From assembly GCF_003269425.1 (NCBI RefSeq), contig NZ_CP030104.1:806001-870000 (forward strand): a DNA stretch of 64,000 nucleotides, given 5' to 3'. A program made the translations under genes and the position numbers. Numbering within the stretch: the first letter of the stretch is position 1; every line of letters begins with the position of its first letter. The notes under the pieces were generated by a model that saw only the letters and a program-made list of their open reading frames with translations, was not told where the DNA came from and made no database searches. Of the stretch, positions 1-64,000 are shown in pieces. Source of the stretch: Flagellimonas maritima (GTDB lineage Bacteria; Bacteroidota; Bacteroidia; Flavobacteriales; Flavobacteriaceae).

Positions 1-1055
1 GGTTTTGTAATACCGGCTACTTTTAAAAGCGTTGGAAAAATATCCAGGTTGGAAATTGGCTCTTTTGATTTTTGATGGGGCTTGATCTTATTCTTCCATA
101 AAAAGAAAAAAGGCACCCGAATACCGCCTTCATAATAACTGCCCTTTCCAGAACGTAGGGGGTGTTGATCGCTCACCGCGAAAAGCCCTCCGTTATCGGA
201 AGTAAAAACAATGAAAGTATTCTCGAACGCCCCATTATTTTTAAGAGCGTCGACCAAGCGTGCAATATTTTGATCCAGATTTTGAACCATGGTGGCATAG
301 TCTGCATTACTGGCGCCCTTCGGACCCTGTTTTGCCCTATACTTTTCGAGTAATTTATCGACGGGTTGAATCGGTGTATGTACGGCGTATGGCGAATAGT
401 TGACAAAGAAAGGACCGGATACTGAATCTATAAAATCGATTGTCTTGTCCATTACAAGGTCGGTCAGTCTTTTGTCGGTTGCTTCTAAATTAACATTTCC
501 ATAAGGGGGGTAATAACTTGATGGGTGACCCACATGGCTGCCCCCTATGTTCACATCAAACCCTTTTTTCAATGGATCATCCGAAAGATGCCATTTACCG
601 GCATGGCAGGTAGCGTATCCATTTTCCTTTAAGATTTGAGGCAATAAGACAAAGTCATCCTTTATGGTGTTGGTATTGGCAATAGGTATTAATTTTCGAT
701 TTTGGGTCTTGCCACGTTCAGATGAACCTACTGTATAGATTCCGTGTCGTTGTACCCATTTGCCCGTCATTAAACTCGCCCTACTGGGCGCACAATTTGC
801 AGCAGACGCATATCCATTGGTAAACAACATCCCCTGTTTCGAAAGGTCATCGATATGGGGTGTCTCGTAAAATTCACTTCCCATAAACGAAGTGTCCGCC
901 CAACCCAGATCATCAATATTGATAAGAACGATATTGGGGCGTCGGTATTTATTTTCTTGAACACTACATCCTACAAAAAGATGGATAGCCATAACCAAAA
1001 GACCCATATTTAGAAATAATTTCTTCACCAAAACCGATTTTGTCCGTATGCTCAT
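1..1055 (-). CDS. Sulfatase (S1 family), lipoprotein, C-terminus cut by window edge
   Basis: Formylglycine-dependent sulfatase that would remove sulfate esters from a glycan. Translation from the ATG at 1055 starts with a lipoprotein signal peptide ending in FVGC, so the protein is probably anchored in the outer membrane or periplasm. The alkaline-phosphatase-like fold begins with RRPNIVLINIDDLGW, whose Asp pair binds metal. The activation motif CAPSR follows, with Cys88 as the residue expected to become formylglycine, and then GKWHL and FTSDNGG. About 350 codons are present and the frame is still open at base 3, so the C-terminus lies outside the window. It has the same orientation as the SusCD cluster across a 573-bp gap, so it may be a distal member of that locus. 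The substrate cannot be read from the sequence. Confidence 0.9.
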   Translation of the reverse strand, partial: MSIRTKSVLVKKLFLNMGLLVMAIHLFVGCSVQENKYRRPNIVLINIDDLGWADTSFMGSEFYETPHIDDLSKQGMLFTNGYASAANCAPSRASLMTGKWVQRHGIYTVGSSERGKTQNRKLIPIANTNTIKDDFVLLPQILKENGYATCHAGKWHLSDDPLKKGFDVNIGGSHVGHPSSYYPPYGNVNLEATDKRLTDLVMDKTIDFIDSVSGPFFVNYSPYAVHTPIQPVDKLLEKYRAKQGPKGASNADYATMVQNLDQNIARLVDALKNNGAFENTFIVFTSDNGGLFAVSDQHPLRSGKGSYYEGGIRVPFFFLWKNKIKPHQKSKEPISNLDIFPTLLKVAGITK

Positions 1056-1628
1056 GTTATCTTGATATCGACTATGCCAAAAAAAAGCCTTGATAATCGG
1101 GATTGTCCGAATTGATTTTACCAAAAGTAGGTTCTTGATATTTTTTTCGCACTATATCTCCAAATTTAAAACATTGCAGCATAGAATTTAGTTTGGGGTT
1201 TGATATACCTTACTATGGAATGTACCATCCACAGTTCTGTACCTCTTGATCGGTTTTTAACAAGAAAATCTGTAGCTATATGCTTTTAAGAAAAACCACG
1301 CTCAATGTACTTTAACCTTTCACTTTATAATTCGAATACCTTCTTATGTGTTAATGGACATCCACCTTTAATTATCGTAATTCCAATTTTTCTTCACGTA
1401 CTATCGTGAACTTATCCATATATTTTAGAACAAATAAAAAACAGCAAGCATTGTATAAAAGTATACTGTTCTTTAATTGTCCAATTTCGAAAGTTTCATC
1501 CACATATTGATTTCAGGTCGTACATTCAAAATACCCAGCAACTCTATTTTAGGTAAAAAATGTTACTGGGCATTTGCTGACTAACTTGAATTAAATAAAC
1601 TTCTCTTTTAAATCTATCATTGCCGGTA
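1056..1628. other. Intergenic region, no gene seen
   Basis: AT-rich 573-bp gap between the sulfatase start and the stop codon of the PKD/LamG lipoprotein. I found no convincing ORF, RNA gene or strong hairpin. The sulfatase promoter is expected on the minus strand here, but no clear TAnnTTTG element could be fixed. Confidence 0.5.
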
Positions 1629-2669
1629 TCATTCCAAAGCGGCGGCGGATATTTCCCCGGGCAACAACGCCCTATCAATAATCCTTACCTCATCAATGAA
1701 GCCGTTGAATCTATGGTTTGCCGAATATATGGCCTGCCCAATATACATGTCTTCATCCAATACCGTATTTATCAATCTTATTTCAGAATTGAACGAAGCT
1801 CCCGCATCGGGTTCGTTGACAGCCGCCTTACCATCAATATAAAGCTTTACGTCCTTGAGGAATTCGCCATCGGCAGGGTCATAGCTCACGGCAATATGAT
1901 GCCATGCATTATCGGCCAAGAAATTTTCTGCGCTTCTCAAGTTTGAGGCCCCAGCCTCGATCCTTATTCTTCCTTGGTGTACCATTACATTGAACATTTT
2001 TTCAGCATCGTTGACACCCCATGAAACTATGGTATTCCTAAGATTCACTGATTCTGAAGGTATCTTGACCCAAGCCATAACCGTTCTTGCGGCTGTCCCT
2101 TCAATTCCCTTAAAGCCTGGTGTAGTCAAAAATTCATCAGCTATGCCCGTTGCTTGATATGCTCCTGTAGCGTTGCCTTTCCTATCTTCTCCAAACTGTG
2201 GATTTCCATAGTTCGATACCGCATCTGCACCTACAGATCCAACATCCGTTAAATCGCCATCAAAAGGATAATCTACCACATAGGGAATTGGCGGTGCTTC
2301 TACTGTAATCAACCCCTCCTTTATGTTCTCACTGACGCCAAAATCGTTACGCGCCCTTAGCGTTACTGAAAAAGTACCCTGGGCCAGATAGGTTACCGTT
2401 GGGTTTTCTTCTGTACTTGTCGTGGGAGAACCTCCCTCAAAGGTCCAAGTAAACAGAAAAGGGTCATTTGTTGAAGTGTTGGAAAATTGTACCGATTCTT
2501 CGGCAAAGACCATTGTCGAAGATGCGCTAAACTCAATAACGGGCAATGATGAAGAATCTACTTCACCCTGATCCCTCGGATATCCATCATCATTGCGGGA
2601 ACAAGAGGCAATAAGGCCAATAAGTGTTGCGATTGGGAGTATTCTCAATAGGGTCATATAGTTTTTCAT
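1629..2669 (-). CDS. PKD and LamG-like domain lipoprotein, probable surface glycan-binding protein
   Basis: A 346-residue exported lipoprotein. The signal peptide ends in LIASC at about residue 23. A PKD domain covers roughly residues 45-125 (FSNTSTNDPFLFTWTFEGG, then TYLAQGTFSVTLRARN). A laminin-G/concanavalin-like jelly-roll covers about 130-346 (MAWVKIP, AWHHIAVSYD, LYIDGK, FNGFIDEVRI). No hydrolase motif is visible, so a binding role on the cell surface is the best reading. It lies 25 bp downstream of SusD in the same direction, the usual place for a surface glycan-binding protein of a polysaccharide-utilisation locus. A catalytic role for the LamG-like part is possible but unsupported. 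Confidence 0.85.
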   Translation of the reverse strand: MKNYMTLLRILPIATLIGLIASCSRNDDGYPRDQGEVDSSSLPVIEFSASSTMVFAEESVQFSNTSTNDPFLFTWTFEGGSPTTSTEENPTVTYLAQGTFSVTLRARNDFGVSENIKEGLITVEAPPIPYVVDYPFDGDLTDVGSVGADAVSNYGNPQFGEDRKGNATGAYQATGIADEFLTTPGFKGIEGTAARTVMAWVKIPSESVNLRNTIVSWGVNDAEKMFNVMVHQGRIRIEAGASNLRSAENFLADNAWHHIAVSYDPADGEFLKDVKLYIDGKAAVNEPDAGASFNSEIRLINTVLDEDMYIGQAIYSANHRFNGFIDEVRIIDRALLPGEISAAALE

Positions 2670-2694
2670 GTCTTACATTTTATTTTGTGTTGTA

Positions 2695-4485
2695 TTACCA
2701 TCCCGGATTTTGTTGTAATTGTGGATTTAACGCCAATTCATCGGATGGCAACGGGTAGAGGTAATAAAAGTCGGGGAACGCCGGGGGCGTTAATGGAACC
2801 AATTGGATATATCCTTCCGGAGCACCATTCTGTATGGGAAGATTGATAGCATAGTCTGCCTGGGTTACCCACCTGCCCAATTTGACCTCGGTGGCATAAT
2901 CCATCTTTCTCCATCTTCTCAAATCATCGACCCGAACACCCTCGCCCATCATTTCCACGGCACGTTCACGGCGAATTTCCCAAAGTACGGGGTCTACGCT
3001 AGGGTCACGTAAAGGATCCCAGTCGGCAGTTATATTGGCAAGTATTAAGGGTGCGACACCTCCACGTGCCCGGAGGGCATTAATGGTCGTATTGGCCACA
3101 CCTTGATCAAACTGGTCCATTTCAAATTTTGCCTCTGCGTTGATCAAGAGAATTTCGCCCATCCTAAAAATTGGGTCATCGTTCAAATCCCTAGATGATA
3201 CAGCCTCGTTGTGATCGTTCCAGATTTTCCAGAAACGATATCCGTTACCTGTCCTTGTCGGCACCAATCTGTCAAAGTTCGGTACTTCGCCGGTCACCCT
3301 AAGCGACCAATTACGGTCTGGTAACTGCTTGTAGGGAAAACCACTGGTTATTGCTTCTAGAATCGGAAAATATTCGGCGTCGGCAGGATTTCCCGTAGGC
3401 GTCCAAGTACGGCTACCGTCACCGTCTACCTTGTAGGGAGGTGGGCTCAATATAAGAAGCCTATCATCCCTGTCCCTAAATTCTGCATAAAAATCCCTGT
3501 CGCCTTGAAATTGGGGGTTCAAGGGGTTTGTCACGGGCATTCCGTTCTTGGTCAAAAACTTGTCGATACCCTTTCTGGTTATGTCATATTTATTGTTCGT
3601 AGAACGTGTATTGGTAGACACCCTATGCGTAAGTTCATCTATTACAAAGTGTTTATAAAGAATGATGCCTTCACGCCCACCAAGATCGAGGCTATTGAAA
3701 ACCTCGTCGTAGTTGGGATGTAAATTGGGAAATTCCTGTATCAATTCATCTGAAGCGGTAATTGCCGAGTTCAAAAATTTCTCGGCGTCCGAAAGACCGT
3801 GGTATTTTCTCCAGGTTCCTTCAAAAAGGCCAAACCTTGCCAAAAGTGCTCTGGCCACATTTGGATTTACCGTATTAGGACCGTCACCTTCTTCTTTAAT
3901 ACTCAAAATTGCTTCCTGCAAATCTCGCAATATATTGTTGGCCACTACATCTCTACTGTCACGGGGGCCAAATAAAATATCGGTATCTACATCGGTCAGT
4001 TCGTTTTCGACCCATTTTACCCCACCATACCTACTGAGAAGATCAAAAAACTCATGTGCCCTAAAGAACAATCCTACCCCTCTCCAATGCGTTTTGTCCT
4101 CATCGCTCATCTCGGCACCGTCCAAACGATCCAGCATAATATTTACTCGACGAATGTTAACGTAGGATTCCCCATATACTGTATTTGAACTATTTACAGG
4201 AATCTCGAAGCTTTGGTTGATATAATTTGGTGATACGCTACTATTACCGTTTTGCATCAAATCACCGGGCAAGTCGCGCGTTGCCGCCCATGTAATACTT
4301 GAACCGAAAGTATCGAAGAAATCGTAGAAGCCCCATGCATATGTACGAATGTTATTATAATTTTTAAAAATGGTCACTTCAGACAGTTCGTCTTGGGGCT
4401 CGAGAGCCAAATCCTCTTCGCAGCCTAGGTTAAAGACAAGTACTGCAAAAAATAAAATCGAAAAAATAAATTTTATACATTTCAT
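2695..4485 (-). CDS. RagB/SusD family nutrient-uptake lipoprotein
   Basis: A 596-residue SusD-like protein, which forms the lid of a SusC channel and captures glycan at the cell surface. The signal peptide ends in LVFNLGC, followed by an acidic stretch. The TPR-rich N-terminal part contains the typical RAHEFFDLLSRYGGVKWV, and the C-terminal SusD part contains the hallmark LWEIRRERAVEMMGEGVRVD and DDLRRWRKMD. The end, FYYLYPLPSDELALNPQLQQNPGW, is characteristic of the family. The gene starts 13 bp after the SusC stop codon, so the two are almost certainly co-transcribed. Confidence 0.96.
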   Translation of the reverse strand: MKCIKFIFSILFFAVLVFNLGCEEDLALEPQDELSEVTIFKNYNNIRTYAWGFYDFFDTFGSSITWAATRDLPGDLMQNGNSSVSPNYINQSFEIPVNSSNTVYGESYVNIRRVNIMLDRLDGAEMSDEDKTHWRGVGLFFRAHEFFDLLSRYGGVKWVENELTDVDTDILFGPRDSRDVVANNILRDLQEAILSIKEEGDGPNTVNPNVARALLARFGLFEGTWRKYHGLSDAEKFLNSAITASDELIQEFPNLHPNYDEVFNSLDLGGREGIILYKHFVIDELTHRVSTNTRSTNNKYDITRKGIDKFLTKNGMPVTNPLNPQFQGDRDFYAEFRDRDDRLLILSPPPYKVDGDGSRTWTPTGNPADAEYFPILEAITSGFPYKQLPDRNWSLRVTGEVPNFDRLVPTRTGNGYRFWKIWNDHNEAVSSRDLNDDPIFRMGEILLINAEAKFEMDQFDQGVANTTINALRARGGVAPLILANITADWDPLRDPSVDPVLWEIRRERAVEMMGEGVRVDDLRRWRKMDYATEVKLGRWVTQADYAINLPIQNGAPEGYIQLVPLTPPAFPDFYYLYPLPSDELALNPQLQQNPGW

Positions 4486-4498
4486 AGTCCTTTTTTTT

Positions 4499-7400
4499 TT
4501 AAAATGATACGTTTAAACCAACAGAATATTGAGCTAGAATGGGATATCTTGTTCTTATGCCATCATTGCTATTGACCTGATCGGGATCCAATCCCCTTTG
4601 CAATTTATCAAAGGTGAAGAGATTGTTCCCCGCAATGAACACTCTCATTTTATTGATATTGAACTTATCCAAAACTTGGGAATCGATGGAATATCCTAAA
4701 GTGATATTCTGTATCCTTAGATAAGCTTCATCGCTCAGGTACTTGGTCTGCACCCTTCTGCTAAGGTTGTAATTGCTATCTATATTCCCGGCACTTGCAT
4801 TGCCGTAAATTCTAGGATAAAAGGCATCTTGGTTTTCAGGTGTCCAATAATCCAGTTGATGGGCATAAATATGGTCGAATGTTGATGGGTACGGAAAGAT
4901 GATGTCTTGGTCGCCACCAACGGCCCTCCATCTATCCCGTTTTCCCACGCCACTAAGAACAAAGGAAAAATCAAATCCTTTATAGCCCATGAATCCGTTA
5001 ATACCAAATTGATAGCGCCTGGTAGAATTGCCTATGCGTTGACGATCCCCTGCATCGTCAACAGTATTGTTGCCGTCGTTGATAAGGCCGTCACCGTTCA
5101 AATCCTTAAACTTGACATCACCGGGATAGGGTACTGGTTCGTTCTCAATTTGTACCACACCGTCTCTAAGCTGCCGATTGTCCCCTGATAAATCGGCATC
5201 CAGCGTACCTTCCACAAAATCTTCAACGGTATAGAAGCCATCGGTTACATAGCCCCAAATCTCACCTATTTCTTGGCCTTCGTAAAATTCCCCTATCAAT
5301 TTTTCCGCTGCATCAAAACGGGTAATCTCTGATTGATTATCAAATAAGTTTACATTCAGCCCATAGCTAAAATCACCTATTTTATCATTCCATCCCACTT
5401 CGACCTCCCATCCCGTGGTTCTAAGGTTCGCATCGTTCTGTAAAGGAGCATCGGTACCCAAGATAGCCGGGAGAGGGAGGGCCGCTTTCAGCATTCCCAA
5501 AGTTTCCCTTTCATACATATCAAAGGAAGCGCTTAGGCGGTTTTTGAGGAAGGCCAGGTCTACACCTATGTTCTTTGTCACCACTTCTTCCCAAGTAAAG
5601 GTATCACTGACCAGCTGGGCGGGACTAAAGGTAATGTACCGCTGGTCGTTCGATAAATTGATCCACTGTGCCAAAAAGCTTTCGTATCCTGGAATGGATG
5701 GATAGTACTCTTGAGCGTTATTATCAGGTCTCCTGTATTCCTGGTTACCTATTTTACCCCAAGAAGCCCTGGGCTTGAAAAGGTTAATGAATTCTATTTT
5801 TTCCATGAAAGGTTCCTCACTGATGTCCCACCCGACGGATACGGAGGGCAATAATGCATACCTGCTTCCCGAAGCAAATCTCGAGGAACCGTCATAACGT
5901 AGGTTTCCTTCCACAAAGTAGCGGTCCAAAAGATTGTAATTGATACGCCCAAAATATCCTATTACGGCCCATTCATAGAATGAATCAGCTAAAGAGAAAT
6001 TATCGCCCTGTGCCAAATTGAAGGACGGTGTTTCAGGATCTATTAAATCATTTCTGAAACCCGAAAAGAAATCCTGCTTTTCACCCTCCCTGTTAAACCC
6101 GACCAAAAAATTCAGATCATGGGATTCAAAAGTCAAGTTGTATTTGGCATATATGTTCAACCCATTGTAGATTCTCGTAGTCTGTGATTTTCTTAGGCTT
6201 GAGTTCCTTAATGCATCTTCTTCGTTTTCGTTCGTATTGAACCTGAAGCTACTATAGTAGCGCTGTGCATTATTTATGTTTACCCTATTGATATAGTTTT
6301 TTTCAAAGGTATATTCCCCTGTTAGGGAGAAATTGTCAAATGGTTTCCATTCCAATCTTTGGAAAAGACGTAGGTTGTCATCATCTATCTTATCAGGTAC
6401 GGAGAAACGCACAATATTCCCCGGACTTGAAAAAGGAAGCACTTCGCCACTACCATCGTCAAAAAAACCAGTAGGATCGAACATGCGCAACTGCAATGCC
6501 TCGTCATAACGTGCGTTTGGTCTGGATTGGATACTTGAACGAAACAAAATATTCGAGGTCGATTTTAGATTGGGGGTGATATCTGCGTCGACAAGAGCAT
6601 TGATGTTGTATTTTTTAAAAGAATCCTTGTCTGTCACCATTACACCGTCTTCAAAGGCGTACCCCGTGCTAAGACGGTATCCCAATTTTTCCCCACCGCC
6701 TGAAACCGTGAAATTATGAATGGTGGAATAGCCGAAATTTCCAATAAAGTCTTCGATGATATCAGAGTCGTCCAAGGGATAGAATTGTTCACTTGATTGC
6801 TCTAAATGTATTGGATATTGTTGACCCGTAACAGGGTCCGATACCAGATTCAGTTGGCTTCGATCAGTATCGTATTGATCTAGAAGTTCCAACCAGCGGT
6901 CCACGTTCTGTCCGGCGAAATAGGCATTTTCCCCAAAGGTGTCCAATGCTTCCACAAACTGGCGTGTCGTTGCTTTTTCAGGTTGGTCAATCGCTCTTGC
7001 GATACTTGTGGTAACATCGTAACTGAATTGCACTTTTTTATTACGGGAAGCACTCTTTGTTGTAATCAATACTACACCGAAGGCTGCCCTTGCCCCATAA
7101 ATGGAAGAGGCCGCTGCATCCTTTAGTACCGATATCGACTCGATATCCCTCGGATTCAGGTCTTCAATGTCTCCCGGCACGTTATTAATGAGTATTAAGG
7201 GACTTCCACCGTTGATAGAGGTAAAACCCCTCACATTTATCGAAGTACTCTCGTCCCCTGGTTGCCCTGAACTTTGTACTACCTGAAGACCGGCGGCCGC
7301 ACCTTGCAGTGCTTGGGTAGCATCTAAAATAGGGCGATCATTGATAAGTTCATCCACTTGAACGTAGGAGGCCGCACCCGTTACGTTCTCCCGCTTTTGT

Positions 7401-7747
7401 GTGCCAAAACCAACGACGACTACCTCGTCCAGCGCCGATACGTCTTCTTGTAAAGAGACATTGATCGCTGTTTGGTCGTTGACGGAAATCTCTCTTGATA
7501 CAAACCCGACAGAACTGAAAACCAAAATGGCATTTGATTGGGGGGTTATCGTATATTCACCATCAAAATTGGCCGAAACTCCGTTTGAGGTGTTCTTTTC
7601 AACAACGCTTGCCCCTGGGATAGGTACCCCAGATCCGTCCGTTATTGTTCCTGTCACAGTGATCTCTTGAGAGAACATCGAACAAGCCCATAAGAATACT
7701 ATGGGCAAGAGTGCTCTTCTAATTGACTTTCTCATATTGGTTCTCAT
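4499..7747 (-). CDS. SusC/RagA family TonB-dependent outer-membrane receptor
   Basis: A 1082-residue TonB-dependent transporter that imports oligosaccharide across the outer membrane. After a signal peptide ending near FSQ comes a carboxypeptidase-regulatory-like domain (VTGTITDGSGVPIPGASV) at about residues 28-105. A TonB-box-like segment (VVVGFGTQKRENVTGA) follows, then the plug (RGFTSINGGSPLILIN, ESISVLKDAAASSIYGARAA) and the beta-barrel, which ends in YSVGLNVSF with a terminal Phe. A second Met four codons in (7735) may be the true start. It is the first gene of the SusCD pair and lies 20 bp downstream of the GH109 gene. Confidence 0.97.
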   Translation of the reverse strand: MRTNMRKSIRRALLPIVFLWACSMFSQEITVTGTITDGSGVPIPGASVVEKNTSNGVSANFDGEYTITPQSNAILVFSSVGFVSREISVNDQTAINVSLQEDVSALDEVVVVGFGTQKRENVTGAASYVQVDELINDRPILDATQALQGAAAGLQVVQSSGQPGDESTSINVRGFTSINGGSPLILINNVPGDIEDLNPRDIESISVLKDAAASSIYGARAAFGVVLITTKSASRNKKVQFSYDVTTSIARAIDQPEKATTRQFVEALDTFGENAYFAGQNVDRWLELLDQYDTDRSQLNLVSDPVTGQQYPIHLEQSSEQFYPLDDSDIIEDFIGNFGYSTIHNFTVSGGGEKLGYRLSTGYAFEDGVMVTDKDSFKKYNINALVDADITPNLKSTSNILFRSSIQSRPNARYDEALQLRMFDPTGFFDDGSGEVLPFSSPGNIVRFSVPDKIDDDNLRLFQRLEWKPFDNFSLTGEYTFEKNYINRVNINNAQRYYSSFRFNTNENEEDALRNSSLRKSQTTRIYNGLNIYAKYNLTFESHDLNFLVGFNREGEKQDFFSGFRNDLIDPETPSFNLAQGDNFSLADSFYEWAVIGYFGRINYNLLDRYFVEGNLRYDGSSRFASGSRYALLPSVSVGWDISEEPFMEKIEFINLFKPRASWGKIGNQEYRRPDNNAQEYYPSIPGYESFLAQWINLSNDQRYITFSPAQLVSDTFTWEEVVTKNIGVDLAFLKNRLSASFDMYERETLGMLKAALPLPAILGTDAPLQNDANLRTTGWEVEVGWNDKIGDFSYGLNVNLFDNQSEITRFDAAEKLIGEFYEGQEIGEIWGYVTDGFYTVEDFVEGTLDADLSGDNRQLRDGVVQIENEPVPYPGDVKFKDLNGDGLINDGNNTVDDAGDRQRIGNSTRRYQFGINGFMGYKGFDFSFVLSGVGKRDRWRAVGGDQDIIFPYPSTFDHIYAHQLDYWTPENQDAFYPRIYGNASAGNIDSNYNLSRRVQTKYLSDEAYLRIQNITLGYSIDSQVLDKFNINKMRVFIAGNNLFTFDKLQRGLDPDQVNSNDGIRTRYPILAQYSVGLNVSF

Positions 7748-7767
7748 TTAGAATTAGGTATTGGTTA

Positions 7768-9126
7768 TTAATAGGTTTCCTTTATCCAATTGTAGGGTTT
7801 TCGTACAATCCATTTTCCCCTTGTGAAATCCGGGAAATCCTGTGGCTCGCCATTGTTTGCAATAGATGCTTCGGACAAAGGGGTTACAGCACTCCATGCT
7901 GCCGCGTCATAAGCATCCATAGGAGGTGCTATATTTTGCTTGGCAGATTCCACAAAGGCGTTCATCACAAAGAAGTCCATTCCTCCATGTCCTGCACCTT
8001 GGGCGTACGTTCCATACTTTTTCCAAAGTGGATGGTCATATTCCTTTAACCATGAATCGGCCTCGTCCCATTTATGGGGCTTGGATTTCCCTTCTATATA
8101 TATTCGATTTCCATCCACTTCCCACAATCCTTTGCTCCCCTGGACCCTGAAACCCAATGAATAGGGTCTTGGCAAAGTGGTATCATGGGTAACGATTATG
8201 GTTTCCCCGTTTGTAGTTTCTATCGTACTGGTAATAACATCTCCCATTTTGAATTTGATATCGGCATTGGGATGGTCCTCACCACCGTTCTCAACAATGT
8301 AATTATGAAGTCCCAAACTTTTAGTGGAATGGGAGGTCAATGAAAGAAACCGATTGCCATGATTAATATCGTTCATGGCAGCTATGGGCCCCAAACCATG
8401 GGTAGGGTATACATCGGCATCTCTTAATACGGAATGTTGCGTGCGCCATTTGGACTCGGAAATTCCTTTTTCCCCAAATTCAACACCTTTACCGTATGCA
8501 GTTTTGCCATCATTCAATAACACGTGCCTTAGATCATGCTGGTAACCACATCTAAAGTGGACCAAATCACCGAACACGTGTTGTTTTACCATGTTCAAAA
8601 CGGCCAAGACATCGCGCCGATAGTTCACGTTTTCAAGAATCATCAAGTGGGCACCCGTTGCTTCGTGTGTGTTTACCAAATCCCAACATTCTTCAATAGT
8701 GTTTGCTGCCGACACCTCCAATCCGGTGTATTTGGCCGCTTTCATACTGTCAACAGCCATTCTTGTGTGCCAGAGCCAAGGTGTGGAAATGATGACCGCA
8801 TCAATATTTTCAGAATTTAAAAGATTACGATAATCGTAATTGTCCTTACCATAAACTGCAGGTTTTGGTTTTCTTGATTTCTTGATTTTCTCAAGAGCAA
8901 GGTCAATCCTTTCGGAATCAACATCACATAAGGCCGTTATAGTAACATCGTCGCGTAACAATAGGTTTTTGAGATGATTTGTCCCGCGAAGGCCTATACC
9001 GATAAGGCCGATGTTAAGGTTACTTAGGGTATTTGCTTTTCCTATCCCAAAGGTCATGGTGGGGGCCATGGCCAATCCAGCGGAGAGAGTAGTGGTCTGT
9101 TTTATAAAGTTCCGTCTTTTGTTCAT
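7768..9126 (-). CDS. GH109-type NAD-dependent glycosidase (Gfo/Idh/MocA fold), Tat-exported
   Basis: A 452-residue protein matching glycoside hydrolase family 109, whose characterised members are NAD-dependent alpha-N-acetylgalactosaminidases. The N-terminus has a twin-arginine signal (KRRNFIKQT). The Rossmann fold begins IGLIGIGLRGTNH and continues with TALCDVDSERI and VIISTPWLWH. Family-typical blocks follow: GLEVSAANTIEECWDLVN, LENVNYRRDVLAV, GYQHDLRHVL, DVYPTHGLGPIA, GEDHPNAD and PLWKKYGTYAQGAGHGG. Tat export fits a protein that folds around a tightly bound NAD in the cytoplasm. It leads the minus-strand operon with SusCD and diverges from the hybrid two-component gene, which makes it the main enzyme of the locus. 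The exact linkage cleaved is inferred from the family. Confidence 0.92.
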   Translation of the reverse strand: MNKRRNFIKQTTTLSAGLAMAPTMTFGIGKANTLSNLNIGLIGIGLRGTNHLKNLLLRDDVTITALCDVDSERIDLALEKIKKSRKPKPAVYGKDNYDYRNLLNSENIDAVIISTPWLWHTRMAVDSMKAAKYTGLEVSAANTIEECWDLVNTHEATGAHLMILENVNYRRDVLAVLNMVKQHVFGDLVHFRCGYQHDLRHVLLNDGKTAYGKGVEFGEKGISESKWRTQHSVLRDADVYPTHGLGPIAAMNDINHGNRFLSLTSHSTKSLGLHNYIVENGGEDHPNADIKFKMGDVITSTIETTNGETIIVTHDTTLPRPYSLGFRVQGSKGLWEVDGNRIYIEGKSKPHKWDEADSWLKEYDHPLWKKYGTYAQGAGHGGMDFFVMNAFVESAKQNIAPPMDAYDAAAWSAVTPLSEASIANNGEPQDFPDFTRGKWIVRKPYNWIKETY

Positions 9127-9225
9127 TTATGCTAGCAGGATTAAGATTTCTAGTATGAAGTAAAGTTTCCCAAATTTTAACATATTTTTTAACAAATTGG
9201 GAGAGTAATTGGTTGAATACCCTAT

Positions 9226-9282
9226 ACGTATTCGCTTTCAGTAAGGTTTTGGGAATATGTCATCCCTTTTTGACGAATACGT
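9226..9282. promoter_or_regulatory. Inverted repeat between the GH109 operon and the HTCS gene, candidate operator
   Basis: ACGTATTCG at 9226-9234 is repeated as its exact reverse complement, CGAATACGT, at 9274-9282. Each arm is itself partly palindromic (TACGTA and GACG-AATA-CGTC). The pair sits in the 244-bp divergent intergenic region of the polysaccharide locus, where the hybrid regulator would be expected to bind. Function is inferred from position and symmetry only. Confidence 0.4.
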
Positions 9283-9370
9283 CAATATCCAAAATGCATA
9301 CTATTAATTTGTACGCTGATTTTTAGTTTTTTAGAAGTTAAAAAAGTACCTTAAATCTAAGTAGAGATAA

Positions 9371-12300
9371 ATGGCCATGTGCAATTTGACAGATACTATT
9401 TTAATTGAATCCACAAGAATAAAACTCTTTTCTTTTTATAGGAAAAAGCTTATAGCAATCCGTCTGTTTCTTATGGTGAACGTAACCAGTATTGGTATGT
9501 TAACGGCACAACAGGCTATCGGTTTCAAGCATTTTGAGCGCACGTTTAGGCAAGATTCACAAGTTGTTTTTGATTCACTGGGCTATGCATGGATATCTGG
9601 CAATGAAGGATTGTATAAATATGATGGATACGATTATTTTTTAACACCCTATTCTGAAATTATGAATAAGGAGTCGGTCAACACCCGAAACCTCATTTTC
9701 AAAAAAGATAATGAACAGGGCTTTTGGTTGGCAACTATCGATGGTGACCTAATACGTATGAGAGGTATCGGAAACTACACTTCCTTTAAAATAGACCGGA
9801 AAATACATCAACGGATTTCCACAATACAACCCGAAGAGAATTTCGTATGGTTTGGTACATCGAACGGTAGTATCTACCGCTATGATTACAGTACCTCTAA
9901 AATAGATAGCATAGCTACCATACCTTATAATGATGGCAAACCGCAAGATATCAGGACAATTGCGTTTACCGATCCAAGGACCTTATGGGCAAGCACTTTT
10001 TCCGGAATGGTCTTTCAGTATCAGCAGACAGGATCAGGAGCTTCTTGGAAAAAGCTGGAAGGTCCTTATTACACTCCTATGGGTGGGCTTACGAAGCTTG
10101 TTGCGGACAACAATGGGAGGCTTTGGATAATTTCGGAAAATACGGGGCTTTATGTTTATAATGTCAATGATTCCAAGTTTTTTGATTATGCAGTGACCCT
10201 ATCAAAAGAAAATCGGACCAAACCCCTTTTCATCTCCATCTATTTTGATGGTACTAGCAAAATATGGGCCGGTACCGATGGCGATGGTCTGTATAGGATA
10301 GACATCACGAACAATAAAATAGACCATTTTACCTATAAGAGTTCAAATAGGTTTTCATTGAGCAACAACACTGTATTAAAAATTAATGAAGACCCCAATG
10401 GAAATATTTGGCTCTTGACCAAAGATGGCTTTATAGATGTTTTACCAAAGGTAGACCAAGGTGTGGATTATTACAGTGGCTCCGAAAATGGCGCCCCAAA
10501 ACCAATATTATCGATTTTGAGGACAACTTATGGTGAGCTTTGGTTAGGCACAGATGGTTTTGGGCTGAGTAGGATTCTAACGGATGGACGAATCTTGCAA
10601 TATAGTATGGAGAAAGAAGGAAACGAATACTTTCAGGGAAAATTCATACAATCTATAGAGGAAGACAATAAAGGTAATATTTGGATGGGTACCTATCAGA
10701 ATGGTTTGCATCTGTACGATAGGGCCAACAATAAATTTAAGCGCATACCTATTCGAGACCAAAACGGTAGGGCCGTCTCCGATATACGATGTGTTTACAA
10801 AGATTCAAAGGGTAGAATCTGGGCGACAACAAGTCTGGGACTCCATGTGTTCTCGGACAAGCAAAAAGCCATTACATCTTTTGCCATTGATGGGAAAGGG
10901 CTTAAGGGAACTATCTCGGAAAGTATTTTGGAGTCCAAAGATGGAACGTTATGGATAGGTGTCATTAATGGTGGGTTGTTCAGGTTTAAAGAGGATAGTG
11001 TGTCATTTTCGGAATCGACTTTTGAGCACGTTCCCATTTCTAAGGATGGTCCAGAACAAAATGATGGTGTGACGGTCTCTAACCTAAATCTGGATTCCCA
11101 GGAAAATTTATGGTTTACATCACGAGGTGGAGCATTGATACAGCTGAACACACGTGACCTGAGTTATATGGATCACGGAAAACTCGAAATTCTGAACGAT
11201 ATCAATATGCTCTCGCTTTTATTGGATGCCGAGGACAAGGTTTGGATAGGAAGTACATCGGGCCTCCATAAATTCGATAGCGAAAAGGGCGTCCTTCGGT
11301 CTTATTATGCTACCAATGGATTTCAGGGCGATATATATAAAAGGGGCAGTTCGTTCAAATCCGATGAAAACAAACTATTTTTTGGTGGAAACAACGGTGC
11401 AAATGCATTCTATCCCACTAATCTTATCGATAAAGTCCATGATGCGAACCTTTATATCAATGGCATCGATATCTTGCACAAACCTGCCGAAGAATTGATA
11501 CCGGAGCAGATAGATGGGAGTTATGAATCCATAACATCGTTAAAACTGAAGTCGAACCAATCCTCATTTTCATTCCGCTTTTCCGCAATCGATAATCTGT
11601 TAAGTACAAATTACAATTACACATACAAACTCGAAGGATTTGATGAGGAATGGATCGTGCCTAAATCAGACTTAAGGGCCACCTATACCAATGTGCCGCC
11701 TGGCGATTATGTTTTTAGGGTCAAGGCGGGTACAGAAATCAATAATTGGGATATTGGGCCAAAACAACTTGCCATTTCAATTTCGCCTCCATGGTGGTCG
11801 ACCATCTGGGCCTATTTAATATATGCCCTTGTTGCAACGCTTTTGTTTTTTGGGGCATACCGGTGGCTTCAATTAAGAAACAAACTACACCAAGAAGAAT
11901 TACTGTACAACAATGAAAAAGAGCTATACGCCTTGAAGATGAATTTTTTCGCAAAAATGAGCCATGAAATCCAAACCCCGCTTGCTCTTATTTTAGGCCC
12001 CATAGATGATATGCTCCATAATGCGACTGTCAACAAGAATCGATTACTGATGCAGCGACTTACGCTCATCAAAAAAAACGCTGAAAGGCTTTCAAGGATA
12101 TCAAAGGACCTGACCACCGTTCGAAATAAGGAATTGAACCAGCTCAAATTAAAGGCATTAAAAAATGACATTGTAAAGGATATAAAAAATATTGCAATGT
12201 CTTTTGATGAGCAGGCCAGGTTCAAAAAAATAGATTTTATCCAAGAGCTTCCAAAGCACGGAATCTTAATGTGGTACGACAGCGACAAGATTGAACATGT

Positions 12301-13543
12301 GATGTACAATCTTTTGTCAAATGCTTTTAAGTTCACGCCCTCTGAGGGTACGATTACCTTGAAAATTTCTGAGAACGCAGAAAAGGAACAAATAAAAATT
12401 TCGGTAATCGACACAGGTTCAGGTATTCCAAAAAAAGAGCTCAAAGATATTTTTACCTTGTTTTATCGTTCAGATTCCGATAAAAATCTCAGTGGGTCTG
12501 GTATTGGGTTGGCGTTGACCAAAGAATTGGTAAGTATACACCATGGAAAGATCAAAGTAAACTCTTCCAAAGGAAAGGGCAGCTCGTTCCATATATATCT
12601 TCCAACAAGTGAAGATGTTTTTAGTAATGAAGAAAAAATAAACGATAATCATAGTGGTGTGCTGCACGACCACCAGGAAGATGAGTTTAATGCCCCCGAG
12701 TCCGAGCCTTCAAAAAGCGAAATATCCAAGGAAAACAGAAATCATCGCGTTTTGATCGTAGAGGACAATGTTGAAATGCAGATTTTCCTTAAGGATCTAT
12801 TGATAAAGGATTATGAGATAACTATAGCGGAAAATGGAAAGGAAGGTTTTGAATTTTCGAAAGAACAGGTGCCAGATCTTATTATAAGTGATATTATGAT
12901 GCCTGTAATGGATGGAATTGAAATGAGCCAATTGTTGAAACGAAACAAAAAAACTTCCCATATTCCCTTGGTACTGCTTACGGCAAAGAATACGACAAAA
13001 TCAAAATTATTAGGGCTTCAATCTGGAGCCGTGGCCTATATCAACAAACCTTTTAATCCACAAGAATTGGTGTTCAAAATCCAAAATCTCCTAAAGAGCA
13101 AAGAACAGATCATTTCAAAGGTCAAAACAGATTTCATAAGTAGTGGGGCAAGTGAACTGCCCGAATCCAAAGACCATACTTTTTTAAAGGACTTGGTAAA
13201 GAATCTCAACAATAATATCGATGACTCAGATTTTAAATTGGAACAACTGTCCGATCTAATGAACATGAGCTATTCCGTTATCTACCGAAAATGTCAGGAA
13301 ATTACTGGAAAAACCCTGGTCGAATATTATAGAAGCCTTAAAATGAAACGGGCTGCGCTTTTAATCGTCGAAAATGGTTATAACATTTCTGAAGCAGCCT
13401 TCATGGTGGGCTACAAAGATTCCAAATATTTTTCAAAATGTTTTAGGGGCGAATTTGGAACTGCACCCCAATCCATGAAGAACGAAGGACAGAAAATGGA
13501 CATGAACGCCTTATTTAAAAAGTATGGACTCAAGTCCATTTAA
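9371..13543 (+). CDS. Hybrid two-component system sensor/regulator (HTCS)
   Basis: A 1390-residue one-protein signalling system that senses a glycan fragment in the periplasm and activates the neighbouring uptake genes. An N-terminal hydrophobic segment ends near LTAQ. It is followed by about 14 two-component-regulator propeller repeats (IWAGTDGDGLY, LWLGTDGFGL, IWMGTYQNGLH), a Y_Y_Y domain (NYTYKLEGFDEEWI) and one membrane segment at about 808-832. The kinase has an H-box SHEIQTPL with His865, an N-box NLLSNAFKF, DTGSGIP and GSGIGLAL. The receiver has the phospho-acceptor Asp1174 in ISDIMMPVMDG, and an AraC-type DNA-binding domain ends the protein (LSDLMNMSYSVIYRKCQEI). The H-box has Gln where Arg is usual (HEIRTPL). 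The gene diverges from the GH109-SusCD operon, its probable target. Confidence 0.96.
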   Translation: MAMCNLTDTILIESTRIKLFSFYRKKLIAIRLFLMVNVTSIGMLTAQQAIGFKHFERTFRQDSQVVFDSLGYAWISGNEGLYKYDGYDYFLTPYSEIMNKESVNTRNLIFKKDNEQGFWLATIDGDLIRMRGIGNYTSFKIDRKIHQRISTIQPEENFVWFGTSNGSIYRYDYSTSKIDSIATIPYNDGKPQDIRTIAFTDPRTLWASTFSGMVFQYQQTGSGASWKKLEGPYYTPMGGLTKLVADNNGRLWIISENTGLYVYNVNDSKFFDYAVTLSKENRTKPLFISIYFDGTSKIWAGTDGDGLYRIDITNNKIDHFTYKSSNRFSLSNNTVLKINEDPNGNIWLLTKDGFIDVLPKVDQGVDYYSGSENGAPKPILSILRTTYGELWLGTDGFGLSRILTDGRILQYSMEKEGNEYFQGKFIQSIEEDNKGNIWMGTYQNGLHLYDRANNKFKRIPIRDQNGRAVSDIRCVYKDSKGRIWATTSLGLHVFSDKQKAITSFAIDGKGLKGTISESILESKDGTLWIGVINGGLFRFKEDSVSFSESTFEHVPISKDGPEQNDGVTVSNLNLDSQENLWFTSRGGALIQLNTRDLSYMDHGKLEILNDINMLSLLLDAEDKVWIGSTSGLHKFDSEKGVLRSYYATNGFQGDIYKRGSSFKSDENKLFFGGNNGANAFYPTNLIDKVHDANLYINGIDILHKPAEELIPEQIDGSYESITSLKLKSNQSSFSFRFSAIDNLLSTNYNYTYKLEGFDEEWIVPKSDLRATYTNVPPGDYVFRVKAGTEINNWDIGPKQLAISISPPWWSTIWAYLIYALVATLLFFGAYRWLQLRNKLHQEELLYNNEKELYALKMNFFAKMSHEIQTPLALILGPIDDMLHNATVNKNRLLMQRLTLIKKNAERLSRISKDLTTVRNKELNQLKLKALKNDIVKDIKNIAMSFDEQARFKKIDFIQELPKHGILMWYDSDKIEHVMYNLLSNAFKFTPSEGTITLKISENAEKEQIKISVIDTGSGIPKKELKDIFTLFYRSDSDKNLSGSGIGLALTKELVSIHHGKIKVNSSKGKGSSFHIYLPTSEDVFSNEEKINDNHSGVLHDHQEDEFNAPESEPSKSEISKENRNHRVLIVEDNVEMQIFLKDLLIKDYEITIAENGKEGFEFSKEQVPDLIISDIMMPVMDGIEMSQLLKRNKKTSHIPLVLLTAKNTTKSKLLGLQSGAVAYINKPFNPQELVFKIQNLLKSKEQIISKVKTDFISSGASELPESKDHTFLKDLVKNLNNNIDDSDFKLEQLSDLMNMSYSVIYRKCQEITGKTLVEYYRSLKMKRAALLIVENGYNISEAAFMVGYKDSKYFSKCFRGEFGTAPQSMKNEGQKMDMNALFKKYGLKSI

Positions 13544-13848
13544 GATTCCTGGAAAATGATACATTCGATTCGTACATGCCTCTGAAAACCGAACCGTGAT
13601 CGGAAAGTGTTTCCCCCAATCGATAGCCACGAATAATAGGCTCGTTCTGGGCAGGGGTATTTTGGCGCCCGTTATTTTAGATCAAAAATGGCCATGATAA
13701 TCTTCGATATTGATTTCTATAAAAGATTTATCGATTACTTTTCTTTTACATCAAACGGTACGGGCCATATTCAAAGAAACATTTTCCAAAAATTTATTTA
13801 CAGATAGGGAGACTACGTATGGTCAAAAATGCTTTGCCGATCGTTCCC
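13544..13848. other. Intergenic region between convergent genes, no gene seen
   Basis: 305 bp between the HTCS stop codon and the stop codon of the PhoD-like gene. No ORF is supported. A terminator is expected between these convergent genes, but no clean GC stem with a T-tract could be identified. Confidence 0.4.
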
Positions 13849-16482
13849 TTAGTTTTTCTTTTCAAGGTCCAATTCAATAGTCCTTCTTTGTCCGGCTTTT
13901 GCCTTTACCCTTTCCATTTTCTTTTCAAATCCAGATACGTCATTTTTTATAAGGATGGTGTAATAACCCTTTTTGAAAACTTTGGGCTTAAAAAAGCTGT
14001 TTCCCATTCTAATGGAATATACCATACCGTTATTTTCATCAAAGATGGTAATCGTTGGTTTTTGATTTCCCTTCAGTTTAATGCTAGGCAGCCAGGCCAC
14101 AGCCTCTCGCCCATAATTATCTTCCTGTAGAATGGTAATGGGAAAACCCGGATATTGCTTGTTTTCCTTTGCGGTCGGATCTACAAATCTAGGCCAACAT
14201 TGGGTCTTTATGGTCCTATTCTCTTTATTAAAGGTTACAAGACCATAGCCCACGGCCCTATCATGCAGTATAGCGGGCTCTTTGTGGTTCTTATGGGGAT
14301 TGGCTACGGCCAATACCGTCATTTTGTTCCCAAAACCGTCGATATGTTTGCCTGTATATGCGGGATTTTCATAAGTATGCCCCAAAGAATCAACATCAGG
14401 CCAAAACCTTCTGGGCCAAATATTGTTCAAGGCGGGGCCTGCAAAGGCAAAACCACTATCGCCATGCGCTTTTACGCCATATTGTACAAAACTGGCCAGA
14501 TGTTGGTCCCCGGCAATATGGAAAGCGAACCCTTTTCTAATAATCTCTACCGCCTTGTCGCGCTTTGATGATGGCCAACCATTGGAATCCATATCCACTG
14601 TGGGTCGGTCACCTTTAATGTATTCCCCTTTTTCGGGGACATCCAATGAAGGAATTACTGCACCTGTCTTGGCTCCTTCAGGTAGTGTGGCCACCGTTGC
14701 AAAATTGGTTTGGGACAGCACTACTTTCATTTCAGCATTTTCTGACCAATCGCCGACCCATGTTTCAAGAAAGTGCTCTTGTCGCTCACCTAGTAGATCG
14801 GCTTCTAGGTTCTTGTATTTTTTTATGTCGAAATCATCGGCCATAATCCAACCATTCTCGACCTGGGCTTCTCTGGGAAGAATATGTTTAGGTGCTGATT
14901 TGAACTTTCTGTCCTCAAGAATGGCAAAACTTATACCAGCATAGTTCCAATGTGCGTAATAGACACCGATTCCTTGTTTCACAGGTGTGGGATCAAACGC
15001 ATCCGGTAAGTGGCTGGTCTGGGTAAATTGTACCATATTGACCCAATCGGCGGGCATTTTATACCCTCCTGAATCTTGGGCAGAGGCACCAAAGCCGTTG
15101 GTTGTATCGGCTTCCTTTCCACTTTCACCCCAAATATTTCCATGGTATACATCATGGTCGTCAGGTATTATGGCACAGGGTCTATGTCGAAACAGTTCAC
15201 GGTACGACCAGCCGAACATGTACCACTTTCTAAGGTAGTCCAAGCAGCTCTTGTCATAATCACCTTTATAAACAGCTCCAAACCCTCCAGTTCCCTCGTA
15301 GAATTGGTCTCCCAAAAAGAGAATGACATCAGGAGCTAATTTTCCGACATTTTGCGGTATATCACTATCGGGAAAACCATAATGAAAGTTACAACTGAAC
15401 ACAGCGGTCTTTAACGTTTTGTCATGTATTGGCTCTTTGGCGACAGTGCCCCCGTATATATATTCTTTTACTTTGTTTGCAATGGGAAGTGAAAGGACGA
15501 TTCTGTATGGAACGTCGAATTTTTTGACCCAATCATCTATGGTAAAGTTGATGGCTCTCCCCTCATGGGATATGTCAGTTTTTTGAAGGGTCTGCCAAGA
15601 ATTGTTCTCTTTGATTTCAAATCGTACTTGATGACCTTCAATCTGTTCAACAGGGGCCAATTGGGCCGTCAATTTTAGTTTTTTTCGATTAAGGGTATAT
15701 TGGGCAAAACATATGGGACCAAAAAAATGCGCATCGTTGAATGTCAATTCTTCCGATCTGATCGACCATTCTTCAAAAGCTACCGAAGGTATATCTTCTT
15801 CAAAACGCCGACTCCCGTCGGTACTGTGTGCCACAAGGGCAAAGTTTCCGGTAATCTTTGATTTAGGGAAATCATTTTTATTATAGGAAAATAGTATTTT
15901 ACCAGTGTCAGAATCAATGATTTGAATTTCAAGCAGATAATTGTCGTCCAAAGGTTTTGCCTTTACCAGTAATACAAATTCCTCGGGGAGTATTCCCAGA
16001 CTCGTGAGGATGGTCTCTTCTCCTATGACCAGATTTCCTTTATGATTTAAACCAATATCCGTTCCCACTCCAAATACGGCGGCGGATCTATAATCATCCA
16101 CCGGACCCTTCGCTCCCAAACGAATGCCATAGCATCCGTTTTTTAATTGCTGTAAAGCGTTATTTAAAATAGAAACCTTTACGCTTGTATTGAAGCCTAA
16201 AAGTTTTTCAGGCATTTGAATGGGAAGCAGGTGTAAATTCCTGTTCGGAGCTGTTACACCGCATACGGCTTTTCCGCCCTTAATTGTCCAGTCTTGTAAC
16301 CGATTTCCCCAATATTCCGGGCCTACCCATTTCATGTCCGGCCAATTTTGCCACTCACTCTGAAATTCTACCCCTACTGGATAAGGCCATCGGTCAGTAA
16401 AGGTCTTTGAAAATACCGAATTCGATAGATAAGGTATTGCCGAACCAAGTATAATTGTTTTCAAATAATCTCTACGCTTCAT
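13849..16482 (-). CDS. PhoD-like metallophosphoesterase, Tat-exported
   Basis: An 877-residue protein of the PhoD alkaline phosphatase/phosphodiesterase type. The signal sequence begins MKRRDYLKTI, a twin-arginine motif, which fits a metalloenzyme exported folded. About 360 N-terminal residues form beta-rich sequence without a recognised family. The metallophosphatase core follows: FSCNFHYGFPD, VILFLGDQFYEG, IPDDHDVYHG, LEDRKFK, VVLSQTNFA and HIAGDQHLAS, which together supply the expected Asp, Asn and His metal ligands. The C-terminal 100 residues are again beta-rich. The protein is considerably longer than classic PhoD (about 580 residues). It lies next to the polysaccharide locus, convergent with its regulator, so it may remove phosphate or phosphodiester groups from the same substrate (inference). 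Confidence 0.85.
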   Translation of the reverse strand: MKRRDYLKTIILGSAIPYLSNSVFSKTFTDRWPYPVGVEFQSEWQNWPDMKWVGPEYWGNRLQDWTIKGGKAVCGVTAPNRNLHLLPIQMPEKLLGFNTSVKVSILNNALQQLKNGCYGIRLGAKGPVDDYRSAAVFGVGTDIGLNHKGNLVIGEETILTSLGILPEEFVLLVKAKPLDDNYLLEIQIIDSDTGKILFSYNKNDFPKSKITGNFALVAHSTDGSRRFEEDIPSVAFEEWSIRSEELTFNDAHFFGPICFAQYTLNRKKLKLTAQLAPVEQIEGHQVRFEIKENNSWQTLQKTDISHEGRAINFTIDDWVKKFDVPYRIVLSLPIANKVKEYIYGGTVAKEPIHDKTLKTAVFSCNFHYGFPDSDIPQNVGKLAPDVILFLGDQFYEGTGGFGAVYKGDYDKSCLDYLRKWYMFGWSYRELFRHRPCAIIPDDHDVYHGNIWGESGKEADTTNGFGASAQDSGGYKMPADWVNMVQFTQTSHLPDAFDPTPVKQGIGVYYAHWNYAGISFAILEDRKFKSAPKHILPREAQVENGWIMADDFDIKKYKNLEADLLGERQEHFLETWVGDWSENAEMKVVLSQTNFATVATLPEGAKTGAVIPSLDVPEKGEYIKGDRPTVDMDSNGWPSSKRDKAVEIIRKGFAFHIAGDQHLASFVQYGVKAHGDSGFAFAGPALNNIWPRRFWPDVDSLGHTYENPAYTGKHIDGFGNKMTVLAVANPHKNHKEPAILHDRAVGYGLVTFNKENRTIKTQCWPRFVDPTAKENKQYPGFPITILQEDNYGREAVAWLPSIKLKGNQKPTITIFDENNGMVYSIRMGNSFFKPKVFKKGYYTILIKNDVSGFEKKMERVKAKAGQRRTIELDLEKKN

Positions 16483-16857
16483 TTCTATTTGCGTTTAAGG
16501 CTAAAATAATTGGATTTAGAGAAATTTCCATTACAAATACAAATGAATTGTTTTTATGAGGTAAATATGTTTGTCGCAGCAAATCTTCATCCAAATCAAG
16601 AACTTAAAAACATATAGTGGTAAAAAAGTTTTTTTAAAGTATGATTTTGTTTAGTAATTATCAATAGCTATAGAAATTTGATGCTTTACATTTAAAGTAG
16701 ATTATATAATCTATAGAAATCAATGAAAAATCAGAATCATTGCCAAAATACAACAGACCTGGACTCGCCCGAATGTTCTAAATATAATAAATTCCTGCAA
16801 AGCCTTTGTCAAGATTTTTTGCGGTAATGGGATACAGGGTAAAATAACATCTATATG
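16483..16857. other. Intergenic region upstream of the PhoD-like gene
   Basis: 375 bp of AT-rich sequence between the PhoD-like start and the end of the HipA remnant. I see no ORF, RNA gene or clear hairpin. The minus-strand promoter of the PhoD-like gene should lie here. Confidence 0.4.
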
Positions 16858-17473
16858 TCAAAACATGCCAGACCTTGATTCCAACAATTTATAGCACTCC
16901 CCCTCCATATCATCTGAAAGAAACGAGATTTCTATCAACTCTTTCCATTCCGATATTCTTCCCTGCATTTCTCTAAGAATTACCGTTATTGTTTTTTCGC
17001 CGAGTTGTAATCGCTCTTTTGCATAATAGTTTATAAAGTCCGGTGCCTTTAAATTGTGTTTTTCATTTTAAGGGTCAATACAATTTCTTCACCAGGACTT
17101 TTGATGGCAATTGAGGTATTCAACAAATCGTAAGCCAGTGGCAAGGTTGTTTTTCCATCTTCTGGGATGAGGCAAAAGTTCTTTAGCTGCATATCCTCAT
17201 TTCCATTAACATGACAAAAGATAACCCTTTTAAAAAAAGGGGTCTTTTCGACCAAAGGAAATGAGCAGAATTCATCAAGGACCGGAACCAATTTTTCCAT
17301 GGTAAAACCATTTTTGGTATCCCTCGTGTTTCCAGTCAGTTGTGCAAAATCCTTGACAGTAAATTTTTCCCTTTACCATGGCAATCAAAACGCTTGATAA
17401 AATACGATGAACTACCATCTTTGGGATAGACCATCCCGTGAACGGGTACATTTAAACCAAAGAACTGTCTCAT
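16858..17473 (-). pseudogene. hipA: HipA-like kinase remnant (at least two frameshifts, N-terminus missing)
   Basis: Translation in three successive frames gives one continuous HipA-type C-terminal half. Frame one, from 17473, reads MRQFFGLNVPVHGMVY and FIKRFD. After a shift near 17365-17375 the second frame reads KFTVKDFAQLTGNTRD, EKLVPVLDEFCSFPLVEK and GNEDMQLKNF, which is the HipA catalytic and metal-binding motif. After another shift near 17053 the third frame reads APDFINYYAKERLQLGEK and ISEWKELIEISFLSDDM before the stop at 16858. A nonsense codon lies just upstream of the first frame and the N-terminal half is absent. HipA proteins are Ser/Thr kinase toxins of HipBA modules. No HipB antitoxin gene is seen beside it, so this is an inactive relic. 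Confidence 0.75.
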
Positions 17474-17816
17474 TACTTTTTTAATCTATTGTCCTATTTT
17501 AAATAATAAAATATTGAATATCAGTATTTAACATACAATTGGGGAACATTGCATAAATAACAGATACCTTTATTACGTTAAAATTCGGAAAGCTCCGATT
17601 AATTTAGTCTTCCAAGATTCACAATTCATTTCAGCTCTCTTCATTTTTAAAGCAATAGTGCAAAAAATAATTTTAAGCTAAACATAGATATAATGACTGT
17701 GGTTGGGACACAGTTTGCACAATGAGATTTTTTTTGTGTACGTCATCCTTTTTTATGCTTATCCATAATTCTTAAGGCCATAGGCTTGGAGGATTCAAAA
17801 CAAAAACGTTAGTAGT
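17474..17816. other. Intergenic region between two gene remnants
   Basis: About 340 bp, strongly AT-rich, between the HipA relic and the desaturase relic. No coding frame of useful length, no transposase relic and no inverted repeats that would mark a mobile element were seen. Confidence 0.4.
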
Positions 17817-18323
17817 ATCAAAAATCCAACTTTTTCAGAAAGAACAAATACTGATTTCTCAAGGATATTGAGAAGAAGGGTTAACAATTATTTCAAAACA
17901 AAGAACATTAGTAAGCATACCAACAAAAGAATGATTACAAAGAATGTAGCAATATTAACCTTGTTCTTCGGTCAATTGGTTATGTTCAATATTAGCCTTT
18001 TGATAAGTCCATGGTTGCTTTTTATACTGTACATCACAAGTGGAATAGGGATGCCAGGAATTGGCATATTCATGATGCACAACGCCATACATGGCTCGTA
18101 TTGCAAAAGCAAAAAAGTAAACAAGTACTTAGGCTACACCATGAACCTCATAGGCGCTAACGCTACGGCATGGAAAATCCAACACAATTATCTGCACCAT
18201 TTCTATACCAATATAAAAGAGGCCGATGATGATATAAGTTTATCTTTTTCCTTAGGTTTTCTCCAAATGCAAAGAAAAATACAGCTTATTACTATACCGA
18301 ATAATCCAATTTTAAGAACATAA
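17817..18323 (+). pseudogene. Truncated fatty-acid desaturase
   Basis: N-terminal half of a membrane fatty-acid desaturase of the linoleoyl-CoA desaturase type. The frame contains the first His box in MMHNAIHGSY, the second His box in IQHNYLHHFYTN, and membrane segments at FGQLVMFNISLLISPWLLFILY and beyond. Homologues run to about 360 residues and carry a third His box, but this frame ends after about 168 codons, shortly after the second box. No ATG exists at the natural start. The frame is open from upstream, and the position matching the usual start of the IKNPTF segment is ATC at 17817. The first possible start codon is a TTG at 17868. With no third His box it cannot be an active desaturase. 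Decay by deletion is the simplest reading. Confidence 0.7.
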
Positions 18324-18389
18324 TTAAACAAATAAATGAACATTGTAAAACGAATATTGAACAAAATAGTAAACCATAAATACAAAGTA

Positions 18390-18581
18390 ATGAAAGAAGG
18401 AACAGTAAAATTTTTCAATAGTGCCAAAGGTTTTGGTTTTATTAAACCCAAAGATTCCGATGAGGACGTTTTTGTCCATCAAAGCGGTCTTATTGACGAA
18501 ATTCGTGAAAATGACAGTGTCAAATTCACTGTGGAGAGAGGCGAAAAGGGAATGAACGCGATAAATGTGAAGTTGTCCTAA
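18390..18581 (+). CDS. Cold-shock protein (CspA family)
   Basis: A 63-residue single cold-shock domain, which binds single-stranded RNA or DNA and melts RNA structure in the cytoplasm. Both RNA-binding motifs are intact: KGFGFI (RNP1) and VFVHQS (RNP2). The family start MKEGTVKFFN selects the ATG at 18390 over an in-frame ATG at 18336, which would add 18 unrelated residues. The gene follows the desaturase relic by 66 bp, and that stretch is its 5' leader. A strong palindromic terminator comes 26 bp after the stop codon. Confidence 0.95.
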   Translation: MKEGTVKFFNSAKGFGFIKPKDSDEDVFVHQSGLIDEIRENDSVKFTVERGEKGMNAINVKLS

Positions 18582-18606
18582 AAAACCTCTAATTTCCTTA
18601 TAAGTT

Positions 18607-18634
18607 AAAATGCCACCTTTAAAGGTGGCATTTT
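18607..18634 (+). terminator. Perfect palindromic terminator after the cold-shock gene
   Basis: AAAATGCCACC, then TTTAAA, then GGTGGCATTTT forms a perfect 28-bp palindrome. The arms are flanked by an A-run on one side and a T-run on the other, so it can end transcription in both directions. Confidence 0.85.
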
Positions 18635-18743
18635 AAATATTGTCTGTTATTTTCTTAATCAGTAAACGAGATATCTGCATGGCAGGAGAGTTATTGAACA
18701 TAATTCGCAACAGTTAAACTACCTTTCAAACAAAATTAAGACA

Positions 18744-19088
18744 ATGATGAGAACGATGTTGATTTTTATATTTCTGATTTCATTGGGTATTTCCCCTATT
18801 CAAGAAACAAGCCAAATAAAAAAAATAGAAGGGGTCTTTCTTGGGCGTGCTGAGAATGGATACTCGTTTTGTGGCAAAACAGCATTGGGTATGGAACAAA
18901 TAGTTATTTTTGATGAGGTCCTGTCAGTTATACTTGAAAAGTATCCACTACATGAAGATAAATACATTGGGGAAAATTTTATCATCTCGTTTATTGAGAG
19001 TATAATGATTTGGCGAGATGATAAGGAGAAAACATCCACAGTTATACGCTTACAAAAGCTTATGCCAGGTCAGCACCTTAAAGGGTGA
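18744..19088 (+). CDS. Hypothetical exported protein
   Basis: A 114-residue protein with no family I recognise. The first 20 residues (MMRTMLIFIFLISLGISPIQ) look like a signal peptide with a short n-region. The rest is mixed, with a single Cys, the segment GKTALGMEQIVIFDEVLS and a charged C-terminal part. The second Met is an equally good start. It stands alone on the plus strand in a region rich in gene relics, so it may itself be a shortened gene. Confidence 0.5.
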   Translation: MMRTMLIFIFLISLGISPIQETSQIKKIEGVFLGRAENGYSFCGKTALGMEQIVIFDEVLSVILEKYPLHEDKYIGENFIISFIESIMIWRDDKEKTSTVIRLQKLMPGQHLKG

Positions 19089-19243
19089 AAGTTTGAAAAT
19101 TACGGCGTCAACTTTTACCTAAGAATCAGAAGAAGAAGATGTTACGATTTTGAGCATCTGGTGTTTTGGGGTGTATGCCGACAAAACTTCTAGTTTAATT
19201 GAAAATAAACTTTAAGAATGACTTTTTGTTCTCATTCCATCTT

Positions 19244-19513
19244 TTAAAAGGACGAAAAAAGCATTACGGTAATAGAAGCTGAAAGGATAAAAGTGGTAGA
19301 ACTAAAAGTACCGGCCAACCAATTGTGTGCCAATTTTCCAAAAATATTCATGGGAGGGTCGCCATAATAATTATATTGGTATTTTTCAATCATATGATAT
19401 CTATATAACCCTCTAACGATGCCCACTATCAAGTGAATAAACAATAGCATCGTAATGATAGATCCTGCATTCAAATCCTTGGATATTCCCACACTATTTT
19501 TTCTTAATTGCAT
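19244..19513 (-). CDS. Hypothetical small membrane protein downstream of the SPFH gene
   Basis: An 89-residue protein with two predicted membrane segments, SIITMLLFIHLIVGIVRGLY at about 18-37 and TTFILSASITVMLFSSF at the C-terminus. A polar loop (YRYHMIEKYQYNYYGD) lies between them. Its start overlaps the end of the prohibitin-like gene by 20 bp in a different frame, which suggests translational coupling and a link to that membrane scaffold protein. The function is unknown. Confidence 0.6.
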   Translation of the reverse strand: MQLRKNSVGISKDLNAGSIITMLLFIHLIVGIVRGLYRYHMIEKYQYNYYGDPPMNIFGKLAHNWLAGTFSSTTFILSASITVMLFSSF

Positions 19514-20342
19514 CTCCTACGCCAATAAAAGGGATGGCCCCTGCACCTGTTACTTCAGGTAGGATTCCGTTCCATTTTTCTATGGCCTTAAGGTTCGCTT
19601 CTATCTTTCTTAGCTCAATAAGGTCCGGGGAAATATTCATTTTTTGTAATCGTAACGCCTCGGCTTCGGCTGTTCCCGCTGCAATTGTCTGTTCGGCTTC
19701 GACCCTAATCCGATCTAGGTCTCTTTTTGCCTTCAATGCATTTTGTTCAGCAGTTTGCTTAGCTTCGATGGCATCGGTAAACGTTTGTGAAAAACTAAAT
19801 GAAATGATCGAAAAAGCGTCTACGGATATATTGGAAGCTAGTAACCGTGATGTAAGTGCTTGCTGCATCTCGGTGCTTACAGCAGGTCTCTTAGTAATCA
19901 ATTCCTCTGCTGTATATCTGGCAGAAACTGCTTTCATTACTTCTTGAATTGCAGGGTCAATGATACGCTCCTTGAATTCAACGCCAATGGTTTGATATAC
20001 CAAATTGGCTTTGTCTGGTATGATATGATAATTAAGTGCTACGGATAGGTCTACATCCTGCAGGTCAGAAGATGAAGAGGCCGCATCCGTCATTGCCTTT
20101 TGAATTTTTACGTCCATTAGGATGACCGTTTGTACTATCGGTATCTTAAAGTGGATTCCCTCATTCAACACTTTGTCCTGTACGGCACCAAAATTCTGGA
20201 CAACTCCCCGCTCACCTGCACCAATTTGAACCCATGGTCTAAATGCAAACAGCAATACCACCAATGCTGCAATAATGATCAGGTTTCTCGATTGCCCTTT
20301 TTTTAATATATTTTTTATATCTCCCATAGGATCATTATCCAT
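19494..20342 (-). CDS. Prohibitin/SPFH-domain membrane protein
   Basis: A 282-residue prohibitin family protein that forms large membrane-anchored rings and is often associated with membrane proteases. One N-terminal membrane anchor (LIIIAALVVLLFAF) is followed by the SPFH domain (AGERGVVQNFGAVQDKVLNEGIHFKIP, SALNYHIIPDKAN-type segments). A long Ala/Glu/Lys-rich coiled coil follows (AIEAKQTAEQNALKAKRDLD and EAEQTIAAGTAEAEALRLQ). The C-terminal ATG-proximal extension MDNDPMGDIKN lies before the anchor and is cytoplasmic. The gene stands alone apart from the overlapping small membrane gene downstream. Confidence 0.92.
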   Translation of the reverse strand: MDNDPMGDIKNILKKGQSRNLIIIAALVVLLFAFRPWVQIGAGERGVVQNFGAVQDKVLNEGIHFKIPIVQTVILMDVKIQKAMTDAASSSSDLQDVDLSVALNYHIIPDKANLVYQTIGVEFKERIIDPAIQEVMKAVSARYTAEELITKRPAVSTEMQQALTSRLLASNISVDAFSIISFSFSQTFTDAIEAKQTAEQNALKAKRDLDRIRVEAEQTIAAGTAEAEALRLQKMNISPDLIELRKIEANLKAIEKWNGILPEVTGAGAIPFIGVGDAIKKK

Positions 20343-20749
20343 AGTAATTTAGGTTTAATTATAAAGATAGGCTTTCCCATACCTAAGCATATTATACTAA
20401 TTCAAGCAAATCTTACATAAATCACACGTGGTCTGTTAGGGACAAGATCCCATTAGTCTAAGTTCTCTTAATTATAAAGTTTATCGCTATGAAAAAAAAG
20501 CGATTCCAAAGGAAAATAAAGTATGCGATTTAACTTCTAGCGAAAGACTATTCTTAATATAAAGGGCATTTTAAGCTATTCTCGAGGTGTTTTAAGAGTG
20601 AGTAACGTCAATATAGGATGAGTTGGCTTTAAACGGTGCTATGGGCAGGCGAACTGAGTCAAAATTCTAGGTGCCAAAATAGCTTGTATCACTTATTTTA
20701 TCTATCATAGCACCGTGTTAAACTTACCCTAATAGTGTTATGTTTCCAG
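20343..20749. other. Intergenic region between the prohibitin-like gene and a small transcript
   Basis: About 400 bp separating the minus-strand SPFH start from a plus-strand promoter. No ORF or RNA family is recognised. The SPFH promoter is expected on the minus strand near 20350-20450. Confidence 0.4.
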
Positions 20750-20757
20750 TATCTTTG
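20750..20757 (+). promoter_or_regulatory. Bacteroidota-type -7 promoter element (TAnnTTTG) of a small transcript
   Basis: TATCTTTG fits the Bacteroidota -7 consensus TAnnTTTG exactly. No good -33 TTG element lies at the usual spacing. The predicted start is near 20763. The downstream leader contains a hairpin: GATA at 20776 and GGTG at 20782 pair with CGCC-TATC at 20793-20800. After the leader come a short ORF with a purine-rich ribosome-binding site and a terminator. Confidence 0.45.
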
Positions 20758-20826
20758 CGACTTAAGATTTGTGTAGATAAAGGTGTGTATTACGCCTATC
20801 ACAAATAAGTTAATAGAGAAGGAATT

Positions 20827-20949
20827 ATGAAGCAGATAAAGAAGGGGTTTCAGGACAGCAATAGTGGTTTTGAAAGGCCATTGTCCCGTCATGAGAGTTG
20901 GAAAAATAACCGTAGGCATACTGCCTTAAAATTAATACGGTTTTCTTAG
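20827..20949 (+). CDS. Candidate 40-residue basic small protein
   Basis: ATG at 20827 preceded by AGAAGGAAT, a good purine-rich ribosome-binding site, opening a 40-codon frame that ends in TAG at 20949. The product is basic and polar (MKQIKKGFQD, RPLSRHESWKNNRRH, LKLIRFS) with no membrane segment. The frame lies between a TAnnTTTG promoter element and a rho-independent terminator 15 bp after the stop codon, so the transcript would be about 220 nt. I recognise no family. It could instead be a regulatory RNA with an incidental frame, since the leader is structured. Confidence 0.42.
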   Translation: MKQIKKGFQDSNSGFERPLSRHESWKNNRRHTALKLIRFS

Positions 20950-20963
20950 TGACTAGGAATGCT

Positions 20964-20988
20964 AAAGAGGGCTTTCGCCCTTTTTTTT
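20964..20988 (+). terminator. Rho-independent terminator of the small transcript
   Basis: AAAGAGGGC-TTTC-GCCCTTTTTTTT: a GC-rich stem with a four-base loop followed by an eight-T tract, in the plus orientation. Confidence 0.85.
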
Positions 20989-21107
20989 GTTTCGTCTTGT
21001 GAAGTAATTATTATATAGCAAACGTCTTTTGGTCGTAAGAGGAAAATCAACCAAGGGTTTGGTGATAGTAATTAAACCTTTACTTTTCATTCAGTCGGTT
21101 CATATAT

Positions 21108-21782
21108 CTAGGTTATGGGCCCATAAATGGCATACTCCTTTTCTTTTTCAATGGCCCAAACAACATTGCCATAATCAAAATGCCAATATTCCTTCAAATC
21201 ACATACAAAACCTTCGCCTTCAAATAGACCAATAAGTAAGGCCCTATTTTTTCTCGCTTTAGTACTAATATTTGGATGATTGGGATAACATTTTTTTGAA
21301 AGATCGATTTCCAAACCATTGTTGGTTCCAAAATCCATCACGCTATCTTCAAGTTTGTCATAAATCAAGGCATCCACTGCCCCACCTGTGGCATGCATGG
21401 TCATAGTTGGGGGAGCAATAAAATAGCTTATGGTTTCTTTGATTTCACTATTGGATTTTTTGGGATGTTTTTTTTTAAAGGAAGTAAATGTAGTATCCCA
21501 AAGAAGTTGCTGATGTTGATAAGACCTCCAAGCAGAGCGAATAATCAGGATTTTATCCTGCTTGTCCAACACCTTGCTGATTCGGCCTATTTTTTCAACC
21601 ATATCTTCTCTGATCAAATATTGATAATCTTCCAAAATGGATGGCTCAAAAATCAAATTAAAATTCGTGTGCATCAAACTCACTAATGGTGAATGATTTT
21701 CCCTTATCCAAATGGAGGGTGCGAGAAGTTTATGCTGAAGGTCTTTTGCCTCGACAGCTTCACAGTATGTTTGCACATTCAT
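21108..21782 (-). CDS. VanX-like D-Ala-D-Ala dipeptidase (peptidase M15D)
   Basis: A 224-residue zinc D,D-dipeptidase of the VanX/DdpX type, which hydrolyses D-Ala-D-Ala or related D,D-dipeptides. The zinc and catalytic residues are visible. His130 and Asp137 lie in MHATGGAVD, matching the SxHxxGxAxD box. Glu198 and His201 lie in EYWHFDYG, and an Arg-rich segment IRSAWRSYQ precedes them. No signal peptide is present, so it should act in the cytoplasm on recycled or imported dipeptide. Its start overlaps the end of the racemase gene by 23 bp, so the two are translationally coupled. No vanH or vanA ligase lies nearby, which argues for peptide salvage over antibiotic resistance. Confidence 0.88.
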   Translation of the reverse strand: MNVQTYCEAVEAKDLQHKLLAPSIWIRENHSPLVSLMHTNFNLIFEPSILEDYQYLIREDMVEKIGRISKVLDKQDKILIIRSAWRSYQHQQLLWDTTFTSFKKKHPKKSNSEIKETISYFIAPPTMTMHATGGAVDALIYDKLEDSVMDFGTNNGLEIDLSKKCYPNHPNISTKARKNRALLIGLFEGEGFVCDLKEYWHFDYGNVVWAIEKEKEYAIYGPIT

Positions 21783-22845
21783 ATTGATTGATCGTGTTTT
21801 TTACAATGCTAGGGGTGCAAAATACGCTTAACAATGCGCTATAATTCAGATTGAACGCTACGGTATTCCCAACTCTTAGACTTGTTTTAGTATTGTCTAT
21901 CAACATGTGGTCACTGGTGGCACCCAGTACAATTATTTCTTGTTTTGGGGTAATTCCTGAAACAACAACGTCCTGTGTTCCAATTGCAAGAACGGCTCTA
22001 TCCATAAAGCCTTTGTTCTTAAACCGAGGGGTATTACCACTTGCATTTTGATATACTGTCCCATAGGGTTGTGATGGTTTTCTTTTTGCTTCGATTACCT
22101 CGGCCATTAGAGTGAAGATATCTGTAAAAAGTCCTAGTATCGGTTTTCTACAAAGTGCTTCTCTACCCAAAAAAATGGATTCCCCCACTCGTAAGCTATT
22201 TATTCTGCCCACATCTTTTGAAGATGTAAACCATTTGTAATTTGCGGAGTTTCCGCCGGACACCATGGCCAGGGTGATTTTAAATTTTTCTTCCAAACGG
22301 ATCGCTATTGAAGACAATTCGTTCATTTTGTCCTCATCAGGACTTATTCCTCCAAAGCAGGCAAGATTTGTTCCTATGCCTACCAAGGCCAGGCCTTTCA
22401 GTTTCAACACCACTTTTACAATGGCATCCATTTCCGATGGCATAATCCCTTCCCGTAAGTCCCCAAGCTCCACCATAAGAACAACCTTATGTATGATATG
22501 GTTCTTTAATGCATATTCCGAAAGTTTTTTTAGAACTTCCAATTCAGAGTTTAGACTTATGTTCGTATGGGTAACCACATTTTCTACCTGGCTGAGTGCT
22601 GGTGTTCGGAGTAACAGGTATTGTGCCCTTATACCTGCTCTACGCATTTTTATGATATTCGCAATTCTGGAGTCTGCAAGGATTTCAATACCATTTTGAA
22701 CCAAAACATCTGCGATTATTGGATTGCCCCCGATTACCTTGGTCACCCCAATTATATCAATGCCCTTAGAACCATACAGTTTTTTCAACTGTTGCACGTT
22801 GTGGGCAATCTTTGCTAAATCAATATCGATTCTGGGAAGGTTCAA
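21760..22845 (-). CDS. Alanine/ornithine-racemase-like PLP enzyme (fold type III)
   Basis: A 361-residue PLP enzyme with the alanine-racemase N-terminal barrel, of the family that includes ornithine racemase. The PLP lysine is Lys36 in IIGVTKVIGG. Family blocks follow: GIEILADSRIANIIKMRRAG, VELGDLREG, GIGTNLACFGG, SGGNSANYKWF and RVGESIFLG. The C-terminal 130 residues form the beta domain. It sits between the DUF1611 gene (4-bp ATGA overlap upstream) and the VanX-like gene (23-bp overlap downstream). The amino acid used cannot be fixed from sequence. The neighbouring genes suggest Ala or Glu, or another residue released from cell-wall peptides. Confidence 0.88.
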   Translation of the reverse strand: MNLPRIDIDLAKIAHNVQQLKKLYGSKGIDIIGVTKVIGGNPIIADVLVQNGIEILADSRIANIIKMRRAGIRAQYLLLRTPALSQVENVVTHTNISLNSELEVLKKLSEYALKNHIIHKVVLMVELGDLREGIMPSEMDAIVKVVLKLKGLALVGIGTNLACFGGISPDEDKMNELSSIAIRLEEKFKITLAMVSGGNSANYKWFTSSKDVGRINSLRVGESIFLGREALCRKPILGLFTDIFTLMAEVIEAKRKPSQPYGTVYQNASGNTPRFKNKGFMDRAVLAIGTQDVVVSGITPKQEIIVLGATSDHMLIDNTKTSLRVGNTVAFNLNYSALLSVFCTPSIVKNTINQYECANIL

Positions 22846-23921
22846 ATCAACACCGACTCTCTTTTTAACTCTGGAAATGTTTTGACCAACTGTTTTACCA
22901 GTTTATCGCATCCGTGCAGTAAGACATCCGAAACAGGTAGATTATATTCTGATTCATACTGATTTATTACATGACCCACTTCTGCTTGGGTCATGTTTTC
23001 ATGGTTAATGGTGATGGCTATAACTTTTGATTTGGAGAACACCTCTATCATTTCAATCTCGTCTACCAAGTCCAACAAAGGAATTTTAGGGTAGTCGCAA
23101 TAACTTTTCCGCTTTGGGGGATGCTGTAGTATGATTGCATCGGGCATTGCCCCCCGAATAATGGCACTTGAAGAAGTAAACGCAGGGTGGCTTAATGCTC
23201 CCTGTCCTTCAACAACAATGATATCGGGTTGTTCTTGCTCATAGGCATTTAAGATGGCGTTTTCAACCTCACCAGTAGCAAACCCAGATGTTAAGACGTC
23301 TATGGCCACTCCGTATTTGGAGCCTTGGAGCAGGCCTGTTTGGCCAGTTGTCACAAAGACAGCGTTAAGACCTTCATTTCTTAAGGCTTCTACCAATACT
23401 AATGCCGTAGTTCTTTTACCCACCGCACAATCAGTGCCCATTATCGTAATTATCGGAACCTTTACCTCTTGAATACGTCCCGAAAAATTATGGAGGTTTT
23501 CACGTTTTGGAGGCTTTCTAACATCCAGTATAGTTACTCCATAATTACGGGCCATACGGGCAAATTGAGAATTCTCGCTAAAAAATTCGGGAAGACCATT
23601 AACAATGTTCATCCCACTTTTCATAGCGGTAAAAATCATTTCTTTTTGTTCATCGTTTAAAAAGGAAGCGAGTGGGGCGATGCCGTAGATAAAATATTCA
23701 GGGATAGCGTTTAATTCTTCTAAGGCTAGTGCTATACTTTCAAAGATGGGAATGGCATTTTTTACACCATCAAGATATTCTCCTGCATCCTGACCAGCCT
23801 TTGAACTATCTATGACCCCAACGATATCATAGGTCTCCGACTGCCGAATAAGTCCATTCGCCACTTTACCATCTATATATCCAAATTCATTCTCGCAATA
23901 AATTAAAGCCTTAGCTCTCAT
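22842..23921 (-). CDS. DUF1611 family P-loop protein, possible D-amino-acid N-acyltransferase
   Basis: A 359-residue DUF1611 protein. The N-terminal half has a Rossmann-like domain (IVGVIDSSKAGQDAGEYLDG, EYFIYGIAPL). The C-terminal half has a P-loop-like segment, ITIMGTDCAVGKRTTALVL, followed by FVTTGQTGLLQG and IVVEGQGALSHPA. As I recall, one member of the family (DgcN) has been described as a D-glutamate N-acetyltransferase in marine bacteria. Transfer of that function here is inference. This is the first gene of a three-gene operon whose next members are a PLP racemase (ATGA overlap) and a VanX-type D,D-dipeptidase, which strongly suggests work on D-amino acids. It has no signal peptide and should be cytoplasmic. 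Confidence 0.85.
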   Translation of the reverse strand: MRAKALIYCENEFGYIDGKVANGLIRQSETYDIVGVIDSSKAGQDAGEYLDGVKNAIPIFESIALALEELNAIPEYFIYGIAPLASFLNDEQKEMIFTAMKSGMNIVNGLPEFFSENSQFARMARNYGVTILDVRKPPKRENLHNFSGRIQEVKVPIITIMGTDCAVGKRTTALVLVEALRNEGLNAVFVTTGQTGLLQGSKYGVAIDVLTSGFATGEVENAILNAYEQEQPDIIVVEGQGALSHPAFTSSSAIIRGAMPDAIILQHPPKRKSYCDYPKIPLLDLVDEIEMIEVFSKSKVIAITINHENMTQAEVGHVINQYESEYNLPVSDVLLHGCDKLVKQLVKTFPELKRESVLI

Positions 23922-24055
23922 AAGTTATATTGTTTAGTTGTCCGAATCTATAGTACTACCTCAAAAGGTTTTAATTCTCTATCAAAACAAACCTATGCAT
24001 TAGCGTTAGCTGACCCTGAACCGTTTTTTGATTATACCAATAATCCATTCATGCG

Positions 24056-24390
24056 TTATGGTTGATTCTTAATAGTGGTGCAGATTATCTTGAGATTATG
24101 ATATGCTTCAATTGAATTGGAAGAACATGCAGGGATAAGTATGGAATCCCTTTTCTGCATAAAGTTGGGATTACCTCCTATAACAACCTCGGTCTTTCCT
24201 TCAATTCTATGGATGAAGCAGATAAATGGGGATTCCTTGTGGGGCAATATCTTAACAAAATCAAATGCGAATGCCTGTATGCCACAATTATTCTGAACAC
24301 CTATGTTTTTACGAAAATAGCATTAGACTTGAACTCCAATATTGCAGCTAAGTTAAACGTAATGAATTCTTCAAATTCACCTGTGTCCAT
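24056..24390 (-). pseudogene. Possible C-terminal remnant of a class I mannose-6-phosphate isomerase
   Basis: Minus-strand coding-like sequence in two frames. From the ATG at 24390 a first frame reads EFEEFITFNLAAILEFKSN and stops. After a frameshift near 24300-24315 a second frame runs to 24056 with FICFIHRIEGKTEV and KRDSILIPACSSNSIE. The pattern of a beta-strand followed by G-E-T-V-L-I-P-A-like sequence resembles the cupin C-terminus of ManA. The match is short and I am not sure of it. The catalytic zinc-binding part is missing, so no activity is expected. Confidence 0.35.
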
Positions 24391-24422
24391 AATTTAAAAT
24401 ATAATATAGTATTCCTTTTGTT

Positions 24423-24539
24423 CTACTCCGTTCTTTTTTTGGCATCCCGTTTTGCTCTTTTGGCGGCTTTTTTCTCTTTAGGCGTACTAGAGGGCGTTGT
24501 TTTTCCTAATTTCTGTTTTCCTTCTTTTTCTCTTGACAT
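24423..24539 (-). CDS. Small basic protein, 38 residues
   Basis: ATG at 24539 opens a 38-codon frame ending in TAG at 24423. The product is highly charged (MSREKEGKQKLGKTTPSSTP, then a Lys/Arg/Ala-rich tail EKKAAKRAKRDAKKRTE). Similar short Lys/Ala-rich proteins of unknown role occur widely in Bacteroidota (recollection). The composition suggests nucleic-acid or ribosome binding, or an unstructured protein. It has no membrane segment and stands alone. Confidence 0.5.
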   Translation of the reverse strand: MSREKEGKQKLGKTTPSSTPKEKKAAKRAKRDAKKRTE

Positions 24540-24558
24540 ATATTTTACTTTTATTGCT

Positions 24559-24627
24559 TTATGAAATTGAAACAGCGACCCCCAACATTATTAATAAAAG
24601 CACAAAACAAATAGCGCATTTTCTCAC
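24559..24627 (-). CDS. Possible 22-residue hydrophobic peptide
   Basis: A GTG at 24627 opens a 22-codon frame, MRKCAICFVLLLIMLGVAVS plus two residues, ending 20 bp before the 38-residue basic protein. It has the shape of a signal or single-membrane peptide. There is no independent evidence of translation. It could also be leader sequence of the downstream small gene. Confidence 0.2.
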   Translation of the reverse strand: MRKCAICFVLLLIMLGVAVSIS

Positions 24628-24714
24628 GGTGTTTATTTATAATTGCTGTGTGCGATACAAAATCGCTTGACCAAAACAATGGTTGCTACAATACCAGACC
24701 ATTTTGCTTTTCAC

Positions 24715-24753
24715 AAAAAAAAGAGCAGTATTTTTTAGTTCCTGCTCTTTTTT
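24715..24753. terminator. Bidirectional terminator-like hairpin
   Basis: An A-run plus GAGCAG at 24715-24728 pairs with CTGCTC plus a T-run at 24742-24753 across a 13-base loop. The A-tract and T-tract flanks let it act on both strands. It lies between the small basic gene and a decayed ORF. Confidence 0.65.
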
Positions 24754-24767
24754 GTGCCTTTAACAAT

Positions 24768-25016
24768 CTAAAAGCACTTATCAACAAACAAAATTAAATT
24801 CTCTTCCTCCCAGTATTGTTCAGGCCATGTTTTTGAAATTTCCCGAAGTCATTTCTTGATTCTGATCAAATTGGGTTTTAGGTTTTTCTCCAATTCCTTC
24901 CATCTTGCAGTTTCTTGGTTTTCATTATCGAACACGGGCCTAAAGACATCTCTAATTTTTTGAGAATCCCGTAAACCAAATTGTTCTTTTCGAATATGTC
25001 CATAAATGTTGTGTAT
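24768..25016 (-). pseudogene. Unknown ORF remnant with an internal TGA and no start
   Basis: One minus-strand frame is open from 25016 to a TAG at 24768 except for a single in-frame TGA at 24849-24851. Upstream of it the translation reads GHIRKEQFGLRDSQKIRDV and ARWKELEKNLKPNL. Downstream it reads LREISKTWPEQYWEEENLIL. Both parts have coding-like composition, and no ATG, GTG or TTG start is well placed. I do not recognise the family. A selenocysteine reading is unlikely because no downstream SECIS-like hairpin or selenium gene is visible. Confidence 0.35.
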
Positions 25017-25108
25017 TTAGTAATGTTCATTAACATTATAACAGCGAGTAAAGATGCGACAGAAACAAGGGAATTTTGCTATATAAATATTTGTGAACCT
25101 TACATATA

Positions 25109-25669
25109 TCACAGGTTTTCCAAATTTTGCTGTCTTTTTTTCTTCATTTTTTTGAAAAAAGATGGTGTGAGACCAGTAACTTTTTTAAATTGATTTGACA
25201 GGTGCGATGGGCTGCTGTAGTGGAGTTTATAAGCAATTTCGGCCAAATTAAGCTCATTGTATAGCAATAATTCTTTCGCCTTTTCGATTTTATGTTTGAT
25301 AATATAGTGTTGTATGGTGATTCCTTGCACTTCAGAAAATGTATTCGCCAAATAGGTATAATCATATCCCAATTTTTCGCTTAAGTAACCAGAATAATTT
25401 GTTTTTGGAATTTCATCATTGTAATGAACCATTTCAACTATTACATTTTTTATTCTTTCGATTAATATACTCTTCTTATCATCCAACAATTCCAATCCGG
25501 ACTTGAGCAGATTATTCTTGAGTTGAATTCGCTTTTCATGGGCAATTTCTCCCATAATTTCAACCATGCCTAGATTCAATTTAACGTAATCCAGTTCCAA
25601 CTTTATCAGTTCTTCCTTTACCAACATTTTACAGCGAAGACTGACCATGTATTTTATATATAATCTCAT
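25109..25669 (-). CDS. AraC-family transcriptional regulator
   Basis: A 186-residue DNA-binding regulator. The C-terminal 85 residues carry the two AraC-type helix-turn-helix motifs (YLANTFSEVQGITIQHYIIKH, then LNLAEIAYKLHYSSPSHLSN and FKKVTGLTPSFFKK). The N-terminal 95 residues (MRLYIKYMVSLRCKMLVKEE, KNNLLKSGLELLDDKK) belong to a short domain common in Bacteroidota AraC proteins that lacks the large sugar-binding cupin. A small palindrome, AGGTG-GT-CACCT at 25689-25700, lies about 20 bp upstream of the start codon and could be an autoregulatory site (inference). No obvious target gene adjoins it. Confidence 0.9.
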   Translation of the reverse strand: MRLYIKYMVSLRCKMLVKEELIKLELDYVKLNLGMVEIMGEIAHEKRIQLKNNLLKSGLELLDDKKSILIERIKNVIVEMVHYNDEIPKTNYSGYLSEKLGYDYTYLANTFSEVQGITIQHYIIKHKIEKAKELLLYNELNLAEIAYKLHYSSPSHLSNQFKKVTGLTPSFFKKMKKKRQQNLENL

Positions 25670-26019
25670 ATCCTTAGTTTAAAAATAAAGGTGGTCACCT
25701 AGCTGGCACATAACCATCAATAGACTTTTATATTTTAAATCCCAGAAAATTAAAAACAGGTTTCCGCGCTGAATAATAGGATTCTAATGCTCTTGAAGAA
25801 AGTGAAAGCGATTGCTTCTTAAAGGTAGTCAATAAATGGTGTTTTGATGTATTAACACAAAAATCATTTTTAACTTTTGAATCCAATCTAAGAGATATTG
25901 GAAGATTAAAAATGGGACCTGTTCTTATTAATAAAGCAATAATTAAAAACAGAACCTATTCCAAATATTCCTTAAGGAAATCCCACTTTGAGAATTCCAT
26001 TAACCGTCCCACATAATGT
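25670..26019. other. Intergenic region upstream of the AraC gene
   Basis: About 350 bp of AT-rich sequence with no supported gene. It contains the palindrome noted at 25689-25700 and ends at a terminator-like hairpin on the plus strand. Confidence 0.4.
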
Positions 26020-26045
26020 AAGCCACCTCTATCAAGATGGCTTTT
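26020..26045 (+). terminator. Terminator-like hairpin
   Basis: AAGCCA at 26020 pairs with TGGCTT at 26038. An inner TCT/AGA pairing closes a four-base loop with a two-base bulge, and a T-tract follows. No gene directly upstream on the plus strand is supported, so it may end an unrecognised transcript. Confidence 0.45.
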
Positions 26046-26050
26046 TATTC

Positions 26051-26257
26051 ATGATAAATCTAATTCGCGTTATTGAATATTATCGAGAAGTTTGTCCTTA
26101 TAAATTAGATGAAAAAGATATAATTTTCGATGAAACTCTCCGTCCATACCTTTTATCCATTCTTTTTTTCGTAGAACGATTGCTTTATGCTACCATCTTA
26201 ACCATTGGCATCTTTGTAACAAACAAATCCCATGAAAATCCTACTAAAAAATATTAA
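26051..26257 (+). CDS. Possible small membrane protein (uncertain)
   Basis: A 68-codon frame from the ATG at 26051 that begins MINLIRVIEYYREVCPYKLD and has one long hydrophobic stretch (YLLSILFFVERLLYATILTI). An upstream TTG would lengthen it to 89 residues but runs through the terminator-like hairpin. No family is recognised. Just after it a further short hydrophobic frame ends at 26363. Both could be remnants of one larger gene. Confidence 0.3.
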   Translation: MINLIRVIEYYREVCPYKLDEKDIIFDETLRPYLLSILFFVERLLYATILTIGIFVTNKSHENPTKKY

Positions 26258-26484
26258 GAAAGAGTTTACTCCAGATAATATGACGGCGGCCATTAGCTGT
26301 CTAATAATTTCCATAACCATTTATTTTATTTTGGCTGTTATAAACAGGGAAATCCTCTTGTAATAAATAAAGGCCCCCTTTTTAATTTAAGATAAAACAG
26401 AAAATACAGTATTCTCGTTAAGCACTTCCATTTGGTTGCGCTTCACTTTATTCCTAAATTCAAATAAAAATTGATTTTTAGGAT

Positions 26485-27867
26485 TTGTATACAATTATAG
26501 ACATAGAGACCACTGGAAATGGAATAAAGGGAAACAAGATAACCGAGATTTCCATTTTTAAGTATGATGGCGAGAAAATAGTTGATGAGTTTACATCATT
26601 GGTAAATCCCTGTTGTCCCATCCCATATTTTATTACAGGATTAACGGGAATTGATAATGAAATGGTTCGGGACGCTCCCACTTTTGAAGAGGTTGCGAAT
26701 AAAATAAACGAAATTACCAAGGATTCCATTTTTGTGGCACATTCTGTTAATTTTGATTATGGCGTCATCAAAGAAGAGTTCAGAAAAATAGGAATCGATT
26801 TTACCAGAAAAAAGCTGTGTACCGTCCGTTTGTCCCGAAGATTAATACCAGGTTTACGATCCTACAGCTTAGGCAAATTATGTTCGGCCATAAATATTCC
26901 TTTAACAAATAGACATAGGGCAAGAGGTGATGCACATGCGACAGTATTGCTTTTTCAAAAATTAATAAACGCTCCCAAAGCAACAGATATCTTCCAAAAA
27001 TTCTTGAATGCAAGAAGTCAAGAAGCCACACTGCCACCACATCTCCCTAAATCAATTTTTAACAATATCCCACAAAAGCCTGGGGTCTATCATTTTATAA
27101 ATCAAAAAAAAGAAATTATCTACGTAGGAAAAGCAAATAATTTAAAAAACAGGGTTTTGGGGCATTTCTACGATAAGAGCACAAAAGAGATTAAAATGTG
27201 CAATGAAACAGTAAATATCAATTTTAAGCTTTCTGGCAGTGAGTTGCTTGCACTTCTAATGGAATCAACGGATATAAAAGACTATTTTCCAAAATATAAC
27301 AGGTCGCAAAAAAGGATAACAAAACAATATGCCATTTTTGGCTATGAAGACCGAAAGGGTATAGTACACCTTGCCTATAACGCCTTAAAAGGTACACCCA
27401 ACCCTTTAAGAATATTTTATAATCAAACAGATTGCAGGGCTTTTTTAGAAGAGCTCTGCCAAATTTTTTCTCTTTGTCCCAAATACTGTAATCTACAAGA
27501 TACCAATTCTCCTTGCTCTCACCATTTCATTAATTCTTGTAAGGGCATCTGCACTTCCAAAGAATCTGTGGTCGATTATAATAAAAAAGTGAAAGCGGCC
27601 ATCACAAGCATAAAAGCAACTCTTTCAGAGGCAAGAATCATTAAGGAGGAAGGAAGAAATAGTAATGAAAATGCTGTTGTATTGATTGACGAAGGAATCT
27701 ATAAAGGTTATGGATTTATAGATAATGAGTCCGAAATTTCAACAAAGGAAGATATCGAGGCTTTTATAATTCCACAAAAAAATACTTTGGAGACAAATAG
27801 AATCATAAATTCTTATCTACTGAAAAAAAATGTTCTGAGCAAAAAAATTCCTGTGTATTCAAGCTAA
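26485..27867 (+). CDS. DnaQ-like 3'-5' exonuclease fused to a GIY-YIG nuclease domain
   Basis: A 460-residue fusion nuclease. Residues 1-170 are a DEDD exonuclease of the DnaQ/epsilon type (IIDIETTG with the metal-binding Asp and Glu, then VAHSVNFDYGVIKEEF and HRARGDAHAT). Residues about 195-285 are a GIY-YIG domain like that of UvrC and Cho (KPGVYHFINQKKEIIYVGKANNLKNRV), including SGSELLALLMES. A Cys-containing C-terminal region follows (LCPKYCN, CSHHFINSCKGIC). This layout is common in Bacteroidota, probably in DNA repair. The start is a TTG directly before YTIIDIETTG, and no upstream ATG is in frame. It stands alone on the plus strand. Confidence 0.9.
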   Translation: MYTIIDIETTGNGIKGNKITEISIFKYDGEKIVDEFTSLVNPCCPIPYFITGLTGIDNEMVRDAPTFEEVANKINEITKDSIFVAHSVNFDYGVIKEEFRKIGIDFTRKKLCTVRLSRRLIPGLRSYSLGKLCSAINIPLTNRHRARGDAHATVLLFQKLINAPKATDIFQKFLNARSQEATLPPHLPKSIFNNIPQKPGVYHFINQKKEIIYVGKANNLKNRVLGHFYDKSTKEIKMCNETVNINFKLSGSELLALLMESTDIKDYFPKYNRSQKRITKQYAIFGYEDRKGIVHLAYNALKGTPNPLRIFYNQTDCRAFLEELCQIFSLCPKYCNLQDTNSPCSHHFINSCKGICTSKESVVDYNKKVKAAITSIKATLSEARIIKEEGRNSNENAVVLIDEGIYKGYGFIDNESEISTKEDIEAFIIPQKNTLETNRIINSYLLKKNVLSKKIPVYSS

Positions 27868-27879
27868 AAACCAAACACG

Positions 27880-27975
27880 TCAATCCTTTATTTTCCTGTA
27901 CATATGTACAATGAAAATGAACCATATCAAAAAGATGATGGCAATCACGATTGAATATATCAGCACAAAATCCAC
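27880..27975 (-). CDS. Micro membrane protein, 31 residues, coupled to the upstream gene
   Basis: A GTG at 27975 that shares its first base with the last base of the preceding TAG stop codon (TAGTG). It gives a 31-codon frame, MDFVLIYSIVIAIIFLIWFI followed by FIVHMYRKIKD. This is a single membrane helix with a short positive C-terminal tail, which predicts an N-out, C-in orientation. The stop/start overlap implies translational coupling with the 60-residue membrane protein upstream, so the two may form a complex. No known family is recognised. Confidence 0.5.
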   Translation of the reverse strand: MDFVLIYSIVIAIIFLIWFIFIVHMYRKIKD

Positions 27976-28157
27976 TACTTTTTATATTTCAAGTAATTCA
28001 TAAAACCCAACATTGTAGGTGCCCAGAATGCAATAAAAATGGCATCCAATTTTTTTCCTTGAAGGAAAAGTGTTTCGGAAACAATGATGATAGAAATTAC
28101 CACAAGAAGCATAATACAATTCATCACTCCAATCCTCTCAATAAATTTTCGGAACAT
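27975..28157 (-). CDS. Small membrane protein, 60 residues
   Basis: A 60-residue protein starting MFRKFIERIGVMNCIMLLVV, with two hydrophobic segments (VMNCIMLLVVISIIIVSETL at about 11-30 and LDAIFIAFWAPTMLGFMNYL at about 37-56), both compatible with membrane helices. It ends in KYKK. The stop codon overlaps the start codon of a 31-residue membrane peptide. There is no family assignment. The pair convergently faces the exonuclease gene. Confidence 0.55.
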   Translation of the reverse strand: MFRKFIERIGVMNCIMLLVVISIIIVSETLFLQGKKLDAIFIAFWAPTMLGFMNYLKYKK

Positions 28158-28526
28158 TAAGCGTATTTCGTAAGATTATACCCTCTAATATACCCAATAT
28201 AACGTTGAAACATTTAAAAAAATTGTGATTTTTTTAACAAAAAAGCGTTAGAGTTAAAAATGCTTCCAATTGGGATATTTCAACAAACTGATTTTAGATT
28301 GAAGAATTTTGGTATCTCATGCGGAAACTACAGTTAATTTTTAGAAATATTATGTTCTAGATATTATGTCTTAAACAATTACTTTTTAACTATTCAAAAA
28401 AAAATCTGGGATATGATTTGAAAGATATGCTATTGCAGATAGTATCGAACTTATGTATTAGCGTTAATTCTTCATAAGCTGTAAATAAATACTAGGATTA
28501 AAACTAGCTAGTAGATTATACAAAAT
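28158..28526. other. Intergenic region, no gene seen
   Basis: 369 bp of AT-rich sequence between two minus-strand genes. No supported ORF, RNA family or GC-rich hairpin. The promoter of the 60-residue membrane gene should lie near 28160-28230. Confidence 0.4.
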
Positions 28527-29303
28527 TTAATCGACCATTTTTAAAATGACCTTGAAATGTTCAATATCCATTACGTATTGGAATCCTTCATGTAGTTCTC
28601 TTTGTTCAACTACGTAGGGATAAAAAGTAATAGGTTCTATACAGACCATATTATTTACTTCCGTCCAACACATAAAGTGCCCAAAACCTTCGGTTTCAAT
28701 TGCAATTGATTTTTTATCTTTTAGTATAATTGAATTACAGTCAGCAACTTGCAAAGCCCTACTACCGACCTTCAACACCTCTTCCAGAGTAATCTCTCTT
28801 TGACCAGTGCTAATGATTGGGCTATCGGTATACAGTTTAAATGCAGGATGATATCCCAACATAAATGGCATATTGCGTTCTCCTGAGATTTTAAAGATAA
28901 TTTCCAGAGTTGAATTGTTCAGTTCAAAGGTTTTTTCAAAGCAAAAAGTAAAAGGCCACATTAGCCATTGTTCGGTAGATTTTTTAGGATACTTGGAATT
29001 TTTGACAGGTGTTCCCGCAATGTATTCTTTTTTGAAAATAGCTGACGTATCGGTATTGGAAATCAGTTGATAATCCAATTCGCGCAGAATACCATGTTGA
29101 TCCTGTATAGCGTTACCTTTGGAGACCTGTACCCTAAAATCAGCTTCGTTTACCGGTCCTATAATCGGAAACATTTCAGTATCTGAACTTGACCATCCCG
29201 GACTACCCTTTTGATGTATAAACTCATGGCCACTTACCTTAAAACTAACAAGTTCTCCTCCATCTATCCCAACCGAGCTATTTACATTTTCTAATAAAAT
29301 CAT
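28527..29303 (-). CDS. Aldose 1-epimerase family protein
   Basis: A 258-residue galactose-mutarotase-like protein, the family that interconverts alpha and beta anomers of sugars or sugar phosphates. Typical blocks are GGELVSFKVSGHEFIHQ, WPFTFCFEKTFEL, MPFMLGYHPAFKL (conserved His) and CIEPITFYPY (conserved Glu). The start at 29303 is preferred because it gives the natural N-terminus MILLENVNSSVGIDGGELVS and overlaps the preceding peptidase gene by four bases (ATGA). A longer frame upstream would run deep into that gene. It has no signal peptide. Confidence 0.85.
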   Translation of the reverse strand: MILLENVNSSVGIDGGELVSFKVSGHEFIHQKGSPGWSSSDTEMFPIIGPVNEADFRVQVSKGNAIQDQHGILRELDYQLISNTDTSAIFKKEYIAGTPVKNSKYPKKSTEQWLMWPFTFCFEKTFELNNSTLEIIFKISGERNMPFMLGYHPAFKLYTDSPIISTGQREITLEEVLKVGSRALQVADCNSIILKDKKSIAIETEGFGHFMCWTEVNNMVCIEPITFYPYVVEQRELHEGFQYVMDIEHFKVILKMVD

Positions 29304-30601
29304 TGTTTGGTATTGATAAGTCTGTGGATCAAAATTGCGGTACGTTTGGTCAGCGCTTCTATAGTGTTCAGATTGACTGTCTCTTCTGGCGTATGTGCAC
29401 CAGAACCCATAGTGCCCAAGCCATCCAAACAATCTACGTACTCGGCAACAAAAGAAACATCTGCCGCTCCCCTTTTACCGGGGTCGTATGCCAAAACCTT
29501 TCCCTGGTCTAAATCGATACTTACTTCGTTCAAAATATTCAATAAAGCTTCATTCCCTTCTGTAGGCTTCATGGCTGGATAACTATCTGTAAAGGATATT
29601 GTTGCCGAAGTGTTTGGAAGGTTATTCGATACAATTTTCTTCATTTTCCCCCTTGCCCTTTCTTTCTGCTCTTCAGAAATAAACCTAAGTCCTCCCCTGA
29701 CCAATGCTTCTTGGGCAACCACGTTGGTCTTTCCAAAAACGTCCCCCTTGCTGGTGGTATTATCAAAATTTACGAAGGTTCCTCCTAAAAGTGTTCCTGG
29801 ATTGAAGGTGAGCAGATCTTCTCCTTTAACATCGGTATAGAATTGATGCAGGATTCGCGACATCTCGAAAATAGCACCTGCTCCCACCCTATCATTAAAA
29901 ATTCCAGAGGAATGTGCCCGCTTGCCTTCCACTTCAACAGCCCAACCAGAGGAACCTCTTCTTGCCACAGTGGCATAGTTAAAACCTGTTGAGGTTTCAA
30001 AACCCAGTGCAATGTCGCTCCGTTTTGCAGCATCTATCAAATCCTTTCTACTGATGGACAAAGGTTTGCCCGTGCTTTCTTCATCCCCTGTAAAAGCGGT
30101 GATTATTTGTGCATTTTTTAGCAATCCGTTTTCATGAAGTGCTTTTAATGCATACAATACAATGACATTGCCACCTTTCATATCGTTTCCACCTGGAGCG
30201 TGGGCAATGCTATCGTTCACCATTGTAAATTCTTGAAAAGGGCTATCTTCTTCAAAAACGGTATCCAAATGACCAATGAGCAATAGTTTCTTTCCTTTAT
30301 TCCCGGACGTTTCAGCAAAGAGATGGCCTGCACGATTCATTTTTTCTGGCATTTCGATCCAGGTAGTCTTAAAATCAATTTCTTCAAAGGCATTACTAAA
30401 GACCATGCCCACTTCTTTTACCCCTTCAGAATTTAGTGTGCCGCTATTGATGTTGACCACTTTTTCCAAAAAGGAGATTGCATCGGTATTATTATTTTCA
30501 ACTGATGCAATAATTTTCTTTTCTATTCTTGAAAGATTTTGGGCAACTAGAGTGATGGTCAGCAAAAAACTGCTAACAGTGAGGAGGTTCTTAATTGACA
30601 T
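29300..30601 (-). CDS. M20 family metallopeptidase, exported
   Basis: A 433-residue zinc peptidase of the M20 family (glutamate-carboxypeptidase-like). A signal peptide (MSIKNLLTVSSFLLTITLVA) selects the ATG at 30601 over a longer frame overlapping the upstream gene. Metal and catalytic residues are visible in LLIGHLDTVFE (His, Asp), PGGNDMKGGN (Asp), TGDEESTG (Glu pair) and LGFETSTG. The lid domain (KRAHSSGIFNDRVGAGAI) contains the conserved His. The protein ends with a further His in GSGAHTPEE. It would cleave C-terminal residues from peptides in the periplasm. It overlaps the aldose epimerase gene by four bases. Confidence 0.9.
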   Translation of the reverse strand: MSIKNLLTVSSFLLTITLVAQNLSRIEKKIIASVENNNTDAISFLEKVVNINSGTLNSEGVKEVGMVFSNAFEEIDFKTTWIEMPEKMNRAGHLFAETSGNKGKKLLLIGHLDTVFEEDSPFQEFTMVNDSIAHAPGGNDMKGGNVIVLYALKALHENGLLKNAQIITAFTGDEESTGKPLSISRKDLIDAAKRSDIALGFETSTGFNYATVARRGSSGWAVEVEGKRAHSSGIFNDRVGAGAIFEMSRILHQFYTDVKGEDLLTFNPGTLLGGTFVNFDNTTSKGDVFGKTNVVAQEALVRGGLRFISEEQKERARGKMKKIVSNNLPNTSATISFTDSYPAMKPTEGNEALLNILNEVSIDLDQGKVLAYDPGKRGAADVSFVAEYVDCLDGLGTMGSGAHTPEETVNLNTIEALTKRTAILIHRLINTKQ

Positions 30602-30633
30602 AAAATCGGATTTTGCCCCTAATTTAGAGAAAA

Positions 30634-31614
30634 TTAATCGATATATCCTTTCTCTCGCATCCAATCATCATTGAACATTTTGCCCACATATCGACTACCG
30701 TGATCGTGAAACAATACTACGACCACATCGTCTTTTGAAAAGTGCTCTTTTAACTGTAACAATCCTTTGATGGCCGCCCCGGCAGAGTTACCCAGAAACA
30801 TGCCTTCTTCTTTTGCTAAACGTTGGGTATAAACCGCTGCATCTTTATCGGTCACTTTGGTGAAACCATCAATAATTTCAAAACGTACATTTTTGGGCAA
30901 TATATCTTCTCCTATCCCCTCGGTTACGTAGGGATAGATTTCGTTTTCATCAAAAATACCCGTCTCATGGAACTTTTTAAAAACCGAGCCGTAAGTATCG
31001 ATGCCCCATACTTTTACATTGGGATTCTTTTCTTTTAAATAGCTGCCTACACCGGAAATGGTACCACCTGTGCCTACACCGACCACAAAATGGGTCACTT
31101 TACCTTGGGTTTGCTCCCAGATTTCCGGTCCCGTACTCAAATAATGGGCCTTACAATTTGACGGATTGTCATATTGATTGACGTACCAAGAATTGGGAAT
31201 CTCTTTGGATAAGCGTTTGGCAGTAGAATAATAACTACGAGGGTCTTCTGGAGCTACGTCTGTAGGGCAGACATGAACTTCGCTACCAACCGCTTTTAGA
31301 ATATCTATCTTTTCCTTGGATTGTTTGTCACTGATGACACAGATCATTTTATAATCCTTTACAACTGCTGCTAAGGCCAATCCCATTCCAGTATTCCCAG
31401 ACGTGCCCTCTATAATCGTTCCTCCTGGTTTAAGGATTCCTGCAGCCTCGGCATCTTCAATCATTTGAAGTGCCATCCGGTCCTTTACGGAGTTCCCAGG
31501 ATTAAATGTTTCGTATTTTGCCAGCACTAAACAAGGTAGGTCAGCAGTTAAAGCATTGAGTTTGACCAAAGGAGTCTTTCCAATAGTTTCGAGTATATTT
31601 TTAGCGTATTCCAT
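30634..31614 (-). CDS. Cysteine synthase/cystathionine beta-synthase-like PLP enzyme
   Basis: A 326-residue beta-family PLP enzyme. The PLP lysine lies in NPGNSVKDRMA. The substrate-binding loop EGTSGNTGMGLA and the phosphate loop GVGTGGTISGVG are intact. It lacks the C-terminal CBS regulatory domains, so it is closer in size to cysteine synthase, although its sequence (TPLVKLN, KYETFNPG, VWGIDTYGS) resembles the catalytic core of cystathionine beta-synthase. The start MEYAKNILETIGKTPLVKL at 31614 fits the family. An ATG seven codons upstream (31635) is possible. It lies 32 bp upstream of the M20 peptidase gene in the same direction. Confidence 0.88.
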   Translation of the reverse strand: MEYAKNILETIGKTPLVKLNALTADLPCLVLAKYETFNPGNSVKDRMALQMIEDAEAAGILKPGGTIIEGTSGNTGMGLALAAVVKDYKMICVISDKQSKEKIDILKAVGSEVHVCPTDVAPEDPRSYYSTAKRLSKEIPNSWYVNQYDNPSNCKAHYLSTGPEIWEQTQGKVTHFVVGVGTGGTISGVGSYLKEKNPNVKVWGIDTYGSVFKKFHETGIFDENEIYPYVTEGIGEDILPKNVRFEIIDGFTKVTDKDAAVYTQRLAKEEGMFLGNSAGAAIKGLLQLKEHFSKDDVVVVLFHDHGSRYVGKMFNDDWMREKGYID

Positions 31615-31646
31615 AATCGCCGCAAAGATAATCAAACAAGATGTAG

Positions 31647-31674
31647 TTGTTCCTTGTTCCTTGTTTCTTGTTCG
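31647..31674. repeat. Heptamer tandem repeat, TTGTTCC x4
   Basis: Four consecutive 7-bp units: TTGTTCC, TTGTTCC, TTGTTTC and TTGTTCG. They lie just upstream of the cysteine-synthase-like gene, in the same gap as the repeats at 31743 and 31781. Confidence 0.8.
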
Positions 31675-31742
31675 TTATTTAGAGACATTGTTCGGCATTC
31701 AAAAAGAACTTTTGTTTGAACATTGAGTTTGTAGTTGTATTT

Positions 31743-31760
31743 GGGTCTAGGGTCTAGGGT
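31743..31760. repeat. Heptamer tandem repeat, GGGTCTA x2.6
   Basis: GGGTCTA, GGGTCTA, GGGT. This is a second 7-bp unit, unrelated in sequence to TTGTTCC, in the same intergenic gap. Confidence 0.7.
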
Positions 31761-31780
31761 TTCGGCTAAAAAAGTAAAAT

Positions 31781-31875
31781 TAGAACTTGTGTTTATACCT
31801 TGAACTTGAGCTTATACTTGGATTTTTGAACTTGTATTTGAGTTTAATTTTTGTATTTGAATTTTATGTTTGAAC
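31781..31875. repeat. Degenerate hexamer tandem array, TTGAAC-type
   Basis: About 95 bp made of diverged 6-bp units with occasional one- or two-base slips: TTGTGT, TTATAC, TTGAAC, TTGAGC, TTATAC, TTGGAT, TTGAAC, TTGTAT, TTGAGT and others. It ends eight bases from the stop codon of the permease gene. The same words occur in reverse orientation at 61946-62019. Confidence 0.75.
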
Positions 31876-31883
31876 CTATACCC

Positions 31884-33125
31884 TCACTCAAACTTAATGG
31901 CCTTTACCGGGGTTATTTTAGTAATAATGTACGAAGGCAACAAAAGCATCAACAAACATAAGAGCATTACACCCAGATTTAAAGATAAAATCATTGGAAC
32001 ATCAATGTGCACAGGAATGTATTCGATATAATACTCTTCAGGATTTGGAAATTTGAACAAGCGATATTTATCTTGAAGGTATAACAAACCCAAACCAATA
32101 CCGTTACCCCACAGCAAACCTATAGAGATTAGATAAGCTGCGTTGTACAAAAAAACTTTTCGAATGCTCCAATTTTCACACCCCAATGCTTTTAGAACAC
32201 CTATCATCTGGGTACGTTCCAAAATAAGTACGAGCAATGCCGTAATCATATTGATGCCTCCAACAATAATCATGATACCAATGATAAGTGCAATATTAAA
32301 ATCGAAAAGGCTTATCCATTCGAATATTCTAAAATATTTGGTCTTGATATTTTGCGTATCTAAACTGGAAAGTGTTTTTCCGTAGATTTCATTGCTTTTT
32401 TCTTCCAATTCGTCAAAGTCTTCCAAAAAAACCTCAAAAGTTCCAATTTCATCAGCTTTCCACCTGTTCATACGTTGTAGGTGGCGAATGTCAACAAAAA
32501 CATAGGTAGTATCAAATTCCTCAAAACCACTGTCGTAAATACCAACAATATTGAATTTTCTGGTATTGGGAACTTTAGAAGCGTCCCCATCTTTCAAGAA
32601 AAAAGAAAAAAATGAGTCTCCGACCGTTAATTGCAATCTATCTGCCATGATTCTAGAAACCAAAACCTCATCATTTAGATTTTTCGAATAATCAGGCAAC
32701 CTTCCGTCAATTATAAATTCCTCGAAAACATTCCAATTGTAATCTTGGCCCACACCTTTTGCAAGCATCCCTTCAAACGTATCTTCAGTTCTTATAATCC
32801 CACCTTTGGTAGCAATGGCCTGAACATGTGAAATGCCATCGACATCCTTGAATTTGGGATAAAACTCCTGTTCCAAAGAAACAGGCACTACGGAAACTTC
32901 GGAAGTATTGTTATCGAAATTGGAGATTTGGATATGGCCATTAAAGGCAGCAACCTTTTCACGGATTTTTTGCTTGAGCCCCACACCTGTTGCAATGGCA
33001 ATCAACATCATTACGATACCGATGGCAATTGCTGCTATGGCAATTTTTATTATAGGAGCGGAAATACTAATTTTATGCTCCTTCCCTGTAATCAGGCGTT
33101 TGGCAATAAACAATTCTAAATTCAA
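31884..33125 (-). CDS. ABC transporter permease of the LolC/LolE (MacB/FtsX) type
   Basis: A 413-residue inner-membrane permease related to the lipoprotein-releasing LolCDE system. The N-terminal segment (FIAKRLITGKEHKISISAPI, then IKIAIAAIAIGIVMMLIAIA) is typical. A periplasmic domain of about 210 residues follows, then three C-terminal membrane helices (IALIIGIMIIVGGINMITAL, AAYLISIGLLWGNGIGLGLL, MILSLNLGVMLLCLLMLLLP). FtsX-like blocks such as LERTQMIGVLKALGCENWSIRKVF are clear. No ATPase gene adjoins it. Its start codon is only three bases from that of the divergent NamZ gene, so the promoters of each must lie inside the other gene. Confidence 0.9.
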   Translation of the reverse strand: MNLELFIAKRLITGKEHKISISAPIIKIAIAAIAIGIVMMLIAIATGVGLKQKIREKVAAFNGHIQISNFDNNTSEVSVVPVSLEQEFYPKFKDVDGISHVQAIATKGGIIRTEDTFEGMLAKGVGQDYNWNVFEEFIIDGRLPDYSKNLNDEVLVSRIMADRLQLTVGDSFFSFFLKDGDASKVPNTRKFNIVGIYDSGFEEFDTTYVFVDIRHLQRMNRWKADEIGTFEVFLEDFDELEEKSNEIYGKTLSSLDTQNIKTKYFRIFEWISLFDFNIALIIGIMIIVGGINMITALLVLILERTQMIGVLKALGCENWSIRKVFLYNAAYLISIGLLWGNGIGLGLLYLQDKYRLFKFPNPEEYYIEYIPVHIDVPMILSLNLGVMLLCLLMLLLPSYIITKITPVKAIKFE

Positions 33126-33128
33126 CGA

Positions 33129-34355
33129 ATGTCCGTTTTATCTATTTTCAAAAATACTGCTTTATTGTTGTTTTTACTGTTTTCTTCATGCAGGGGACAG
33201 GAAAAGGAAATTGTGCATACCGCCGACCATAAAGAAAAAGATACTCTATCGGCAATTAAAGTTGCTGCGAATAGAACAACGGAATATCTACCATTACTCA
33301 AAAATAAAAATGTTGGAGTGGTGGCCAATCAGACCAGTGTGATTTTTAAAGAAAATGGATACACCCATTTAGTGGATTCATTGGTTTCCTTGAAGACGAA
33401 TATTGAAAAAGTATTTGCGCCGGAACATGGGTTTCGTGGTAGAGCGGATGCAGGCGAATTGGTCAAAGATGGTGTGGACACCAAAACTGGACTCCCCATT
33501 GTTTCACTTTACGGGAAGAACAAAAAACCTTCCGAAGACCAACTAAAAGGTCTGGACATTATTCTTTTTGATATTCAAGATGTTGGTGTTCGGTTCTATA
33601 CCTATATCGCAACGCTACAACTGGTCATGGAAGCTTGTGCAGAAAATAATGTTCCAATCGTTGTTTTAGATAGGCCTAATCCCAACGGGCATTATGTAGA
33701 CGGCCCTACTATGCAAAAAGAGCATACAAGCTTTTTAGGGATGACCACTATCCCTTTAGTATACGGAATGACTATTGGAGAATATGCGAAAATGATCAAT
33801 TCCGAAAGATGGTTGCGTGAAGAAGTCCGTGCGGACTTGACCATAATCCCACTTGAAAATTATTCCCATCAATCCAAGTACCACATCCCAATTAGACCCT
33901 CGCCAAACCTCCCCAACGATGTTGCCATCAATCTCTATCCAAGTCTAGGCCTTTTTGAAGGTACCAACGTTAATGCAGGAAGGGGAACCGAGTTCCAGTT
34001 TCAACGCTACGGAGCATCATTTTTGGATAGTAATCTATACGATTTTAGCTATGTTCCCAAACCTAATTTTGGTTCCAAAAATCCAAAAGAAGAGGGCGAA
34101 AAGTGTTTTGGAAAAGATTTATCAGGACATGCACAGATGAATACTGTTTCCTTACAATGGTTGATGGATGCATATATCAATGCTTCGGATAAATCAAAGA
34201 TTTTCAAAACTGAATCCTTCACTAAACATGTAGGGACCAATAGTTTGCAGAAACAAATTGAAGCGGGACTCTCAGAATCAGAAATTAAAGCAACCTGGCA
34301 GAAGGATTTGGAGTTTTTTAAAATAATTAGAGAAAAGTACTTAATTTATGATTAA
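33129..34355 (+). CDS. namZ: Exo-beta-N-acetylmuramidase NamZ family (DUF1343, GH171) lipoprotein
   Basis: A 408-residue DUF1343 protein. A characterised member, NamZ, releases N-acetylmuramic acid from the non-reducing end of peptidoglycan fragments and defines family GH171. The signal peptide ends in LFSSC, so it is a lipoprotein. Family blocks are VGVVANQTSVIF, FAPEHGFRGRADAGE, DIILFDIQDVGVRFYTYI, VVLDRPNPNGHYVDGPT, GMTTIPLVYGMTIGEYA, PSPNLPNDVAINLYPSLGLFEGTNVNAGRGT and FGKDLSGH. It points to cell-wall recycling, a theme shared with the VanX/racemase operon 10 kb away. The stop codon overlaps the convergent sterol-desaturase-like gene by four bases. Confidence 0.92.
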   Translation: MSVLSIFKNTALLLFLLFSSCRGQEKEIVHTADHKEKDTLSAIKVAANRTTEYLPLLKNKNVGVVANQTSVIFKENGYTHLVDSLVSLKTNIEKVFAPEHGFRGRADAGELVKDGVDTKTGLPIVSLYGKNKKPSEDQLKGLDIILFDIQDVGVRFYTYIATLQLVMEACAENNVPIVVLDRPNPNGHYVDGPTMQKEHTSFLGMTTIPLVYGMTIGEYAKMINSERWLREEVRADLTIIPLENYSHQSKYHIPIRPSPNLPNDVAINLYPSLGLFEGTNVNAGRGTEFQFQRYGASFLDSNLYDFSYVPKPNFGSKNPKEEGEKCFGKDLSGHAQMNTVSLQWLMDAYINASDKSKIFKTESFTKHVGTNSLQKQIEAGLSESEIKATWQKDLEFFKIIREKYLIYD

Positions 34356-35182
34356 TTGTTTGTAGTGGGTCTTCTATATTTATGGAAAGGCTGCTTTAGC
34401 AAGCCCCATATACTGCTGTTTTCCTTTTCATCGGGGAAAGTATCGACACCGTAAACTATCTTGTCCACATCCATTTTCATGTAAGTACCGAAAAGCCTAT
34501 CCCAAATTGAAAAGATATTACCATAATTGGAATCTGTATAGGGAAGTTGATAATGATGATGCACCTTGTGCATATCGGGGCTTATTATAATCCAACTTAT
34601 GGCGTCATCCAATTTTTTTGGCAATCGAATATTGGCATGATTGAACTGTGAAAGCACTACGGACAGACTTTGGTACAACATAACTATGCCTATTGGCGCC
34701 CCAACAAGAAAAACACCTGTTAAAGTGAAAGCATATCGAATCAAGCTTTCCAGGGGATGATGGCGATTAGCCGTTGTCGTATCTACATTATGGTCGGAAT
34801 GGTGCACCAAATGTACCATCCAAAGCGGCTTTACCTTATGCTCTACAAGGTGTGCCGTATAAGCCCCTATCAAATCCAGAAGCATAACACCGAGAAGCAC
34901 GTACAACCACAAGGGCATTTCTGGCAGCCAATTGATGATTCCGAATTGGTTTTCTACGGACCAATCCGCGGTTTTTAGCAACAAAAATGCTAGTGGAAAA
35001 TTGACGATGATAGTCGTCAACGTAAAGAAGAAGTTAGGAACGGAATGGCGCCATTTTCTGTAATTTACGCTAAATAGAGGTACGATACCTTCCAGTATCC
35101 AGAAGAAAGTGATACCCCCAACTAAAATAAGACTTCTATGTAAAGGGGGAATGCTTTCAAAATACGTAATCAATTGTTCCAT
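34352..35182 (-). CDS. Sterol desaturase/fatty-acid hydroxylase family membrane protein
   Basis: A 276-residue membrane di-iron enzyme of the fatty-acid hydroxylase superfamily. The His-rich metal boxes are HLVEH, VHLVHHSDHNVD, ANRHHPLE, and MHKVHHHYQLPYTDSNYG. Four membrane segments surround them. The substrate is probably a lipid or carotenoid but cannot be read here. The gene is convergent with NamZ with a four-base overlap, and the Fe-S cluster gene lies 21 bp upstream in the same direction. Confidence 0.9.
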   Translation of the reverse strand: MEQLITYFESIPPLHRSLILVGGITFFWILEGIVPLFSVNYRKWRHSVPNFFFTLTTIIVNFPLAFLLLKTADWSVENQFGIINWLPEMPLWLYVLLGVMLLDLIGAYTAHLVEHKVKPLWMVHLVHHSDHNVDTTTANRHHPLESLIRYAFTLTGVFLVGAPIGIVMLYQSLSVVLSQFNHANIRLPKKLDDAISWIIISPDMHKVHHHYQLPYTDSNYGNIFSIWDRLFGTYMKMDVDKIVYGVDTFPDEKENSSIWGLLKQPFHKYRRPTTNN

Positions 35183-35203
35183 AGTACCAAATATAAGAAA
35201 TCA

Positions 35204-35698
35204 TCAAAATTTGATTGTCTTTTTCATTTTCTCAACGATATTGAACGCAGCAGGACAAATAGTAACATTCTTCAAGGTAAGATTTGATATCTGATGAAAC
35301 TTTTTTCGGTCTGTGTGCGGAAATTCCCGACATGCTTTCGGACGCACCGTATAAATGGAACAGTAATTATCAGCTCCCAAAAAAGTACATGGGACTCCTT
35401 TTAGAACATAATCGTTTTCTTCATCTACCCTTAAGAATTTGTCAATAAATTTTGAAGGTTTCATTCTAAAGTACTTGGCTATACGGCCAATATCGGTATT
35501 GGTAAAAAGAGGCCCTGTTGTCTTACAGCAATTGGCACAAGTAAGACAATCTGTTTGTTCAAACTCTTCATTATGAAGATTCTGCATGGTATAATCCAAA
35601 TCTTTTGGAGGCCTTTTTTTAAGCTTCGTAAAAAATCTTCTGTTCTCCGCATGTTTTTCCTCGGCTTTCTTAGGTAACTGTTCAAGACGTTGCTGCAT
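35204..35698 (-). CDS. YkgJ-family cysteine-cluster protein
   Basis: A 164-residue cytoplasmic protein with the Cys pattern of the YkgJ/UPF0153 zinc or iron-sulfur binding family. CLTCANCC occurs at about residue 56, followed by GVPCTFLGADNYCSIYTVRPKACREFP with three more Cys. The N-terminal 45 residues are basic and probably helical. The molecular function is unknown. It lies 21 bp before the sterol-desaturase-like gene on the same strand, so it could help load its metal centre (inference). Confidence 0.85.
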   Translation of the reverse strand: MQQRLEQLPKKAEEKHAENRRFFTKLKKRPPKDLDYTMQNLHNEEFEQTDCLTCANCCKTTGPLFTNTDIGRIAKYFRMKPSKFIDKFLRVDEENDYVLKGVPCTFLGADNYCSIYTVRPKACREFPHTDRKKFHQISNLTLKNVTICPAAFNIVEKMKKTIKF

Positions 35699-35767
35699 AG
35701 TAGGGCAAACTTAAAAAATTGAATTCCATTAAACCATTATATATGATTAAAGTCCCACTTTTGTACC

Positions 35768-36493
35768 ATGTTATTACAGAATATGGAAGATATAATTGGA
35801 AATGCCCTTTTGGACTATCAAGCTGGTAAGCACACAGAAGATATTACAACGTACTCATCTCTTGATGAGGTTGATTCCATTCTCCTGCCCTATCTCTTTC
35901 GCAGCTTTGATGAAATGCCACGATTAGAGCAAAAAGCATTGGAATTGGCAAAAGGAAATGTTCTTGATATTGGCTGTGGTGCTGGAAGTCATACATTATA
36001 TCTTCAAAATAAGGGGTTGAATGTTTCTGCTTTGGATTCATCAAAAGGAGCGATGAAAGTTTGCGAAAAAAGAGGTGTAAAAAAAATGATTCACAGCAAA
36101 ATTCTTGATTTTGAATATTTCAAATTCGATACGCTCTTATTGCTCATGAATGGAATTGGTCTTGCTGGAAAAATTATTGATTTAGGCTATTTTTTAAAGC
36201 ACTTAAAAACTTTATTGAATCCAAACGGTCAAATATTATTGGATTCAAGTGATATTATTTACATGTTCGACAAAGATGAGGATGGAGGGTTTTGGGTTCC
36301 CGATACTGGAAGTTATTATGGGGAGGTAACTTTTACCATGGAATATAAAGGACAGAAAAGTTCACCTTTTGAGTGGCTCTATATTGATTTCAATACGTTA
36401 AAAAAAGTCTGTAAAAGCAATGGTTTTAATTGTGAACTCGTAAGTAAGGGCAAACATTACGACTATTTAGCAAAACTTTCGTTAAGTGTATAA
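35768..36493 (+). CDS. Class I SAM-dependent methyltransferase
   Basis: A 241-residue methyltransferase. The SAM-binding motif I, VLDIGCGAGSHTLYL, is at about residues 64-78, followed by the acidic motif II in VSALDSSKGAMKVC. A later segment, LLLMNGIGLAGKI, occupies the position of the active-site strand. The substrate is unknown. The ATG at 35768 and an in-frame ATG five codons on are both possible starts. Confidence 0.85.
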   Translation: MLLQNMEDIIGNALLDYQAGKHTEDITTYSSLDEVDSILLPYLFRSFDEMPRLEQKALELAKGNVLDIGCGAGSHTLYLQNKGLNVSALDSSKGAMKVCEKRGVKKMIHSKILDFEYFKFDTLLLLMNGIGLAGKIIDLGYFLKHLKTLLNPNGQILLDSSDIIYMFDKDEDGGFWVPDTGSYYGEVTFTMEYKGQKSSPFEWLYIDFNTLKKVCKSNGFNCELVSKGKHYDYLAKLSLSV

Positions 36494-36535
36494 TAGATTT
36501 TACCGCATGTCGTTTTCATTATATATCTTTTCCCT

Positions 36536-37405
36536 ATGAAAAAGAAAACCCTTTTTATAATGATTTTTTGTCTAGGATTCGTGTTTAGCTGTTCTAACGA
36601 TTCCGATGATTCCGAGACAATAACCGTAAGAGTTGATAGGTCAGCAAATCTATTGGCAACGGGAGCCTCCGCCAACGATATTTTATCCAATGCAAATTTT
36701 GATGAACTGCGAATTGAAATAGGTTTTGTTACAGGATTCAGGCCTACCCAAACAGCTATGAACAATTTTGTTGATTTTCTACGGGACAGGACTTTTAAAC
36801 AGGACATTGAAATCATTTACACCGAGTTGCCCTCTCCAAATGAAGAAACTTTGGTATTGGAAGAGATTGCGGATTTGGAGGAAGAAAACAGAACTGCATA
36901 TAATGATGGAAGCACTTTGGCCATTTACATTTATTTTGCCGATGCCCCTTCTGATGGTGACGATTTAGATGAAGGTCTGGTCACTTTGGGCGCTGTATAC
37001 CAGAATACATCTATGATCATCTACGAATCCACTATACGCAATCTTGCCAGCAGAAGTTCTTTGGTAAGTGTTACAGAACTGGAAACGGCCACTTTAAATC
37101 ATGAGTTTGGACATCTGTTTGGATTGGTGAACTTGGGAACTGATGCCATTAATGACCATGAAGATCCAGAAGCTGATAATCATTGCATAGTGGATGGTTG
37201 CCTCATGCGGGCACAATTGCAATTTGGTGCTACGGCAAGAACACAAAATTTAACCGGGAAAGCTTCGACTATTCGATCTGCGTGTAATCTAAACGGAAAT
37301 TCGGTACTTAAAATACTGGAAAGTAATGTTTCTAGAGGATTCGCTGCGGTGCCGTTACTTGATGCTGAATGTCTTCTAGATCTTGAGAGTAACGGAGGTC
37401 GTTAG
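36536..37405 (+). CDS. Lipoprotein metalloprotease-like protein
   Basis: A 289-residue exported lipoprotein with signal peptide ending LGFVFSC. The zinc motif HEFGHLFGLVNLG has the metzincin form HExxHxxGxxN, followed by a downstream Met-containing segment (CIVDGCLMRAQ) that may supply the Met-turn. An acidic stretch (DSDDSETI) follows the lipobox, and three Cys in the C-terminal part may form disulfides. Similar proteins in Flavobacteria are annotated as membrane metalloproteases. The substrate is unknown. Confidence 0.8.
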   Translation: MKKKTLFIMIFCLGFVFSCSNDSDDSETITVRVDRSANLLATGASANDILSNANFDELRIEIGFVTGFRPTQTAMNNFVDFLRDRTFKQDIEIIYTELPSPNEETLVLEEIADLEEENRTAYNDGSTLAIYIYFADAPSDGDDLDEGLVTLGAVYQNTSMIIYESTIRNLASRSSLVSVTELETATLNHEFGHLFGLVNLGTDAINDHEDPEADNHCIVDGCLMRAQLQFGATARTQNLTGKASTIRSACNLNGNSVLKILESNVSRGFAAVPLLDAECLLDLESNGGR

Positions 37406-37414
37406 TAACACCTG

Positions 37415-38047
37415 TTAAGGTATATTTAAATATTTGTGGGTCTGTAAGGATACTTTCCATTTTGGATTCTTCATGACATAGTCTACGATTTCTGGAACCA
37501 TTTTATCACGAACACTCCATTCTGGCTGTAAATATAAAATACAATCTTCGCTTACTTGTGCGGCTTGCTCTTCAGCAAAAATAAAATCATGTTTGTTATA
37601 AACAATGATTTTAAGTTCGTTTGCCAAGGCATAAATTTTGTTCTTGGGAAGTTTGTTCTTTTTTGGTGAGAGACATATCCAATCCCATTTGCCCGTTAGT
37701 GGATAGGCCCCTGAAGTTTCGATATGAATCTGTAGGTTTTTGTTCTTTAGTCCAGAGGTCAAGGGACCCATATCCCAAGTAAGGGGTTCTCCACCAGTTA
37801 TTACTATGATATTCGAATATTTTGAGGCATTATCAATTATACGCTCTATTGCGGTGGGTGGATGCGTCTCAGCATTCCAGCTTTCTTTTACATCGCACCA
37901 ATGACAGCCAACATCACAACCTCCAACTCTAATAAAATAAGCAGCAGTACCTTTGTGGTATCCCTCTCCCTGAATGGTATAGAATTCTTCCATTAGTGGA
38001 AGCATTAATCCCTTACCGACCAAATCCATGACCTTTTCTGAAACCAT
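37415..38047 (-). CDS. queE: 7-carboxy-7-deazaguanine synthase QueE
   Basis: A 210-residue radical-SAM enzyme of queuosine and 7-deazaguanine biosynthesis that converts 6-carboxytetrahydropterin to 7-carboxy-7-deazaguanine. The cluster motif is GGCDVGCHWCDVKESW (Cys-x3-Cys-x2-Cys). The N-terminal FYTIQGEGYHKGTAAYFIR and the segment VITGGEPLTWD are diagnostic, with WICLSPKKNKLP further on. The gene is convergent with the metalloprotease-like lipoprotein with a nine-base gap. Other queuosine genes are not in the window. Confidence 0.94.
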   Translation of the reverse strand: MVSEKVMDLVGKGLMLPLMEEFYTIQGEGYHKGTAAYFIRVGGCDVGCHWCDVKESWNAETHPPTAIERIIDNASKYSNIIVITGGEPLTWDMGPLTSGLKNKNLQIHIETSGAYPLTGKWDWICLSPKKNKLPKNKIYALANELKIIVYNKHDFIFAEEQAAQVSEDCILYLQPEWSVRDKMVPEIVDYVMKNPKWKVSLQTHKYLNIP

Positions 38048-38144
38048 TTTGCAAAGATAGTTCGGTTGGCTGGATTTTTTGATGGTAGTAGTTGAGGAAT
38101 CAACCCTTACAATTGAAATTGCTTGATTTCTTAAAGGTCTTTAG

Positions 38145-38597
38145 CTATCGTACAGCTACCACCTCTATCTCAATTTTGGCATCTCTTGCCAATCCACTCG
38201 CGGCAAAAGTAGTTCTTGCAGGTTTTTTTGTAAAAAACTTGGAATATACCTCATTAAAATCTCCAAAATCTTCCATGGTGCTTAAAATCACGGTGCATTT
38301 TACAACATTCCCCAACTTCATATCATGTTGTGCCAAAACTGCTTCAATATTTTTAATCACCTGTTCGGTCTCGCCTTTAATTCCGCCATCAACCATTGTT
38401 CTGGTAGTGTGGTCCATCCCTATTTGGCCCGCCAAAAAGAATAGGTTCCCTGCTTGTACGGCATCACTGAAAGGAGCATTTTGTTTTTTAACTTCGTGAG
38501 ATTTGTGAAAAACAATTTCTGTGGTATCCTGAGCGTATGAAGTAGTACATATTCCCACTGTCAAAATGAAAAGAAAAATACGATGAATCGGTTTCAT
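38145..38597 (-). CDS. RidA/YjgF family protein with a signal peptide
   Basis: A 150-residue protein of the RidA family, whose cytoplasmic members deaminate reactive enamine/imine intermediates. The domain is complete: SDAVQAGNLFFLAGQIGMD, KNIEAVLAQHDMKLGNVVKCTVIL, DFGDFNEVYSKFF, and PARTTFAASGLARDAKIEIEVVAV with the conserved Arg and Glu. A signal peptide (MKPIHRIFLFILTVGICTTSYA) fixes the start at 38597 and implies a periplasmic location, unlike classic RidA. The divergent HerA-like gene begins 57 bp away. Confidence 0.9.
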   Translation of the reverse strand: MKPIHRIFLFILTVGICTTSYAQDTTEIVFHKSHEVKKQNAPFSDAVQAGNLFFLAGQIGMDHTTRTMVDGGIKGETEQVIKNIEAVLAQHDMKLGNVVKCTVILSTMEDFGDFNEVYSKFFTKKPARTTFAASGLARDAKIEIEVVAVR

Positions 38598-38653
38598 GGT
38601 GCAAGTTTTAAATTTGCTTAAAATTACCCTATTTTTATCGGAAATTGAAGTCC

Positions 38654-40165
38654 ATGGGCAGCAAAGAGGAATTCTTTGAACATATAGAAAAAGGCTACAC
38701 AACAAAAGGGGACTTTATAACCATGGGCTCAGGAATGCTGAATGGAGAAACAGTGACCAATGCCTTTGTGAAAATTCCTTTGAAAACCCTCAATAGGCAT
38801 GGATTGATTGCCGGAGCCACAGGTACGGGAAAGACAAAGACGCTTCAAGTGATTGCGGAAAATTTATCGGACAAGGGGATTCCCGTATTATTGATGGACC
38901 TTAAGGGTGATTTGAGCGGAATAGCCCAACCGAGCCCTGGCCATCCAAAAATAGAGGAGCGCCATGAGAAGATAGGAATCCCTTTTAATGCAAGTGCTTT
39001 TCCTGTCGAAATTTTATCCCTATCCGAACAGGATGGTGTCCGTTTGCGCGCTACGGTGTCCGAATTTGGCCCTGTTCTACTTTCAAGGATTTTAGACCTA
39101 ACTGTCACACAAGAAGGAATTGTTGCCGTTGTATTTAAATATTGCGATGACAATAAGTTACCGCTGTTGGACCTAAAAGATTTTAAGAAAGTATTGCAAT
39201 ATGCCACGGGTGAGGGCAAAAAAGAGTTTCAAGCTTCCTATGGTCGCATCTCCACTAGTTCTACAGGAACAATTTTAAGGAAAATCATAGAGCTGGAACA
39301 GCAGGGAGCAGATATGTTCTTTGGTGAAAAATCTTTTGAAGTCGATGATTTGGTCCGAATCGATGAAAATGGCAGAGGCTACATCAATATTATTCGTCTT
39401 ACGGATATCCAAGATAGGCCCAAGCTATTTTCAACATTTATGCTCAGCCTTTTGGCCGAAATCTACAGTACGTTTCCAGAACAGGGCGATAGCGACAGAC
39501 CCGAGTTGATTCTTTTTATTGATGAAGCGCATCTTATTTTCAAAGAAGCTTCCAAAGCACTTTTGGATCAAATTGAAAGTATCGTAAAATTGATTAGATC
39601 TAAGGGTATCGGACTGTATTTTGTAACCCAAAATCCTACGGACGTACCGGATGATGTTTTGGCGCAATTGGGACTTAAAGTGCAACATGCGCTCAGGGCT
39701 TTTACAGCAAAAGACAGAAAGGCCATCAAACTTACCGCTGAAAATTATCCAGATTCTGAATTTTATGACACAAAAGAGGTGCTGACCTCATTGGGAATAG
39801 GCGAAGCCTTGATTTCCGCCTTGGATGAAAAAGGCAGACCTACCCCATTGGCGGCAACCATGCTACGAGCTCCGATGAGCAGGATGGATGTTTTGACAAA
39901 TGCTGAACTGAAAGAAACTTTGGGCAAATCAAAATTGATAAAAAAATACAACGAGGATATTGATAGGGAAAGTGCCTATGAAATCCTGAATGAAAAAATA
40001 GAAATTGCTGAGAAAGAGGCGGAAAAAGTGAAAGAAAGAAAAGCAACTTCAAAAAGAAGCACCTCTAGCCGTAGGAGTACACGAATGAACCCCGTTGTAA
40101 AGGTTTTGACCAGTGCTACATTTATTCGCGGTGTACTCGGAGTTTTAAAAAAAGTTATTCGTTAG
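38654..40165 (+). CDS. HerA-like ATPase (DUF853 family)
   Basis: A 503-residue ATPase of the HerA/FtsK superfamily. The Walker A motif is AGATGTGKTKT, preceded by LNRHGLI. Walker B is LILFIDEAHLIF. Family segments include LMDLKGDLSGIAQPSP, VTQEGIVAVVFKYCD, GIGLYFVTQNPTDVPDDVLAQLG and RAFTAKDRKAI. The C-terminal 70 residues form a charged coiled coil ending in a basic tail. The start is the ATG at 38654. The frame is open from a TTG three codons earlier. DUF853 proteins are widespread in bacteria and their precise role in DNA processing is not settled. Confidence 0.9.
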   Translation: MGSKEEFFEHIEKGYTTKGDFITMGSGMLNGETVTNAFVKIPLKTLNRHGLIAGATGTGKTKTLQVIAENLSDKGIPVLLMDLKGDLSGIAQPSPGHPKIEERHEKIGIPFNASAFPVEILSLSEQDGVRLRATVSEFGPVLLSRILDLTVTQEGIVAVVFKYCDDNKLPLLDLKDFKKVLQYATGEGKKEFQASYGRISTSSTGTILRKIIELEQQGADMFFGEKSFEVDDLVRIDENGRGYINIIRLTDIQDRPKLFSTFMLSLLAEIYSTFPEQGDSDRPELILFIDEAHLIFKEASKALLDQIESIVKLIRSKGIGLYFVTQNPTDVPDDVLAQLGLKVQHALRAFTAKDRKAIKLTAENYPDSEFYDTKEVLTSLGIGEALISALDEKGRPTPLAATMLRAPMSRMDVLTNAELKETLGKSKLIKKYNEDIDRESAYEILNEKIEIAEKEAEKVKERKATSKRSTSSRRSTRMNPVVKVLTSATFIRGVLGVLKKVIR

Positions 40166-40180
40166 TTAGCTATCAGTAAA

Positions 40181-40729
40181 ATGAAAAAAAAACAATTGAT
40201 TTTTGGTTTTTTAGGTCTCCTATTTTCCTTTGGATGTGAAGAAAAAGATACTACATTCTTAATTACGGAAAATAGTATTGGTCCACTTTTGAGTACAACC
40301 CCAATTGATGATTTGGAAACCATTTATGCTCAAGATTCCATTGTAAAAGATACCTTAAGGTTAAATATTGGAACAAAGAACAAGAAAATCAAGATTTTTG
40401 AAAAAGGCGGAAAACATTTACTAACACTCAGTCCAAATCTTGATAGTGTGCCTACCGTAGAAAATATAAGAATATTTGATCCGCGTTATAAAACGGAGAA
40501 AGGTATAGGCCTAAACAGCAGATTTGGAGAAATTCAGCAAAACTATAACTTTAAAAAAGTGGTCACTACGTTGAACAGTATAGTTGTTTTTCCAAAAGCG
40601 AGCAATTTTTATTTTACTATAGACCGTAAAGAATTACCCTCTAATCTGCAATATACCAATAAGGATATTGAAGCGGTTCAGATTCCAAACGATGCGAAAT
40701 TGAAATATCTTATGCTTGGGTGGGAATAG
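40181..40729 (+). CDS. Hypothetical lipoprotein
   Basis: A 182-residue exported lipoprotein with a signal peptide ending in LLFSFGC. The mature part is beta-rich and polar, with an NSIGPL segment and the block IRIFDPRYKTEKGIGLNS, and has no family I can name. It begins 15 bp after the HerA-like gene on the same strand and may be co-transcribed. No catalytic motif is visible. Confidence 0.75.
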   Translation: MKKKQLIFGFLGLLFSFGCEEKDTTFLITENSIGPLLSTTPIDDLETIYAQDSIVKDTLRLNIGTKNKKIKIFEKGGKHLLTLSPNLDSVPTVENIRIFDPRYKTEKGIGLNSRFGEIQQNYNFKKVVTTLNSIVVFPKASNFYFTIDRKELPSNLQYTNKDIEAVQIPNDAKLKYLMLGWE

Positions 40730-40742
40730 CTTTTTTAATTTA

Positions 40743-41165
40743 TTAAACCAATCCATATCTTTCACGGTTGGCAATTACCTTGGGGCTATTGGTCTGCATC
40801 CATTCCGTAAGTTCCAAAAGTTTCTCTACATAAGATTGCCCAAAATCTGTAAGTCTATATTCCACACGTATCGGTACTTCGGCATAGGCTTTTCTTGAAA
40901 TATATCCATCTGCCTCCAAGACCTTCAAGCGTTGGCTCAAGACTTTATTGGATATCCCATAAACATATTTCTTTAGCTTGTTAAATCGCATTACTGGAAA
41001 GTATCCCAGCCATAGGATGATTAAAGTACTCCACTGATCTGATGCCACTGACATAACATCCCTTACTGGGCAGAGTTCCGGAGGATGCTTGAAATCAATA
41101 TGCCCAAACATTTTTTCTAACTTTTTTACAGTTCTAACTTTCTGATTATCAACTACAGTTTCCAT
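40743..41165 (-). CDS. HxlR-family winged-helix transcriptional regulator
   Basis: A 140-residue regulator with the HxlR domain at about residues 27-125. ELCPVRDVMS contains the conserved redox-capable Cys, and it is followed by WSTLIILWLG, MRFNKLKKYVYGISNKVLSQRLKVLEADGYI (recognition helix) and VEYRLTDFGQ. It diverges from an alpha/beta hydrolase and VOC-protein pair, its most likely targets. A 15-bp palindrome lies just in front of the hydrolase gene. The first Cys makes regulation by electrophiles or oxidation plausible, as in related proteins (inference). Confidence 0.92.
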   Translation of the reverse strand: METVVDNQKVRTVKKLEKMFGHIDFKHPPELCPVRDVMSVASDQWSTLIILWLGYFPVMRFNKLKKYVYGISNKVLSQRLKVLEADGYISRKAYAEVPIRVEYRLTDFGQSYVEKLLELTEWMQTNSPKVIANRERYGLV

Positions 41166-41243
41166 ATTTACACTTGATTTGTTTTTAGTAACGCTATTTA
41201 TTTTGAAAAGTAATCTGTATTTTTAATTTCCTTTATAGAGTAA

Positions 41244-41258
41244 GTTACAAAAAGTAAC
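41244..41258. promoter_or_regulatory. Palindrome GTTAC-N5-GTAAC, candidate HxlR operator
   Basis: A perfect 5+5+5 inverted repeat, GTTAC-AAAAA-GTAAC, ending three bases before the hydrolase start codon, in the divergent region between the hydrolase and the HxlR gene. The spacing and symmetry suit a dimeric winged-helix regulator. Binding there would block translation start or transcription of the hydrolase. Confidence 0.5.
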
Positions 41259-41261
41259 CAG

Positions 41262-42101
41262 ATGAAAAAACATATTTTGGCAATACTTCCACTTGTATAT
41301 GGAAAGTATTTCAATACGCTCTCACTTTTTGCGCCACAAAAAACGGCCAAAAAGGCATTCAACCTATTTTGCACGGTTAGAAAAGGACGGGTGTTGCCCC
41401 AACAAAAAAAATATTTGGACCCAGTTAAAAATACAATGGAACAAATAGCAGGACATCGGCTGCAGTCTTACCACTGGTCAGGTGATAAAGAAACCGTTTT
41501 ACTCGTTCATGGGTGGGAAAGTAATACTTATCGTTGGAGAAATCTTATAGAGAAGTTACAAAACGCTAATTTTGACATCATCGCTTTTGATGCACCTTCG
41601 CATGGTTACTCTTCGGGAAATAAACTGTATGTTCCTTTATATGAAGAAGCGGTACAGTATATGATAAAAAAGTATAATCCCAAATATCTTATTGGGCATT
41701 CTGTTGGCGGAATGACGCTCATGTACAACGAATATAAAAATCCAAATCCCACAGTTGAAAGAATTGTTGTTATTGGTGCTCCTTCAGAATTTCATGAAAT
41801 CATGGAACATTACCAAAGTCTGTTAAAGTTTAATGATAGGGTGATGAAAGCTTTGGATGCATATATCTTTAAGCGGTTTGGGTTTCATATCCGTGATTTT
41901 TCGACATCAAAATTTGCTTTAAAAAATACAAAAAAGGGCCTATTGTTCCATGATAGATTTGATTTAATAGCTCCCTACCATGCTTCTGAAAAAGTACATG
42001 AAAATTGGAGAAACAGTAAACTGGTCACTACTGAAGGTTTGGGACATTCTATGCACCAAGAAGAAGTCAACAATCAAATTGTTGAATTTTTGCAAGCTTG
42101 A
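41262..42101 (+). CDS. Alpha/beta hydrolase
   Basis: A 279-residue alpha/beta-hydrolase-fold enzyme. The nucleophile elbow GHSVGG carries the catalytic Ser, VLLVHGWESNTYRWR contains the oxyanion-hole region, and DRFDLIAPYHAS and GLGHSMHQ supply the expected acid and His. There is no signal peptide, although the N-terminus is basic. The substrate is unknown. It lies 35 bp upstream of the VOC gene and divergent from the HxlR regulator, so the three probably form one small stress or detoxification unit. Confidence 0.88.
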   Translation: MKKHILAILPLVYGKYFNTLSLFAPQKTAKKAFNLFCTVRKGRVLPQQKKYLDPVKNTMEQIAGHRLQSYHWSGDKETVLLVHGWESNTYRWRNLIEKLQNANFDIIAFDAPSHGYSSGNKLYVPLYEEAVQYMIKKYNPKYLIGHSVGGMTLMYNEYKNPNPTVERIVVIGAPSEFHEIMEHYQSLLKFNDRVMKALDAYIFKRFGFHIRDFSTSKFALKNTKKGLLFHDRFDLIAPYHASEKVHENWRNSKLVTTEGLGHSMHQEEVNNQIVEFLQA

Positions 42102-42136
42102 TAAAGAAATCCTACTTTTCGGGAAAAGTATAAATT

Positions 42137-42559
42137 ATGCAAAATATTGCTCCTTTTCATGTTGCAATTCCAGTTCACAATTTAGATGAGTGCAGAACTT
42201 TTTATAGAGATGTGCTGGAGTGTGAGGAAGGCCGTAGTAGCGACCTCTGGGTAGATTTTAGCTTGTTCGGCCACCAAGTCGTTATTCATTATAAACCAAA
42301 ATCGAAAGAAGAATTGCACACAAACGCAGTGGACGGAAAAAATGTTCCTGTGCCACATTACGGTGTAGTTTTACCGTGGGATACTTTTCAGTCTTTTTCC
42401 AAAAAATTAAAATCCAAAGGTGTTGAGTTTGTTATTGAGCCCTATGTAAGGTTTGAAGGCGAGGTTGGTGAACAAGCTACCATGTTTTTTATGGACCCTT
42501 CGGGTAATGCCCTAGAGTTTAAAGCATTTAAAGATGTTGGGCAATTGTTCGCAAAGTGA
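42137..42559 (+). CDS. VOC-family (glyoxalase/dioxygenase fold) protein
   Basis: A 140-residue vicinal-oxygen-chelate protein. Both halves of the fold are present: [22 protein letters not shown] at the N-terminus, [14 protein letters not shown] in the middle and [15 protein letters not shown] at the end. These supply the usual metal-binding His and Glu. Family members act as glyoxalases, dioxygenases or resistance proteins, and this sequence does not settle which. It is probably co-transcribed with the alpha/beta hydrolase. Confidence 0.88.
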
Positions 42560-42621
42560 ATAATTTGTAGTAATTCTAATTTTTAGACAAGAGAACTATA
42601 ATTTTAAAGATGGGATTCACG

Positions 42622-42887
42622 CTATGGAAAAAGTTTATAAATATCCTTTTTCTTTAAAATTCTCACAAGTTCAAGCCTATTCCCTTCTTTGTAAAGACCT
42701 ATACGGTATACACCCAAACGGATTCGGTAAGCTTGTGGATGTCCCTTAATCTTGTAAATATTCTTGATATTGGAAAGGGTGGCTGCGTCTTCAAGTTCTA
42801 AAATGATATGTTTTAATTTCGCCTTTATTTTTTATTCGCTACTTTTTCCAAATCCTTCTGAAAACTTTTTAAAAAGACAACATTCAT
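42622..42887 (-). pseudogene. RelE/ParE-type toxin remnant with one frameshift
   Basis: A decayed toxin gene. Frame one from the ATG at 42887 reads MNVVFLKSFQKDLEKVANKK and stops. After a single shift in a T-rich run near 42824-42834 the next frame reads KLKHIILELEDAATLSN, GHPQAYRIRLGVYRIGLY and RILKKKDIYKLFP, a complete RelE-like C-terminus. The toxin ATG overlaps the antitoxin TGA (ATGA), the usual coupled arrangement. Restoring one base would rebuild a full-length toxin of about 88 residues, so inactivation is recent. Confidence 0.75.
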
Positions 42888-43132
42888 TCGTCCAATAAAT
42901 TCATAATAGATTCACAATCTATGGTTCCGTTTCTATCCGCTTGCTGCATTAGCAATAGTAATCCCAAATCTTCCTTTTTCTCATCCAATAAATTTTCAAA
43001 ACGCTCACGTTCCTTTTGTTCTACAAAAAAACCGCTTTCTCCATAAGTGCTTTAACACTCATATCTTCAAAGGTTGAAAAGAATCTAAAGTTTCATTAAT
43101 ATGGATTCATCAATATCAATATTTTTTCTCAT
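42884..43132 (-). pseudogene. Antitoxin remnant paired with the RelE-like toxin
   Basis: From the ATG at 43132 the frame reads MRKNIDIDESILMKL and stops. A second frame then reads FEDMSVKALMEKAV, and a third reads FVEQKERERFENLLDEK and LLLLMQQADRNGTID before the stop at 42884. At least two frameshifts are needed to join them. The reconstructed protein has the shape of a Bacteroidota antitoxin: a ribbon-helix-helix-like N-terminus and a charged toxin-wrapping C-terminus. Both partners being broken fits loss of the antitoxin after loss of the toxin. Confidence 0.65.
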
Positions 43133-43260
43133 AGTGAACGTATCAATATTTTATTCTTGTTTCAAGTATACCATTTGTATATAATATACTCTATATATTC
43201 AAAATGTATTTGTGTGTTTTATGAATAGCTTTAAGAGGAATAGTCGTTTATAAAATAAGT

Positions 43261-43884
43261 TTACGCCAAAATAATGCCCTTTTTTCGAATCCAAAAGAAG
43301 GCAAATATCATGTTTGGTATCCAACAAAGCCAAGCCACTATTTTGTATGCAGGTAAAAATGCTCCAAAAACTACAGTTAAAAGTGGTAACCAAATTCGAA
43401 GCGTGACTGCTGCAAAACATGCCGCATAGCTATAAATCATCATGCCTTGGTGCAATGTTAAATCCTTTGATTTTACTGCCATGTAAGCCCTAAATGTCGT
43501 ATATAACCATATAATGCCCAAACAGAGGAATCCAATCGTAGTAATAAGTCCTCCCGTAGCAAAAAAAGCAATGTAGATACCACATATACCGCTGACCATA
43601 GCTGCAACAACATATATTTTACCAAGATTGCGGTGGAGCCTCAAATTTTTTGAACGAATTTTTTTACTGAATTGGGACCATCCCGTCATTAATGCCAACC
43701 CACCAAAAGTTATGTGTCCATAAAAACCAATATTCCAAATAACATTTGATAAGAGTTCAGGAGTTTTTGAAAGCAACAGACCTATATCCTTACCCGCGAA
43801 TACATAAGTTAGCGGATAAAGCCCCACACCCAATGCCAAAAAGGCAAAAATGAACCAAGCTACCTTGTTCGTCGAATTTTTCAT
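43261..43884 (-). CDS. DUF2306 membrane protein
   Basis: A 207-residue integral membrane protein with about six helices and the DUF2306 pattern: FYGHITFGGLALMTGWSQFS, LHRNLGKIYVVAAMVSGICG, and LTLHQGMMIYSYAACFAAVTLRIWLP. Conserved His residues in GHIT, LHRNLG and LHQGMM suggest haem or metal binding (inference). The function is unknown. The start codon lies three bases after the stop codon of the esterase gene upstream, so the two are likely co-transcribed. Confidence 0.88.
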   Translation of the reverse strand: MKNSTNKVAWFIFAFLALGVGLYPLTYVFAGKDIGLLLSKTPELLSNVIWNIGFYGHITFGGLALMTGWSQFSKKIRSKNLRLHRNLGKIYVVAAMVSGICGIYIAFFATGGLITTIGFLCLGIIWLYTTFRAYMAVKSKDLTLHQGMMIYSYAACFAAVTLRIWLPLLTVVFGAFLPAYKIVAWLCWIPNMIFAFFWIRKKGIILA

Positions 43885-43887
43885 CGC

Positions 43888-45615
43888 TTATTTGTATCTC
43901 CAGCTTTTTAAGTCGGCACCTTTTGGGGCACTTTCTGCAATACGGTTCATGATTTTGGGCACATACATACTATTATAACGCATACGGGTAATATGGTTGG
44001 GCAATTCTGGATCCCCGTTCCAGCAGTGTTCTGCTCTATCCCCATACAGTACTTCACCCTCATAATAGGGGTCTGTAGTACTCTCAAGAAAATCTTCCAT
44101 TAAATAAACCGCATTGTTCAAATAGTAATTGTCCATATCGCCACAATAGATATGAATCTTTCCTTTTAAATTATCGCCCAATTTGTTCCAGTCCCGTTCC
44201 AGAATGTGTCTGAGATCAAAATTCTCGCGCCAATAATCTGCTACTTTTGGATTGATATCTCCTGTCATTTTATCCCAAATGCGTTCTGGGTAGCCATCTT
44301 CTCCCTGTGGTGAATATGTGGCTTCCCAAATATCCCATTGTTGACCGGAGCGTGATTTGGTTCCCAAAACCAATTCCAAATGATTGTACTCTCGGGTAGT
44401 GGTCTGAACATGGCCTAAATAATCCCGATGTGCTGGAACTTCTATTTTTTTGTGGTCACTATCATAGTAATAAGCATTTTTATCTTCATAAATATTGGTC
44501 AAACAATAGGCCCTAAAATCTATTGGGTCCGGGCAAGCTGCAAAACAGCCATTATACTCCTCTGGGTATTTTACCTGAACTGCCAACGCCTCCCAGCCAC
44601 CTGTAGAACCTCCGTATAAAAATCGTGACCAACCTTCTCCCATACCTCTAAACTTTTCCTCAATATATGGAATCAACTCATGGGTAATTGCATCACCATA
44701 TGGTCCCTGACTGGCGGAATTTACTGCGTAAGAATCATCGTAATAAGGCGTAGGATGTTGAATTTCAATAATAAGAAACCTAGGGAAGTCCGGTTCGTTC
44801 CAACGTTTATAGAAGTCATAAGCCTCTTGTTGTTGAACAATATTGTAACCTTCTACACCAAAGCGCTCAGAATACTCAGGTTTTGTACTTGGGTCTGGCG
44901 GTGTCGTTCTGAATCCCCCAAAATCATCAGGAAAATGACCATGGAAAATCATTAGGGGATATTTGGCTTCCGGATGTTCTTCAAAACCTTTGGGAAGGAG
45001 GACATGAGCCCCCAAATACATATCCCTTCCCCAAAAATCAGAGAGTTTTTTTGATTTTATTTTGATGTGTTTAATCCATTTGGTGTCTTTAGCCTCTTCA
45101 ATTGGAGGAATTACCTTGTTCATAACAACATCAACATCTTGAATACCATTTTCACCAACAGTAATCTTAAAGGGTTCGCTATAAAGATTTCCAGGGGATT
45201 TATTCCATTGCTGTCCTTCACCGTTGTCCATGGGCAAACTAACGGTATGGCCCGTAGACAAGTTAAATGTTTCGTATGTATGTAATAGTGCTTGGACATT
45301 ATACTCGCCTTGCGGTACTTCTTTTAAGCTCGAGTACGGAAACCCGAAAATCGAATCATCAAAAATTATATTATCTCCCGCTTTCATGTCCTCTACATCC
45401 ATACCAAAAATCAATTGGGCACCAAGACCTGCATTAATTTGAAAACGAGGTTCATCTTCATCATTTGTGGAAAGCATCAATAACAGACGTCCATCCAATG
45501 AATCACCACTGGCATCATTTGAGAATGAAACCGAGATACGGTTTGTAGTATCCTTTTGGGTACAAGAAGAAAAAATAATTAAAAAAGATAAGTACAGGTA
45601 AGCTTGAATTTTCAT
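43888..45615 (-). CDS. Putative esterase lipoprotein
   Basis: A 575-residue lipoprotein with a signal peptide ending in LIIFSSC. About 180 N-terminal residues are beta-rich. The rest is an alpha/beta hydrolase of the putative-esterase type: KYPLMIFHGHFPDDFGGF, FLIIEIQHPTPYYDDSYAV, nucleophile elbow LYGGSTGGWEAL, and GAEHCWNG-like AEHCWNGDPE near the end for the catalytic His. Its location outside the inner membrane suggests hydrolysis of an ester on a glycan or of an external substrate. It is followed after three bases by the DUF2306 gene. Confidence 0.82.
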   Translation of the reverse strand: MKIQAYLYLSFLIIFSSCTQKDTTNRISVSFSNDASGDSLDGRLLLMLSTNDEDEPRFQINAGLGAQLIFGMDVEDMKAGDNIIFDDSIFGFPYSSLKEVPQGEYNVQALLHTYETFNLSTGHTVSLPMDNGEGQQWNKSPGNLYSEPFKITVGENGIQDVDVVMNKVIPPIEEAKDTKWIKHIKIKSKKLSDFWGRDMYLGAHVLLPKGFEEHPEAKYPLMIFHGHFPDDFGGFRTTPPDPSTKPEYSERFGVEGYNIVQQQEAYDFYKRWNEPDFPRFLIIEIQHPTPYYDDSYAVNSASQGPYGDAITHELIPYIEEKFRGMGEGWSRFLYGGSTGGWEALAVQVKYPEEYNGCFAACPDPIDFRAYCLTNIYEDKNAYYYDSDHKKIEVPAHRDYLGHVQTTTREYNHLELVLGTKSRSGQQWDIWEATYSPQGEDGYPERIWDKMTGDINPKVADYWRENFDLRHILERDWNKLGDNLKGKIHIYCGDMDNYYLNNAVYLMEDFLESTTDPYYEGEVLYGDRAEHCWNGDPELPNHITRMRYNSMYVPKIMNRIAESAPKGADLKSWRYK

Positions 45616-45761
45616 GATTGGTTTATTTTAAACAAAAGATACTCAATTTAACAACCCTGTTCAAACCAATTTTCGCATCTGGATACAATTGATACTATTT
45701 TCTCTTTTTTAAACGTTATATATGTAATAATCATAGGGTACCATACCTACTAAATTACCAA

Positions 45762-45896
45762 ATGATGAAAGAAGTTTTACTGATTATAACGGTATTGTTT
45801 TCTTCTTTTGCAGTTACAAGCTGCACAAATGACGAGGATGATCAGGACCTAGAAATATTGACCCCAGAAGAAGAGACACAATTAAAGAAGAAATAA
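45762..45896 (+). CDS. Small lipoprotein, 44 residues
   Basis: Two adjacent ATG codons at 45762 and 45765 open a frame ending in TAA at 45896. The sequence MMKEVLLIITVLFSSFAVTS is followed by Cys at position 21, a clear lipobox, and then a short acidic mature part (TNDEDDQDLEILTPEEE) ending in KKK. The mature lipoprotein would be only 24 residues. It is convergent with folD, with four bases between the stop codons. The function is unknown. Confidence 0.6.
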   Translation: MMKEVLLIITVLFSSFAVTSCTNDEDDQDLEILTPEEETQLKKK

Positions 45897-45900
45897 GTGC

Positions 45901-46785
45901 TTATTTCTTCATTCTATGGCGCTCACGTGCCAATAAGGTGTTTTTTAACAGCATGGCTATGGTCATAGGGCCTACGCCTCCAGGTACCGGTGTTATGTAA
46001 GATGCTTTTTTACTGACGTTTTCAAAATCCACATCTCCAGTTATATAATATCCCCTTTCGCGCGAATCGTCTGGAACACGTGTTATCCCTACATCAATTA
46101 TTACGGCATCATCCTTTACCATCTCGGCCTTTAAAAATTTGGGAACTCCCAGTGCAGAAATTACGATATCTGCCTGTGATATAATCTGAGTAATATTTTT
46201 GGTATGGCTATGTGTAAGCGTTACCGTAGAGTTACCGGGCCATCCTTTACGCCCCATTAAAATACTCATTGGCCTCCCTACAATATGGCTGCGACCGATT
46301 ACTACGGTATGTTTTCCTTTGGTATCGACATTATAGCGTTCCAAAAGTTCCAATATTCCAAATGGGGTTGCGGGAATGAACGTACTCATATCCAGTGCCA
46401 TTTTGCCAAAATTGGTTGGATGAAAACCATCAACATCCTTATCAGGATGAATAGCCATAATCACTTCTTGGGTATCGATTTGCTCCGGAAGTGGTAATTG
46501 TACTATGAATCCGTCAATATTTGTATCCTCATTAAGTTCCTCGATTTTTTTGAGCAGTTCCTGCTCGGAAGTCGTACTTGGCAAACGGATTAAGGTAGAT
46601 TCAAAACCCACACGTTCGCATGAACGCACCTTACTGCCCACGTAAGTTAAACTTGCGCCATCGTTACCAACAATAACTGCTGCTAAATGGGGAACCTTTT
46701 CTCCCTTTTCCTTCATTTTTGCCACCTCTGCCGCAATTTCATTTTTTATGTCGTTGGATACTTTTTTTCCGTCTAGGATTTCCAT
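45901..46785 (-). CDS. folD: Bifunctional methylenetetrahydrofolate dehydrogenase/cyclohydrolase FolD
   Basis: A 294-residue FolD, which interconverts 5,10-methylene-THF and 10-formyl-THF with NADP in the one-carbon pool. Motifs are VGNDGASLTYVGSKVRSCERVG with the catalytic Lys, GFIVQLPLPEQID, KDVDGFHPTNFG, the nucleotide-binding GRSHIVGRPMSILM, and TPVPGGVGPMTIAMLLKNT. It is complete and of usual length. It lies downstream of ffh across a gap filled by a heptamer repeat array. Confidence 0.97.
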   Translation of the reverse strand: MEILDGKKVSNDIKNEIAAEVAKMKEKGEKVPHLAAVIVGNDGASLTYVGSKVRSCERVGFESTLIRLPSTTSEQELLKKIEELNEDTNIDGFIVQLPLPEQIDTQEVIMAIHPDKDVDGFHPTNFGKMALDMSTFIPATPFGILELLERYNVDTKGKHTVVIGRSHIVGRPMSILMGRKGWPGNSTVTLTHSHTKNITQIISQADIVISALGVPKFLKAEMVKDDAVIIDVGITRVPDDSRERGYYITGDVDFENVSKKASYITPVPGGVGPMTIAMLLKNTLLARERHRMKK

Positions 46786-46820
46786 TTGGATGGTTTATTT
46801 AAGTAACGAATTATAAACTA

Positions 46821-46920
46821 CTGATTACTGACTACTGACTACTGACTACTGACTACTGACTACTGACTACTGACTACTGACTACTGACTACTGACTACTG
46901 ACTACTGACTACTGACTACT
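46821..46920. repeat. Heptamer tandem array, CTGACTA x14
   Basis: Fourteen 7-bp units from 46821 to 46918. The first is CTGATTA and the next thirteen are exact CTGACTA, followed by CT. The array ends nine bases from the ffh stop codon and occupies most of the ffh-folD gap. On the ffh strand the unit reads TAGTCAG. Because 7 is not a multiple of 3, it places a TAG in every reading frame. Confidence 0.97.
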
Positions 46921-46928
46921 AAGTGAAA

Positions 46929-48257
46929 TTAACGCATGTTCTGCATCATCTGCATCATTTTCTTGCTACCACCACCTTGCATCATTTTCATCATTTTGCT
47001 CATTTGTTCAAACTGTTTTAATAACTGGTTCACTTCTTGTACAGTTCGCCCACTGCCCATGGCAATTCGTTTTTTCCTACTTGCATTTAACTTGGCTGGT
47101 GTAGAACGTTCATCAGGGGTCATAGAATGTATTATGGCTTCAATATGTTTGAAAGCATCATCATCAATATCCAATCCTTTCATGGCTTTTCCTGCACCAG
47201 GAATCATACCCATTAAGTCCTTCATATTGCCCATCTTCTTGATTTGCTGTATCTGGCTCAAGAAGTCATCGAATCCAAATTTATTTTTAGCAATTTTCTT
47301 TTGAATTTTTCGAGCTTGTTCTTCATCAAATTGTTCTTGTGCACGCTCGACCAAAGACACAACATCTCCCATTCCCAATATCCTATCCGCCATTCTTGAA
47401 GGATAGAAGACATCTATAGCCTCCATCTTTTCTCCAGTACCAATGAACTTGATAGGTTTGTCCACTACGGATTTTATGGAAATAGCAGCACCGCCCCTAG
47501 TATCACCATCTAATTTCGTCAAGATAACGCCGTCAAAATTTAAGATGTCATTGAAGGCTTTAGCAGTATTAACGGCATCTTGTCCTGTCATGGAATCAAC
47601 TACAAACAAGGTTTCTTGGGGAGTTATAGCTTTATGAATGTTGGCAATTTCGTTCATCATTTGTTCATCTACTGCCAAACGACCTGCCGTATCAATGATT
47701 ACTACGTTGCATCCTATTGTCTTTGCATATGCAATACCTGACTTTGCAATTGAAACGGGATCATTGTTTTCTCTATCTGAGAAAACCTCAACACCAATTT
47801 GTTCGCCTACTACATGCAATTGATCAATTGCTGCAGGGCGATAGACATCGCAAGCGACCAAAAGTGGTTTTTTGCTTTTTTTATTATTTAGATAGTTGGC
47901 CAATTTTCCTGAAAAGGTGGTTTTACCGGAACCTTGCAAGCCAGACATTAGAATTACGGAAGGGTTCCCCGTAAGATCAATTTCCTCTGCTTCTCCGCCC
48001 ATTAACTCGGTCAACTCATCTTTTACAATTTTGACCATAAGTTGGCCAGGCTGTAAATTTGTAAGTACGTTTTGACCAAGTGCTTTTTCTTTAACACGAT
48101 TGGTAAATTCCTTTGCTATCTTAAAGTTGACATCGGCATCCAAAAGGGCTCTTCGAACTTCTTTAAGAGTTTCCGCTACATTGATCTCCGTTATTTGTCC
48201 ATGCCCCTTTAGGACGTGGAGTGCTTTGTCCAGCTTATCGCTTAAATTATCGAACAT
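46929..48257 (-). CDS. ffh: Signal recognition particle protein Ffh (SRP54)
   Basis: A 442-residue SRP GTPase that binds SRP RNA and signal sequences and delivers ribosomes to the membrane. The N domain begins MFDNLSDKLDKALHVLKGHG. The G domain has the P-loop GLQGSGKTTFSGKLA, DVYRPAAIDQL, IIDTAGRLA and TKLDGDTRGGAA. The Met-rich M domain ends MSKMMKMMQGGGSKKMMQMM. The gene is complete and of normal length. A heptamer repeat array begins nine bases beyond its stop codon. Confidence 0.98.
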   Translation of the reverse strand: MFDNLSDKLDKALHVLKGHGQITEINVAETLKEVRRALLDADVNFKIAKEFTNRVKEKALGQNVLTNLQPGQLMVKIVKDELTELMGGEAEEIDLTGNPSVILMSGLQGSGKTTFSGKLANYLNNKKSKKPLLVACDVYRPAAIDQLHVVGEQIGVEVFSDRENNDPVSIAKSGIAYAKTIGCNVVIIDTAGRLAVDEQMMNEIANIHKAITPQETLFVVDSMTGQDAVNTAKAFNDILNFDGVILTKLDGDTRGGAAISIKSVVDKPIKFIGTGEKMEAIDVFYPSRMADRILGMGDVVSLVERAQEQFDEEQARKIQKKIAKNKFGFDDFLSQIQQIKKMGNMKDLMGMIPGAGKAMKGLDIDDDAFKHIEAIIHSMTPDERSTPAKLNASRKKRIAMGSGRTVQEVNQLLKQFEQMSKMMKMMQGGGSKKMMQMMQNMR

Positions 48258-48468
48258 ACTCCTGTTTAATTTTGAAGAAAGGCAAATTTAAGAATAACCT
48301 AGGGAACAAGAAGGAAACCGCTAGAAAAATATGGTCAGACAAAAGGCATTTGTTCCAATCTCTCTACAAAAAAAGTAGGTTGAAATTAAAGATAAAAACC
48401 TAACCCAATAGAACATTGAAAAACAAGGGTTTTGATAATTAGATAAATATTTGAATAAATTATGCATG

Positions 48469-48494
48469 AAAAACGCCTGTCTTTCGACAGGCGC
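48469..48494 (-). terminator. Terminator of the 457-residue lipoprotein gene
   Basis: On the minus strand, CGCCTGTC-GAAA-GACAGGCG, an eight-pair GC-rich stem with a GNRA-type loop, is followed by TTTTT. It lies about 45 bp after the stop codon of the lipoprotein gene. Confidence 0.9.
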
Positions 48495-48538
48495 TACTTA
48501 AATTATTGGGGCAAAAAAGCTGAAATTTTATAAAACTA

Positions 48539-49912
48539 TCAATCGCAATCTTTTTCAATCACTAAAACTTCTTCTCCACGTTTTATTTCTAAACGGTCAC
48601 TCCTGCAATCAATTATTACCCATTCGCCGATATAGTTTGCCAGTACCATGCTCAAGTCATTAAAGGTGAGCGTACCATTTTCAATTTCCCAGTTTCCTTC
48701 ATCAACTACCGTTTCATTGGGATTTCGTACATGGATATTCATATTCGAAAAGTCCAAGGTCAAGTCTGTAAGGAAGCTGCCTTCTTCTGCATTGGCAACA
48801 ATCCATTTACATCCGGACAAGTTGTTAACCACTTCCTCGTCCGTACAGGACTCCTTCTCATAATCACAGGCGCTTTCCAGTATTATCCTGTTGGCTCCAT
48901 CTTTGAAAAGCTTTATTTTACCTTCACCAATCTCATATACAAACCATTCCAAATTTAAATCGACCACGTTTTCAAATTCTAGGGTCAGAGCAACTCTCCA
49001 ATCTTTAATTTTTGACTCCCAAGTTCCAGAAAAAATAGCACCTGTTTTTTGTATTGTTACCGTACCGTCTTCATTGAACTGAATCAAGTTCTGTTCAAAA
49101 TCGGATATCATATCAAGATTATCTCTCCATATACCTTCTATCCACCAAGGGCATTCAACCAAGAGATTATCCAAGCGCTCTTTTGTAAAATCGTCATCAT
49201 TATAATCATTATCATCATCTTCATCACATTCGTCTTTTGCTCTTTCCAAAGCGTTGACCAATTCTGCATTGCTATCAACCATTATTTCAGTGCCATCAAA
49301 CTTTTTTAAAGTCAATGGAAAGTTTATACTGATTAAAGCATTCTCTTCCAACTGGGCAAAAAATCTTCTCAATTCTGAATCCTTGTTAACTACGATCTCC
49401 CCAGTTTGTTGATTATCTATATTAAAAGTGAAAAGTGTTATCGGATATACAAAGTCAATACATTCAATATCATCATCACTGCCGCCTTCCAAGCAGACTG
49501 CAGCCAATTCTCGTAATCTTTCTTTGGTTTCAATTACAATTTCGGTAAAATCCGCAAGGGTAATTGTAATTGGGAAAAGAATGTCCAAAATATCTTGATC
49601 TATATCAACCTCATCAAAAATATTTTCTATGGTATGGAGGTCCTCCACAGCATCTATGGTAATCTGAATTCCATTGACCTCTACTGTATATGGAAAATTA
49701 ATGGCTATACAACTTGCACCGTCCACTATATTATCAAAAGAACCATCTTTGGATGAAGTTTTCTTAATCAATGTGGCAGTGGATGAATTGGCGGTGATTG
49801 TTTCTTGGTCATCTACTCCAGCTACTTCCTCAAACTCTTCTTGACAGGCGCCAAAGCTAAGCGCCATTGCAAAAATAGCTGTGTAAAATAATTTGGTTAT
49901 AAATTTTTTCAT
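48539..49912 (-). CDS. Multi-repeat hypothetical lipoprotein next to an ECF sigma gene
   Basis: A 457-residue lipoprotein, signal peptide ending in LSFGAC. The mature part has an internal plan. Four sub-repeats of about 35-45 residues start with an FP(I/Y/L)T-like strand (INFPYTVEV, ILFPITITL, FVYPITLFT, INFPLTLKK) and each continues to an acidic (E/D)xL helix start. A very acidic linker (DECDEDDDNDYNDDD) follows. Two lipocalin-like beta units of about 95 residues come next, both with Trp and paired Cys (CPWWIEGIWRD and CKWIVANAEEG). No family is recognised. It diverges by 88 bp from the sigma/FecR/TonB-receptor operon, so it may be the surface partner or target of that system. Confidence 0.8.
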   Translation of the reverse strand: MKKFITKLFYTAIFAMALSFGACQEEFEEVAGVDDQETITANSSTATLIKKTSSKDGSFDNIVDGASCIAINFPYTVEVNGIQITIDAVEDLHTIENIFDEVDIDQDILDILFPITITLADFTEIVIETKERLRELAAVCLEGGSDDDIECIDFVYPITLFTFNIDNQQTGEIVVNKDSELRRFFAQLEENALISINFPLTLKKFDGTEIMVDSNAELVNALERAKDECDEDDDNDYNDDDFTKERLDNLLVECPWWIEGIWRDNLDMISDFEQNLIQFNEDGTVTIQKTGAIFSGTWESKIKDWRVALTLEFENVVDLNLEWFVYEIGEGKIKLFKDGANRIILESACDYEKESCTDEEVVNNLSGCKWIVANAEEGSFLTDLTLDFSNMNIHVRNPNETVVDEGNWEIENGTLTFNDLSMVLANYIGEWVIIDCRSDRLEIKRGEEVLVIEKDCD

Positions 49913-50000
49913 AACGATTTGGAATTTAGGGTTATACTACACCCCTAAAACAACTTCTTAAAAAAAAACCCTACTTACAATTTATTTTTTTAAAATACCT

Positions 50001-50525
50001 TTGGACAAAACTATAAAGCTTGTTTTAATGAACAACGTCTGTGAGGATCAGGTCTTCAGCTCAATATTCAGGGCTAACTCCAAAACGATTTTCAACTATA
50101 TTTATTATAAGTTCGGTAATGAGGAAAAGGCAAGTGACGCGGTTCAAGAAGCTTTTGTAAAGTTATGGGAAAACTGTGAAAAAGTCCTGCCAGAAAAAGC
50201 TAAATCCTACCTATACACTGTTGCGAACAATTTATATTTAAATGTAATCAAAGCAGAAAAAGTAAGATTAAAATATGCCAAGCCTACTCTAGAACATTCC
50301 AATGAATCTCCAGAATTCTTGCTAGAAGAAAAAGAATACAAAGCAAAATTGGACAAAGCATTGAACGATTTACCGGAAAACCAGAGAATAACGTTTCTGC
50401 TAAATAGAATTGATGGTAAAAAATATGCTGAAATTGCCGAAATGGAAGGGGTGAGCGTTAAAGCTATCGAAAAGAGAATGCATCTGGCATTAAAGCGTTT
50501 GAGAGAACAAATTGATGGGATTTAA
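50001..50525 (+). CDS. ECF RNA polymerase sigma factor (FecI-like)
   Basis: A 174-residue sigma-70 factor of the extracytoplasmic type. Region 2 covers about residues 15-80 (IFNYIYYKFGNEEKASDAVQ, EAFVKLWENCEKVLP, SYLYTVANNLYLNV). Region 4 covers about 115-170 (LNDLPENQRITFLLNRIDG, YAEIAEMEGVSVKAIEKRMH). The TTG at 50001 opens the longest frame. The ATG at 50028 (MNNVCEDQVFSS) also suits the family and may be the true start. It heads a sigma/FecR/TonB-receptor set. A heptamer repeat begins one base after its stop codon. Confidence 0.94.
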   Translation: MDKTIKLVLMNNVCEDQVFSSIFRANSKTIFNYIYYKFGNEEKASDAVQEAFVKLWENCEKVLPEKAKSYLYTVANNLYLNVIKAEKVRLKYAKPTLEHSNESPEFLLEEKEYKAKLDKALNDLPENQRITFLLNRIDGKKYAEIAEMEGVSVKAIEKRMHLALKRLREQIDGI

Positions 50526-50526
50526 T

Positions 50527-50564
50527 GGAGTTAGGAGTTAGGAGTTAGGAGTTAGGAGTTAGGA
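50527..50564. repeat. Heptamer tandem array, GGAGTTA x5
   Basis: Five exact GGAGTTA units at 50527-50561 and a partial GGA, beginning one base after the TAA stop codon of the sigma-factor gene. On the coding strand it places TAG in all three frames. About 200 bp of otherwise featureless AT-rich sequence follow before FecR. Confidence 0.95.
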
Positions 50565-50763
50565 ATATTCAAAATCTTGATATCTTTCAACCTAAAAATA
50601 TAATTATTTATCTATCAATGATTTGTATAAATTTCCATTTACATGTTCCAAGGAAATCCAGTAAATTGAAACTATCTTTAAATTCTTTGTTGAGAACAAC
50701 GAACAACTATAAAGTAGGGTTTTTTATAGTAGTGTTGTTATTAATATGTAAAGCATAGCACCC

Positions 50764-51675
50764 ATGCAAGAAAATTATCTAGCCAAATGGCTAAGTGGAG
50801 ACCTTTCTGAGGAAGACCTTGCGGAATTCAAAAAATCCGACTCGTATGCTTCCTATCAGAGACTTAAACAAGTTTCCGATACATTGCAAGCACCAGATTA
50901 CAATACGGATACAGTTTTAGAGCAATTGAAAAAAGAGCGTATTGAGAACACACCAAAGATTGTGGCACTTAATCCGTACAGAAATTTTTTGCGTGTGGCA
51001 GCAGCAATCGCAATACTACTTGTAGGTTCTTACTTTTATTTCAATTCGTTCAACACATCTATTACTACAGAAGTTGCGGAACGTGGCGAAGTGCTTTTGC
51101 CGGATAATTCCGAAATTTTCCTAAATGCCGATTCCAAGATTTCGTATAGTAAAAAAGATTGGAACCAAAAAAGAAATGTCAGCTTGGAAGGAGAGGCATT
51201 TTTCAAGGTTGCTAAAGGAAAAAAATTCACTGTTTCCACTGATCAAGGAACCATAGCTGTTCTGGGCACCCAATTCAACGTGGAAAATAGAGATGGTTTT
51301 TTTGAGGTCACTTGTTATGAAGGTTTAGTGCGTGTTATTCATAATAATAAAGAAAACATGTTACCTGCAGGCAATACTTTTTTGGTCATCAACCATAAAA
51401 TTGTGGACGCAGGCCAACCAAATTCAACGAAACCATCGTGGATGAACAATGAAAGTAGTTTTGAAGCCACTCCGTTGAGTTTCGTTTTCGCAGAGCTCGA
51501 AAGGCAGTATAAAATTGATATTTCTTTAAAAAATGTTGATGAAAAGTTACTATTCACCGGATCTTTCAGCAACACGGACTTAAATACCGCGTTAAAAAGT
51601 ATTAGTACCCCATCTCGGATTAAATACAAAATTGAGGGTGATAATGTACTTTTTTATGCAGAAAATATGCCTTAG
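50764..51675 (+). CDS. FecR-family anti-sigma factor
   Basis: A 303-residue inner-membrane anti-sigma regulator. A cytoplasmic N-terminus begins MQENYLAKWLSGDLSEEDLA. One membrane helix follows at about residues 78-95 (VAAAIAILLVGSYFYF). The periplasmic FecR domain is at about 100-200 (GEVLLPDNSEIFLNADSKI, GEAFFKVAKGKKFTV, VLGTQFNVE), with a DUF4974-like C-terminal part (PLSFVFAELERQYKIDI, TGSFSNTDLNTALKSI). It should hold the ECF sigma factor until a signal from the TonB receptor arrives. Its end overlaps the receptor gene. Confidence 0.95.
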   Translation: MQENYLAKWLSGDLSEEDLAEFKKSDSYASYQRLKQVSDTLQAPDYNTDTVLEQLKKERIENTPKIVALNPYRNFLRVAAAIAILLVGSYFYFNSFNTSITTEVAERGEVLLPDNSEIFLNADSKISYSKKDWNQKRNVSLEGEAFFKVAKGKKFTVSTDQGTIAVLGTQFNVENRDGFFEVTCYEGLVRVIHNNKENMLPAGNTFLVINHKIVDAGQPNSTKPSWMNNESSFEATPLSFVFAELERQYKIDISLKNVDEKLLFTGSFSNTDLNTALKSISTPSRIKYKIEGDNVLFYAENMP

Positions 51676-54226
51676 AAGGTATTCCTACCTTTTATTATGG
51701 TTCTTCTTTTTCTTGTATTTCCCAAAATCAATAGCTCAGGATGTACAGGACAGGCCAATGGCTTTGGTCTCTTACATAAAGAATCTGGAGGATCGGTTCA
51801 ATGTCAAGTTTTCATACATCAATGAAGATTTGGATAACTTTACTATCTCCATACCCAAAAATCTTATAGCGTTAGATGATATCCTAAACTATATTGAGAA
51901 GAAACTGCAAGTAGATATTGAAAAGCTGGATGAACGGTATTACAGCTTTATCAAAATACCAAATGTTGCGGTCTGCGGAACAGTTTTGGACAACTTTGCC
52001 GAAAATACAGTTCCGGGGGCTACAGTTGAAGTGGTTGGAACAGCAATAGCTACAGATACAGATGCAAAAGGTTTTTTTACATTAGAGAACGTTCCCCGAA
52101 ATAAATCATTAAAATTTAGATACCTAGGTTACACGACCCAATATGTAACTGTTGATGAAATATTAAAAAATCAAGGTTGTGCAAAAATATTGATGGCTCA
52201 GCATTATGAAAAGTTGAAAGAAGTAATTGTATATCAATTTTTGACAACTGGCCTTATTAAAGAGAAGGATGCAAGTATAACCTTAAATACTGCTGATTTC
52301 GGGATTTTGCCGGGTTTAATTGAACCCGATATATTACAGACGGTTCAGGCTTTACCTGGCATTAAAAGTATTGACGAAACCGTATCGGACATAAATGTTC
52401 GTGGAGGCACTAACGATCAGAATCTTATCCTTTGGAACGGAATTAAAATGTATCAATCAGGTCATTTTTTTGGTCTTATTTCTGCTTTCAATCCCTATCT
52501 CACCGATAAAATCACCGTTATAAAAAACGGAACCCCTTCGGAATATGGTGATGGCGTAAGTAGTGTAATACAAATGGAGACCAATAACAGTCTTGTTAAT
52601 AATTTCTCTGGTGGTGCGGGTTTTAACTTTATCAGTGGTGATGTCTTTGGTCAGATTCCATTGACAGAAAAAATTGGCTTTCAATTTTCCGCAAGACGCT
52701 CTTCCACAGACTTTCTGAAAACACCCACTTATGGTAATTTCTTTGATAGGGCCTTTCAGGATAGTGAAGTCACCAATCAAAATAATATTTCTGTAGATGA
52801 GGAAATAACAAGGGACGAAAATTTCTTCTTTTATGATTTCTCTGGAAAATTTTTATATGACATCGATAAAAAACATAAACTAAGATTGAGTTTTATAACG
52901 ATTGCGAATAAACTTGAATATTCCGAAACCAATCTGGATGAGCTTGAAACGACTAGAAGTATTCTTGAACAAATAAATTTATCAATAGGTGGCCAGTTGC
53001 TCACCAAGTGGACGGATAGATTTTCGTCTAATTTAAACGTGTATTACAGTCGATACAATCTGGATTCCCAAAATCGTTTTGGCAATCAAATCCAATTATT
53101 GTTTCAAAATAATCGCGTACTCGAGACAGCTATAAAATTGAATACAAATTACACAATCAACGATAACGTAGTTTGGAACAATGGATACCAATATATTGAA
53201 ACGGGTATCATAAATACAACCAATCTTACACAGCCGCCATTTAACAGTGATGTAAAGGGTGTAATTCGAATTCACGCTCCTTTTACCGAAATAGGCTATA
53301 GCACTATTGATAATAAATTTATAGGCAAGACGGGATTTCGCCTTAATTATATAGAAAACCTTGGAACATTTTCAAAAATTATAGTTGAACCCCGTTTGAA
53401 TTTGAATTTTGGATTGGCAAATCATCTTAGAGCTGAAATACTGGGGGAATTTAAAAGTCAGACTACCAACCAAATTGTCGACCTTGAGCAAAATTTTTTG
53501 GGAATAGAAAAACGCAGATGGATTCTATCTGATGATAACATGTTGCCAATAACCAAAAGCAAACAAGGCTCAATAGGATTAAACTACGAAAAAAACAGTA
53601 TTTATTTGGGATTGGAAGGTTTTTATAAAAGAGTGGACGGGATTAGTACGAGCACACAGGGGTTTCAAAACCAAAATCAATTTAATGGAGAAATTGGCAG
53701 TTATGATGTTAGGGGCATGGAATTTTTGATAAATAAAAAGGGTATCAACTACAGCACTTGGTTAAGCTATACCTATAACAAAAACGATTACGATTTTGAT
53801 TCCCTTCAACCGAACAACTTTCCAAATAATTTGGATATAACACACACCATTTCTCTTGCTGGTACATACACCCACAAAGATTTAAAAATAGGCCTGGGGC
53901 TTAACTACCGCACTGGAAGGCCTTTTACCGAACCGCAAGACGGCGATTCTGCTTTAAACACTTCCGTTTTTCCTGCAAGAATCAATTTTAAATCTCCAAA
54001 TAGTAGTAGGCTGCCCGAATATCTTAGAGTGGATGCTTCTGCAATATATATGTTTAAGTTAAATAGAGGAATCAAAGCAAGTGCAGGGGTTTCTCTTTTA
54101 AATCTAACAAATCGAAATAACTCACTAAATCGATACTATAGAGTTACAGATGACAATCAAATTGAAACCGTTGACAATACCTCATTGGGATTTACCCCAA
54201 ACGTAAGCTTAAGAGTTAGTTACTAG
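51656..54226 (+). CDS. TonB-dependent receptor with STN and carboxypeptidase-like N-terminal domains
   Basis: An approximately 856-residue outer-membrane receptor. The ATG at 51656 gives a clean signal peptide (MQKICLRRYSYLLLWFFFFL, ending in SIAQ). In-frame starts lie further upstream within FecR. Domain order: an STN secretin/TonB signalling domain (ALVSYIKNLEDRFNVKFSYI), a carboxypeptidase-regulatory-like domain (GTVLDNFAENTVPGATVEV), the plug (IKSIDETVSDINVRGGTNDQ, PSEYGDGVSSVIQ) and the beta-barrel ending NVSLRVSY. The STN domain and the preceding sigma/FecR genes mark a trans-envelope signalling receptor. No SusD follows, so its ligand is not obviously a glycan. It overlaps the convergent Blh gene by four bases. 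Confidence 0.94.
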   Translation: MQKICLRRYSYLLLWFFFFLYFPKSIAQDVQDRPMALVSYIKNLEDRFNVKFSYINEDLDNFTISIPKNLIALDDILNYIEKKLQVDIEKLDERYYSFIKIPNVAVCGTVLDNFAENTVPGATVEVVGTAIATDTDAKGFFTLENVPRNKSLKFRYLGYTTQYVTVDEILKNQGCAKILMAQHYEKLKEVIVYQFLTTGLIKEKDASITLNTADFGILPGLIEPDILQTVQALPGIKSIDETVSDINVRGGTNDQNLILWNGIKMYQSGHFFGLISAFNPYLTDKITVIKNGTPSEYGDGVSSVIQMETNNSLVNNFSGGAGFNFISGDVFGQIPLTEKIGFQFSARRSSTDFLKTPTYGNFFDRAFQDSEVTNQNNISVDEEITRDENFFFYDFSGKFLYDIDKKHKLRLSFITIANKLEYSETNLDELETTRSILEQINLSIGGQLLTKWTDRFSSNLNVYYSRYNLDSQNRFGNQIQLLFQNNRVLETAIKLNTNYTINDNVVWNNGYQYIETGIINTTNLTQPPFNSDVKGVIRIHAPFTEIGYSTIDNKFIGKTGFRLNYIENLGTFSKIIVEPRLNLNFGLANHLRAEILGEFKSQTTNQIVDLEQNFLGIEKRRWILSDDNMLPITKSKQGSIGLNYEKNSIYLGLEGFYKRVDGISTSTQGFQNQNQFNGEIGSYDVRGMEFLINKKGINYSTWLSYTYNKNDYDFDSLQPNNFPNNLDITHTISLAGTYTHKDLKIGLGLNYRTGRPFTEPQDGDSALNTSVFPARINFKSPNSSRLPEYLRVDASAIYMFKLNRGIKASAGVSLLNLTNRNNSLNRYYRVTDDNQIETVDNTSLGFTPNVSLRVSY

Positions 54227-55128
54227 CTGCTTTCCAACTTTGACATTACAATTACATGCGGAAAAGTAATAGCTGCCAAAAAATATATTAATATTGATGT
54301 AAAGAACTCGTTATCGTCTCTTAGCAAAAAATAAAATCCAATAAGACTTATAATAGAAATCAACCAATACCACCATGATGACTTCAAATATTTAAAAAAG
54401 GTCTTTTGGTTAGCCCTACCGTACAGAAAATTCATTTGGTCTATCAATGAAGGTACACTGTGCCATACTATAAAATAAATACTAAATCCCCAAAGCAAAG
54501 TAGCTGTGCTGAAAACAACAAAAAATACAACTAAAAAGAACAATTCCTCAAAAACATTGGCTTTTAATCTCTTCATATAAACATAAAGAATCCATTGTAT
54601 TGCCAGTAACGCTCCAACTATACTTAAAATGATAAGAAAAGTTTCCTTTTTTATTGAAAAACCTGAAACATCATTTATAATATCTGACGCTTGTTCACTT
54701 TTTATATAAAAAATCATAAACAGAATAAACAACCCATATAAAGTAAAAAAAAGCTTGTCCCAATGGTCTTTTCCTATCAAATTCTTTCCCCAGTGTTGCT
54801 CTCCAAAATGAAAACCACTGATTAAAACAAAAGAGAGCAATGCCAACTTTGGAAGAAAGGAAAATAGTAGCAATATGGTCAAAATTGTCATTATATATAA
54901 GGCAAGTACTTTGATTTTATGGTGATTACCAAATAATTCCCTACTAGCAACCTGTATTAAGAGTATATCGTTAGAGCCATGGAGAATTCCAAAAGAAAAT
55001 ATAAGAACATAGGCAATGGTTCCTTCAATTTGTTCATTTGAGAACACAGAAAACCATAATGCAAATATGGTAACCAAAAGCAAAATATTTCTCAATTTGA
55101 CAAAATTAAAATCACTTTGTTGAATCAT
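54223..55128 (-). CDS. blh: Brp/Blh family beta-carotene 15,15'-dioxygenase
   Basis: A 301-residue integral membrane oxygenase that cleaves beta-carotene into two molecules of retinal. About eight membrane segments are visible. The conserved His residues are in FSFGILHGSNDILLI (HGxxD), ISGFHFGEQHWG, FIVWHSVPSLI and AAITFPHVIVM, consistent with an iron site. It diverges from the proteorhodopsin gene with about 80 bp between their chosen start codons, and supplies that protein's chromophore. This pairing is common in marine Flavobacteria. Confidence 0.93.
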   Translation of the reverse strand: MIQQSDFNFVKLRNILLLVTIFALWFSVFSNEQIEGTIAYVLIFSFGILHGSNDILLIQVASRELFGNHHKIKVLALYIMTILTILLLFSFLPKLALLSFVLISGFHFGEQHWGKNLIGKDHWDKLFFTLYGLFILFMIFYIKSEQASDIINDVSGFSIKKETFLIILSIVGALLAIQWILYVYMKRLKANVFEELFFLVVFFVVFSTATLLWGFSIYFIVWHSVPSLIDQMNFLYGRANQKTFFKYLKSSWWYWLISIISLIGFYFLLRDDNEFFTSILIYFLAAITFPHVIVMSKLESS

Positions 55129-55176
55129 TTATAAAAAATAATGAACAAAATTATGAATTTTTTGTTTATTTTTTGA

Positions 55177-55184
55177 TAGATTTG
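55177..55184 (+). promoter_or_regulatory. Bacteroidota-type -7 promoter element of the proteorhodopsin gene
   Basis: TAGATTTG matches TAnnTTTG and places a transcription start near 55190, about 18 bases before the ATG at 55209. This supports that start over a longer frame beginning at 55173. A -33 TTG at normal spacing is not clear. Confidence 0.5.
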
Positions 55185-55208
55185 ATTAAACAAAATCAAA
55201 AAAATAGC

Positions 55209-55946
55209 ATGGAAAATTTATTTACATCATTACCTATGGTAGCAAGGATGGCTACCGATGACTATGTAGGCTTTACCTTCTTTGTAGGTTGTATGGCCAT
55301 GATGGCGGCTTCCGCATTTTTCTTTTTATCAATGAACAGTTTTGATAGAAAATGGAGAACTTCTATTCTAGTATCAGGATTAATTACTTTTATTGCTGCG
55401 GTACATTATTGGTATATGAGGGATTATTGGTCCGGATTTGCAGAATCGCCAACATTCTTTAGATACGTAGACTGGATATTGACAGTGCCATTAATGTGTG
55501 TTGAGTTCTTTTTAATCCTTCGAGTGGCCGGGGCAAAAACCTCTTTAATGTGGAGGTTGATAGTTTTATCAGTAATCATGCTGGTAACAGGATATGTTGG
55601 TGAAGCAGTCGATAGGGACAATGCATGGTTATGGGGGCTTATTTCAGGAATTGCTTACTTCGTAATAGTCTATGATATTTGGCTGGGCAAAGCCAAAAAA
55701 CTCGCTATTGAAGCAGGAGGTTCTGTATTGACAGCCCACAAAACATTGTGTTGGTTTGTACTGGTTGGATGGGCAATATATCCAGTGGGTTATATGGCCG
55801 GCACTCCTGGTTGGTACGACGGAATCTTTGGAGGTCTGGATTTAAATGTAGTTTACAATATAGGTGATGCAATCAACAAGATTGGATTTGGGCTTGTAAT
55901 CTATGGTCTTGCAGTTTCTCAAAGCGAGAAAACATTGGAGGTATAA
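55209..55946 (+). CDS. Proteorhodopsin, green-tuned light-driven proton pump
   Basis: A 245-residue seven-helix microbial rhodopsin. The proton-pump residues in proteorhodopsin numbering are all visible: Asp97, Thr101 and Glu108 in RYVDWILTVPLMCVEF, His75 in AAVHYWYMR, and the retinal Schiff-base Lys231 in NIGDAINKIGFG. The spectral-tuning position 105 is Met, which predicts green absorption. The DTE triplet excludes the NQ sodium-pump and NTQ chloride-pump types. The chosen start MENLFTSLPMVARM follows the promoter element. The divergent neighbour Blh makes retinal. A large inverted repeat follows the gene. Confidence 0.96.
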   Translation: MENLFTSLPMVARMATDDYVGFTFFVGCMAMMAASAFFFLSMNSFDRKWRTSILVSGLITFIAAVHYWYMRDYWSGFAESPTFFRYVDWILTVPLMCVEFFLILRVAGAKTSLMWRLIVLSVIMLVTGYVGEAVDRDNAWLWGLISGIAYFVIVYDIWLGKAKKLAIEAGGSVLTAHKTLCWFVLVGWAIYPVGYMAGTPGWYDGIFGGLDLNVVYNIGDAINKIGFGLVIYGLAVSQSEKTLEV

Positions 55947-55994
55947 AAATATCGATCAATAATAACCTTTCTTGTCCGTTTTAGTTGGTCAAGA

Positions 55995-56135
55995 AAAAAG
56001 AGGTTGTTTAGAAAGTAATACTAATTCACACTGAGCCTGTCCAAATGTTTTTAACTAACTGATATTCAATATTGGTTTTAATAGGCTCAACCTGATAGAT
56101 TTAATGACGGTAGACTTTTTAAACAACCTCTTTTT
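55995..56135. repeat. 141-bp inverted-repeat element between convergent genes (terminator or MITE-like)
   Basis: AAAAAGAGGTTGTTTA at 55995-56010 is repeated as its exact reverse complement at 56120-56135, and the match extends inward with one mismatch to AAAGT. An inner pair, TGAGCCT and AGGCTCA, adds a second stem. The outer A/T runs would let it end transcription of the rhodopsin gene and, from the other side, argS. The 16-bp termini around about 110 bp of non-coding sequence also fit a miniature inverted-repeat transposable element. Confidence 0.7.
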
Positions 56136-57912
56136 ACATTCTTTCTGGCACAGCAATTCCCAAAAGCTTAAATGAAGACCGAATTACTTCTCCCACTTTT
56201 TTGGCCAGTTGTACCCTGAATAGTTTTTTATTGGCATCAACTTCCCCTAAAATGGATACTTGCTGGTAGAAAGAGTTGAACTCCTTGACCAAATCATAGG
56301 TATAATTGGCAATCAGTGCAGGACTGTAATTCTCGGCGGCCAATTGTATCGTTTCGGGAAAAACTTGAAAAAGTTTTAAAAGTTCCTTTTCCTTTTGGTG
56401 CAAAGCAAAATTGATGTCCAACGGTGCTGAGACATTAAAATCAGCTTTTCTTAGAATGGATTGTATCCTCGCATAGGTATATTGAATAAATGGACCCGTG
56501 TTCCCTTGAAAATCAACGGACTCTTCTGGATTAAAAAGAATTCGCTTCTTAGGGTCCACCTTAAGAATATAATATTTTAAGGCCCCTAAACCAATGGTTT
56601 TGTACAATTCTTCTTTTTCTAGTATCGAATAACCCTCCAGTTTTCCCAGTTCTTCAGAAATTTCTTTGGCGGTCAAGGTCATTTTATCAATAAGGTCATC
56701 GGCATCAACAACAGTACCTTCCCTACTTTTCATTTTGCCGCTTGGCAAATCTACCATGCCATAGCTTAAATGATAAAGCTGTTTGGCCCAATCATACCCT
56801 AGCTTTTTAAGAATCAGAAACAAAACTTTAAAATGATAGTCCTGTTCATTTCCAACAGTGTACACCATTCCATTAATATCGGGGAAATCGGTCACCCTTT
56901 GGATTGCTGTACCTATATCTTGTGTCATATAGACAGCAGTTCCATCAGATCGCAATACAATTTTTTCATCCAGACCTTCATCCGTCAAGTCTATCCAAAC
57001 ACTTCCGTCCTCTTTTTTAAAGAATACACCCTTTTCAAGTCCATCTTTAACAACGTCCCTTCCCAAAAGATAGGTGTCACTTTCATAATAAAGTGTATCA
57101 AAATCAACGCCAAGGTTTTTATAAGTGGTATCAAACCCTTTGTAGACCCAACCGTTCATTCTTTTCCAAAGCACAACGACATCAGTATCACCAGCCTCCC
57201 ACTTACGAAGCATTTTTTGGGCTTCCAACAAAATGGGCGCTTCTTTTTCAGCACGCTCTTTCTCAAGCCCTTCTGAAACCAACTTGCCAATTTGCTCCTT
57301 ATAGACCTTATCAAATTCTATATAATATTTGCCTACCAAGTGGTCTCCCTTTACTCCTGATGAATCTGGAGTCTCGCCTTTACCGAATTTCTGCCATGCC
57401 AACATACTTTTACAAATATGGATGCCACGGTCATTGATTATTTGTGTTTTATAGACTTTCTTGCCTGAAGCTTTTAGGATTTCCGCAACCGAATACCCCA
57501 AAAGATTATTACGAATATGGCCCAAATGTAAAGGCTTATTGGTGTTAGGTGAAGAATATTCTACCATAACGGCATCATCAGATGCATTTTTTAAATAGCC
57601 ATAATCTTTCTCTTCAAAGATTGAATTAAAGAATTTCAGGTAGAAACTATCATCTATAACAATATTCAAAAAACCCTTGACTACGTTGAATTTGGATACT
57701 TCATCAACATGTTTTTGAAGATGATCCCCGATTTTGGTTCCTATTTCGACAGGATTACCTTTAACAGTGCGCAACATGGGAAAAATAACTATTGTAATAT
57801 CCCCCTCAAAATCCTTGCGCGTAGGTTGAAATTCCACCAAAGGCAAACTCTTACCGTACAATTTGGAAACCGCTTCAATAACATTTTGGGACAATACTTT
57901 TTGTAAACTCAT
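56134..57912 (-). CDS. argS: Arginyl-tRNA synthetase
   Basis: A 592-residue class I aminoacyl-tRNA synthetase that charges tRNA-Arg. The N-terminal additional domain begins MSLQKVLSQNVIEAVSKLYG, which supports the start at 57912. An ATG eight codons upstream is possible. The catalytic HIGH-type motif is HLGHIRNNLLG, preceded by VEYSSPNTNKPLHLGH. A KMSK-like segment, KMKSREGTVVDADDL, is present. The C-terminal DALR domain ends FKLLGIAVPERM. Its stop codon lies inside the right arm of the inverted-repeat element. Confidence 0.97.
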   Translation of the reverse strand: MSLQKVLSQNVIEAVSKLYGKSLPLVEFQPTRKDFEGDITIVIFPMLRTVKGNPVEIGTKIGDHLQKHVDEVSKFNVVKGFLNIVIDDSFYLKFFNSIFEEKDYGYLKNASDDAVMVEYSSPNTNKPLHLGHIRNNLLGYSVAEILKASGKKVYKTQIINDRGIHICKSMLAWQKFGKGETPDSSGVKGDHLVGKYYIEFDKVYKEQIGKLVSEGLEKERAEKEAPILLEAQKMLRKWEAGDTDVVVLWKRMNGWVYKGFDTTYKNLGVDFDTLYYESDTYLLGRDVVKDGLEKGVFFKKEDGSVWIDLTDEGLDEKIVLRSDGTAVYMTQDIGTAIQRVTDFPDINGMVYTVGNEQDYHFKVLFLILKKLGYDWAKQLYHLSYGMVDLPSGKMKSREGTVVDADDLIDKMTLTAKEISEELGKLEGYSILEKEELYKTIGLGALKYYILKVDPKKRILFNPEESVDFQGNTGPFIQYTYARIQSILRKADFNVSAPLDINFALHQKEKELLKLFQVFPETIQLAAENYSPALIANYTYDLVKEFNSFYQQVSILGEVDANKKLFRVQLAKKVGEVIRSSFKLLGIAVPERM

Positions 57913-57959
57913 GTAGAAAGCCTTTTCAGGCTGCAAAACTACACTTTTTTTGTGCTTTT

Positions 57960-58442
57960 ATGATAAGATTATTATCCTTTGCCCCTTTGATCAGACTGCT
58001 TTTGTTAATTTTAGGAATGCTTTTAAATGTCTCGTACAATAACAGGAAAATTACAAAGAAAATTGATGAAGCCGTTGGCAAACCGTTTACCCTAAAAGAG
58101 CGTTTCGCACTGAAAGGGATAGGTTCCCCAAAACTTTTTATTACTGAGGCCAGTGTAGAAATCCAGAATCTATTGATTTTGGACAACAACCTGAACGTAT
58201 GCAATATTGAAATGCGTCCTAAAGGTATCGTGGTACGATTTAGGTCCCTGTTGGAAACATTTGGCTTAATAATCCCCTATTACAAACTCACTATTTACAA
58301 AGGCGATTTAGCAATCTACTCTATATATCGCGATCATTATTTTATAAAAGTAAAGTCCGATACCAAGGCCATACAAAAGTATTTTAGAAAACTATTGGAC
58401 TATAAAGCTGACAATGCGCCCACATCAATAGAAGACCTATGA
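57960..58442 (+). CDS. Hypothetical protein upstream of the epimerase-like gene
   Basis: A 160-residue protein of no family I can name. It has an N-terminal hydrophobic helix (FAPLIRLLLLILGMLLNVSY) and then a basic, mixed alpha/beta part (KPFTLKERFALKGIGSPKLF, LDNNLNVCNIEMRPKGIVVRF, ETFGLIIPYYKLTIYKGDLA). It overlaps the next gene by four bases (ATGA), so the two are translationally coupled and probably share a function at the membrane. It diverges from argS. Confidence 0.75.
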   Translation: MIRLLSFAPLIRLLLLILGMLLNVSYNNRKITKKIDEAVGKPFTLKERFALKGIGSPKLFITEASVEIQNLLILDNNLNVCNIEMRPKGIVVRFRSLLETFGLIIPYYKLTIYKGDLAIYSIYRDHYFIKVKSDTKAIQKYFRKLLDYKADNAPTSIEDL

Positions 58443-59863
58443 AAATTCTATTGACTGGAGCCAATGGTTATATAGGAATGCGTCTTTTGCCAAGATTGCT
58501 GGAACTAGGGCACGAAGTAGTTTGTGCCGTAAGGGATGAAAAACGGTTGTCCGTTGATAAAGAAACCCGTAAAAGAATCCAGGTGGTGGAAATTGATTTT
58601 CTGGAAGAGTTGGATAAAACAAAGATTCCAAAAGATATCGATGCTGCATACTATCTGATTCATTCCATGGCTTCGTCTATTGATGATTTTGATGAAAAAG
58701 AGGCTATAACCGCCAAAACTTTTAATGAATATGTCTTTGAGACCAATATTGAGCAGGTCATTTATTTGAGTGGTATTGTAAATGACAAAAAACTCTCCAG
58801 ACACTTAAGTTCCAGAAAGAACGTAGAGGATATTTTATACAAAGGAAATTTTAATTTGACCGTTCTTAGGGCAGGTATCATCGTAGGTTCTGGTAGCTCC
58901 TCTTTTGAGATTATTCGTGATCTGTGTGAGAAACTTCCTTTTATGATAACGCCAAAGTGGGTTTTGACAAAATCCCAACCCATTGCCATACGGGACGTCA
59001 TCAATTTTCTAACGGATGTACTTGGCAACAAAAAAACCTACGGGGAATCTTTTGATATTGGTGGGCCAGATGTGCTTACCTACAAAGAAATGTTGCATAG
59101 GTACGCCAAGGTAAGAGGTTTTAAAAACTGGATTTTTACCGTTCCCATAATGACGCCCAAACTATCTTCTTATTGGCTATATTTTGTAACGTCAACATCC
59201 TATAAATTAGCCGTAAACCTGGTTGATAGTATGAAGATGGAGGTGGTTGCAAAGGATAACAAATTACAGAAGTTATTGGGATTGAAAACCCACTCGTATG
59301 AACAGGCTATCGAAATGGCATTCAAAAAAATTGAGCAGAACCTGGTTCTTAGCAGTTGGAAAGATAGTATAGCAAGTGGAAGAATCAGTGATGATTTGGA
59401 AAAATACATTCAAGTGCCAAAATACGGGGTGCTGAAAGATGTAAAAAAAATGCCCATCAAAAATGAAGAAGAAGTTTTGAACAATATTTGGCGTATAGGT
59501 GGTTCGCAAGGGTGGTATTATGGCGATTGGCTCTGGAAAATTCGAGGTTTTTTGGATAAGCTGAACGGGGGTCCGGGCTTAAGGCGCGGACGTACCAATC
59601 CTGATAAAATTTTTCCTGGGGATGCCCTTGATTTTTGGCGTGTATTGCTTGCCGATAAGAAAGCAAAACGCTTACTGCTTTTTGCTGAAATGCGAATGCC
59701 TGGAGAAGCATGGCTAGAGTTTAAAATAGACGATAAAAATGTTCTTCACCAAGTAGCAACCTTTAGGCCAAAAGGACTTAGGGGCAGGCTCTATTGGTAC
59801 AGCGTATTGCCTTTTCATTATTTTATTTTTGGAGGAATGATCAGAAATCTTTCCAAAACATAA
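58439..59863 (+). CDS. NAD(P)-binding SDR-like protein with DUF2867 C-terminus
   Basis: A 474-residue protein. Residues 1-290 are an atypical short-chain dehydrogenase/NmrA-like Rossmann domain. It opens with LLTGANGYIGMRLLPRL (GxxGxxG) and continues with VVCAVRDEKRL, AAYYLIHSMASS, EQVIYLSGIV, LTVLRAGIIVGSGS and SFDIGGPDVLTYKEML. Residues about 330-474 are a DUF2867 domain (EVLNNIWRIGGSQGWYYGDW, GGPGLRRGRTNP, DFWRVLLADKKAKRLLL, FRPKGLRGRLYWY). This two-domain form is common in Flavobacteria. The substrate is unknown. It is coupled to the upstream membrane protein. Confidence 0.9.
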   Translation: MKILLTGANGYIGMRLLPRLLELGHEVVCAVRDEKRLSVDKETRKRIQVVEIDFLEELDKTKIPKDIDAAYYLIHSMASSIDDFDEKEAITAKTFNEYVFETNIEQVIYLSGIVNDKKLSRHLSSRKNVEDILYKGNFNLTVLRAGIIVGSGSSSFEIIRDLCEKLPFMITPKWVLTKSQPIAIRDVINFLTDVLGNKKTYGESFDIGGPDVLTYKEMLHRYAKVRGFKNWIFTVPIMTPKLSSYWLYFVTSTSYKLAVNLVDSMKMEVVAKDNKLQKLLGLKTHSYEQAIEMAFKKIEQNLVLSSWKDSIASGRISDDLEKYIQVPKYGVLKDVKKMPIKNEEEVLNNIWRIGGSQGWYYGDWLWKIRGFLDKLNGGPGLRRGRTNPDKIFPGDALDFWRVLLADKKAKRLLLFAEMRMPGEAWLEFKIDDKNVLHQVATFRPKGLRGRLYWYSVLPFHYFIFGGMIRNLSKT

Positions 59864-59980
59864 CGTTCCGGTCCAAATTTTGAAACAAATTCCCCAATAT
59901 ATCGTCAAATCTTAAAGTTGAAAGCAACCCTTCTACGCAAAATACTGTCTTTCCAATATAAGTTATAGAAAATTTACACT

Positions 59981-61468
59981 ATGCAGTTACTCAAACCTAC
60001 CGTATCATCCCTATTCGTTATGCTATTTTGCCAGTGTCTATCCGCACAGACAATAGCATCCAAAATAATTGATGGCAAGACCAAAGAGCCCATTCCATAC
60101 GCCACCGTTCAATACGGTGAGAACCTAGGTGTCATCACGAACGAAGAAGGACGTTTTAGTTTTGAGTTGGAAGAATCCGTACAGTATTTGGATTCTATCT
60201 ATATCTCAAGTATAGGATATGCCAAAACTGGATTCCCGTTTCAAAAGTCATTGGACAGTATTATATCAATTACCCCTAAAGCCATTGAACTGAGCGGTGT
60301 ATATCTTTTTGACAAAGAGCTCAGCGTTGATGACATTATGGAAAGAGTAGAAGAACGTCTTCCCATTAATTACAATAAAGCACCGATAAAACAGCGGTTT
60401 TTTCTACGGCAGTCCACTTTCAATACCATGCAGAAGCTCAACATTGAGTTCAAAAAATCCACCATAGAAGAATTGAACAAAAAATTGATAGACAGCATTA
60501 TCTCAATCCTTCCCAGAAATGCGCAGTATTATACTGAAACACTAGGCGATTTTTACCGCTCTGAAGAATTGAACAAACTTGAAGTCATCAAGGCGGCCGA
60601 GCTTTATGACAAAAGCAATGAAGGTTCCATGGAGGCACTTTCAGATAAAATGGAAGCCATTTTTAAGGCCAACGTAAAACCTGACTCATACTTAAAAATA
60701 AAATCAGGCATATTTGGGCAAAAAGTACAAGTGGATTCCATTTTGGATGCAGAAGATGAGGCTTCAGAATTGGAAGCAGAATTAAAAGAACCTGAAAAGA
60801 CCGATTTTTTAGGAAATAGGAAGTATGTACTAAATCAAATCCATAATCAATTCTTCGGAAAGAAATCCAAATTGGATGTAGCAAAAAAATTAAATCGTTA
60901 TGATTTTGAGCTTCTGGGATATTCAGAATTGGAAAACCAAGGAGTTTATGTAATCGGCTACGAACCTTCGCGGCGTGCAGATTTCAGGGGCAAACTTTTT
61001 GTGAACATAGAGGATTTTGCAATCATGCGCATAGACTACGAAAATGTAAAATCCTTAAAAAGTATTAAACTACTGGGGTTCAGTTACCAAGAACATACCT
61101 ATAAGGGCACTACCGTTTTTTCCAAATTTGGCAAAGATAAATATGTGCCCAAGTTTATGGCATTGACCTTTGGACGTAAAATGGGTGTGGACCGACCTTT
61201 AAAAGTGATTGAAAAGAATAAACATGTCAAGGGGCGAAGAAAACAAAACGAACTGTCCCTTGCCTTGGATATTATCAATTATAACACTGAAAAATTTGAA
61301 ATGGTGGTTTTTGATTCTGATGTGGTCCCAAAATCCAGTTTGGAAAACCTGGAAGAAGATGAAACCGTAAAAGCAATTTATCTATCGGCCTACAATCCAG
61401 AATTTTGGAAGGGCTATACTATAATGGAACCCAACCAAGCGATACGGGAGTTTACTGTGGTTGAGTAG
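59981..61468 (+). CDS. Exported protein with carboxypeptidase-regulatory-like domain
   Basis: A 495-residue protein with a signal peptide (ending CQCLSAQ). A carboxypeptidase-like regulatory domain follows at about residues 25-110 (ASKIIDGKTKEPIPYATVQY, GVITNEEGRFSFEL, SSIGYAKTGFPF). The rest resembles the non-barrel part of larger Bacteroidota outer-membrane proteins: QRFFLRQSTFNTMQKLNIEF, a Glu-rich segment (DAEDEASELEAELKEPE), NQGVYVIGYEPSRRADFRGK and FVNIEDFAIMRIDYE. No TonB barrel is present. The role is unknown. The last 17 bases overlap an XRE regulator remnant on the other strand. Confidence 0.8.
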   Translation: MQLLKPTVSSLFVMLFCQCLSAQTIASKIIDGKTKEPIPYATVQYGENLGVITNEEGRFSFELEESVQYLDSIYISSIGYAKTGFPFQKSLDSIISITPKAIELSGVYLFDKELSVDDIMERVEERLPINYNKAPIKQRFFLRQSTFNTMQKLNIEFKKSTIEELNKKLIDSIISILPRNAQYYTETLGDFYRSEELNKLEVIKAAELYDKSNEGSMEALSDKMEAIFKANVKPDSYLKIKSGIFGQKVQVDSILDAEDEASELEAELKEPEKTDFLGNRKYVLNQIHNQFFGKKSKLDVAKKLNRYDFELLGYSELENQGVYVIGYEPSRRADFRGKLFVNIEDFAIMRIDYENVKSLKSIKLLGFSYQEHTYKGTTVFSKFGKDKYVPKFMALTFGRKMGVDRPLKVIEKNKHVKGRRKQNELSLALDIINYNTEKFEMVVFDSDVVPKSSLENLEEDETVKAIYLSAYNPEFWKGYTIMEPNQAIREFTVVE

Positions 61469-61710
61469 ATTTAAGACTACAGATTTCTGAAAGCGGAACC
61501 TCCAAAGCTTGGCTGATACGGAACAAGGTATGAACAGTTGCATTGGTACGACCTTTTTCTATTCTGGAAATATTTGTTGTATCAATTCTCGCTTCAATTC
61601 TGTCCACCAAATCCACTTGTGCAAGCCCTTTCTTTAAGCGAATACAGTTGATATTTTACCAATTTTCTCTAAACCATTCTTTTTTAACTTGTCATATATG
61701 ACATTTAATA
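61452..61710 (-). pseudogene. XRE-family HTH regulator remnant with one frameshift
   Basis: A first frame from about 61710 reads VIYDKLKKNGLEKIGK with no start codon. After a frameshift near 61646-61660 a second frame reads RLKKGLAQVDLVDRIEARID, TNISRIEKGRTNATVHTLFR and ISQALEVPLSEIC before the stop at 61452. The helix-turn-helix pattern of a small Cro/C1-type regulator is complete apart from the frameshift and the missing start. Its 3' end overlaps the preceding plus-strand gene. Confidence 0.65.
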
Positions 61711-61751
61711 ACTGCTAAAAATAAGCTTCCTTGCTTATAAAATGAGCAAGC

Positions 61752-61937
61752 GTGACCAACGATAAAGTTTTAATACAATGGATTGAAGACACCTATGGAA
61801 TTCCTGAAGAATTAGCAAAAGTGTTGGATTATGGTATTGAAATGCTGTTTTATCTGAAGCCTGATTCATTTGAGCCTAAAGAAGTACAAGAAGTGGTTTC
61901 GGCTATGAGGGGGTTGATAATTGGGTTAAGAAGCTGA
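61752..61937 (+). CDS. Small hypothetical protein, 61 residues
   Basis: A GTG at 61752 opens a 61-codon frame (MTNDKVLIQWIEDTYGIPEE, LAKVLDYGIEMLFYLKPDSF, EPKEVQEVVSAMRGLIIGLR). The product is acidic, probably helical, and has no membrane segment. It is divergent from the XRE remnant, so the two may once have formed a regulator/partner pair. No ATG start is available in frame. A hexamer repeat array starts about nine bases after its stop codon. Confidence 0.5.
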   Translation: MTNDKVLIQWIEDTYGIPEELAKVLDYGIEMLFYLKPDSFEPKEVQEVVSAMRGLIIGLRS

Positions 61938-61945
61938 AGTCAGGA

Positions 61946-62019
61946 CTCAAGTTCAAAGACAAAAATCAAGGTTCAAGTTCAAGCTCAAAAAATAAGTGCA
62001 AGCTCAAGTATAAGTTCAA
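61946..62019. repeat. Degenerate hexamer tandem array, GTTCAA-type
   Basis: About 74 bp of diverged 6-bp units: GTTCAA, GTTCAA, GCTCAA, GTGCAA, GCTCAA, GTATAA and GTTCAA, with one-base slips. These are the reverse complements of the TTGAAC, TTGAGC and TTATAC words at 31781-31875. The array begins about nine bases after the stop codon of the 61-residue protein gene. Confidence 0.75.
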
Positions 62020-62033
62020 CTGCATTTCGTCAC

Positions 62034-62124
62034 CTGTCAACCGTCAGCCATTATCCGTTATGAGGCAACTGTCATCGGTCATTTGTCAACCGTCATCAAT
62101 CATCAGTCAACTGTCATCAGTCAA
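62034..62124. repeat. Diverged heptamer tandem array, CNGTCAW x13
   Basis: Thirteen consecutive 7-bp units in perfect register: CTGTCAA, CCGTCAG, CCATTAT, CCGTTAT, GAGGCAA, CTGTCAT, CGGTCAT, TTGTCAA, CCGTCAT, CAATCAT, CAGTCAA, CTGTCAT and CAGTCAA. The array ends six bases from the stop codon of the citrulline hydrolase gene. It is more diverged than the arrays at 46821 and 50527, so it is presumably older. Confidence 0.88.
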
Positions 62125-62130
62125 CAAAAA

Positions 62131-63078
62131 TCACGCTTTCGGCAAAAACACTTCTGCCATCATACAACGTGCACTGCCACCACCACAGGTTTCAATAGTA
62201 TCCAATGGACTGTGAATAATGGCGCAATGTTTTTTAATGGCTTCTATTTGTGAATTCTCCAAGCTTTTATAAGCTGCGGAACTCATCACCATAAAACGTT
62301 GGTCATCGGCACCTATTACCTGAAGCATGTTGCCCGCAAATTGGTACATCTGCTGCTCGGTAATCGAAATGATTTCCCGACCGTCCTTTTTAATATGCTC
62401 CACTACATTCTTTCGCTCTTTTTTATCATCAATGGTCTCTAGGCAGATTACTACGAAGGTTTCCGCCATTGCCATCATAACATTGGTATGATAAATGGGC
62501 AAACGTTCGCCCTCAACAGTTTGGTTGGCCGTGAATATCACCGGGAAACAATCAAAGTCCTCACAAAATTCTATAAAAAGTTCTTCATGAGCACGTTCTG
62601 ACAATGCACAATATGCTTTTTGGTTTACTCTGTCCTTTAAAATACTACCTGTTCCTTCAAGAAAAACACCTTCTTCCTCTGCAGCGGTATAATCGACAAC
62701 ATTGTCTATGCGAAAACCATGCGTTTCCAAAATATCAAAAATATCCGCTCTACGCTCTTTTCTACGATTTTCCGCAAACATGGGATAAACACAGGCAATT
62801 CCGTTACTATGAAATGAAATCCAATTATTGGGGAAGATGGAATCTGGCGTATCGGTCTCTTTTTTATCGTCTACAACTATAACATTGACCCCATGATCTC
62901 GCAAGGTGTTCACAAAATCATCGAACTCCTTTTGCGCTTTTTTGTTGATTTGGTCGTTCCTTATACTTAAATCTTCTTGAAAGTAATTGTTGACCGCAGT
63001 CTGCTCGTTCATACGAAAGTTGACGGGCCTGATCATTAGAATTGTATTTGTTACTTGCATTGATTTGGTTTGGTTCAT
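62131..63078 (-). CDS. ctlX: Citrulline utilization hydrolase CtlX family
   Basis: A 315-residue amidinotransferase-superfamily hydrolase. Signature blocks are ILMIRPVNFRMNEQTAVNNYFQ, DTPDSIFPNNWISFH, EGVFLEGTGSILKDR (catalytic Glu region), LPIYHTNVMMA (catalytic His) and the Cys-containing ETCGGGSARCMMAEVF at the C-terminus. CtlX proteins are named for citrulline use and would feed ornithine metabolism. The start at 63078 overlaps the upstream amidinotransferase-like gene by four bases (ATGA). An ATG at 63057 gives the shorter MQVTNTILMIRP form. Confidence 0.88.
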   Translation of the reverse strand: MNQTKSMQVTNTILMIRPVNFRMNEQTAVNNYFQEDLSIRNDQINKKAQKEFDDFVNTLRDHGVNVIVVDDKKETDTPDSIFPNNWISFHSNGIACVYPMFAENRRKERRADIFDILETHGFRIDNVVDYTAAEEEGVFLEGTGSILKDRVNQKAYCALSERAHEELFIEFCEDFDCFPVIFTANQTVEGERLPIYHTNVMMAMAETFVVICLETIDDKKERKNVVEHIKKDGREIISITEQQMYQFAGNMLQVIGADDQRFMVMSSAAYKSLENSQIEAIKKHCAIIHSPLDTIETCGGGSARCMMAEVFLPKA

Positions 63079-63989
63079 TCCCTTATTAAAGGCAGCGTGC
63101 TACAACGTAAAAGTCCTTCTTGCTTTGCAATTTCCGCATATGGAATTTCTTCTACGATAAAACCCTGCTCCCTGAGCCAATAGTTCAGTCGTGTAAAATT
63201 TTGCTCCGAAACCACAATATCAGGTGAAATGGAAAAGACGTTGCTGAACATCCTGTACATTTCATCCTTGGTAATCTCAAAGATGTTTTCCTTTCCAAAA
63301 TAATCTACCAACCATTGATATTCTTCTTCAATCAAAAATCCGTTTTTATGAAGTATGGCTTTGCCTTTGCCAATGGGCTGAAAACAACAATCCAAATGTA
63401 GGGCGTTCTCTTTGGCATTGGTGTTGGACTTTCTCAACTCAAAAGACTTTATTTTTTTATGTGGAAATTGTTCGCGTATATATTCCACAGCCTCCTTATT
63501 GGTTCTTGCTGTAATAAAGTCTGCATAATCCTCTCCGGTATATGTTCCAATAAAAATATATTCGTTCCATGGCATTACATCACCACCTTCTATATGAACT
63601 TCTTCGGGTGGTCTGATAACTTTGCTTGGGTCTATCTTTTCCAGAACCTCATGGATTGCCACAAATTCGCGTTCCCTATCCGGTAAAATGTTAGCATGAA
63701 ACAGTTTGTCTTCAATCACAAAAGCGATATCCCGAGAAAATATCTGGTTGCAGTCCTTTAATACCTCAGGTCTAAAAACCGTTATATCATATTTTTCAAA
63801 AACCGCTGCAAAAGCCTCCATTTCCTTTATCATATCATCTTCTTTGGGATAAGTCCCTGCCAAGATATGTTCCAAAGATTTTGGATCATACGCTTCGTCC
63901 GGATCAGGTATGGGTCCACTACTTTTTGCCGTACCTAAAACCACTGCCTTTAAAGAATCTGTTTCATTCTGAATATGCAATCGCATCAT
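63075..63989 (-). CDS. Amidinotransferase/arginine deiminase family protein
   Basis: A 304-residue guanidine-group-modifying enzyme of the arginine deiminase/dimethylarginine hydrolase superfamily. Visible motifs are RDIAFVIEDKLFHANI (substrate-binding Asp), HIEGGDVMPWNEYIFIGTYT (catalytic Glu), ENALHLDCCFQPIGKGKAIL (catalytic His) and the C-terminal Cys in GLLRCSTLPLIR. The true substrate (arginine or another guanidino compound) is not certain. It is coupled to CtlX by a four-base overlap, so the pair probably acts sequentially on arginine and citrulline (inference). The first two codons are both Met. Confidence 0.87.
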   Translation of the reverse strand: MMRLHIQNETDSLKAVVLGTAKSSGPIPDPDEAYDPKSLEHILAGTYPKEDDMIKEMEAFAAVFEKYDITVFRPEVLKDCNQIFSRDIAFVIEDKLFHANILPDREREFVAIHEVLEKIDPSKVIRPPEEVHIEGGDVMPWNEYIFIGTYTGEDYADFITARTNKEAVEYIREQFPHKKIKSFELRKSNTNAKENALHLDCCFQPIGKGKAILHKNGFLIEEEYQWLVDYFGKENIFEITKDEMYRMFSNVFSISPDIVVSEQNFTRLNYWLREQGFIVEEIPYAEIAKQEGLLRCSTLPLIRE

Positions 63990-64000
63990 AAATTATAATT

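Follow-up and report, generated by a model that had tools for sequence, protein, structure and literature searches.

Intervening sequences within the 23S rRNA of Coxiella, Leptospira and other bacteria carry an open reading frame of the S23/IVP family. For Coxiella, the accessible text of the same source describes GACAGAT as a tandemly repeated heptamer that precedes the S23p start and differs in copy number between strains, and reports excision of the intervening sequence by RNase III (PMC4990558). Heptamer repeats are also known, as far as the accessible texts go, from cyanobacteria and Xanthomonas (PMC4692102) and, with the unit TAACTGA, from marine Beggiatoaceae (PMC4679880). Until now, bacterial heptamer arrays and the question of what the widespread S23/IVP family does have been separate puzzles; here they are brought together as one testable object. 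In the open-licence literature, no earlier report turned up that connects S23/IVP genes with heptamer arms in operons; as this scope takes in neither subscription papers nor preprints, the absence of such a report is unproven.

The window, by which we mean the whole stretch of 64,000 nucleotides of Flagellimonas maritima DNA that was analysed, carries short tandem arrays in four gaps. A TAGTCAG array on the minus strand (46817–46920; equivalent to ACTACTG in 14.9, or about 15, copies) lies 8 bp behind the stop of its upstream neighbour ffh (SRP54; 46929–48257, minus strand) and is followed by a folD-like gene for a THF dehydrogenase/cyclohydrolase (45901–46785, minus strand). On the plus strand, 5.4 copies of GGAGTTA (50527–50564) follow the stop codon of a sigma-70-family gene (likely of the ECF type) at a distance of 1 bp; the orthologous gaps hold different heptamers or no array. 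The FtsX–PALP gap contains TTGTTCC in 3.9 copies (31647–31673, plus strand) towards the start codon, at a distance of 12 or 32 bp according to which start is chosen, GGGTCTA in 2.6 copies (31743–31760, plus strand) in mid-gap, and degenerate hexamer words (31800–31875, minus strand; TTCAAG/CTCAAG on the gene strand, seen as TTGAAC words at 31.87 kb) that end some 8 bp away from the stop codon of FtsX. Judged by eye, the latter share their word family with the left arm of an FxxEDR-type IVP element of the same genome. In the fourth gap, degenerate AAGTTC/AAGCTC hexamers (61946–62019, plus strand) follow a short ORF (61752–61937), some 8 bp beyond its stop codon, and degenerate heptamers made of TGAC plus three variable bases on the gene strand (62030–62127, minus strand) follow the stop of DDAH at a distance of about 3 bp; the repeat scan of the window returned degenerate rows with 6- and 18-mer periods at 61966–62019 and with 7-, 14- and 21-mer periods at 62066–62127. 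All these arrays are located between protein genes (the neighbours being ffh, folD, the sigma factor, FecR, PALP, FtsX and DDAH) and none inside a 23S rRNA gene. No RNA family was detected in the window by Rfam, none of its units corresponds to TAACTGA (MacGregor 2015) or the complement in any rotation, and no S23/IVP gene is present within contig positions 806001–870000; the whole genome has 14 PF05635 matches.

The first-pass annotation had claimed a constant unit length with variable sequence, and this was strongly confirmed by a scan of 864 kb in 41 stretches, with an excess that is sharp at period 7 and lesser at period 6. The 91,565 bp of intergenic DNA in this sample (genes were called with our own codon-usage script, in which starts and short genes are approximate) contained 22 perfect runs of period 7 versus 0.15 in shuffles and three of period 6 versus 0.05, a perfect run having at least 18 bp and at least 2.5 copies; under the 2.5-copy rule there was none at any other period from 2 to 24. 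As this rule disadvantages long periods, a recount used equal run length for all of them and gave 22 runs at period 7, three at 6, five at 14 (a multiple of 7), two at 15 and one each at 10, 17 and 19, versus 0 to 1.0 per period in shuffles. Period-7 runs of at least 18 bp in coding DNA of the same 864 kb were at chance level (2 versus 1.33 in shuffles). The idea that some mechanism dictates the period but not the sequence is thus supported.

A further claim, that the arrays abut stop codons, holds in part. In all four window gaps, one array is no more than about 10 bp away from a stop codon (8 bp at 46.8 kb, 1 bp at 50.5 kb, 3 bp at 62.1 kb and about 8 bp at 31.87 kb), but TTGTTCC is on the start side and GGGTCTA in mid-gap. 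When four data sets were pooled, nine of 47 arrays in co-directional gaps were located within 10 bp of a stop (4.2 expected; 81 of 5000 simulations reach nine), and four of the 47 were equally close to the next start (4.2 expected). Clustering next to stops is therefore a mild excess and is only weakly confirmed. Gap type counts for more than stop proximity in our own sample, where co-directional gaps (50.0 kb) had 21 arrays, convergent gaps (14.4 kb) one and divergent gaps (22.7 kb) none. Congener G017 contributed eight arrays from two adjacent gaps of one stretch, five of them in one divergent gap, and congener G005 had no array between called genes. Arrays nearer the stop are mostly G-rich (21:6) and those nearer the start mostly C-rich (9:2; Fisher 0.001), which is the same polarity as that of IVP arms.

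Among the 142 PF05635 matches listed, 14 of them in the genome of the window, 90 loci were fetched (83 for the arm test and seven later). Seven of the 83 were unparsed and dropped (L095, L146, L152, L156, L167, L172, L186), leaving 76 Bacteroidota loci between protein genes, including L142, which was kept though its ORF looks unlike an IVP and is apparently miscalled. The IVP gene is co-directional with both neighbours at 74 of these 76 loci. Upstream arms matched the reverse complement of the downstream arm of the same locus with a score of 12.22, versus 7.55 across loci (z 21.6; 0 of 10,000 permutations); with the same arms in direct orientation the difference was far smaller (8.11 versus 7.37; z 5.2; 0 of 10,000). 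Hence, arms vary from locus to locus, yet match inside one locus. The same was seen at a single orthologous site in ten genomes (inverted 14.05 versus 8.98, 0 of 2000; direct 8.25 versus 7.22, 24 of 2000). Agreement was found at two of four further sites (14 and 21 of 2000), and the remaining two deviate (860 and 1045 of 2000); at the latter the arms are alike, as cross-genome scores are equally high (10.67 and 13.82). Of 32 plasmid records with a match, 15 were fetched and the first 12 entered the arm test; at 12 cyanobacterial plasmid loci the inverted score was 20.38 versus 8.85 (0 of 10,000) and the direct score 12.29 versus 7.18 (143 of 10,000). The cyanobacterial link of heptamers to which the first-pass annotation had pointed is thus real, with inverted heptamer arms at cyanobacterial IVP loci. 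By eye, such arms are also found around a Gemmatirosa IVP and on either side of an Azospirillum IVP located inside 23S rRNA. The predicted RNA duplex of the arms has an energy of -29.8 versus -16.0 kcal/mol across loci (81 loci; 0 of 5000), and minimum free energy folds contain at least eight arm–arm pairs in 63 of 76 elements, a count made without a shuffled control.

A weak inverted signal was also present in 221 array-free co-directional gaps (z 5.2) and 44 convergent gaps (z 3.1), with a z of 0.5 in 93 divergent gaps; it may stem from ordinary terminators. An inverted partner in ORF-less array gaps like those of the window was rejected, as 14 such gaps gave no signal (z -0.6).

Period follows IVP lineage, with exceptions. 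On the IVP tree, periods 6 and 7 interchange four times, versus 11.4–11.5 times after shuffling (0 of 500). The usual period is 7; members of the FxxEDR clade have period 6, with GTTCAA-type words similar to the window hexamers. Exceptions are the hexamers in L050 and L067, L409 with period 6 among nearest relatives with period 7, and a heptamer call in L411; 19 of 110 elements gave no period call. Related IVPs at other sites can have similar arm words, as exemplified by L192 and the ffh site and by Bacteroidota L145 and cyanobacterial L216. Across 41 sites, the Mantel correlation of arm words with IVP similarity was small (r 0.109; 1 of 2000) and restricted to pairs with an IVP similarity of at least 0.5. 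L020 and L060 were excluded from the arm-word comparisons and the period tree, and the downstream arm of L017 and L067 is wrong in the former because the ORF is interrupted. A fixed core with variable bases in each heptad (CAGTNNN), an idea that came from matches picked by this very pattern, was not supported, and the phase-clustering null used for it is biased because shuffled arms, too, fell below it.

IVP genes and arrays share gaps. Among 28 congeners, the ffh–folD gap holds an IVP in two (G006, G020), an array of at least two copies in six and neither in 20; ten of 80 named genomes have an S23/IVP gene there, either complete or disrupted. Four of these ten (L017, L020, L060, L067) yielded no ORF of 90–170 codons, though tblastn detects the gene. 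Seven of eight ffh–folD IVPs group in one clade, which also includes L192 from a different site. Five gaps that are occupied by an IVP in a congener and have none here showed a mean best lag-7 value of 0.864, which none of 20,000 random sets of five reached; these sets were drawn from 174 gaps including the five, one of which is the gap with the window's 15-copy ffh–folD array. No IVP was seen at the sigma–FecR or FtsX–PALP gaps of congeners where these were readable. IVP and heptad-pattern counts correlate across 39 genomes (rho 0.69), but inside the genus the correlation falls short of significance (rho 0.31, p 0.14); overlapping matches were counted, so that a long array scores many times, and the summed count takes in reversed control patterns that are themselves heptad arrays.

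We consider it likely that window-type arrays derive from intervening-sequence elements, of which they would be the arms, either intact or as remnants. In its full form, such an element would consist of an array, an S23/IVP gene (encoding a four-helix-bundle protein; PF05635/TIGR02436) and a reverse-complement array, inserted in sense where two genes of the same direction meet. Once transcribed, the arms could base-pair into a stem that loops out the IVP gene, much like the well-known intervening sequences of 23S rRNA. Cleavage of this stem by RNase III or a similar enzyme would make the insertion little harmful to the operon, and a ring of IVP that binds the arms with one repeat per protomer would keep the period and not the sequence. 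After loss of the IVP gene, a leftover array may persist and then lengthen through slippage. At the level of sequence, this reading draws on the layout and orientation of the elements, arm complementarity despite sequence turnover, the link of period and words to IVP lineage, and shared gap occupancy. Weighing against it are the missing inverted partner in ORF-less array gaps, the arrays of the IVP-free congener G022, the five arrays in a divergent gap of G017, the non-significant correlation of counts within the genus, the lack of an IVP at the readable sigma–FecR and FtsX–PALP gaps of congeners, the (CAGAAGT)n series that may have grown by local duplication, and the exceptions to the period rule. 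The ffh–folD array is the window's clearest case of an element remnant; the other three gaps are putatively assigned by resemblance alone, in period, polarity and word family. More tentatively, and with the odds rather against so general a statement, one may speculate that such elements act at the RNA level in bacterial operons, that the ring protein S23/IVP reads the arms repeat by repeat and so fixes 7 nt in most lineages and 6 nt in the FxxEDR clade as both arms change their sequence together, and that many of the heptamer arrays in Bacteroidota and Cyanobacteria for which no explanation exists are traces of them. An intervening element within operons of protein-coding genes would account for the favoured period 7, the gene-border location and the fixed strand polarity, and the S23 protein would gain a candidate ligand, the arms.

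Slippage alone, that is, a replication or repair process that duplicates 7-mers in weakly constrained DNA while IVP genes merely share the gap type, seems unlikely to us. Slippage has been proposed for the heptamer excess reported in many prokaryotes (Mrazek 2007, as cited in the accessible text of PMC4679880), and the (CAGAAGT)n series in the ffh–folD gaps of congeners is readable as local duplication, growing out of a single word that is present in the empty gap. Arrays also exist in G022, a congener without an IVP match (6.4 copies in the ffh–folD gap and 11 heptad-pattern matches, with no period-7 array in its sampled 324 kb), and in the divergent gap of G017. However, slippage predicts neither reverse-complement arms around IVP genes, nor the absence of arrays from the divergent gaps of our own sample, nor G/C polarity, nor the clustering of period by IVP lineage.

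Arms that are kept as mRNA processing or termination signals useful to the host, separating co-transcribed genes with IVP genes as passengers, would fit the mostly co-directional gaps, the polarity and the stem pairing; yet most orthologous congener gaps have no array, and with 20 of 28 ffh–folD gaps devoid of both array and IVP no conserved host need is visible, which makes this explanation very improbable. A role at mRNA 3' ends, suggested in the first-pass annotation as protection, is possible, but the arm-to-arm pairing of IVP elements in predicted folds suggests processing more than mere protection. Of the repair scars that this annotation also put forward, no sign was seen. Its proposal of safety nets of out-of-frame stops behind genes is the least credible of all and was rejected. 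Many units do contain a stop word and period 7 runs through every frame, but left IVP arms show no real excess of stop words (8.32 per 100 nt versus 7.87 in shuffles), and the AGTCAGA unit of several congeners is stop-free in all frames.

Among known systems, the repeats of cyanobacteria and Xanthomonas (PMC4692102) and of Beggiatoaceae (PMC4679880) are intergenic heptamers like those described here, but no connection with S23/IVP genes is made for them, the accessible main texts containing neither 'S23' nor 'four helix'. With regard to phase-variation SSRs, period-7 runs are at chance level in coding DNA, and the neighbours of the window arrays are the genes named above. The Avd accessory protein of diversity-generating retroelements has weak profile similarity (E 7e-8; 32.7 bits, below the cut-off of 80). 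The likeness to 23S rRNA intervening sequences comprises the protein family, the excised stem of the known elements and, in Coxiella, the heptamers, as far as the accessible source goes. Stem-capable inverted arms are present in IVP elements and absent in the 14 ORF-less array gaps, and an S23/IVP ORF lies in the loop of IVP elements by search definition and in the ffh–folD gap of G006 and G020, with none in the window. One Azospirillum IVP locus has the 23S rRNA location. By contrast, the 76 Bacteroidota elements are inserted between protein genes, the family has up to 14 matches per genome, and some sites retain arrays only.

The genome holding the window (3.77 Mb, one contig; window at 806,001-870,000) is close to Allomuricauda and Flagellimonas, its Ffh being 91-94% identical to the listed named members of these genera. 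Tandem Repeats Finder recovered the arrays of the first-pass annotation. Perfect tandem runs were counted in the window and 40 additional 20-kb stretches of the same genome, with genes called by a codon-usage script whose gene starts are approximate. Counting runs that span 18 bp or more and hold 2.5 or more copies, we found 22 of period 7 and 3 of period 6 in intergenic DNA, as opposed to 0.15 and 0.05 in dinucleotide shuffles; the other periods in the range 2 to 24 had none. Coding DNA contained 2 period-7 runs versus 1.33 expected. When every period was held to the same run length, 10, 14, 15, 17, and 19 yielded 1, 5, 2, 1, and 1 runs, respectively. Because period 7 is in excess and the units of individual arrays are unlike each other, one period is favoured while the sequence is free. 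The constant unit length with changing sequence noted previously is thus borne out, as is an excess at 6-7 bp under the 2.5-copy rule. In coding DNA at 16 bp, period 6 but not 7 was mildly above expectation (9 versus 2.0), which fits in-frame repeats. An 832-bp gap elsewhere in this genome (1706253-1707084) holds similar heptamer-rich stretches that recur at longer spacing.

The window lacks PF05635 (S23/IVP) matches and the whole genome has 14. Most of these IVP genes have flanking genes that share one direction and are bracketed by mutually reverse-complementary heptamer arrays (arms) with a locus-specific unit, and in 74 of 76 parsed loci from this genome and its relatives both neighbours are co-directional with the IVP gene. 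Arms were compared by local alignment score within and across these 76 loci, with permutation; related genomes in the IVP comparisons are not independent. The upstream gap matched the reverse-complemented downstream gap far better within a locus than across loci (12.22 versus 7.55; z 21.6; 0/10,000 permutations), the difference in direct orientation being much smaller (8.11 versus 7.37; z 5.2; 0/10,000). At a single orthologous site in 10 genomes the inverted match was kept (14.05 versus 8.98; 0/2000) while the arms themselves varied from genome to genome, a pattern of covariation. Two orthologous sites of smaller size also held the match (14/2000 and 21/2000), and two further ones gave no within-genome excess (860/2000 and 1045/2000), their arms being equally alike across and within genomes. 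Autocorrelation of the arms was maximal at lag 7 (0.438 and 0.443), followed by lag 14 (0.38 and 0.40), lags 1 and 8 (0.32-0.34), and the remaining lags (about 0.26-0.31). Predicted arm-arm RNA duplexes averaged -29.8 kcal/mol compared with -16.0 for mismatched arms (81 loci; 0/5000), and minimum-energy folds had at least eight arm-arm pairs in 63 of 76 elements, a count without control.

In the gap between ffh and folD (46.8 kb), this genome carries TAGTCAG 15 times. Among 80 named genomes, other heptamers follow the ffh stop (TAAGCAG, TAGTCAG, TACTTGA, GTTAAGA), and tblastn found a small S23/IVP-family gene in the gap of 10. The gap was readable in 28 congeners: in two (G006 and G020) an IVP gene is flanked by CAGT-type arms, six carry arrays with copy numbers from 2 to about 10, and 20 in all have neither IVP gene nor such an array, including two with slightly fewer than 2 copies, short gaps with a single CAGAAGT word, and one gap occupied by an unrelated gene. 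Seven of eight ffh-folD proteins fall into one clade of the IVP tree, together with a protein from another site (L192) whose arms likewise bear CAGT words; the eighth, from Nonlabens, belongs to a different subfamily. Sites S1 and S5 harbour IVPs of differing subfamilies in one gap in different genomes, as if recolonised. Five gaps of our sample lack an IVP gene here and contain one in a congener. Their best lag-7 ranks, i.e. the number of gaps scoring equal or higher, were 8, 8, 9, 14, and 17 among 174 co-directional gaps of at least 100 bp, a total that counts these five. Of 20,000 sets of five drawn at random, none reached their mean. Bare arrays are therefore tied to IVP sites.

Based on resemblance, the three remaining gaps are assigned to putative IVP-element remnants. 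They were compared in 30 genomes including this one, some cut by contig ends. In the sigma-FecR gap (50.5 kb) no IVP was seen in this set, and the heptamers on the array side differ among genomes: GGAGTTA here, CAGTAGG with GATAACT in G040, GGCAGTA with AACTGAT in G020, CAGTGAG with TTGATTG in G015, and CTTGAAC in G001 and G005; other genomes have gene-less degenerate arms or a short gap of 61-88 bp. A block at 50690-50763 (GTAGGGTTTTTT ... GTAAAGCATAGAA), conserved upstream of the FecR gene in most readable congeners, is perhaps the promoter of that gene. FtsX is followed by PALP (31.6-31.9 kb) in 12 of the other genomes, where the gaps measure 21-104 bp and none has an array reaching 2.5 copies, and by a different gene elsewhere; the DDAH neighbourhood (61.9-62.1 kb) showed no conservation among the compared genomes.

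IVP and array counts were also compared across genomes. Period-7 arrays numbered 22 in 91.2 kb of intergenic DNA in this genome, 8 in 23.7 kb in G017 (two gaps), and 2 in 28.7 kb in G005; none occurred in samples of the IVP-free genomes G022 (38.6 kb), G036 (10.6 kb), and G034 (19.7 kb). Whole-genome heptad-pattern counts correlated with IVP counts in 39 genomes (Spearman 0.69, p 1e-6) and in 15 genomes of other families (0.89), and not significantly within the genus (0.31, p 0.14). G022 has 11 pattern matches genome-wide and a 6.4-copy array at ffh-folD, so arrays are possible without a resident IVP.

The period of the arms follows IVP lineage. Seven congeneric loci of the FxxEDR subfamily at one site, this genome's among them, have period-6 arms (lag 6, 0.434 and 0.549; lag 7, 0.303 and 0.373), as opposed to 0.44 at lag 7 and 0.29 at lag 6 in the remaining 75 elements. 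Period 6 also holds for related IVPs of a second genus that occupy a different site (L405-L408). Across 110 elements, period 7 was called in 78, period 6 in 13, and none in 19, and these labels require 4 changes on the IVP tree versus 11.4-11.5 when shuffled (0/500 as low). Exceptions are L050 and L067 at the ffh site (period 6), L409 from a third genus (period 6 despite period-7 nearest relatives), and L411, a broken FxxEDR-clade member called 7. In L050 and L067, hexamer CAGTCT arms replace heptamers, and the downstream arm of L050 has ACTG words at six-base spacing as well. By eye, GTTCAA/TTGAAC words are common to congeneric FxxEDR arms and the window's hexamer stretches at 31.8 and 61.9 kb.

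Arrays favour co-directional gaps: 21 in 50.0 kb versus 0 in 22.7 kb (divergent) and 1 in 14.4 kb (convergent) in our sample, and 23 (54.8 kb), 1 (19.4 kb), and 1 (9.2 kb) at loci of the 80 named relatives, a set centred on ffh and thus including ffh-folD by design. The totals over all four data sets were 47, 6, and 2. A single gap of G017 accounts for five of the six divergent arrays, and the other three G017 arrays lie in the adjacent co-directional gap; hence arrays cluster and are not independent. The first-pass annotation had an array within 1-9 bases of a stop codon in every gap. Of the 47 arrays in co-directional gaps of the four data sets, 9 were no more than 10 bp from the upstream stop, a mild excess (4.2 expected; 81/5000 simulations), and 4 were equally close to the next start (4.2 expected). 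On the gene strand, stop-side arrays are G-rich (21 G>C versus 6 C>G) and start-side arrays C-rich (2 versus 9; Fisher p 0.001).

The suggested link of heptamers to cyanobacteria was confirmed for plasmid S23 genes. Most of 12 loci, taken from 32 plasmid records with a match, have the element layout; inverted arms scored 20.38 versus 8.85 (0/10,000) and direct ones 12.29 versus 7.18 (143/10,000). Eight are co-directional with both neighbours, three are antisense, lying between two genes that both run the other way, and one has one neighbour each way. Three of the twelve S23/IVP genes lie within CRISPR-cas operons: two have cas6 and cas4 as neighbours, and the third is placed between cas10 and a gene of the Cmr3 family. 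In Azospirillum lipoferum plasmid AZO_p2, an S23/IVP gene that the collection's table leaves unannotated is inserted in a 23S rRNA gene carried by the plasmid (Rfam LSU, 1119 bits). By eye, inverted heptamers flank it and are also present at a Gemmatirosa IVP.

We propose that one transcript of both host genes would read through the IVP element and that its two arms would pair with each other. A double-strand RNase may cut the paired arms, as with 23S rRNA, and the IVP may bind them. It is tempting to guess that one repeat per protomer of an IVP ring would account for the fixed period, ring proteins of the TRAP type offering an analogy. The best structural match by sequence is PDB 2gsc (XCC0516), with five chains. 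PMC4990558 describes a solved relative, a Xanthomonas S23p, as a pentameric ring; the same source reports for Coxiella a 23S intervening sequence that RNase III excises and in which S23p is preceded by two or three copies of the heptamer GACAGAT, strain-variable in number.
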